In this document: positions 1-25,802 of the stretch, piece after piece | Position numbering within the stretch: the first letter of the stretch is position 1 | Layout of the letters: every line of letters begins with the position of its first letter | Assembly (NCBI GenBank): GCA_017940955.1 | Contig: JAGAXP010000071.1 | Coordinates: 1 to 25,802, forward strand | Reading direction: 5' to 3' | DNA: 25,802 nt | From: Oribacterium sp. | Lineage (GTDB): Bacteria > Bacillota_A > Clostridia > Lachnospirales > Lachnospiraceae | Translations under genes and position numbers: made by a program | Notes under the pieces: generated by a model | What the model was told of the DNA's origin: nothing | Databases searched by the model: none | What the model saw: only the letters and a program-made list of their open reading frames with translations

Positions 1-3
1 ATA

Positions 4-50
4 GGCCGCGAAGCGGCCGCAGATTTTGGAGGGTTTGTCAACCCCTATTT
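4..50 (+). terminator. Possible terminator hairpins of an upstream gene
   Basis: Two hairpins stand in tandem. GGCCGC (4-9) and GCGGCC (13-18) pair perfectly around GAA. GGGTT (31-35) and AACCC (40-44) pair around a 4-base loop and are followed by CTATTTTT. The second looks like a short rho-independent terminator. The upstream gene lies outside the window, so this is a tentative assignment. Confidence 0.35.
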
Positions 51-160
51 TTAAAATTTTATGGGAAATTGGGGGGATTTGGAAAAAAGAAAAAAAGAAA
101 AAGCCCTTGGAATCTGGGCTAGAGATTCCGAGAGCCTATATGAAGAAATGGGGGATGGGA

Positions 161-1150
161 ATGGTAACGCTCAATGATTATTTATATTCAGGCGATACAG
201 TTCTTAAGATTATTCAGAGGTTTCAAAACGATCTTAAGGAAGATGCAAAGCACACTGAAAATGGAGTAGACATAATACACTGCAATTTTCTTCTGCAGCT
301 CATGGAATTACTGGAGCATAATGACTTCCTTACATCTCAGTCACAGCGGCTGAGGGAGTTTTATAAATATATGTCTGCCGAGTATCCGTTTCTTGCTTTT
401 ACCTTCAAGGGGAGGATAAAATCCCTGATAAGGGCAGAGCAGAAGTTCAACGGGAACATAGTAGAGCATGTGTATGACTATTATGGGAAAAACAGCTCTT
501 TTCCCAACATTACTGAGTTGAAACAACAGATGGGAGCCATAAGGGATCTGATTGCATACCGAATAGTTATATCCATGCCTGCCTGTCATCTGAAGGATGG
601 AGAAAATCGTGAAGAGATAGAACTTAAGTACCTCTATGAGATTGCCAATGCGATCCCCGGATTTCTGGAAGAGAAAGGCTTTACAGCAGAGATTTATGGA
701 ATACCGGAGAAAGAACCTTCCGAGATGATAACAGAATCGTTAAGACCATATTACAGGGACTATATAAAGAATCCTAGTCCCTATGGATATCAGTCCCTTC
801 ACATCACGTTTTACGACAACCAGTCCAGATCGTATCTTGAAGTCCAGATGCGTACCAAGCAGATGGACGATTACGCTGAAATTGGACCTGCACATCATCT
901 GGGATATGAAAAGAGACAGGACAAAGAAAGGAGTCGCAGGGATGCTGTACCTTCAGGGGAATGCACGTATTTTGACGAGGCTTATGAGAGGGGAATTCTG
1001 TTGCAGGGGCTTGATCTGGCCAAGGTTGATGTAAATATGTTTGGGGCGGTAAACAATCAACTTGTAAATGACGGATGTGGATTATACAGGGGAAGGCTTA
1101 TCTTGCCATATGAGCATCTGTCAAGGTTTCAGAATGACATTATAGATTAA
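161..1150 (+). CDS. RelA/SpoT-domain protein (probable (p)ppGpp synthetase)
   Basis: This is a cytosolic protein of 329 residues whose central and C-terminal part matches the RelA/SpoT nucleotidyltransferase fold, which transfers pyrophosphate from ATP to GDP or GTP to make the alarmone (p)ppGpp. The visible family signatures are IRDLIAYRIV, GYQSLHITF and the catalytic-type LEVQMRT followed by AEIGPAHH. No HD hydrolase domain or TGS/ACT regulatory domains are present, so it resembles a small alarmone synthetase with an N-terminal helical extension of about 100 residues. The frame is open from 26, with in-frame ATGs at 140 and 155. I chose ATG 161 because GGGGGA (150-155) sits at a good distance, and the upstream part would encode an unlikely lysine-rich leader. 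It heads a same-strand cluster ending with nadE. The domain assignment is firm. Activity and direction of catalysis are inferred. Confidence 0.8.
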   Translation: MVTLNDYLYSGDTVLKIIQRFQNDLKEDAKHTENGVDIIHCNFLLQLMELLEHNDFLTSQSQRLREFYKYMSAEYPFLAFTFKGRIKSLIRAEQKFNGNIVEHVYDYYGKNSSFPNITELKQQMGAIRDLIAYRIVISMPACHLKDGENREEIELKYLYEIANAIPGFLEEKGFTAEIYGIPEKEPSEMITESLRPYYRDYIKNPSPYGYQSLHITFYDNQSRSYLEVQMRTKQMDDYAEIGPAHHLGYEKRQDKERSRRDAVPSGECTYFDEAYERGILLQGLDLAKVDVNMFGAVNNQLVNDGCGLYRGRLILPYEHLSRFQNDIID

Positions 1151-1169
1151 ATATGAAGGAATTATAGTA

Positions 1170-1407
1170 ATGAAAAAGGTAAGTGTTTTGCTGGATAGTG
1201 TTGAAAAAAATAAGAAGCTTTGTAGATATCATTGAAAAAAGTGAGGTAGATGCGGATCTAAGTCAGGGAAGCAGACACGTAGGTGCTAAATCATTATTTG
1301 GTGCGTTATCTATTGTGTCTAATTCTCCAGCCATATTAAGGATATATGGTGATGAAGATGCTACTAACGCACTGATTAAGGAAATAGAACAATTCATGGT
1401 TGTCTAA
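1170..1407 (+). CDS. HPr-like protein, apparent frameshift at an A7 run
   Basis: From ATG 1170 (AAGGA at 1156-1160) the frame reads MKKVSVLLDSVEK and soon stops. The frame open from GTG 1183 carries the rest, starting IRSFVDIIEK. Removing one A from the seven-A run at 1204-1210 joins them into a 78-residue protein with the length and pattern of the PTS phosphocarrier HPr family. The segment VGAKSLFGALS matches the region around the regulatory serine (Ser46 of HPr). The phosphoacceptor histidine (His15 of HPr) is absent in this reading, so it is probably an HPr-like regulatory protein rather than a sugar-transport phosphocarrier. The break may be a sequencing error, a real mutation or slippage on the A run. 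The family call is moderately sure. It lies between the RelA-like and GNAT genes. Confidence 0.6.
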
Positions 1408-1434
1408 AATTTGCAGATGGATCGAGGATATTAA

Positions 1435-1902
1435 GTGGGTGACATAGTATACAGGTGGACAGATGGGAATGATGAAGACTTTTATCGATTCTACATAAAA
1501 ACTGAAGAGTACTATAATCAGATTGCCGGTGGACTTGCAAACAGAACAGCATTTGTGCCATATAATGCGTCTGGCAAGATTGAAACGGTCATAATTGCCT
1601 TTGACAACGGGATTCCAGTTGGATGTGCCGGACTTAAAAGGTATTCATCTGTTGCTGTTGAAATAAAGCGTGTATGGGTCGAAGAAAGTCATCGCAGAAG
1701 GCGTATAGCAGAAGAAATGATGCATCTTATAGAGCATAAGGCGATAATGGATGGATACGACTTTGCAATACTCCAGACAAGAGATTCCATGAAGGATGCT
1801 GTTGGATTGTATGACAGGCTTGGATATACCAGAATGCCTAATTACCCTCCATATGACAAATTGGAAGGGGCAATTTGTTTTCAAAAACAGCTAAGAATAT
1901 AA
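1435..1902 (+). CDS. GNAT-family N-acetyltransferase
   Basis: A 155-residue single-domain GNAT protein, predicted to move an acetyl group from acetyl-CoA to an amine on an unknown acceptor. The central beta-strand and acetyl-CoA pyrophosphate loop are seen as IKRVWVEESHRRRRIAEEMM (about residues 78-97). The usual loop pattern Arg-x-x-Gly-x-Gly/Ala is present only partly, with Arg/Ile/Ala in place of glycines. The C-terminal AVGLYDRLGY followed by PPYD is the typical last strand-helix of the family. The start is GTG 1435, preceded by GAGGA. A 13-base gap separates it from nadE, so co-transcription is likely. The substrate cannot be told from sequence. Confidence 0.8.
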   Translation: MGDIVYRWTDGNDEDFYRFYIKTEEYYNQIAGGLANRTAFVPYNASGKIETVIIAFDNGIPVGCAGLKRYSSVAVEIKRVWVEESHRRRRIAEEMMHLIEHKAIMDGYDFAILQTRDSMKDAVGLYDRLGYTRMPNYPPYDKLEGAICFQKQLRI

Positions 1903-1915
1903 GGAAGATAGGTAA

Positions 1916-3826
1916 ATGATAGACGGATATTTAAAAGTTGCAGCTATTACTCCAAATGTAAGGGTTGCAGATGTAGAGTTTAACTGTAATGAAATATGCA
2001 AATGCATAGATGAAGCTATTGGGAAAAAAGTAAAGCTGATGGTATTTCCGGAACTGTGTATAACGGGCTATACCTGCCAGGATTTGTTCTTTCAGGACAG
2101 ATTATTGGAATCAGCAGAGGAAGCTCTGCTCAAAATAGCTAAGCATAGTCAGGGCGTGGATGCACTGATTTTTGTGGGATTGCCACTCTCGGTTGATGCG
2201 AAACTATACAATGTTGCAGCTGCTTTATGTAACGGAGAAATACTGGGAATTGTGCCAAAGACATTCTTGCCAAATTATAACGAGTTCTATGAAGCAAGGC
2301 ACTTCTATTCAGGAAAAGAGCTTGATACTGTCATACATATTGGTGGGAAAGATGCAAGGGTAAGCAGAGATATTCTGTTTGTGTGTAAGAAAATGCCGTC
2401 ACTTAGGGTCGCTGCGGAACTTTGTGAAGATCTTTGGGTTCCGAATCCTCCAAGTACTGTACACTGCTTGGCTGGAGCTACAGTAATTGTAAATCTTTCT
2501 GCTTCCAATGAGATAATTGGCAAGAGCAGATATCGCAGAAATCTTGTTAGCACCCAGTCTGCAAAGCTGGTCTGTGCGTATCTGTATGCATCCGCAGGTC
2601 CTGGTGAATCCACTCAGGATGTTGTATACTCCGGGCATAATATAATAGCAGAAAATGGAAATGTACTGTGTGAATCGGGGCGTTTCTCTGAAAATATGAT
2701 CGTATCAGAGATTGATCTGGAATATCTTGAAGCTGAAAGAAGACATATGACAACATATGAGGCAAATTCCAACGTCAAGTATACCCACGTGGGATTCTCA
2801 CTGAATAAGGAACAGGCAGAACTGACAAGATATATTGATTCAAAACCTTTTGTGCCTGCATTGACTCAGGAACGCGATATGAGGTGCAATGAGATCCTTA
2901 CCATACAGGCGATGGGGCTCAGAAAAAGATTGGAGCATATCGACTGCAAAACGGTAGTTATTGGTATATCAGGTGGTCTGGACTCAACATTGGCACTTTT
3001 GGTTGTCGCAAAAGCTTTTGATTATCTAAAACTTGAGAGAAATGGGATTATAGCGGTCACAATGCCCGGATTTGGAACTACAGACAGAACTTATGAAAAT
3101 GCAGTAAGGCTCATAAAGGAAATTGGTGCATCATTCAGGGAAGTAAATATAAGTAAGGCCGTAAAGCAGCATTTTTCAGATATTTGTCATGATGAAAATG
3201 TTCATGATGTTACGTATGAAAATAGTCAGGCTCGGGAAAGAACCCAGATACTTATGGATATTGCTAATAAAGAAAATGGAATTATTGTTGGAACAGGGGA
3301 TTTGTCTGAACTTGCACTTGGATGGGCTACATACAATGGCGATCACATGTCAATGTATGCAGTGAATTCGTCTGTCCCTAAGACACTAGTGCGTTATTTG
3401 GTGCAGTACTATGCTGATACAACGGATAGCCAGGAATTGAAGGCTACTCTATATGATATTTTGGATACACCTGTTTCACCTGAGTTGTTGCCACCGGATG
3501 GAAAAGAGATTTCGCAGAAAACAGAGGATTTAGTGGGACCATACGAGCTTCATGACTTTTTTCTCTATCATATGCTGAGGCTTGTGCAAAGCCCGTCCAA
3601 AATCTATAGATTGGCTAAACTTGCTTTTTGCGACGAGTACACAGATGATGTAATTTCGAGATGGGAAAAGACATTTTACAGAAGATTCTTTGCGCAGCAG
3701 TTTAAGCGGAGTTGCCTTCCTGATGGTCCAAAAGTCGGATCTGTGGCTGTATCGCCTAGAGGTGATCTAAGGATGCCATCCGATGCATGCGTGAATACAT
3801 GGCTGGAGGAACTTGATAACCTATGA
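1916..3826 (+). CDS. nadE: Glutamine-dependent NAD+ synthetase
   Basis: Catalyses the last step of NAD synthesis: deamido-NAD + ATP + glutamine gives NAD. The 636-residue length matches the two-domain, glutamine-dependent form. Residues 1-290 are a nitrilase-type glutaminase with the full triad Glu46 (FPELCITGY), Lys115 (KTFLPNYNEF) and Cys170 (AELCEDLW), spaced as in the known enzyme of Mycobacterium tuberculosis. Residues from about 320 form the ATP-dependent synthetase, with the PP-loop SGGLDST at 352-358 and the downstream GTGDLSELALGW segment. It can therefore use glutamine directly for ammonia, a cytosolic role. ATG 1916 follows AGGAAGATAGG. Its stop overlaps the next gene's start by 4 bases (ATGA), which suggests translational coupling with the amidotransferase. 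Identification is very secure. Confidence 0.96.
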   Translation: MIDGYLKVAAITPNVRVADVEFNCNEICKCIDEAIGKKVKLMVFPELCITGYTCQDLFFQDRLLESAEEALLKIAKHSQGVDALIFVGLPLSVDAKLYNVAAALCNGEILGIVPKTFLPNYNEFYEARHFYSGKELDTVIHIGGKDARVSRDILFVCKKMPSLRVAAELCEDLWVPNPPSTVHCLAGATVIVNLSASNEIIGKSRYRRNLVSTQSAKLVCAYLYASAGPGESTQDVVYSGHNIIAENGNVLCESGRFSENMIVSEIDLEYLEAERRHMTTYEANSNVKYTHVGFSLNKEQAELTRYIDSKPFVPALTQERDMRCNEILTIQAMGLRKRLEHIDCKTVVIGISGGLDSTLALLVVAKAFDYLKLERNGIIAVTMPGFGTTDRTYENAVRLIKEIGASFREVNISKAVKQHFSDICHDENVHDVTYENSQARERTQILMDIANKENGIIVGTGDLSELALGWATYNGDHMSMYAVNSSVPKTLVRYLVQYYADTTDSQELKATLYDILDTPVSPELLPPDGKEISQKTEDLVGPYELHDFFLYHMLRLVQSPSKIYRLAKLAFCDEYTDDVISRWEKTFYRRFFAQQFKRSCLPDGPKVGSVAVSPRGDLRMPSDACVNTWLEELDNL

Positions 3827-4533
3827 AAAAACCTATTATTGGACTTGTTCCGTTATTTGATGACGAAAAAGACAGCTTGTGGATGCTTCCGGGATATATG
3901 GATGGAATTGTGGATGCTGGTGGAATACCAATAATGCTGCCATTAACTTCGGAAAAGGCTACTATTGATCAACTTCTTGATACAGTGGATGGAATCATAA
4001 TGACAGGTGGACACGATGTGTCGCCGGATATATACGGAGAAGAGAAGCTTGAAGATTTAGTTGTCTGTAACGAGGCCAGAGATAGTATGGAAAAAGAACT
4101 GCTTAGACAGGCTCTTGAAAAAGACATCCCTATTTTGGGAATATGCAGGGGAATACAGTTTATAAATGCTTTTCTTGGTGGAACTCTTTACCAGGACTTA
4201 GGAAAGCAGCACCCATCAGAAACAGAACATCATCAGAAACCTCCCTATGATGTTCCAATCCATGAAGTGAAGATTATACAGGATTCAGGACTTTACAGAC
4301 TTCTTCGGGAATATGTCATAAGCGTAAACAGCTATCATCATCAGGCAGTAAAAGATGTTGCTGATGAATTGAAAGTCATGGCAGTATCAGAAGATGGACT
4401 GGTGGAAGCAGTGGAACTACCAGAAAAGAGGTTTGTGTGGGCTGTGCAGTGGCATCCGGAGTTTTTTTATAAGACTGATGAAAACAGCAAGATGATATTT
4501 GGGGAGTTCGTAAAACATTGTCAGAACCTATGA
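3823..4533 (+). CDS. Class I glutamine amidotransferase-like (peptidase C26) hydrolase
   Basis: A 236-residue stand-alone class I glutamine amidotransferase domain. The nucleophile elbow is GICRGIQ with Cys108, and the other triad members are in VQWHPEFF (His211, Glu213). Length and the GGHDVSP segment fit the C26 family, whose best-known members hydrolyse gamma-glutamyl-GABA (PuuD type). The exact gamma-glutamyl substrate here is not known. It overlaps nadE by 4 bases and is probably the last gene of that transcript. Since NadE already has its own glutaminase domain, this protein is unlikely to be its amidotransferase subunit. An independent gamma-glutamyl hydrolase is the simplest reading. 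Confidence 0.85.
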   Translation: MKKPIIGLVPLFDDEKDSLWMLPGYMDGIVDAGGIPIMLPLTSEKATIDQLLDTVDGIIMTGGHDVSPDIYGEEKLEDLVVCNEARDSMEKELLRQALEKDIPILGICRGIQFINAFLGGTLYQDLGKQHPSETEHHQKPPYDVPIHEVKIIQDSGLYRLLREYVISVNSYHHQAVKDVADELKVMAVSEDGLVEAVELPEKRFVWAVQWHPEFFYKTDENSKMIFGEFVKHCQNL

Positions 4534-4538
4534 TTTAG

Positions 4539-4580
4539 CAAAAATAATGACAAGACTCAGTTGTTGTCGCAAAATTTTTG
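4539..4580 (+). terminator. Weak candidate terminator after the amidotransferase gene
   Basis: CAAAAAT (4539-4545) pairs with ATTTTTG (4574-4580), and GACAA (4549-4553) pairs with TTGTC (4564-4568), giving a two-part stem with an internal loop. It ends in T-rich sequence. The stem is AT-rich and the T run lies inside it, so termination efficiency is doubtful. Confidence 0.3.
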
Positions 4581-4593
4581 TATAAAATAGCAA

Positions 4594-4621
4594 TTGTCAA
4601 AATAAATACAAACCGTATACT
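4594..4621 (+). promoter_or_regulatory. Promoter of the FUSC-HAD gene (left leader copy)
   Basis: TTGTCA (4594-4599) and TATACT (4616-4621) are separated by 16 bases and match sigma-70/SigA consensus well. Transcription would start about 4628, just before the two-hairpin leader. The same box pair with the same 16-base spacing recurs at 20642-20669. Confidence 0.7.
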
Positions 4622-4630
4622 TGTATACAA
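4621..4630. promoter_or_regulatory. Palindrome TTGTATACAA at the transcription start
   Basis: A perfect 10-base palindrome directly follows the -10 box. The identical word occurs at 25666-25675, near the third leader-type promoter. At the right leader copy the equivalent bases read TAGTAGATAA and the palindrome is lost. Palindromes of this TTGTATACAA kind are common operators of GntR-family regulators, but no such gene is in the window, so the regulator is unknown. Confidence 0.4.
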
Positions 4631-4752
4631 ACAAAGGCGTTTTGATTCACACTGTGTTTCGGAGCGCCTTTTCTTTTATTCTTTTTCATTATAACTAATC
4701 CTATATAAGTGCAATGAGACAATGGCGTTTCGGCTTGATACCGGAGCGCCAT
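4629..4752 (+). repeat. Left copy of the 124-bp duplicated leader
   Basis: This stretch aligns without gaps to 20677-20800 at a constant offset of 16,048, with 6 differences in 124 positions. The similarity continues upstream through the -10 and -35 boxes in position but with more changes. The unpaired middle part (about 4673-4720) is identical in both copies. Confidence 0.9.
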
Positions 4753-4758
4753 CTTTTT
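4633..4758 (+). promoter_or_regulatory. Two-hairpin structured 5' leader (attenuator-like)
   Basis: Hairpin 1 (4633-4671) has outer stem AAAGGCG/CGCCTTT and continues inward with mostly paired bases to CACA/TGTG. It is followed by TTCTTTT. Hairpin 2 is ATGGCGTTTCGG (4722-4733) pairing over 12 positions, including two G-U pairs, with CCGGAGCGCCAT (4741-4752), then CTTTTT. Both look like intrinsic terminators and both stand between the promoter and the first gene. The arms share the words GGCGTTT and GGAGCGCC, so each 5' arm could also pair with the other hairpin's 3' arm, which would allow alternative folds. The ligand or antiterminator is unknown. Confidence 0.6.
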
Positions 4759-4801
4759 GCATTAAGGAAGGGAGTGTTGAGAACTGATACATGAGAAAAA
4801 G

Positions 4802-6097
4802 GTGGTGTACTTTCCGCATATAGGTATGCGGATTATAAAATCAGCACTTGGGGTGCTTATCTGTTTTGCAATTTATTTCATGAGGGGCAAGCAGGGAACA
4901 CCGTTCTATTCGGCACTGGCAGTTTTATGGTGCATACAGAATCAGACAAAGAACACGGTGGGAAATGCACTACAGAGGACTGTAGGGACCGGTATAGGTG
5001 CAGCGTACGGGCTTGCCCATATCCTTATTAAGCAGAAGATTTTAGTACTTGGTGACAGCTTCTTTCATTACTGCATTATTGCGCTGGCACTGATTCCCAT
5101 AATCTACACGACTGTTGTTATAAAACAGAAAAAAGCATCGTATTTTTCATGTGTGGTTTTTCTAAGCATTGTTGTAAACCATCTTATGGATGAAAACCCA
5201 TACATATTCGTGGCAAACAGAACGCTGGATACTCTTATTGGTATATTTGTTGGTCTTGTTCTGAATTCAGTAAGTATCCATGGTGAATATGACAGACAAA
5301 CACTTTTTATAGCAGATGTGGACAGAGCTATGGACGGCCTTTCTGCAGGTTTAACGCCGTACAGTCAGATCATGATAAAGAACATGCTTGAAAAAGGAAT
5401 GCTTCTTACATTCATGACTCTGCGGACACCGGCGGGATTTTTAGAGGGAATGCCTGATATAAAACCTAAGCTCCCGATCATAGCAATGGATGGTGCAATC
5501 CTCTATGACATAAACGAGAACAAATATCCAAAGGTTTATGTGATATCCGCAGAACATGCCGGAAACATTGAGAACTTTATCCGAAACAGGGGATTTAACA
5601 TTTTTACAACGGTAATCCTTGAGGATGTACTCATAATATATTACGACGAGTTGAAGAATACGGCAGAAAAAGACATCTATGGAAAAATGCACAAATCTCC
5701 TTACCGCAACTACCTGAACAAAGAACGACCCAAGGATCATCCGGTTGTATACATGATGTGTATTGATGAGATCGAAAAGATAGAGCAGCTGGTAAGAGCA
5801 ATAAAGAAAAGCGATATCTACGATGAACTCAAGATCCTTACATATCCCTCTGATGATTATGAAGGATACTCATATATAAAAATCTATAATAAAAATGCCT
5901 CTGTACAGAACATGGCAGATTACCTGAAGAGCATTACCGGTTCGGAAGAAACACTGACATTTGGTGATAACAAAAGGAACAAAACGGATTTCTGTTATAC
6001 AGAGTGCGACCGGATAGTGAGAAAACTGCATCGTCTGTTTTATTTCAAAAGAAGGGAATCGGCTGTGAACGATGTAAACCTGCTTAAACTTCAGTGA
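4802..6097 (+). CDS. FUSC-type membrane protein fused to a degenerate HAD domain
   Basis: Residues 1-160 hold about five to six hydrophobic helices, with RTVGTGIGAAYG (59-70) and RTLDTLIGIFVG (140-151), both typical of FUSC/aromatic-acid-exporter-like membrane domains. From about 165 a Cof-type HAD phosphatase fold follows. Motif I reads ADVDRAM (171-177): both aspartates are kept (172, 174) but the usual Gly-Thr is replaced. The motif IV region reads GDNKRN (from 388), lacking the usual Asn-Asp pair. The HAD part is therefore likely impaired as a phosphatase. The start is uncertain: GTG 4802, GTG 4805 or the in-frame ATG 4826 are all possible. The last codons, from GTG 6065, repeat the first codons of the ATP-grasp gene at 20859. 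The gene's role is unknown; its old neighbour was probably the ATP-grasp operon. Confidence 0.65.
   Translation: MVYFPHIGMRIIKSALGVLICFAIYFMRGKQGTPFYSALAVLWCIQNQTKNTVGNALQRTVGTGIGAAYGLAHILIKQKILVLGDSFFHYCIIALALIPIIYTTVVIKQKKASYFSCVVFLSIVVNHLMDENPYIFVANRTLDTLIGIFVGLVLNSVSIHGEYDRQTLFIADVDRAMDGLSAGLTPYSQIMIKNMLEKGMLLTFMTLRTPAGFLEGMPDIKPKLPIIAMDGAILYDINENKYPKVYVISAEHAGNIENFIRNRGFNIFTTVILEDVLIIYYDELKNTAEKDIYGKMHKSPYRNYLNKERPKDHPVVYMMCIDEIEKIEQLVRAIKKSDIYDELKILTYPSDDYEGYSYIKIYNKNASVQNMADYLKSITGSEETLTFGDNKRNKTDFCYTECDRIVRKLHRLFYFKRRESAVNDVNLLKLQ
6034..6088 (+). repeat. Left copy of the FUSC-end/ATP-grasp-start junction
   Basis: 6034-6064 matches 20827-20857 with one mismatch in 31. After a one-base insertion in the right copy, 6065-6088 matches 20859-20882, the start codons of the intact ATP-grasp gene (VNDVNLLK here, MNNVNLLK there). 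Homology stops abruptly after 6088, which marks the left edge of the island. Confidence 0.85.
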
Positions 6098-6115
6098 TTT
6101 TTGTTGGGAGGAGTT

Positions 6116-7456
6116 ATGAAAATTTTTAATCCGAAATATGTATATACTTCAAACGAGTTTTTAAACGATGCCGGAATTCTTGTTGATGATGATGGCATCA
6201 TAAGGAAAATCTGTGATTTTCAGGAATTAAAAGCAAAATATCCTCAGGCGGAAGTTGAAACCTGGAAAAATATGGTTATGGTTCCGGGAGGGGTGAATGT
6301 CCATAATCATTCTTTTCAGATATTACTTCGTGGAATAGCGGCAGACAGACCTTTCCTTGAATGGAGAGATAAGTCACTTTATCATTATTCACCACTTATG
6401 ACAAAAGAAGATATTTATGTGGGCGCATTGTTCTGCTTTGCAGAGATGATGAAAAGAGGTGTTACGTGCGTCAGTGACTTCTTTTACCTGCATAATTTTG
6501 GCACAGATTCAGATTATGAAATTATTCGCGCTGCAAAGGATCTAGGAATGAGACTGGTTCTTTCAAGAACCATGTATGACTGGGATGGCGCTCCCTCCGA
6601 ATATGTGGAAACGATTGACAGGGCAGTCAAAAGTACAAAGATGCTTGCAGATGAGTTTAACGGCAAAACCAAGGATATGATAACAGTCCTTCCTTCGCCA
6701 CATTCCCTGCATGCCGCTTCTCCGGATATGATAGTTGCGGGACATGAGCTGGCAAAGGAGCTTGGAACCAGATTCCATATTCACGTTGCGGAAGAAAAAT
6801 TTGAGGTTGAGCAGGTGATGCGTGAGCATAACGGGCTAAGTACCATCGAATATCTGGATAAGCTTGGGGTTGTAGATGAACATATGATGATCATTCATGG
6901 CGTTTATCTAAAGCCTGAGGAAATTAAGCTTATGGGTGAGAGAGGAGTGGGTCTTGCTTACTGTCCTTCAAGTAATATGTTCCTGGCTGATGGAATTACG
7001 AATATTCCAGATATGATACAAAATGATGTACTTATCGGACTTGGAACCGACGGTGCCTGCGGAAATAATAGAAATAGTGTGTTTGAGGAAATGAGAATGG
7101 TATCTATTCTTCAAAAGGCGGCTACCTGTGACGCAATGTGCGTAAACTACAAACAGGCTTTTGATATGGGGACAATAAACGGCGGAAAGTTACTAGGGCT
7201 GCCTGTTGGAGATATAAAAGAAGGAATGAGAGCGGATTTTGCAGGCATTGATCTTGATGATCTGTCAATGCTGCCAATATCTGAAAATCTTGAGCAGATG
7301 CTTGCAAATATAGTTTATTCCCTGGAACCTACGGCAGTAAAAAATGTCGTGATTAACGGAAAAGATACAGTACATGATGGCATAATATGCGGAATAAGCG
7401 AAGAAGAGCTTGTTGAAAAAGTACGTGACACCATGAAGGCACTTAATGCAAAATAA
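6116..7456 (+). CDS. Amidohydrolase-superfamily deaminase, possibly HutF-like
   Basis: A 446-residue cytosolic metal-dependent hydrolase of the ATZ/TRZ-chlorohydrolase/deaminase group. Metal-site residues are visible: His63 and His65 (NVHNHSFQ), His223 (HIHVAEE), His261 (IIHGVYL) and Asp312 (GLGTDGACG). Features such as FLEWRDKSLY, FFYLHN and SPHSLHAASP recall formimidoylglutamate deiminase (HutF), which turns formiminoglutamate into formylglutamate. That would follow the HutI product made by this cluster. Guanine, adenosylhomocysteine or other deaminases of the same superfamily remain alternatives. ATG 6116 is chosen over the upstream TTG because GGGAGGAG (6107-6113) precedes it. It is the first gene inside the island's left edge and has no promoter of its own that I can see, so it may be read from the FUSC promoter. 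Confidence 0.7.
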   Translation: MKIFNPKYVYTSNEFLNDAGILVDDDGIIRKICDFQELKAKYPQAEVETWKNMVMVPGGVNVHNHSFQILLRGIAADRPFLEWRDKSLYHYSPLMTKEDIYVGALFCFAEMMKRGVTCVSDFFYLHNFGTDSDYEIIRAAKDLGMRLVLSRTMYDWDGAPSEYVETIDRAVKSTKMLADEFNGKTKDMITVLPSPHSLHAASPDMIVAGHELAKELGTRFHIHVAEEKFEVEQVMREHNGLSTIEYLDKLGVVDEHMMIIHGVYLKPEEIKLMGERGVGLAYCPSSNMFLADGITNIPDMIQNDVLIGLGTDGACGNNRNSVFEEMRMVSILQKAATCDAMCVNYKQAFDMGTINGGKLLGLPVGDIKEGMRADFAGIDLDDLSMLPISENLEQMLANIVYSLEPTAVKNVVINGKDTVHDGIICGISEEELVEKVRDTMKALNAK

Positions 7457-7464
7457 ATGAAATT

Positions 7465-7479
7465 ATTATTGACAATAAT
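7465..7479. promoter_or_regulatory. Inverted repeat over the hutU -35 box
   Basis: ATTATTG and CAATAAT pair perfectly around a single A, and the repeat contains the -35 hexamer. It is AT-rich, so chance is possible, but the position fits an operator. Confidence 0.3.
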
Positions 7480-7496
7480 TATTTTAATGATATCAT
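7469..7496 (+). promoter_or_regulatory. Promoter of the hutU operon
   Basis: TTGACA (7469-7474) and TATCAT (7491-7496) are 16 bases apart. The -35 lies in a perfect inverted repeat ATTATTG-A-CAATAAT (7465-7479), a possible operator. The -10 overlaps another palindrome, described separately. Confidence 0.7.
7487..7496. promoter_or_regulatory. ATGAT/ATCAT palindrome over the hutU -10 box
   Basis: ATGATATCAT is a perfect 10-base palindrome covering the -10 box. The same half-sites ATGAT and ATCAT occur as inverted repeats over the importer promoter (13152-13165, 4-base spacer) and beside the RpiR gene (19334-19346, 3-base spacer). This may be an operator for that regulator. The differing spacers weaken the case. 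Confidence 0.4.
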
Positions 7497-7537
7497 CAAT
7501 TGTAATACAAGTATTTATAAAAAGAATACGAATTATT

Positions 7538-7582
7538 AGAGGCAACGACGCTGAGATATGTGTTGTTGCCTCTTTTTATTTT
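7538..7582 (+). terminator. Leader terminator/attenuator before hutU
   Basis: AGAGGCAACGAC (7538-7549) pairs with GTTGTTGCCTCT (7562-7573) over 12 positions with one G-U pair, followed by TTTTATTTTT. It is a textbook intrinsic terminator, placed about 35 bases after the expected transcription start and just ahead of the hutU ribosome site. hutU expression should therefore need readthrough or antitermination. The hut operon of Bacillus subtilis is known to use the antiterminator HutP at such a site, but no hutP gene is in this window. Confidence 0.8.
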
Positions 7583-7598
7583 TAAGGAGGAGAGCGTT

Positions 7599-9614
7599 AT
7601 GGAAGAATGTATGAAGATTACACTGGATGATGAACTACCAAAGATGCCTGCGTTTGTTGAAGGTATAAGAAGAGCACCTTCACGAGGCTTTCATCTTACA
7701 TATGAACAGACTGTCACTGCTCTTAAAAATGCGCTTCGCTATATCAATCCCAAATATCATGAAGAACTTATACCTGAATTTCTAGATGAGCTTTACACAA
7801 AAGGCCGTATCTACGGTTACAGATTCAGACCTGAAGGGAGAATTTACGGAAAGCCTATCGATGAATACAAAGGGAAAAGCCTTGAGGGAAAAGCCTTTCA
7901 GGTCATGATTGACAATAATCTTGATTTTGAAGTTGCCTTATATCCCTACGAGCTTGTTACCTACGGTGAAACCGGAAGTGTGTGTCAGAATTGGATGCAG
8001 TACAGACTCATTAAGAAATACCTCGAAAATCTTACAGAAGATACGACACTGGTAATCGAATCGGGTCATCCGCTGGGACTATTCAAATCAAGACCGGAAG
8101 CTCCCAGAGTTACTATAACAAACGCTCTTATGATCGGTGAATTTGATAATCAGAAGGACTGGGAAATTGCTGAAGAAATGGGAGTTGCCAACTACGGTCA
8201 GATGACTGCCGGCGGTTGGATGTATATAGGTCCGCAGGGTATTGTCCATGGAACATATAACACATTACTTAATGCAGGAAGAAGTGAACTGGGAATCCCG
8301 GTGGATGGGGATCTCAGAGGGCATTTGTTTGTAAGCTCCGGACTTGGCGGAATGAGCGGTGCTCAGCCAAAGGCTGCCGAAATAGCAGGAGCAGTCGCAA
8401 TTATTGCTGAGGTTGATTATTCCCGCATACAGACAAGACTTGACCAGGGGTGGATAAGAGAAAGCTCAGACGATCTGGAGACAGTATTTAAACATGCAAA
8501 AGAAAAAATGGATGAAAAGGTACCATATTCCATTGCTTATCACGGAAATATAGTAGATCTTCTGGAATATGCAATCAGTAATCACATCCACATTGATCTG
8601 CTTTCGGATCAGACATCATGTCATGCCCAGTACGACGGAGGCTATTGCCCGCAGGGAATCACATTTGAGGAAAGAACAAAACTTCTTTCTGATGACAGAG
8701 ATAAATTTATCGAGCTCGTCAATATCACTTTACGTCATCATTTTGAGCTTATCCGCAAATGCCATGAGGACGGCACGTATTTCTTCGATTATGGTAACTC
8801 GTTCCTTAAAGCAGTATATGATGCTGGAGAAAAGACTGTTTCAAAGAATGGAATTGATGATAAGGACGGATTTGTATTCCCTTCATACGTTGAGGATATT
8901 ATGGGGCCTAAGCTTTTTGATTTTGGATATGGTCCTTTCAGATGGGTATGTCTCTCAGGTAAAGAGGATGACCTTGAAAAAACAGATACAGCTGCTATGG
9001 AGGCAATAGATAAAGAGCGCAGGTATCAGGATCTCGACAATTACAACTGGATACGTGATGCAAAGAAAAACAAACTTGTAGTCGGCACACAAGCCAGAAT
9101 TCTCTATCAGGATGCAATAGGTCGAGTGAACATAGCGCTCAAATTCAATGAGCTTGTAAGGAGAGGCGAAATCGGTCCTGTAATGATAGGAAGAGACCAT
9201 CATGATGTTTCGGGAACGGATTCACCATTTAGAGAAACATCCAATATTAAGGATGGTTCCAATGTCATGGCAGATATGGCTGTTCAGTGCTATGTGGGTA
9301 ATGCAGCAAGAGGAATGAGCCTTGTAGCCCTTCATAATGGCGGGGGCGTTGGAATCGGCAAATCCATTAATGGTGGATTTGGACTGGTACTGGATGGCAG
9401 CAAGAGAATTGATGAAGTCATTAAAAGCGCGATTTTGTGGGATGTAATGGGAGGTGTTGCAAGAAGAAGCTGGGCAAGGAATTCCAATGCCATAGAAGTT
9501 GTAAAGGAATATAACTCAAGTTACTTTGGTGAAAGTCAGATAACACTGCCTTATCTCGCTGATGAAGATATGGTAAAGACTGCAGTCAGAAAGACCTATG
9601 AATCACATGAATAA
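7599..9614 (+). CDS. hutU: Urocanate hydratase (urocanase), long type
   Basis: Converts urocanate to 4-imidazolone-5-propionate using tightly bound NAD+. The 671 residues match the long urocanase form, as in vertebrate UROC1, not the roughly 550-residue form of Bacillus and Pseudomonas. Conserved blocks include YGQMTAGGWMYIGPQGIV, GLGGMSGAQPKA, RDHHDVSGTDSPFRE and LHNGGGVGIGKSINGGFG. Cys451 in RWVCLSG is the likely equivalent of the essential cysteine. ATG 7599 is chosen because AAGGAGGAG (7584-7592) precedes it; the longer reading from 7560 would start inside the leader terminator. hutI begins 17 bases before this gene ends. It is the first gene of the hutU-hutI-hutD-aconitase X transcript. 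No histidine ammonia-lyase accompanies it. Confidence 0.95.
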   Translation: MEECMKITLDDELPKMPAFVEGIRRAPSRGFHLTYEQTVTALKNALRYINPKYHEELIPEFLDELYTKGRIYGYRFRPEGRIYGKPIDEYKGKSLEGKAFQVMIDNNLDFEVALYPYELVTYGETGSVCQNWMQYRLIKKYLENLTEDTTLVIESGHPLGLFKSRPEAPRVTITNALMIGEFDNQKDWEIAEEMGVANYGQMTAGGWMYIGPQGIVHGTYNTLLNAGRSELGIPVDGDLRGHLFVSSGLGGMSGAQPKAAEIAGAVAIIAEVDYSRIQTRLDQGWIRESSDDLETVFKHAKEKMDEKVPYSIAYHGNIVDLLEYAISNHIHIDLLSDQTSCHAQYDGGYCPQGITFEERTKLLSDDRDKFIELVNITLRHHFELIRKCHEDGTYFFDYGNSFLKAVYDAGEKTVSKNGIDDKDGFVFPSYVEDIMGPKLFDFGYGPFRWVCLSGKEDDLEKTDTAAMEAIDKERRYQDLDNYNWIRDAKKNKLVVGTQARILYQDAIGRVNIALKFNELVRRGEIGPVMIGRDHHDVSGTDSPFRETSNIKDGSNVMADMAVQCYVGNAARGMSLVALHNGGGVGIGKSINGGFGLVLDGSKRIDEVIKSAILWDVMGGVARRSWARNSNAIEVVKEYNSSYFGESQITLPYLADEDMVKTAVRKTYESHE

Positions 9615-10908
9615 AACAATAATTAAAAACATTTCGCAAATAGCCACACCTGAGGGCAAGACAGCACTTCACGGCAGTGAAATGAACAAAATAAAAATAA
9701 TAGAACATGCAGCCATCTATATTGAAGATGGAATAATAAAGGATCTTGGAACTGAGGGAGAGGTATTACAGAGAGTATGCCCAAACAACAGGCATACAAA
9801 AGACGGAAATACAGAAGGCACAGATGAAATAAGGACAATAGATGCGGGCAGAAAATGTGTGATACCGGGCTTTGTAGATTCACATACACATTTTATCTTT
9901 GCAGGTTACCGACCGGATGAATTTGTACGCCGTTTGCAGGGCACATCCTACATGGAAATTATGAATATGGGTGGCGGTATAAGCAGTACTGTAAAAGCTA
10001 CCAGAAACGCCGATAAGGAGCATCTCTATGATCTTGGGAAGAGCAGAATACAGGATATGCTAAGCCAGGGAATAACCACAATCGAGGGAAAAAGTGGTTA
10101 CGGTCTGGATTTTGATACAGAAAACAGAATGCTTGAGGTTATGGAAGATCTAAACAGAGACACTAAGATAGACATCAGTATTACATATCTCGGAGCCCAT
10201 GCGGTTGCTGAAGAGTATAAAGGAGATGCGGACTCATACATTGACTTTATGATAGCTGAAGTGCTTCCGGTGCTTAAAGACAATAAAGCAATAGAATTCG
10301 TTGATGCCTTCTGTGAGGATGGGGGCTTCGATTTGGATCAGACAAAAAGACTTTTAGAAGCAGCAGGAAAGATGGGATTTCATCTCAAGATGCATGCAGA
10401 TGAAATTGTACCTATAGGCGGAGCAGAACTTGCGGCTAACCTTGGATGCACATCTGCGGATCATCTCCTTGCAGCTTCTGATACCGGAATTGAAATGCTC
10501 TCTAAATCAGATACGGTTGCTACTTTACTTCCATGTACTGCATTCTGCCTGGGAAAACCTTATGCAAATGCAAGAAAAATGATCGACGCCGGTTGTGCGG
10601 TGGCACTTGCAAGTGACTTTAATCCCGGAAGCTGTTTTACTCAGTCAATTCCGCTTTTTGCCGCATTAGGAGCAATCCAGATGAAGATGACACCACAGGA
10701 AGTTTTGTGTGCGCTTACTCTGAACGGCGCAGCAGCGATTAATAGGGCTGACAGAATTGGTTCAATAGAAATAGGCAAGAAGGCAGATCTTAATATTTTG
10801 AAATATGAGGACTATAGATTCCTGATCTATAACACTGCTGCAAACACAGTAGATACCGTAATAAAGAATGGCGATATTGTTGCCGGTGAGGGCCGGGAGA
10901 TGGAATAA
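9598..10908 (+). CDS. hutI: Imidazolonepropionase
   Basis: Hydrolyses 4-imidazolone-5-propionate to N-formimino-L-glutamate, the step after urocanase. The 436-residue protein is an amidohydrolase with the metal-binding PGFVDSHTHFIFAG (His96, His98), the family-specific GKSGYGLD, MHADEIVP with its metal histidine, and the late ASDFNPGS block with the metal aspartate. It is slightly longer than typical HutI because of an insertion near residues 55-80, rich in charged residues and between strands of the N-terminal sandwich domain. The start may be ATG 9598 or ATG 9607. Both lie within the end of hutU, which implies translational coupling. HutD follows after 2 bases. Confidence 0.95.
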   Translation: MNHMNKTIIKNISQIATPEGKTALHGSEMNKIKIIEHAAIYIEDGIIKDLGTEGEVLQRVCPNNRHTKDGNTEGTDEIRTIDAGRKCVIPGFVDSHTHFIFAGYRPDEFVRRLQGTSYMEIMNMGGGISSTVKATRNADKEHLYDLGKSRIQDMLSQGITTIEGKSGYGLDFDTENRMLEVMEDLNRDTKIDISITYLGAHAVAEEYKGDADSYIDFMIAEVLPVLKDNKAIEFVDAFCEDGGFDLDQTKRLLEAAGKMGFHLKMHADEIVPIGGAELAANLGCTSADHLLAASDTGIEMLSKSDTVATLLPCTAFCLGKPYANARKMIDAGCAVALASDFNPGSCFTQSIPLFAALGAIQMKMTPQEVLCALTLNGAAAINRADRIGSIEIGKKADLNILKYEDYRFLIYNTAANTVDTVIKNGDIVAGEGREME

Positions 10909-10910
10909 AT

Positions 10911-11477
10911 ATGATCAAAACAATTCGTAAAGAGGAAATGAAAACAGTTGGGTGGTCGGGGGGAACAACTACGGAAATAATGATTCTTCCCCAGGACTCA
11001 TCCTATAAGGAAAGGACATTTGATGTAAGAATAAGTTCAGCCACAGTTGATGTCGCAAAAAGTGATTTTACTAAGCTGGATGGCGTTCATAGAACATTAA
11101 TGGTTCTTGATGGAAAAATGGCACTTTATACCGATGATAAACTGCTGGCTGATCTTAGCCCGCTTGAAAAAAACGAGTTTGAAGGAAGCGATAACATAAG
11201 ATGCCTGGGGCAGGGGCGGGACTTCAATCTGATGCTGAGAAACGGCTATAAGGGGTCTGTTACAGGTTTTAAAGTTAATGCAAAAGAAGTTATTGAAAAA
11301 GTAGCCGCAAAATGCGGAGATGTGATTTTTGTACATAAAGGGGAAGTGGAGCTCAGTGACATAAAAGATGGAATAAATATTGATAAAGGTAATGCTGCTT
11401 TTATTGAATCTGATAAATACTCAATAAAAGCGCAGGAGGAAAGCGTATTTGTAATTGTAGAACTAAATGGGTTCTAA
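10911..11477 (+). CDS. hutD: HutD-family cupin protein
   Basis: A 188-residue protein with the HutD family hallmarks: GWSGGTTTEI near the N-terminus, DVRISSATV, and a double-cupin pattern including HRTLMVLDGKMAL. In Pseudomonas, HutD is described as a governor of histidine-utilisation gene expression and is thought to bind a pathway intermediate. Its presence next to hutU and hutI supports a urocanate pathway. It follows hutI by 2 bases and precedes the aconitase X pair by 35 bases. No enzymatic residues can be assigned. Confidence 0.85.
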   Translation: MIKTIRKEEMKTVGWSGGTTTEIMILPQDSSYKERTFDVRISSATVDVAKSDFTKLDGVHRTLMVLDGKMALYTDDKLLADLSPLEKNEFEGSDNIRCLGQGRDFNLMLRNGYKGSVTGFKVNAKEVIEKVAAKCGDVIFVHKGEVELSDIKDGINIDKGNAAFIESDKYSIKAQEESVFVIVELNGF

Positions 11478-11512
11478 AATTCTGATAGTGCGTTTCAAGG
11501 GAGGAGCTATGT

Positions 11513-12718
11513 ATGAAACTGACTGATGAACAAAAAGCCATGCTGGAGGGAGAATATGGCGAAGGGGCTGCATATGCCATGAAAATAGAAGTTGCAATCG
11601 GAGAATCTTTTGATGCAGAAAGAATGGTTCCGATTACACGGGCACATGTGGCACTCAGTAACCAGGATGCGGATCTCTGGTTTGCGGAAAAAATGCTTGA
11701 AAAGGGTGCGCATTGCAGGGTATCACCTACGGTTAATCCGGGATTTTGCGTATCATTTTTTAAAGAAAGAGGACTTGTAAAAGATGAAGATGCCGAAATG
11801 ATGATGCGCACTCATAATGCATATAAGGGACTTGGGGCTACACTTACATATAACTGTACGCCTTATGTAGCAACGAATATCCCGAATTACGGCGAGATAT
11901 GTGCTTTTTCCGAGTCGAGTGCAACACCTTACGTAAATTCCGTTTGGGGTGCAAGATCAAACCGTGAGGGTGCCAACAGTGCTTTATGTGCAGCTATTAC
12001 CGGATTCGTTCCGGAGTATGGACTTTTACTCGATGAGAATAGGAAAGGTAATATTCTTGTCAACATAGAAGCTGATATGAAATCGGATTTTGAGTACCAT
12101 CTTCTGGGATATTGCGGCAAAAAAATAGGCCCGGGGATCCCTGTTTTCACAGGACTTCCTTCACATATAAGCCCCGAATCACTTACTAATCTCGGAGCTC
12201 AGCTTAATACCTCGGGAGCTTACGGAATGTACCATATTGTTGGGTTTACCCCGGAAGCAAGAACGATGGAGGAAGCTTTTGGCGGTAAAAAGCCGGAGCG
12301 CGTAGTAAATATTACAAACAAAGACCTGGAGGACATTCTGGAACAGATATCTTATTCAGGTAACAGAAAGATTGACTTTGCCATGTTCGGATGTCCTCAT
12401 TTTACATTGAATCAGGCAAAGCATATAGCATCAAAAGTTGAGGGGAAAAAACTCAGCGTGCCGTTGTGGATATTGACTTCTTATCACGTAAAGGAGCTTG
12501 CGGATCGCATGGGCATTACACAGATTATCGAGGATGCGGGAGGAAATATTATCCCGGATACATGTCCAGACCAGCCCTGCTGGAACTGGCTTAATGGGAA
12601 GGTGGGAGTAACGGAATCACCAAAATGCGCTTATTATCCAAAAAGAAGGGGAATCGAATTTGTGATAAGAGATCTTGATACTTGTATTGAAGCAGCAATA
12701 AAAGGGGAGGTGATCTAA
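11513..12718 (+). CDS. Aconitase X catalytic (large) subunit
   Basis: A 401-residue protein of the aconitase X (DUF521) family, iron-sulfur hydro-lyases whose known members dehydrate cis-3-hydroxy-L-proline in bacteria or phosphomevalonate in archaea. Hallmarks are NCTPYVATNIP (Cys115), FSESSATPYVNSVWGARSNR, GCPHFT (Cys294) and PDTCPD (Cys351). The three cysteines are the likely cluster ligands. SPKCAYYPKRRG near the C-terminus is the conserved tail. ATG 11513 has GGGAGGAG (11500-11506). The ATG at 11509 is out of frame and stops at once. The small subunit starts on the next base after the stop. Placement inside a hut operon is unusual. A role in dehydrating an imidazole hydroxyacid to urocanate is my inference, and 3-hydroxyproline dehydratase is the main alternative. 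Confidence 0.88.
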   Translation: MKLTDEQKAMLEGEYGEGAAYAMKIEVAIGESFDAERMVPITRAHVALSNQDADLWFAEKMLEKGAHCRVSPTVNPGFCVSFFKERGLVKDEDAEMMMRTHNAYKGLGATLTYNCTPYVATNIPNYGEICAFSESSATPYVNSVWGARSNREGANSALCAAITGFVPEYGLLLDENRKGNILVNIEADMKSDFEYHLLGYCGKKIGPGIPVFTGLPSHISPESLTNLGAQLNTSGAYGMYHIVGFTPEARTMEEAFGGKKPERVVNITNKDLEDILEQISYSGNRKIDFAMFGCPHFTLNQAKHIASKVEGKKLSVPLWILTSYHVKELADRMGITQIIEDAGGNIIPDTCPDQPCWNWLNGKVGVTESPKCAYYPKRRGIEFVIRDLDTCIEAAIKGEVI

Positions 12719-13123
12719 ATGGGCAAGCGCTACTCATGTCATAAGATATCTGAGGGTAAGGCAGACGGTGAAGCCCTTGTGTCTTTAGATGATATTATGT
12801 TTTATCTTATAAAGCCTGAAACCGGTGTGGTTATTGAGCCTTCGCACGATCTGTACGGAAAAAGTATGGCTCAAAAAATATTGATATTTCCAAGCGGAAA
12901 AGGTTCAAGTGTGGTTCAGGCAGACGGGCTGTTTCAGCTAAATAAAAACGGTAATATGCCAAAGGCAATGATCATACAGTATCCGGAAACGGTGCTGGTA
13001 TCGAGTGCAATTATTATGGATATACCGATGGTTGATAAGGTTGATCCCGCATTTTATGAGGATATAAAGAGCGGGGATGAGATTATTGTCAACGCGGACG
13101 AAGGATATATTGAAATAATTTGA
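12719..13123 (+). CDS. Aconitase X swivel (small) subunit
   Basis: A 134-residue protein of the DUF126/aconitase X swivel domain family, the mobile domain that closes over the active site of the large subunit. Visible features are GKADGEALVS, an HDLYGKS segment and FPSGKGSSV, with the conserved Ser-Ser loop expected to touch the substrate. It starts immediately after the large-subunit stop and uses GGGGAGGTG in the end of that gene as ribosome site. Two separate subunits correspond to the type II arrangement. It is the last gene of the hutU transcript; the next promoter begins 10 bases downstream. Confidence 0.88.
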   Translation: MGKRYSCHKISEGKADGEALVSLDDIMFYLIKPETGVVIEPSHDLYGKSMAQKILIFPSGKGSSVVQADGLFQLNKNGNMPKAMIIQYPETVLVSSAIIMDIPMVDKVDPAFYEDIKSGDEIIVNADEGYIEII

Positions 13124-13132
13124 TAAAAAGAG

Positions 13133-13161
13133 TTGACATGACATCGAATTGATGATATAAA
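13133..13161 (+). promoter_or_regulatory. Promoter of the ABC importer operon
   Basis: TTGACA (13133-13138) and TATAAA (13156-13161) are 17 bases apart, close to consensus. Transcription would start about 13168, followed closely by a terminator hairpin. Confidence 0.75.
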
Positions 13162-13167
13162 TCATCA
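13150..13167. promoter_or_regulatory. TGATGAT/ATCATCA inverted repeat over the importer -10 box
   Basis: TGATGAT (13150-13156) and ATCATCA (13161-13167) form a perfect 7-base inverted repeat with a 4-base spacer covering the -10 box. It shares ATGAT/ATCAT half-sites with 7487-7496 and 19334-19346, suggesting a common repressor, most simply the RpiR protein encoded at 18437-19309. Confidence 0.45.
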
Positions 13168-13192
13168 TAAATAAAATATTGATGAAAACATT

Positions 13193-13243
13193 AACGAGTG
13201 GCAATGGTGCTAAAAGGTTCCATTGCTGCTCGTTTTATATTTT
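13193..13243 (+). terminator. Leader terminator/attenuator before the importer operon
   Basis: AACGAGTGGCAATGG (13193-13207) pairs along its whole length, with two G-U pairs, to CCATTGCTGCTCGTT (13220-13234), followed by TTATATTTT. This strong intrinsic terminator lies about 25 bases after the expected start and 70 bases before the first gene, the same arrangement as at hutU. Regulated readthrough is likely. Confidence 0.75.
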
Positions 13244-13314
13244 AAAAAGAGCACTCTTTTTGAAATATGAATGTTTCAAATATAACAAGGGTGAGGAGCC
13301 CGGAGGAGGAAATT

Positions 13315-14409
13315 ATGAGAAAGAAGTTTTTAGTTACTGCAACAACGATGGCTATGACACTAATGACAATTACAGGGTGCGGAGCATCAGATGCATCTGT
13401 TAAAACTACAGCTGATACAGCTGAAAGCACAAGCTCAGAAGAGGATTCCGTTGAACCTGCATCTGAAGATACTGCTTCAGAAGAGAAGACGGATGATGCA
13501 GAAGGTGGTTTATACGATGGAAAAGTAATACTTGGTCATTCTTCCTGGATCGGATATGCACCGCTTAATGTAGCAGATGAGTTGGGATTATTTGAAAAGC
13601 ATGGAGTAGATGTAGACATCCAGTCATTTGAATCTAAATCAGATTCAAGAGCTGCTCTTGCTGCAGGCAGAATACAGGGTATGTCAACAACGGTTGATAC
13701 TCAGGTTATGAGTGCAGCTCAGGGACTTGATATTCAGATAGTTCTTGCTGAAGACACATCGGACGGTGGTGACGGACTTTCAGCAAAGAGTGAGTTTACT
13801 GATATTCCATCACTTAAAGGACATACCGTAGCACTTGATACTTCAGGCGGTGCTTCCTATTTCTGGTTCCAGTATCTTCTCAAGGAAAATGATATGACTT
13901 TGGATGATGTTGAAGCTGTGAATATGAGTTCCGGTGATGCAGGAGCTGCTTTCGTTGCAGGAGAAGTAGATGCAGCAGTAACCTGGGAGCCATGGCTTTC
14001 AAGGGCAAAGGAAGCAGAAGGAGGAGCAGTACTTGTTGATTCATCTGCAACACCGGGTATCATCGTTGATGCACTTGCAATGGATACCAAGTTTGCAGAA
14101 CAGTATCCCGATACTGTAAAGGGAATCATCGAAGCCTGGTATGATGCTGTTGATCTTATTAAGACAAATCCCGATGAGGCTTATCCTATCATGATGAACT
14201 TTACAGGCGATGAGACAGTAGAAGCTCTTGAGGGTGAACTTGAAGGAGTTACATTCTATGACAGAGATGGTAATAAAGCATATTTCGGAGGAGATATCCA
14301 GAAAATAGCAGGCATGGCTGCAGACCTCTGGGTTGAAACAGGACTTATCGAGAGTGCTCCGGATATGGATTCAATGATAAATGGCAGTTTTATTGATGGT
14401 CTTGAATAA
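13315..14409 (+). CDS. ABC importer substrate-binding lipoprotein (NitT/TauT, NMT1/ThiY type)
   Basis: A 364-residue secreted lipoprotein: positive MRKKF start, hydrophobic stretch and lipobox ITGC with Cys22 as the lipidated residue. A Ser/Glu/Asp-rich linker (about 23-62) then tethers the binding domain. The binding domain opens with ILGHSSWIGYAPLNVADELG and contains TWEPWL, typical of the NMT1/SsuA/ThiY-like periplasmic-binding family used by nitrate, taurine, sulfonate, pyrimidine and aromatic importers. ATG 13315 is chosen because GGAGGAGGA (13302-13310) precedes it. It is followed by permease and ATPase genes. The substrate is unknown; from context an imidazole acid such as urocanate or imidazolelactate is likely. 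Confidence 0.9.
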   Translation: MRKKFLVTATTMAMTLMTITGCGASDASVKTTADTAESTSSEEDSVEPASEDTASEEKTDDAEGGLYDGKVILGHSSWIGYAPLNVADELGLFEKHGVDVDIQSFESKSDSRAALAAGRIQGMSTTVDTQVMSAAQGLDIQIVLAEDTSDGGDGLSAKSEFTDIPSLKGHTVALDTSGGASYFWFQYLLKENDMTLDDVEAVNMSSGDAGAAFVAGEVDAAVTWEPWLSRAKEAEGGAVLVDSSATPGIIVDALAMDTKFAEQYPDTVKGIIEAWYDAVDLIKTNPDEAYPIMMNFTGDETVEALEGELEGVTFYDRDGNKAYFGGDIQKIAGMAADLWVETGLIESAPDMDSMINGSFIDGLE

Positions 14410-14419
14410 AGAATAATTG

Positions 14420-14450
14420 TTGCCGGGACCCTGCTAAGAGGTTCCGGCAA
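14420..14450 (+). promoter_or_regulatory. Intercistronic hairpin between binding protein and permease
   Basis: TTGCCGGGACC (14420-14430) pairs with GGTTCCGGCAA (14440-14450) over 11 positions with one G-U pair. There is no T run after it. Such hairpins often protect the upstream message so that the binding protein is made in excess over the membrane parts. Confidence 0.6.
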
Positions 14451-14466
14451 GAAAAAGAGGTATTTT

Positions 14467-15336
14467 ATGGAGAGTATGGCGATTGTGGCAAACAAAAAAA
14501 GAGTAAATGAAGAAGTAAACGTCATTCAGGAAAGCCAAAAAAGGAAATACCTGTCGGATGCATTTACACCAAAAGGAACTATTAAAAGCAGGTCTTACAT
14601 TACTATATCCGTTGTATCATTTTTGCTTATCTTTTTGGTATGGTGGTATGAATGTAATCTGGGTGGTGTAAACTCCATGTTTCTTCCATCTGTTGCGAGT
14701 ACCTTCGAATCTGCAAAGCATATGTTTTTGAAAGAAAACTTTCTTTTTGATATTTGGATGTCTGTTCAAAGAGTACTGCTTGGCTTTGCTATTTCCGCGG
14801 TTGTTGGTATTCCGCTTGGACTGCTTATCGGAACTTACGCACCGGTTGCTGCCTTTCTTGAACCGCTGTTTTCCTTTTTCAGGTATCTTCCGGCGTCTGC
14901 ATTTATTCAGCTGTTTATTTTATGGATTGGAATCGGCGAATCTTCAAAGGTTGCAATTATTATTGTAGGGAGTCTTGCACAGATAATCCTTATGGTTGCA
15001 ACTAATGTAAGAAATGTAAGTATCTCACTTGTGGAGGTTTCCTATACTTTGGGAGTAACAAGAGGATCCGTATTTTGGAAAGTTCTTCTTCCGAAATGTA
15101 TGCCGGATATCGTTGATACACTCAGAATGGTTCTTGGATGGGCGTGGACATATATCATCGTCGCAGAGATGGTCGGAGCTTCAGAAGGTGTTGGATTCAT
15201 GATAACCCAGGCAGGACGTCAGTTCATGATTTCAAAGATATTTGTCGGAATTATCACTATCGGTATCATCGGACTTGCTCTTGATATGATGTGTATGTTT
15301 TTTAAGAAAATACTGTTTCCATGGAATGAAGATTAA
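14467..15336 (+). CDS. ABC importer permease (NitT/TauT family)
   Basis: A 289-residue inner-membrane permease of the SsuC/TauC type with about six membrane helices. The first is near residues 48-63; a cytoplasmic tail of about 45 residues precedes it. The EAA loop that contacts the ATPase is seen as [19 protein letters not shown], about two-thirds along. ATG 14467 follows AGAGG. The ATPase gene starts 14 bases downstream. It forms the channel for the substrate captured by the upstream lipoprotein. Confidence 0.92.
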
Positions 15337-15350
15337 AAGAGGACAATGAT

Positions 15351-16214
15351 ATGGCAGGATATGATCATATAGATTCACCCAAAGAAGTTGACTATTATGT
15401 AGACGATAAAGGTAATTACTACAAATTACATAACGGCGTGGACATTATTAACGTGACAAAACAGTTTGAAACAAAGGACGGAATGGTACAGGCTCTCAAT
15501 CCTGTAAGCCTGCATATTCGTGATAAGGAATTTGTAGCTATTCTCGGTACTTCCGGGTGCGGTAAATCCACTCTTCTTCGTATGATAGGAGGATTTGATC
15601 AGCCCACAACAGGAAGCGTGATGTTTCATAAAAAGGAAATCCACAGGCCCAGTGCATATATTGGCATGGTATTCCAGTCCTATACATTGTTTCCCTGGCT
15701 TAATGTTCACGATAATATTGCATTTGGGTTACGACAGCTTAAGAAGCATACACCAAGTGAGATCAATGATATTGTACATGAGTATACAGAACTGGTGGGC
15801 CTTAAGGGCTTTGAAAAGAAATATCCCAAGAATCTGTCAGGCGGTATGAAACAAAGGGTTGCCATTGCCAGAGCACTTGCAACCGATCCGTCCGTACTTT
15901 TACTTGATGAACCCTTTGGGGCACTTGATATGCAGACGAGGGAAGTCATGCAGGAACTTTTACTTAATGTATGGCAGAGATCTCCCAAGACCATTGTTAT
16001 GGTGACTCACGATATAGACGAGGCAATTCTTCTTGCGGACAGAGTGGTTGTAATGACATCAAGACCCGGCAATATCAAGGAGATTATTGATGTAAATCTT
16101 GAAAGACCAAGAAACTGGAAAATAAGAAATACAGAAGAATTCCTGAAATACAGAGAACGATGCTCGGAGCTTATAAGGCAGGAAAGCATGAAACTTATCC
16201 AGACAGCGTCGTAA
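15351..16214 (+). CDS. ABC importer ATPase (NitT/TauT family)
   Basis: A 287-residue ATPase that powers the importer from the cytoplasmic side. Walker A is GTSGCGKST (66-74), the signature is LSGGMKQR (162-169) and Walker B is LLLDEP (183-188), followed by the D-loop GALD and the switch histidine in VTHDIDEA. The N-terminus carries about 30 extra residues rich in Tyr and Asp before the first strand, longer than most SsuB/TauB proteins. It closes the three-gene transporter; the LarA-like gene follows after 18 bases and is probably co-transcribed. Confidence 0.94.
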
Positions 16215-16232
16215 ACGCAGGCAGGCGAAAAT

Positions 16233-17462
16233 ATGGCAGTACTTTTAAAAGAAGAATATGAATATGAATTACCGGAGATGTTTCCGGTGAGGCAGATATT
16301 TAAAGATGAAGCATTGCAGGATATTGAAGGAAGCGTGCTACAGGAGCTTGGAAAAAAAGAAATATCGGAAAAGTTACGTCCCGGAATGAAGGTTGCTGTT
16401 GCAGTCGGAAGCAGGGGAATCGCAAATATTTTTACTATAGTCAAAACCTGTGTGGATTTTTTGATTGAAAACGGCTGTAAGCCCTATATCGTTTCTGCCA
16501 TGGGAAGTCATGGCGGCGGGACTGAAGAAGGACAAAGACAGGTACTTGCCGAATACGGGGTGAGTGAGGAGAATCTGTCGGTACCGGTTATAACTACAGT
16601 GGACACAATATTGTGTGGTCACAGAGAAAATGGCACTCCCGTTTATTTTGACAGGGCTGCATCAGAAGCAGATTTGATTATTCCAATAAACAGAATAAAA
16701 CTGCATACGGATTTTGATGGACCGCTTCAGAGCGGGCTTTGCAAAATGCTTGTCATAGGACTTGGAAATCAAAAGGGCTGTTCCATTATGCACGAGACAG
16801 AACCTGAAGAATTCGCAACCGGTCTTGAGGATGCAGCCGGATTGATCCTTTCCAAAATGCCTGTGGGATTTGGGATAGCTGTGATGGAAAATGCTTATGA
16901 TCATACCTGTCTCATAGAAGCTATACCGGGAGAAAAAATCATAGAACGGGAAAAGAATCTGGTAAAGGATTGTGCAAGCCTTATGCCCTTTATAAGGATA
17001 GAAGAAGCGGATGTTCTAATTGTTGATGAGATTGGAAAGGAGATATCCGGAGCGGGATACGATCCCAATATACTTGGACGAAGCAGCATGTTAAAGGCCA
17101 GGAGGCTACATGTTCCCAAATTTAAGCGAATGATTCTTCTCGATGTCACGAAAAAATCCCACGGAAATGCGATTGGAATAGGGCAGTTTGATTTTGTGAC
17201 AAAAAATGTTGTCGATAGCATGGATAAAGAAACAGTATATGTTAATGCGCTTGCTGTTAAATGTCCTGAGGATGCCAGAATACCTGTAATTGCACGGGAC
17301 AGAGATGAAGCTGTCAGGATGGCACTTCATTGTTGCAGAGATATAGATAAGAAAAATCCCAGGATACTTGAAATAAAAAACACGGCAGAACTTGATATTA
17401 TTAGGTTATCAGGGGCATACGAAGAAGAGGTCGAAAAAAATCCTTATCTACAAAAATTATAA
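16233..17462 (+). CDS. LarA-like (DUF2088) protein, putative hydroxyacid racemase
   Basis: A 409-residue protein resembling the LarA/DUF2088 superfamily. LarA of Lactobacillus is a nickel-pincer racemase of lactate, and other family members act on other 2-hydroxyacids. The N-terminal domain shows VAVAVGSRG, then SAMGSHGGGTEEG (His93), INRIKLHTDF (Lys156, His158) and GLCKMLVIGLGNQKG (Lys171). The GTHR-type motif of lactate racemase itself is replaced by GSHGG, so this is a divergent subgroup whose chemistry is not established. No cofactor-making larB, larC or larE gene is in the window. The gene sits between the importer and a D-2-hydroxyacid dehydrogenase, which supports hydroxyacid metabolism. 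The ribosome site is weak. Confidence 0.65.
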   Translation: MAVLLKEEYEYELPEMFPVRQIFKDEALQDIEGSVLQELGKKEISEKLRPGMKVAVAVGSRGIANIFTIVKTCVDFLIENGCKPYIVSAMGSHGGGTEEGQRQVLAEYGVSEENLSVPVITTVDTILCGHRENGTPVYFDRAASEADLIIPINRIKLHTDFDGPLQSGLCKMLVIGLGNQKGCSIMHETEPEEFATGLEDAAGLILSKMPVGFGIAVMENAYDHTCLIEAIPGEKIIEREKNLVKDCASLMPFIRIEEADVLIVDEIGKEISGAGYDPNILGRSSMLKARRLHVPKFKRMILLDVTKKSHGNAIGIGQFDFVTKNVVDSMDKETVYVNALAVKCPEDARIPVIARDRDEAVRMALHCCRDIDKKNPRILEIKNTAELDIIRLSGAYEEEVEKNPYLQKL

Positions 17463-17485
17463 ATAATTGCGAGCAGGATAAGACT

Positions 17486-18436
17486 ATGGCAAAAGTAGCA
17501 TATTATAACATGCCCGGGGACATCAGTTACGAAAAGCATCTGCTTGATGAATGGAATATAAAGGAACTCATTCCGAAAACAGTCAAAGGAGATGATATTG
17601 TAAATAATCTTCAGGGCTATGACGGACTTGTAACTGAATATACTATTTTGGATGAAAATACACTAAGACAACTTCCGGAGCTTAAAATAATAGCTTTGCA
17701 GAGTGTGGGGTTTGATGAAATAGATATAGCCGGTGCAAGAAGGTGCAATATAGACGTTACAAACTCGCCCGGATACTGTACGGATGAAGTTGCTACACAT
17801 GCTATGGCGCTACTTCTTAGTCTTGTAAGGAAAATAGCTTTTTATGACAAAGCAACGCATGAAGGAAAGTGGGATCCCTTTGAAGGAAACACTATGCATA
17901 ACTTGAAGGGTATGACGGCAGGTCTTTTTTCATTTGGAAGGATTGCCATGACCTTTGCAAATATGCTTAAAGCTTTCGGTGTGAGAGTAATAGCATATGA
18001 TCCTTCAAAAAGTGGTGATTTTATGAAGGATCATGGAGTAGAAAAGGTAGATGATCCAAAAGAACTTGTTTCCAAAAGCGATATCATATCTCTTCATTCG
18101 CCTTTAAACAGCAAGACCTATCATATGATTGATAAGGAACTTTTAAACGCCTGCAAAGAAAATGCCATTTTGATAAATACGGCAAGAGGTGCTCTTATAG
18201 ATGAGGATGCTTTATACGAGGCACTTCTTACCGGAAAGATCAGTATGGCAGGCCTGGATGTTTTGGAAGACGAAAAAAGTCATAATTCAAAGCTCTTTTC
18301 GCTAAGCAATGTGATCATAACTCCACACACCGCTTTTTTATCCGAAGAATCCATGCAGGAATGCAGAAAAATAGCACTTGAGCAGCTTGTCACAAAGCTT
18401 ATTAAAAATGAAACACCTGAAAATCTGGTAAATTAG
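17486..18436 (+). CDS. D-isomer-specific 2-hydroxyacid dehydrogenase
   Basis: A 316-residue NAD(P)-dependent oxidoreductase converting a D-2-hydroxyacid and its 2-oxoacid. Catalytic residues are all present: Arg234 (NTARGALID), Glu263 (VLEDE) and His281 (ITPHTAF). Asp172 at the end of the second Rossmann strand (VIAYDPS) favours NAD over NADP. The glycine-rich loop is unusual: GLFSFGRIA has Ser and Ala where glycines normally stand. The SPGYCTDEVATHAMALLL block is typical of the family. It ends directly against the convergent regulator gene with no spacer. In context the substrate may be imidazolepyruvate/imidazolelactate; lactate, phenyllactate or another acid cannot be excluded. Confidence 0.88.
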   Translation: MAKVAYYNMPGDISYEKHLLDEWNIKELIPKTVKGDDIVNNLQGYDGLVTEYTILDENTLRQLPELKIIALQSVGFDEIDIAGARRCNIDVTNSPGYCTDEVATHAMALLLSLVRKIAFYDKATHEGKWDPFEGNTMHNLKGMTAGLFSFGRIAMTFANMLKAFGVRVIAYDPSKSGDFMKDHGVEKVDDPKELVSKSDIISLHSPLNSKTYHMIDKELLNACKENAILINTARGALIDEDALYEALLTGKISMAGLDVLEDEKSHNSKLFSLSNVIITPHTAFLSEESMQECRKIALEQLVTKLIKNETPENLVN

Positions 18437-19309
18437 TTACTTATCGTAATATATTTGGTTTTCCTTTTCAAAGGCTTCAATTTTTGAGATGCGCTTTTTG
18501 ACATTAGGAAGTGCTTTTGCAACATCATTCATTAAAAGATTGGTAAATGTAATCGGAACCCCATAATTATTAAATACAGATGATGTTGTTATCGGCAAAA
18601 TAACAGTGTTTTCAGCATCTGCATACATCGGACACATACGGCTGTCAGTTATCAGATGGTATTTAATGCCTGATGCTTTAACCTGTTTTATCATATCAAT
18701 CAGATCATTTGCATAACGTGGGAATGAAAATACCAGAATTCCGGTTTCTTTTTTATTTTTAAAAATGAGGTTTTGAAATTCAATGGAACCGGGAGTTTCC
18801 ATATAAACATTATCTCGCATCTTACTTAGCATGTATGTTGCATAAGGAAGAATGGTCGAAGTATATCTGGAAGATACGAGATGTATGCTCTGAGATTCTG
18901 AAATGAATTTGACGAGTTTACTGTATTCATCAGATTCTGTGACAGATAAAAGCTTTTGCAGATTAGCGCATTCTTCATCAATGATTTCTTTATGAATGTT
19001 TCCTTTTTTATCAGCGTTTCTTTGGATTCTGTCGGGGGCAGTTATATTATCACAAAATGTGCTGTGAAGATTTTTTATAAAATCGGAGTATCCAAGGAAA
19101 CCTAAATCCTTACAAAATCTTGAAACGCTTCCCTGACTTATTCCAACAGCGTCTGCAACTTCTTCTGCTGACATAAATCCAAGATCCATATAGTGTTTTT
19201 CTATGTATAAACCGAACTTTTTGTAAGTAGAGGAAGATAATGCAAGGGATGATACCCTGTCCATCATTTCTTCGTAACTGATAGGAGATGTTTTTTTATT
19301 TTTTCTCAT
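18437..19309 (-). CDS. RpiR/MurR-family transcriptional regulator
   Basis: A 290-residue repressor/activator with an N-terminal HTH_6 domain (about residues 12-85; the recognition region is SAEEVADAVGISQGSVSRF) and a C-terminal SIS domain (about 125-265) that normally binds a phosphosugar or other effector. It is the only minus-strand gene in the window and the only DNA-binding regulator of the island. Its coding end abuts the dehydrogenase gene tail to tail, and its start faces the M20 gene across 126 bases. An ATGAT/ATCAT inverted repeat in that gap, also seen over both island promoters, is a candidate binding site. The effector is unknown; SIS domains usually sense sugar phosphates, which would be odd here. 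Confidence 0.9.
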   Translation of the reverse strand: MRKNKKTSPISYEEMMDRVSSLALSSSTYKKFGLYIEKHYMDLGFMSAEEVADAVGISQGSVSRFCKDLGFLGYSDFIKNLHSTFCDNITAPDRIQRNADKKGNIHKEIIDEECANLQKLLSVTESDEYSKLVKFISESQSIHLVSSRYTSTILPYATYMLSKMRDNVYMETPGSIEFQNLIFKNKKETGILVFSFPRYANDLIDMIKQVKASGIKYHLITDSRMCPMYADAENTVILPITTSSVFNNYGVPITFTNLLMNDVAKALPNVKKRISKIEAFEKENQIYYDK

Positions 19310-19333
19310 ATTAAGAACCCCGATGTAAAAATT

Positions 19334-19346
19334 ATGATAAAATCAT
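19334..19346. promoter_or_regulatory. ATGAT/ATCAT inverted repeat in the RpiR-M20 intergenic region
   Basis: ATGAT (19334-19338) and ATCAT (19342-19346) are separated by AAA. The site lies upstream of both divergent genes, as expected for an autoregulated operator, and shares half-sites with those at the hutU and importer promoters. I saw no convincing -35/-10 pair for either divergent gene in this gap. Confidence 0.4.
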
Positions 19347-19435
19347 TCATTTGCCGTCGCGCGTGAATACAATCATTAAAACACGCCATGCCGGTACTGT
19401 CAATTCAAATTGGTTTTATCAGAAAAGAGGCATAT

Positions 19436-20632
19436 ATGAATATTGAAAACGAACTTAAGGAACTTACCTGTACTATTGCCAACCCCGGACTTAATGAAGA
19501 TGGATCCTATTCAAGGTTACCTTTTTCTGAGGAATATTTTTTATCAGTCCAGATTACCGCAGATATATTGGAAAAAGAAGATCTTGATGTACACATAGAT
19601 ACTGTAGGGAATGTTATAGGTACCTTAAAAGGAACGAATCCCGAAAGAGGAAAGATCATGATAGGTTCGCACCTTGATTCCGTCAAGGAGGGCGGCCTAT
19701 ATGACGGAGCGCTGGGGGTTGCTTCAGCCATTATGTGTATAAAGCTTTTAAAGGAAAACAATATAAAATTGAAGCATGACCTTTTGATAAGCGGATTGCA
19801 GGCGGAAGAAGGAAGCCCGCTTGGTGGTACTTTTGGCAGTCGTTCCATGATGGGACTTATTTCTATTGATGAAGAATATGAGAAAGTTCTCAGAAGCTAT
19901 GGCATCACAAAAGATGATATAGAAAAAGCCAAAATAGATACCGGTGATATTAAAGGGTATATGGAGCTACATATAGAGCAGGGAAAAATACTTGAAACCG
20001 GCAACATTTCCATAGGAATAGTAACAGGAATAGTCGGAATTTCAAGGTATATGATAACAATAAAAGGGGAATGTAACCATGCAGGCACAACGCCTATGAG
20101 GATGCGAAAAGATGCCCTTATCTGTGCAGCCAAGGTTCTTACATTTATAGATGATCAGGCAAAGGGAAGAAAAGATAATCTTGTCGCAACTGTAGCACGT
20201 ATGGAAATATTGCCTTCTGCGATAGCGGTTATTCCCGGTGAAGTACAGATGCTGCTTGAAGTAAGGGATATGGAAAAGGCTTCAATAGATGCGTTTATGG
20301 AGAAGGTAAAGGGCTTTTGTGATCAGCTTGAAGGATTTGATATAGATATTCGGATAATAATAGAGAAGCCGTCAGTTTATTGTGATACAGATTTTGGAGA
20401 TGCCATAAGAGAAGCCTGTGATATAGAGGATTTAACCTATACAGCAATCCAAAGCGGCGCAGGGCATGACGGTAATGCCTTTGGCAGTAAAATGCCAATA
20501 GGAATGATATTTGTACCAAGTGTTAACGGATTAAGTCATTGTAAGGAGGAGTATACAAAATGGGAAGACGCTGAAAAAGGTGTCAGAGCCTTGTACCGTA
20601 CGCTGCTGCTTTTGGATGAAAAAATTTTTTAA
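19436..20632 (+). CDS. M20-family amidase/carbamoylase (HyuC/AllC type)
   Basis: A 398-residue dinuclear metal hydrolase of the N-carbamoyl-L-amino-acid hydrolase/allantoate amidohydrolase group. Metal-site blocks are GSHLDSV (His79), GGLYDGALGV (Asp90), QAEEGS (Glu124-Glu125), YMELHIEQG and the late GLSHCKEE. CNHAGTTPM and SGAGHDGNAFG are group-typical. These enzymes cleave carbamoyl, ureido or similar groups from amino acids. In this cluster it may act on N-formyl-, N-formimino- or N-carbamoylglutamate, replacing the missing HutG; this is inference. ATG 19436 is chosen over ATG 19388 because AGAGG (19426-19430) precedes it and the extra 16 residues are not family-like. It ends 10 bases before the right-hand promoter copy. 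Confidence 0.88.
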   Translation: MNIENELKELTCTIANPGLNEDGSYSRLPFSEEYFLSVQITADILEKEDLDVHIDTVGNVIGTLKGTNPERGKIMIGSHLDSVKEGGLYDGALGVASAIMCIKLLKENNIKLKHDLLISGLQAEEGSPLGGTFGSRSMMGLISIDEEYEKVLRSYGITKDDIEKAKIDTGDIKGYMELHIEQGKILETGNISIGIVTGIVGISRYMITIKGECNHAGTTPMRMRKDALICAAKVLTFIDDQAKGRKDNLVATVARMEILPSAIAVIPGEVQMLLEVRDMEKASIDAFMEKVKGFCDQLEGFDIDIRIIIEKPSVYCDTDFGDAIREACDIEDLTYTAIQSGAGHDGNAFGSKMPIGMIFVPSVNGLSHCKEEYTKWEDAEKGVRALYRTLLLLDEKIF

Positions 20633-20641
20633 AAAAATATC

Positions 20642-20669
20642 TTGCCAAACCGGTTGCAATCTGTATACT
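20642..20669 (+). promoter_or_regulatory. Promoter of the ATP-grasp operon (right leader copy)
   Basis: TTGCCA (20642-20647) and TATACT (20664-20669) with 16-base spacing, the same layout as at 4594-4621. It begins only 10 bases after the M20 gene ends and restores a promoter to the operon that the island cut off. The TTGTATACAA palindrome of the left copy is absent. Confidence 0.7.
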
Positions 20670-20676
20670 AGTAGAT

Positions 20677-20800
20677 AAACAAAGGCGTTTTGATTCACAC
20701 AGTGTTTCAGAGCGCCTTTTCTTTTATTCTTTTTCATTATAACTAATCCTATATAAGTGCAATGAGACAATGGCGTTTCGGATCGATACCGGAACGTCAT
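20677..20800 (+). repeat. Right copy of the 124-bp duplicated leader
   Basis: Gap-free alignment to 4629-4752 with 6 differences in 124. After about 20816 (AGGAAG) the similarity to the left copy stops, and the sequence jumps to the tail of the FUSC gene. Confidence 0.9.
20681..20800 (+). promoter_or_regulatory. Two-hairpin structured 5' leader, right copy
   Basis: Hairpin 1 (20681-20719) keeps the AAAGGCG/CGCCTTT stem, and its G-to-A change turns a G-U into an A-U pair. Hairpin 2 is ATGGCGTTTCGG (20770-20781) with CCGGAACGTCAT (20789-20800): all 12 positions still pair, one G-U having become A-U and one G-C having become G-U. The loop changed but kept its 7 bases. The T run after hairpin 2 is weaker (TTATTAATTT) than in the left copy, so termination there may be less strict. 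Confidence 0.6.
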
Positions 20801-20826
20801 TTATTAATTTAGGAAGAATTACACCA

Positions 20827-20882
20827 TCTGTTTTATTTCAGAAGAAGGGAATCGGCTTATGAACAATGTAAATCTGCTAAAG
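20827..20882 (+). repeat. Right copy of the FUSC-end/ATP-grasp-start junction
   Basis: 20827-20857 is a remnant of the FUSC gene end (one mismatch in 31 against 6034-6064). The extra T at 20858 then puts the ATP-grasp ATG out of frame with the remnant. The rest of the FUSC gene is missing from this copy. Confidence 0.85.
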
Positions 20883-22178
20883 CACACAGATGATGTCAAT
20901 GCTCTGCTGGCAAGGTATGGAGTGAAATTCGGAATCTATAAGAATAACGAGTTTAAGGAACAGCTTTTTCCTTTTGATGCCATACCAAGGATCATAGAAC
21001 ATGATGAATTTGTATACCTTGAAAAAGGGCTAAAACAGCGAGTTACTGCATTAAATCTTTTTCTTAAGGACATATACAGTGATAAGAAGATAGTCAGGGA
21101 CGGCGTTGTGCCGGAGGATTTTATCTTTGCGTCAAGCGGCTATATGGTCGAGTGCGAGGGAGTTTGCCCGGTAAAAGGAATTTATTCCCACATATCAGGA
21201 ATCGACCTTGTAAAAGGTAAAGACGGGCAGTGGTATATATTGGAGGACAACCTGCGTGTTCCTTCAGGAGCTTCGTATCCCATGATAGCCAGGGAGCTCT
21301 GTAGAAGGAGTTCACCCGGAACATTCAATGATGTCAGGCTTGAAGACAACCGAAATTATGCAAAGCTCCTAAGGCGGACTATGGATAATGTTAATGTCGG
21401 GGGACACACAGTTATCCTAACACCCGGAAGATATAATGCTGCATATTTTGAACATTCTTATCTTGCTGAGCAGACGGGAGCACATCTTGCCAACGGTTCT
21501 GAGCTGATCGTGGAAAATGACAAGCTATACTTTATAACTGCTGATGGAAAGCATGAGAGAGTCGGGGCTGTTTACAGAAGAATCTCTGATGAATACCTTG
21601 ATCCTATGAATTTCAACCCCGAGTCTGTCATAGGAATTCCGCATATCTATGATGTTTTCAGGAAAGGCAACGTTGCCCTGATAAACGCACCGGGCAATGG
21701 TATTGCTGATGATAAAGGCATTTACTATTTCGTCCCCAAAATGATCAGCTATTATCTGGGCGAAGAGCCAATACTCCAGAATGCACCGACATATCTGCCC
21801 TTCTATGAAGAAGATATGAAATATGTGCTTGATAAGTTTGACAGTTTGGTACTCAAGGATGTGGCAGAAGCGGGTGGCTATGGAGTGGTGTTTGGCAGTT
21901 CAATGACAATGGAACAGAAGGAGAGCTTTATAAAACTTCTCAAGGCAGAGCCAAGAAGGTTTATCGCACAGGAAGTCATCGACTTCCAGGATCTGGATAT
22001 TCTTGAAGGCGATGATATGGTTCCAAGAAAAGCAGACCTCAGGGCATTTGTACTGATGGCAGATGAGCCACTTGTATGGAAAAGTGGTCTTACGCGTTTT
22101 TCAAGGAATCCTGACTCATTCATTGTAAATTCTTCGCAGGGAGGAGGGTTTAAGGATACATGGGTATTATCTCAGTAG
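20859..22178 (+). CDS. Circularly permuted ATP-grasp protein (DUF404/407, COG2308)
   Basis: A 439-residue protein of the circularly permuted ATP-grasp type 2 family, putative peptide or amide-bond ligases. Family blocks seen are FPFDAIPRII, the segment LEDNLRVPSGASY, VILTPGRYNAAYFEH, GNGIADDKGIYYFVP and DSLVLKDVAEAGGYGVVFG, the last in the nucleotide-binding region. It is regularly found in operons with an alpha-E protein and a transglutaminase-like protein, exactly the order here, and is proposed to make a peptide-like product or tag. The true substrate is not known. Its last 19 bases overlap the alpha-E gene. ATG 20859 lacks a strong Shine-Dalgarno beyond AGAAGAAGGGA, inherited from the FUSC remnant. 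Confidence 0.9.
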   Translation: MNNVNLLKHTDDVNALLARYGVKFGIYKNNEFKEQLFPFDAIPRIIEHDEFVYLEKGLKQRVTALNLFLKDIYSDKKIVRDGVVPEDFIFASSGYMVECEGVCPVKGIYSHISGIDLVKGKDGQWYILEDNLRVPSGASYPMIARELCRRSSPGTFNDVRLEDNRNYAKLLRRTMDNVNVGGHTVILTPGRYNAAYFEHSYLAEQTGAHLANGSELIVENDKLYFITADGKHERVGAVYRRISDEYLDPMNFNPESVIGIPHIYDVFRKGNVALINAPGNGIADDKGIYYFVPKMISYYLGEEPILQNAPTYLPFYEEDMKYVLDKFDSLVLKDVAEAGGYGVVFGSSMTMEQKESFIKLLKAEPRRFIAQEVIDFQDLDILEGDDMVPRKADLRAFVLMADEPLVWKSGLTRFSRNPDSFIVNSSQGGGFKDTWVLSQ

Positions 22179-22825
22179 AACAGACAAACAGATTATACTG
22201 GCTGGGAAGATATGCAGAGCGGGTGTACACGTTGGTTAGATGTTATTTCAAAAGCTATGACACCATGATTGATGAAATCCGTGAAAGCTATCATGATTTT
22301 TGCCAGATGATTGATATACCGGACATTTACAAGGACAAGCAGGACTTTATGAAATCTTATCCCTTTGATGAGAACAATCCTGATTCAATAATCAGTAATC
22401 TCATTAAGGCTTATGATAATGCAATCGTGCTGAGAGAAAGCATTGGCTCAGAGTCTCTTTCATACATACAGCTTGCAATTTATGAGATGAACAAGGCAAA
22501 GCTCAGCGATGCACCTCTTATTGAGCTGCAGTTTGTGATAGATGATATTCTCGCGTTTTGGGGAATGATAGATGACAAGCTGGATGATGATCACGTAAGG
22601 AACATAATCAAGTCAGGAAAAAGGATTGAACGATTTGATCTTTATGCAAGACTTGGCCTTGGAAGAGAGGTGCTGGTAAGAGAGGCAAACAGAATGATTC
22701 CAAGGATTGAAAAGAGCGGTATGGACATAAAAAAAGACAGACTCGAGGAAATCCGCAAGGCTGTGGAAGAACAGGAAGTAGATTATTACGGTGTGATAAG
22801 AATGGTAGAAACATTGATCACCTAA
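22160..22825 (+). CDS. Alpha-E domain protein (DUF403, COG2307)
   Basis: A 221-residue, mostly helical protein starting with the family signature TNRLYWLGRYAERV. Alpha-E proteins are companions of circularly permuted ATP-grasp ligases and transglutaminase-like proteins. No catalytic role is established, and they may be structural partners of the ligase. This copy seems shorter than many family members. It overlaps the ATP-grasp gene by 19 bases and uses GGGAGGAGGG inside that gene as ribosome site, so the two are translationally coupled. The transglutaminase gene follows after 19 bases. Confidence 0.88.
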   Translation: MGIISVEQTNRLYWLGRYAERVYTLVRCYFKSYDTMIDEIRESYHDFCQMIDIPDIYKDKQDFMKSYPFDENNPDSIISNLIKAYDNAIVLRESIGSESLSYIQLAIYEMNKAKLSDAPLIELQFVIDDILAFWGMIDDKLDDDHVRNIIKSGKRIERFDLYARLGLGREVLVREANRMIPRIEKSGMDIKKDRLEEIRKAVEEQEVDYYGVIRMVETLIT

Positions 22826-22844
22826 GGTTTAAGGATGTGATGTC

Positions 22845-23681
22845 ATGAAAAAACTTCATTTTGATTATTGCATGGAAATCCGCTATTCTGCTGATGTTTC
22901 ATGGTGCTGCTACACTATAAAGTGTATCCCAAAGGATAGTGACAGACAGAAAATATCGAATATAAAGATCGATATGATACCAGAAACAAAAGCAGAATGG
23001 GCTACCGATTCCCACGGAAACAGATACATATATGGCAGCAATGAGATACCGCATTCATATTTTAAATATCACATTAAGGGTGATGCAGAATGCGGATGTG
23101 CGACGCATGAATCTGTTGCGACTGAAACTGAAGAGATGATATACAGGCATAGTCATGGAATTACTGATCCTGGAGAAAGGCTTAGGGAGTATATGGAATC
23201 CATAAGGGCTTCTATGCCTTCTTTTGATGATTTGAGATCACTTGATAAGGCAAAGCAGATAATGGAAAGACTGCATGGTTACCTTGTTTATGAAAAAGGC
23301 TGCACCGGCATAGGCACAGGGGCTGAGGAAGCTTTTTCTATTGGAAGGGGAGTATGCCAGGATTATTCCCATATCATGATCTCACTCCTTAATATGTCAG
23401 GATGTTCAGCCAGATACGTAACCGGACTCATCATAGGAGAGGGTGAATCTCATGCATGGGTGGAAGTTGTAGATGATGGAAAATGGTATGGCCTTGACCC
23501 GACAAATAATATTCTGGTGCAAGACTCACACATAAAAATAGGCTGTGGCAGGGATGCAACTGAGTGCCAGATTAATAGGGGGATTATGCATGGGGGAGGA
23601 GAGCAGACACAGGATATATATGTGAATGTATCTGAGATAAGCCCCGGACAGAGCATCATAAGCAGAGGAGCATTGTTCTGA
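22845..23681 (+). CDS. Transglutaminase-like cysteine protein
   Basis: A 278-residue protein: an N-terminal beta-rich region (about 1-110) and a C-terminal transglutaminase/peptidase-like core. The catalytic triad is clear: Cys171 in GRGVCQDYSH, His203 in ESHAWVEV and Asp218 in YGLDPTNN. No signal peptide is seen, so it is cytosolic. Bacterial members are usually peptidases or amidases acting on peptide bonds made by the ATP-grasp partner. It has 19 cysteine/histidine-rich residues scattered through its first half (for example CEGCAT-like pairs near 83-87), of unknown meaning. Its stop codon shares one base with the next start (TGATG). Confidence 0.88.
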   Translation: MKKLHFDYCMEIRYSADVSWCCYTIKCIPKDSDRQKISNIKIDMIPETKAEWATDSHGNRYIYGSNEIPHSYFKYHIKGDAECGCATHESVATETEEMIYRHSHGITDPGERLREYMESIRASMPSFDDLRSLDKAKQIMERLHGYLVYEKGCTGIGTGAEEAFSIGRGVCQDYSHIMISLLNMSGCSARYVTGLIIGEGESHAWVEVVDDGKWYGLDPTNNILVQDSHIKIGCGRDATECQINRGIMHGGGEQTQDIYVNVSEISPGQSIISRGALF

Positions 23682-24628
23682 TGATAAAAACTGTAGCAGA
23701 GGTAGCACTACCAGTTGATGAAGTTTTAAGAATAAAAAAAAGACGCATATTGCCGGATGGCTCTGAAAGTGTTCCGAAGCGAATAAGCATTGTTACAGGA
23801 ATACACGGAGATGAGCTTGAAGGGCAGTATGTATGCTTTGAGCTTGCAAGGCAGATAGAGGAAAACAAAAAGTGCCTTAAGGGAATAGTTGACATCTACC
23901 CTGCCATGAATCCACTTGGGATAGACTCGGTGACCCGAGGGATACCAGCTTTTGACCTTGATATGAACAGGATATTTCCGGGAAATACAGAAGGCAATAT
24001 GACAGAATTACTTGCTGCAAATATTTTAAAGGATGTATCAGGATCCGCTGTGGTGCTGGATATACATGCAAGTAATATTTATCTTACTGAGATTCCGCAG
24101 ATAAGAATCAACAGACTCCATAAAGAAGAACTTGTCCCACTTGCAAAGCACTGCAATGTTGATTTTGTCTGGATACATGAAGCAAGTACTGTTCTTGAGT
24201 CTACGTTTGCATACAGCCTAAACCATGCGGGAACACCATGCCTTGTTGTTGAGATGGGCGTTGGGATGCGTATAACAAAAGAGTACGGTGACCAGCTTGT
24301 GGATGGGATACTGGGGCTAATGCATTATATGGGAATGTGGACCGGAGAAACGAAAACACCAAGAAAGCCTATTGTTTCTGAGAATGCTGAAGATGTCTGT
24401 TTTCTCAATGCGGCATCAGGTGGGCTTTTTATCCCTGATGTGAAGCACTGGGAGAAACTTTGCAAGGGCGACAGGATTGGGAGGATTATTGATCCGCTTT
24501 CCGGGCAGGTTTTACAAAATGTTGAAAGTCCTGTAGACGGAATTCTTTTTACCATAAGAGAATATCCGATTGTTGATGAAGGATCGCTCATTGGCAGACT
24601 GCTTAAAAAGGAAGTCATGGCTGTATGA
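23681..24628 (+). CDS. M14-type aspartoacylase/desuccinylase-like hydrolase (active-site residues intact)
   Basis: A 315-residue protein of the succinylglutamate desuccinylase/aspartoacylase family, zinc hydrolases that remove acyl groups from N-acyl amino acids. Zinc ligands are visible: His42 and Glu45 in GIHGDELEG and His129 in LDIHASN. The substrate-binding DLDMNRIFPG and VEMGVGMRI blocks are also present, and the C-terminal beta domain shows GGLFIPDVKHW. It starts one base before the transglutaminase gene ends and overlaps the following paralogue by 4 bases, so the three are tightly coupled. It may trim an acyl or peptide group from the product of the ATP-grasp system. The substrate is unknown. 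Confidence 0.87.
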   Translation: MIKTVAEVALPVDEVLRIKKRRILPDGSESVPKRISIVTGIHGDELEGQYVCFELARQIEENKKCLKGIVDIYPAMNPLGIDSVTRGIPAFDLDMNRIFPGNTEGNMTELLAANILKDVSGSAVVLDIHASNIYLTEIPQIRINRLHKEELVPLAKHCNVDFVWIHEASTVLESTFAYSLNHAGTPCLVVEMGVGMRITKEYGDQLVDGILGLMHYMGMWTGETKTPRKPIVSENAEDVCFLNAASGGLFIPDVKHWEKLCKGDRIGRIIDPLSGQVLQNVESPVDGILFTIREYPIVDEGSLIGRLLKKEVMAV

Positions 24629-25545
24629 AAAAGAAGATTATTTATGAGATCAAAGGGCTGTACAGAGACAGTTTCAGAATAACAGGTTTTGAATTTGGAA
24701 AGGGCAAAAAGTCTCTATGCATTGTCGGAAGCATGCGGGGAAATGAAGTTCAGCAGTTATACTGTTGTTCCCAGCTTGTAAAAAAATTCAGGCAGCTTGA
24801 GGAAGAAAGACGAATCCGTCCGGATGTCAAAATTCTGATTATACCCTGCTGTAACCCATATTCGATTAATACGCAGAAGCGATTCTGGACTATTGATAAT
24901 ACTGACATAAACAGAATGTTCCCAGGGTATGACCTAGGGGAGACTACCCAGAGAATTGCCGACGGCATTTTTTCTCAGATAAAAGATTACGAGTATGGGA
25001 TTCAGTTTACATCATTTTACATGCCGGGTGAGTTTATACCACATGTGAGACTAATGGATGAAGGATATTCTGATGTTATAACGGCAATGAAGTTTGGAAT
25101 GCCTTACGTTGTAAAAAGAACTGTCAGACCGTATGATACGGCAACGCTGAACTATAACTGGCAGGTGTGGAACACAAAAGCATACAGCCTCTATACATCT
25201 ACAACAAGCAGGATTGATAAAAAGAGTGCCGGTCAGGCAGTGCTGTCTATTCTTAGATTCTGCAAAAGCGTTGGATTTGTAAAATACCAGGAAAATGGTG
25301 ATCACCCGTCAATAGTTATAAGTGATAAGGAGCTGATTAGTGTCAGAACTGCCAAATCAGGCATATTTGAACCGCTTGTAAAAGTGGGAGACAGTGTGGA
25401 TGAGGGGACTCCTCTTGCTGAGATCATAAATCCCTATGATGGTTCAGTAATGGAAACATTGTACGCGCCAAGAAGAGGTACGCTGTTCTTTATGCATTCT
25501 GACCCGATTACATATGCGGAAACAGCAGTGATAAAGATGGTATGA
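24625..25545 (+). CDS. M14 aspartoacylase-like paralogue lacking zinc-site histidines
   Basis: A 306-residue paralogue of the preceding protein with the same layout, including TDINRMFPG and a C-terminal GIFEPLVKVGDSV domain. The zinc-binding motif His-x-x-Glu has become MRGNEV: Arg38 replaces the histidine while Glu41 remains. The second histidine position (LDIHAS in the partner) reads IQFTSF, with Thr129. Both histidine ligands are therefore lost, and it is unlikely to be an active zinc hydrolase. Overlap with the active paralogue by ATGA suggests the two form a complex, with this one as regulatory or substrate-binding partner. It is the last gene of the operon. Confidence 0.82.
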   Translation: MKKKIIYEIKGLYRDSFRITGFEFGKGKKSLCIVGSMRGNEVQQLYCCSQLVKKFRQLEEERRIRPDVKILIIPCCNPYSINTQKRFWTIDNTDINRMFPGYDLGETTQRIADGIFSQIKDYEYGIQFTSFYMPGEFIPHVRLMDEGYSDVITAMKFGMPYVVKRTVRPYDTATLNYNWQVWNTKAYSLYTSTTSRIDKKSAGQAVLSILRFCKSVGFVKYQENGDHPSIVISDKELISVRTAKSGIFEPLVKVGDSVDEGTPLAEIINPYDGSVMETLYAPRRGTLFFMHSDPITYAETAVIKMV

Positions 25546-25665
25546 GATGTACTATTGATGGGGACTGAGATGATATGGTAAATTGGAAAATAATAGAATA
25601 AATGCAGGTAAACTGACAAAAAGGGGCCAATCCAGAACTCGTTGTGTATAAAAAGAGATAAAAAA

Positions 25666-25675
25666 TTGTATACAA
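25666..25675. promoter_or_regulatory. Second TTGTATACAA palindrome
   Basis: This is the identical 10-base palindrome found at 4621-4630. Here it lies just upstream of the -35 box and in the loop of a 7-base inverted repeat AAGAGAT (25653-25659)/ATCTCTT (25677-25683). That outer repeat may itself be part of an operator or a weak terminator of the ATP-grasp operon. Confidence 0.4.
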
Positions 25676-25681
25676 AATCTC

Positions 25682-25710
25682 TTGACATGTTTTTTATACA
25701 GGAGTAAACT
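25682..25710 (+). promoter_or_regulatory. Promoter leading out of the window
   Basis: TTGACA (25682-25687) and TAAACT (25705-25710) are 17 bases apart. The sequence after it carries ACAAAGGCGT, as in the two leader copies, so it likely drives a similarly regulated operon beyond the window's end. Confidence 0.6.
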
Positions 25711-25726
25711 TCATATTCATAAAGAC

Positions 25727-25763
25727 AAAGGCGTCTTAGAGAGTACTCTCTAAGGCGCTTTTT
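25727..25763 (+). terminator. Leader hairpin/terminator of the third promoter
   Basis: GCGTCTTAGAGAGT (25731-25744) is followed at once by its near-perfect complement ACTCTCTAAGGCGC (25745-25758), then TTTTT, with AAAG before it able to extend the stem. It sits about 15-20 bases after the predicted start, like hairpin 1 of the duplicated leaders. It may act as an attenuator. No gene is visible in the remaining 39 bases. Confidence 0.65.
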
Positions 25764-25802
25764 GCATATATGGGTGCATGATCCGCGGACTGCACATTTA
25801 TG

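Follow-up and report, generated by a model that had tools for sequence, protein, structure and literature searches.

The window, the whole stretch of 25,802 nucleotides analysed here, contains a gene island whose members between 6101 and 18436 all lie on the plus strand with intergenic gaps of -17 to 143 bases. The island begins with a deaminase-type amidohydrolase (6101..7456; PF01979, 202 bits), for which the best NCBIfam model was 5'-deoxyadenosine deaminase (283 bits, cut-off 522). This is followed by hutU, encoding a long-form urocanate hydratase (7599..9614; TIGR01228, 446.6 bits, cut-off 375), hutI, encoding imidazolonepropionase (9598..10908; TIGR01224, 431.8 bits, cut-off 298), and hutD (10911..11477; PF05962, 95 bits). 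The best PDB matches of HutU and HutI were the urocanate hydratase 6uek (579 bits) and 2bb0 (331 bits), respectively. Next come the large subunit of an aconitase X (AcnX; 11513..12718; PF04412, 452 bits), proposed here as an imidazolelactate dehydratase, and its swivel subunit (12719..13123; PF01989, 94 bits) with the putative general-base serine Ser63. An ABC importer consists of an SsuA/NMT1-type substrate-binding lipoprotein (13267..14409; TIGR01728, 166 bits, cut-off 163.5), a permease (14467..15336; PF00528, 83 bits) and an ATPase (15351..16214; PF00005, 122 bits). Downstream are a LarA-like gene (16233..17462; NF052515 'NPN isomerase group 22', 482.7 bits, cut-off 400) and a D-2-hydroxyacid dehydrogenase gene (17486..18436; PF02826, 187 bits), a minus-strand RpiR/MurR family regulator (18437..19309; PF01418, 34 bits; PF01380, 28 bits), and a plus-strand M20 amidase of the carbamoylase/allantoate amidohydrolase type (19388..20632; TIGR01879, 323 bits, cut-off 204; PDB 3n5f, 216 bits). 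Judged by these scores, HutU and HutI are the two hut enzymes named and the other gene identities hold likewise; the profile searches thus bore out a sequence-only reading of this DNA, which had listed hutU, hutI and hutD in one island with a two-subunit AcnX, a LarA-like protein, a D-2-hydroxyacid dehydrogenase and an importer.

The hutU leader contains a promoter-like site (7469-7496) and then a terminator-like hairpin with a T-run (7538-7573), both on the plus strand and recognised by consensus match only. A hutU start at 7599, with AAGGAGG just upstream and similar starts in relatives, fits better than the first listed GTG at 7560, which falls inside this hairpin. No Rfam family reached its gathering threshold in the window.

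The operon recurred, whole or in pieces, in nine further genomes: as a single stretch in L034, L108 and L112, and partial or split in L033, L100, L101, L104, L109 and L110 (L034 and L104 being uncultured bacteria). In L108 and L112 a single run of genes encoded AcnX, HutU and HutI, and the operon of Lactobacillus sp. L108 included a D-2-hydroxyacid dehydrogenase family member. Two Faecalispora carried the operon without its own hutU and hutI, and had both genes elsewhere, alongside hutH. The AcnX of the operon came from two different lineages, as would be expected if both yield the same product. Both the amidohydrolase and the M20 amidase recurred with the operon and were therefore counted in the gene set. 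Amidohydrolase relatives in other operons were 60-65% identical; M20 relatives were only 29-32% identical, so that orthology of the amidase is unsure. Relatives of the RpiR/MurR regulator (36-38% identity) were found in L033, L034, L100, L101 and L165.

A Pfam scan of the 23 main open reading frames of the window detected no ammonia-lyase, in agreement with the earlier reading that no hutH-like gene occurs there. That reading had named a functional hutH elsewhere in the genome as evidence against its proposal, and a profile search with PF00221 (the ammonia-lyase family) found none in the window's whole genome (G000), although this absence alone is no proof because G000 is 88% complete; the same search matched in 5 of 14 control genomes. 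Across the ten operon genomes, the window's included, six had no PF00221 gene, two had matches sub-threshold for HutH, and two had high-scoring ones. Besides the window, hutU without PF00221 occurred in the window's class only in G556 and G709, the latter with a very weak hutU match. PF00221 was absent from 5/9 non-window operon genomes versus 2/54 (p = 3e-4; with related species and differently sampled sets, this is not a fair probability). Of the 50 genomes searched that carry this AcnX clade, 44 had a PF00221 gene, so AcnX is in general an addition to hutH. The anti-correlation of AcnX with hutH suggested earlier was thus seen for the window's operon and not for the clade at large.

By its sequence the AcnX pair is a member of the aconitase X superfamily, with the AcnX fold in its large and swivel domains, the Fe-S cysteines and the conserved catalytic residues. 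Ser63 was present in all 87 swivel rows aligned, its general-base role being assigned through the GxGS motif and the accessible part of PMC8184944. The same portion of that paper supplied the hydroxyproline landmark residues of the tumefaciens AcnX, of which Asp203 aligned with a gap, Ile206 with Leu48 and Thr72, placed by the GxGS motif, with Val65, while Trp35 lay outside the tool alignment. The 3-hydroxyproline dehydratase model NF051439 scored 222 bits (cut-off 700). With the landmark residues absent and the model far under its cut-off, we rejected a hydroxyproline dehydratase; the tight grouping with such enzymes that had been named as grounds for abandoning the imidazolelactate proposal was not observed. 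Phosphomevalonate dehydratase (AcnX type IIb) was also rejected, as the phosphate loop is kept in part only: from the phosphate-binding set of the Thermococcus kodakarensis enzyme (Gly48, Val49, Ser50, Asn53 and Asn79, again from the accessible part of PMC8184944), Gly48 and Asn53 aligned with gaps and Val49 with Leu48, and Ser50 (here Ser49) and Asn79 (here Asn75) were retained.

Characterised AcnX enzymes remove a hydroxyl beta, not alpha, to the bound carboxylate, according to what was accessible of PMC8184944. AcnX might thus apply beta-hydroxyl chemistry to another imidazole hydroxyacid, such as 3-hydroxy-3-(imidazolyl)propionate, and yield urocanate with LarA and the dehydrogenase acting alongside. 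The carboxylate- and beta-hydroxyl-binding residues of the T. kodakarensis AcnX are conserved, and the association with hut genes (below) would be the same; however, LarA relatives and D-2-hydroxyacid dehydrogenases, one or the other of which was encoded in 67 of the 80 AcnX loci compared (counting any family member within the stretch), act on alpha-hydroxyacids. A natural pool of the beta-hydroxy imidazole compound is not known to us, and we regard this alternative as unlikely.

The co-occurrence of this AcnX clade with urocanate degradation extended well beyond the operon. HutU was found in 50/50 searched genomes with the clade (49 over cut-off, one partial), a set that was our own choice and comprises species related to one another, and in all 32 clade genomes chosen without a known hut gene near AcnX (31 over cut-off). 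The background in the window's class was 55 of 391 genomes (51 over cut-off), and only 5 of 31 genomes from the same class draw with a distant AcnX (<41% identity, weak fragments included) had HutU. Fisher's test of 50/50 against 55/391 gave p = 9e-37, which again cannot be taken as a fair probability given the kinship among species and the different sampling of the two sets. Nor is the class draw independent of the 50: its three genomes with AcnX at ≥49% overlap with them, one being the window's and the other two having hit coordinates that match those of the L059 and L066 genomes exactly. As the earlier reading had suggested looking for, AcnX lay next to hutU in other genomes: hutU, hutI, hutH, hutD or ftcD occurred near AcnX, within the stretch compared, in 17/80 loci from several phyla. 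On the AcnX tree, the hut label required 13 gains or losses, at least 10 of them forced by supported branches. Gene orders included HutH-AcnX-HutU in Desulfofundulus and HutU-AcnX-LarA in Acidimicrobiaceae; in the Synergistetes genome L102, where no PF00221 was found, the genes for HutU, LarA and AcnX are consecutive, and a TRAP importer is encoded nearby on the opposite strand. Together, the co-occurrence, the hut neighbourhoods and the operon in genomes lacking the ammonia-lyase family strongly link the AcnX clade to urocanate degradation.

Commoner neighbours than hut genes in the 80 loci were GntR (44) and TRAP (36) genes. These would also suit a clade serving the fermentation of some other hydroxyacid, be it 2-hydroxyglutarate, hydroxyproline or an acid taken up through TRAP importers, with urocanase co-occurring since amino-acid fermenters have both. 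Many holders of the clade bear names that refer to amino-acid fermentation or are known amino-acid fermenters. We nevertheless consider this explanation quite improbable: the 2-hydroxyglutaryl-CoA dehydratase family (PF06050) was over cut-off in just 11 of 20 genomes tested, which led us to reject a 2-hydroxyglutarate route as a general explanation, with no match in four Lactobacillus/Liquorilactobacillus and both Acidimicrobiaceae and sub-threshold matches in the genomes of the window, L102 and L104. Further points against it are the missing urocanase association of the distant AcnX of the same class, the single runs of AcnX, HutU and HutI noted above, and the absent hydroxyproline landmarks. 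Hydro-lyases are reversible, and AcnX lies between HutH and HutU in L097, so AcnX could conceivably run backwards, hydrating urocanate to imidazolelactate for oxidation by the dehydrogenase as an overflow or redox branch of hut. Genomes without the ammonia-lyase family need some supply of urocanate, though, and the operon has an importer; we give this reading little credence.

The LarA-like protein gave no phmmer match in PDB, so a fold comparison was used, and this placed it in the LarA superfamily with the LarA fold and two conserved catalytic histidines. We propose from its sequence and context that it may be an imidazolelactate racemase. The NPN maturation gene larC was present in the window's own genome; of 15 LarA-bearing genomes searched, five, including two isolates, had no LarC. 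LarA group 22 was rejected as a marker of the system, since within the order 26 of 295 genomes had a match (22 of them above the cut-off), some carrying at least six copies. In 29 short loci from other genomes of the order, LarA had 34-41% identity or did not match at all, and neither AcnX nor a hut gene lay within ~4 kb. No substrate of LarA group 22 was found in the accessible parts of LarA papers searched by term.

The last two steps of the route would fall to the amidohydrolase and the M20 amidase, both roles being inferred. The amidohydrolase scored below the formiminoglutamate deiminase (HutF) family models (194.6 bits versus 362; TIGR02022, 179 versus 413), and a HutF-like role is proposed for it by context; for the M20 amidase we propose activity on N-formyl-L-glutamate. 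The amidase also matched the ErtE N-carbamyl-L-glutamate amidohydrolase model (349 bits) and HutU a thiourocanate hydratase model (305 bits), as might be seen if the operon degraded an imidazole acid with a 2-thio or 2-oxo group, akin to ergothioneine. Both scores are far under their cut-offs (520 and 930), the true urocanase model scores higher on HutU and exceeds its cut-off, as does that of HutI, and we therefore rejected membership in ergothioneine (Ert) degradation; such a substrate is very unlikely.

We favour, with somewhat better than even confidence, an operon that takes up imidazolelactate (or imidazolepyruvate) and degrades it completely to glutamate with no need for histidine ammonia-lyase. 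Either compound would enter the cell through the ABC importer, and LarA group 22 with the dehydrogenase, putatively acting on imidazolepyruvate/D-imidazolelactate, would provide the stereoisomer accepted by AcnX. The Fe-S AcnX pair would then probably remove water from imidazolelactate to give urocanate; such a reaction would be novel both as an enzyme activity and as a route. HutU would convert urocanate to imidazolonepropionate, HutI would convert this to formiminoglutamate, the amidohydrolase would release ammonia to leave N-formylglutamate, and the M20 amidase would split this into glutamate and formate. From the earlier proposal of an imidazolelactate-to-glutamate route, the link between AcnX and urocanate degradation stood, and imidazolelactate is a candidate substrate consistent with the partner genes; the substrate, direction, stereochemistry and alpha-hydroxyl chemistry of the AcnX step are inferred. 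For the whole clade (Bacillota, Synergistota and Actinomycetota, with many gut anaerobes), we see an even chance that AcnX is a CoA-independent imidazolelactate dehydratase, in which the aromatic ring replaces the second carboxylate, that it provides an ammonia-lyase-free hut entry, and that LarA group 22 is the imidazolelactate racemase.

Among the literature matches listed (titles and abstract starts, with subscription papers mostly outside the search), none reported an imidazolelactate dehydratase, which is weak evidence of novelty. Nor did searches find a pairing of aconitase X with LarA, of lactate racemase with urocanate, or of imidazole lactate with urocan- and dehydrat-; imidazolelactate with urocanate returned only a root-exudate survey, and neither aconitase X nor DUF521 appeared in the best 40 of 116 matches. 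If true, the proposal would give a function to LarA group 22 and to a bacterial AcnX clade of a kind left without one in the accessible part of PMC8184944. One of the oldest amino-acid pathways known would gain an entry for which its signature enzyme is not needed. The proposal would also alter which gut bacteria are predicted to form products from urocanate (glutamate, imidazole propionate), a prediction that a 2026 preprint, as far as accessible, bases on hutH with hutU or urdA (PMC13320830). The system is a clear case for testing whether an aryl-lactate can be dehydrated by an Fe-S hydro-lyase in the absence of CoA.

The window's AcnX shares with archaeal AcnX the fold, three Fe-S cysteines, the catalytic Glu/Ser/Lys/Tyr, the swivel serine and Asn79, whereas the hydroxyproline specificity residues and the phosphate-loop Gly48 and Asn53 of known AcnX are missing. 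It resembles the bacterial heterodimeric subclasses IIc-IIf, to which the accessible part of PMC8184944 assigns no function. Within the LarA superfamily, the window's protein exceeds the group 22 cut-off and is distinguished by its tie to AcnX and hut genes. The operon has HutU, HutI and HutD in common with the hut pathway, and the end product is presumably glutamate in both; in contrast, no HutH was found, the entry has AcnX, LarA, a D-2-hydroxyacid dehydrogenase and an importer, and a deaminase and an amidase of other subfamilies could replace HutF and HutG. In reductive Stickland fermentation, phenyllactate and other 2-hydroxyacyl-CoA dehydratases convert 2-hydroxyacids to acrylates via CoA esters by a radical mechanism. 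The conversion proposed here is of the same type, but would take place on the free acid with an aconitase-type enzyme.

Profile searches confirmed all of the genes named in the sequence-only reading. From 6101 to 18436 every gene lies on the plus strand, with intergenic gaps of −17 to 143 bases, in the order amidohydrolase, hutU, hutI, hutD, the large and swivel subunits of aconitase X (AcnX), a substrate-binding protein, a permease, an ATPase, LarA group 22 (LarA22), and a D-2-hydroxyacid dehydrogenase; an RpiR regulator on the opposite strand and then an M20 amidase follow. HutU and HutI both exceeded the NCBI curated cut-offs, and their closest solved structures were the 681-residue urocanase 6uek (579 bits) and the imidazolonepropionase 2bb0 (331 bits), respectively. 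The hutU start is better taken as 7599, which is preceded by AAGGAGG. The hutU leader (7469-7573) contains a promoter-like site (TTGACA-16-TATCAT, with TG), then a 14-pair hairpin and T-run immediately 5' of the ribosome-binding site, which looks like an attenuator. Upstream, at 4802-6097, an aromatic-acid-exporter (ArAE/FUSC) domain is fused to a HAD-hydrolase domain in a single ORF. A further cluster, adjoining the operon at 20859-25545, consists of consecutive genes of the circularly permuted ATP-grasp, Alpha-E, and transglutaminase-like types and two of the AstE/AspA type.

The lack of a HutH-like gene, previously noted for the window, was borne out genome-wide, with no match to the histidine ammonia-lyase family PF00221. 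Because this assembly is only 88% complete and in 151 contigs, further genomes were examined. PF00221 was not found in six of the ten genomes carrying the operon, namely the window's and those of the AcnX loci L034, L104, L108, L109, and L112, of which L108, L109, and L112 come from records of named strains. The PF00221 members in the L033 and L110 genomes scored 312 and 406 bits, versus a HutH cut-off of 539. Both Faecalispora operon genomes (L100, L101) had strong matches (655-662 bits), and there hutU, hutI, and ftcD adjoin hutH away from the operon. Among the other genomes sampled from the window's class, only G556 and G709 combined a hutU match with no PF00221 match, the hutU match of G709 being very weak.

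AcnX, an SsuA-type importer, the amidohydrolase, M20, HutU, and HutI are contiguous in the window, L034, L108, and L112, with L108 ordered AcnX large, swivel, dehydrogenase, importer, M20, amidohydrolase, HutU, HutI. L033 has the full operon except hutU, which lies on another contig and is 86% identical to the window's; the two Faecalispora loci hold the operon stretch without hutU and hutI; L104, on a short contig, reads M20-amidohydrolase-AcnX-swivel-HutU; and the L109 and L110 operons are split among contigs, with the remainder in L165 and, partly, L140. Excluding the distant Faecalispora hutU and hutI, identities to the window proteins were 75-86% for HutU, 54-55% for HutI, 60-65% for the amidohydrolase, and only 29-32% for M20. 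The tree resolved two AcnX lineages within the operon: the window, L033, and L034, all with LarA22, on one branch, and the remaining seven loci on another, where six show a dehydrogenase (the exception is L104, with its short contig) and no LarA was found within the examined stretches.

Across 80 loci, examined up to about 10 kb either side of AcnX, hutU, hutI, hutH, hutD, or ftcD occurred in 17, and a divergent HutH-like gene in six more, the one scored reaching 508 bits against the cut-off of 539; L109 and L110 are two additional loci, their operon pieces broken by contig ends. Gene orders included HutH-AcnX-swivel-HutU (Desulfofundulus), HutU-AcnX-swivel-LarA22 behind ftcD (two Acidimicrobiaceae), LarA-AcnX together with HutH, ftcD, and HutI (Dethiobacter), and, in a Synergistetes genome where no PF00221 was found, consecutive genes for HutU, an OYE-type reductase, LarA, and AcnX. 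The hut label, which on the tree also counts the operon amidohydrolase, had to be gained or lost 13 times, with supported branches making at least 10 of these changes unavoidable, versus a mean of 18.6 under 500 shuffles, so the label is also clustered. Counting any family member within the examined stretch, LarA was present in 46 loci, D-2-hydroxyacid dehydrogenase in 33, and at least one of them in 67; the corresponding numbers were 44 loci for GntR genes and 36 for TRAP genes.

In Blautia parvula (L058, 10001-17459), the clade AcnX is accompanied by another, distant AcnX (30%), by an MttB-like methyltransferase, and by a pair of HutH-like genes, of which the one scored fell below the HutH cut-off; the substrate here may be a methylated histidine relative. 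In L097 (15440-20764) and L098 (1744-5185), AcnX adjoins histidinol-dehydrogenase-like genes (TIGR00069, 504 bits in L097) and sugar-type ABC importer genes, with a zinc alcohol dehydrogenase also in L097, perhaps an alcohol-level entry into the same pathway. In each of seven clusters (L046, L057, L062, L073, L077, L079, and L107), a single TRAP importer and a single LarA accompany two AcnX pairs that belong to different lineages, with identities to the window of about 70-74% for one and 55-59% for the other; the pairs might serve one enantiomer each. In family f17, single genomes reach at least six LarA22 matches, and their short flanking stretches contain neither AcnX nor hut genes. The isolate genomes G340 and G331 carry LarA genes, and no larC was detected in them.

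Urocanase was found in all 50 of the genomes that we chose from the 80 loci (49 above the cut-off, one partial match). Eighteen had been picked for nearby hut or operon genes; the 32 picked without that criterion all had urocanase, 31 above the cut-off. The 50 span 20 named genera (45 Bacillota, two Actinomycetota, one Synergistota, one record named Fusobacterium, and one without a phylum label). Within the window's class, urocanase occurred in 55 of 391 genomes and AcnX homologues in 37. Urocanase accompanied AcnX of at least 49% identity in 3/3 genomes (the window's and two coinciding with genomes of the 50) and AcnX at 41-43% in 2/3, the third having the ammonia-lyase family only, whereas genomes with more distant or fragmentary AcnX had it in 5/31, the background rate. 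The association is therefore a property of the window's AcnX clade and not of AcnX in general.

A 2026 preprint on histidine fermentation in the gut (PMC13320830) classes species by hutH with hutU or urdA; the word aconitase is absent from that text, and we take its O. symbiosa to be [Clostridium] symbiosum, whose locus (L051) carries AcnX, TRAP, and LarA22. The literature searched contained no report of a direct imidazolelactate dehydratase. Gene context points to AcnX converting imidazolelactate to urocanate, because this dehydratase sits with urocanase in genomes lacking the ammonia-lyase, together with a 2-hydroxyacid racemase and dehydrogenase. We consider it rather probable that the operon degrades imidazolelactate (or imidazolepyruvate) to glutamate free of ammonia-lyase, as the sequence-only reading proposed. 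That estimate already allows for the way the genomes were picked, the overlap of class genomes with the 50, the weak orthology of M20, and an AcnX phosphate loop that matches only in part. In the lower steps, context and family suggest that the amidohydrolase would be a formiminoglutamate deiminase and the M20 amidase a deformylase.

Pseudomonas degrades imidazolyl-lactate through imidazolepyruvate and histidine. Aconitase takes the isocitrate hydroxyl alpha to the iron-chelating carboxylate and abstracts the proton adjacent to the other carboxylate. That aconitase itself handles an alpha-hydroxyl softens the caveat raised earlier about AcnX. The caveat itself was upheld, as AcnX enzymes of known function remove a hydroxyl beta to the bound carboxylate (PMC8184944). 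We infer that in the AcnX reaction the imidazole ring would stand in for the second carboxylate of the aconitase substrate.
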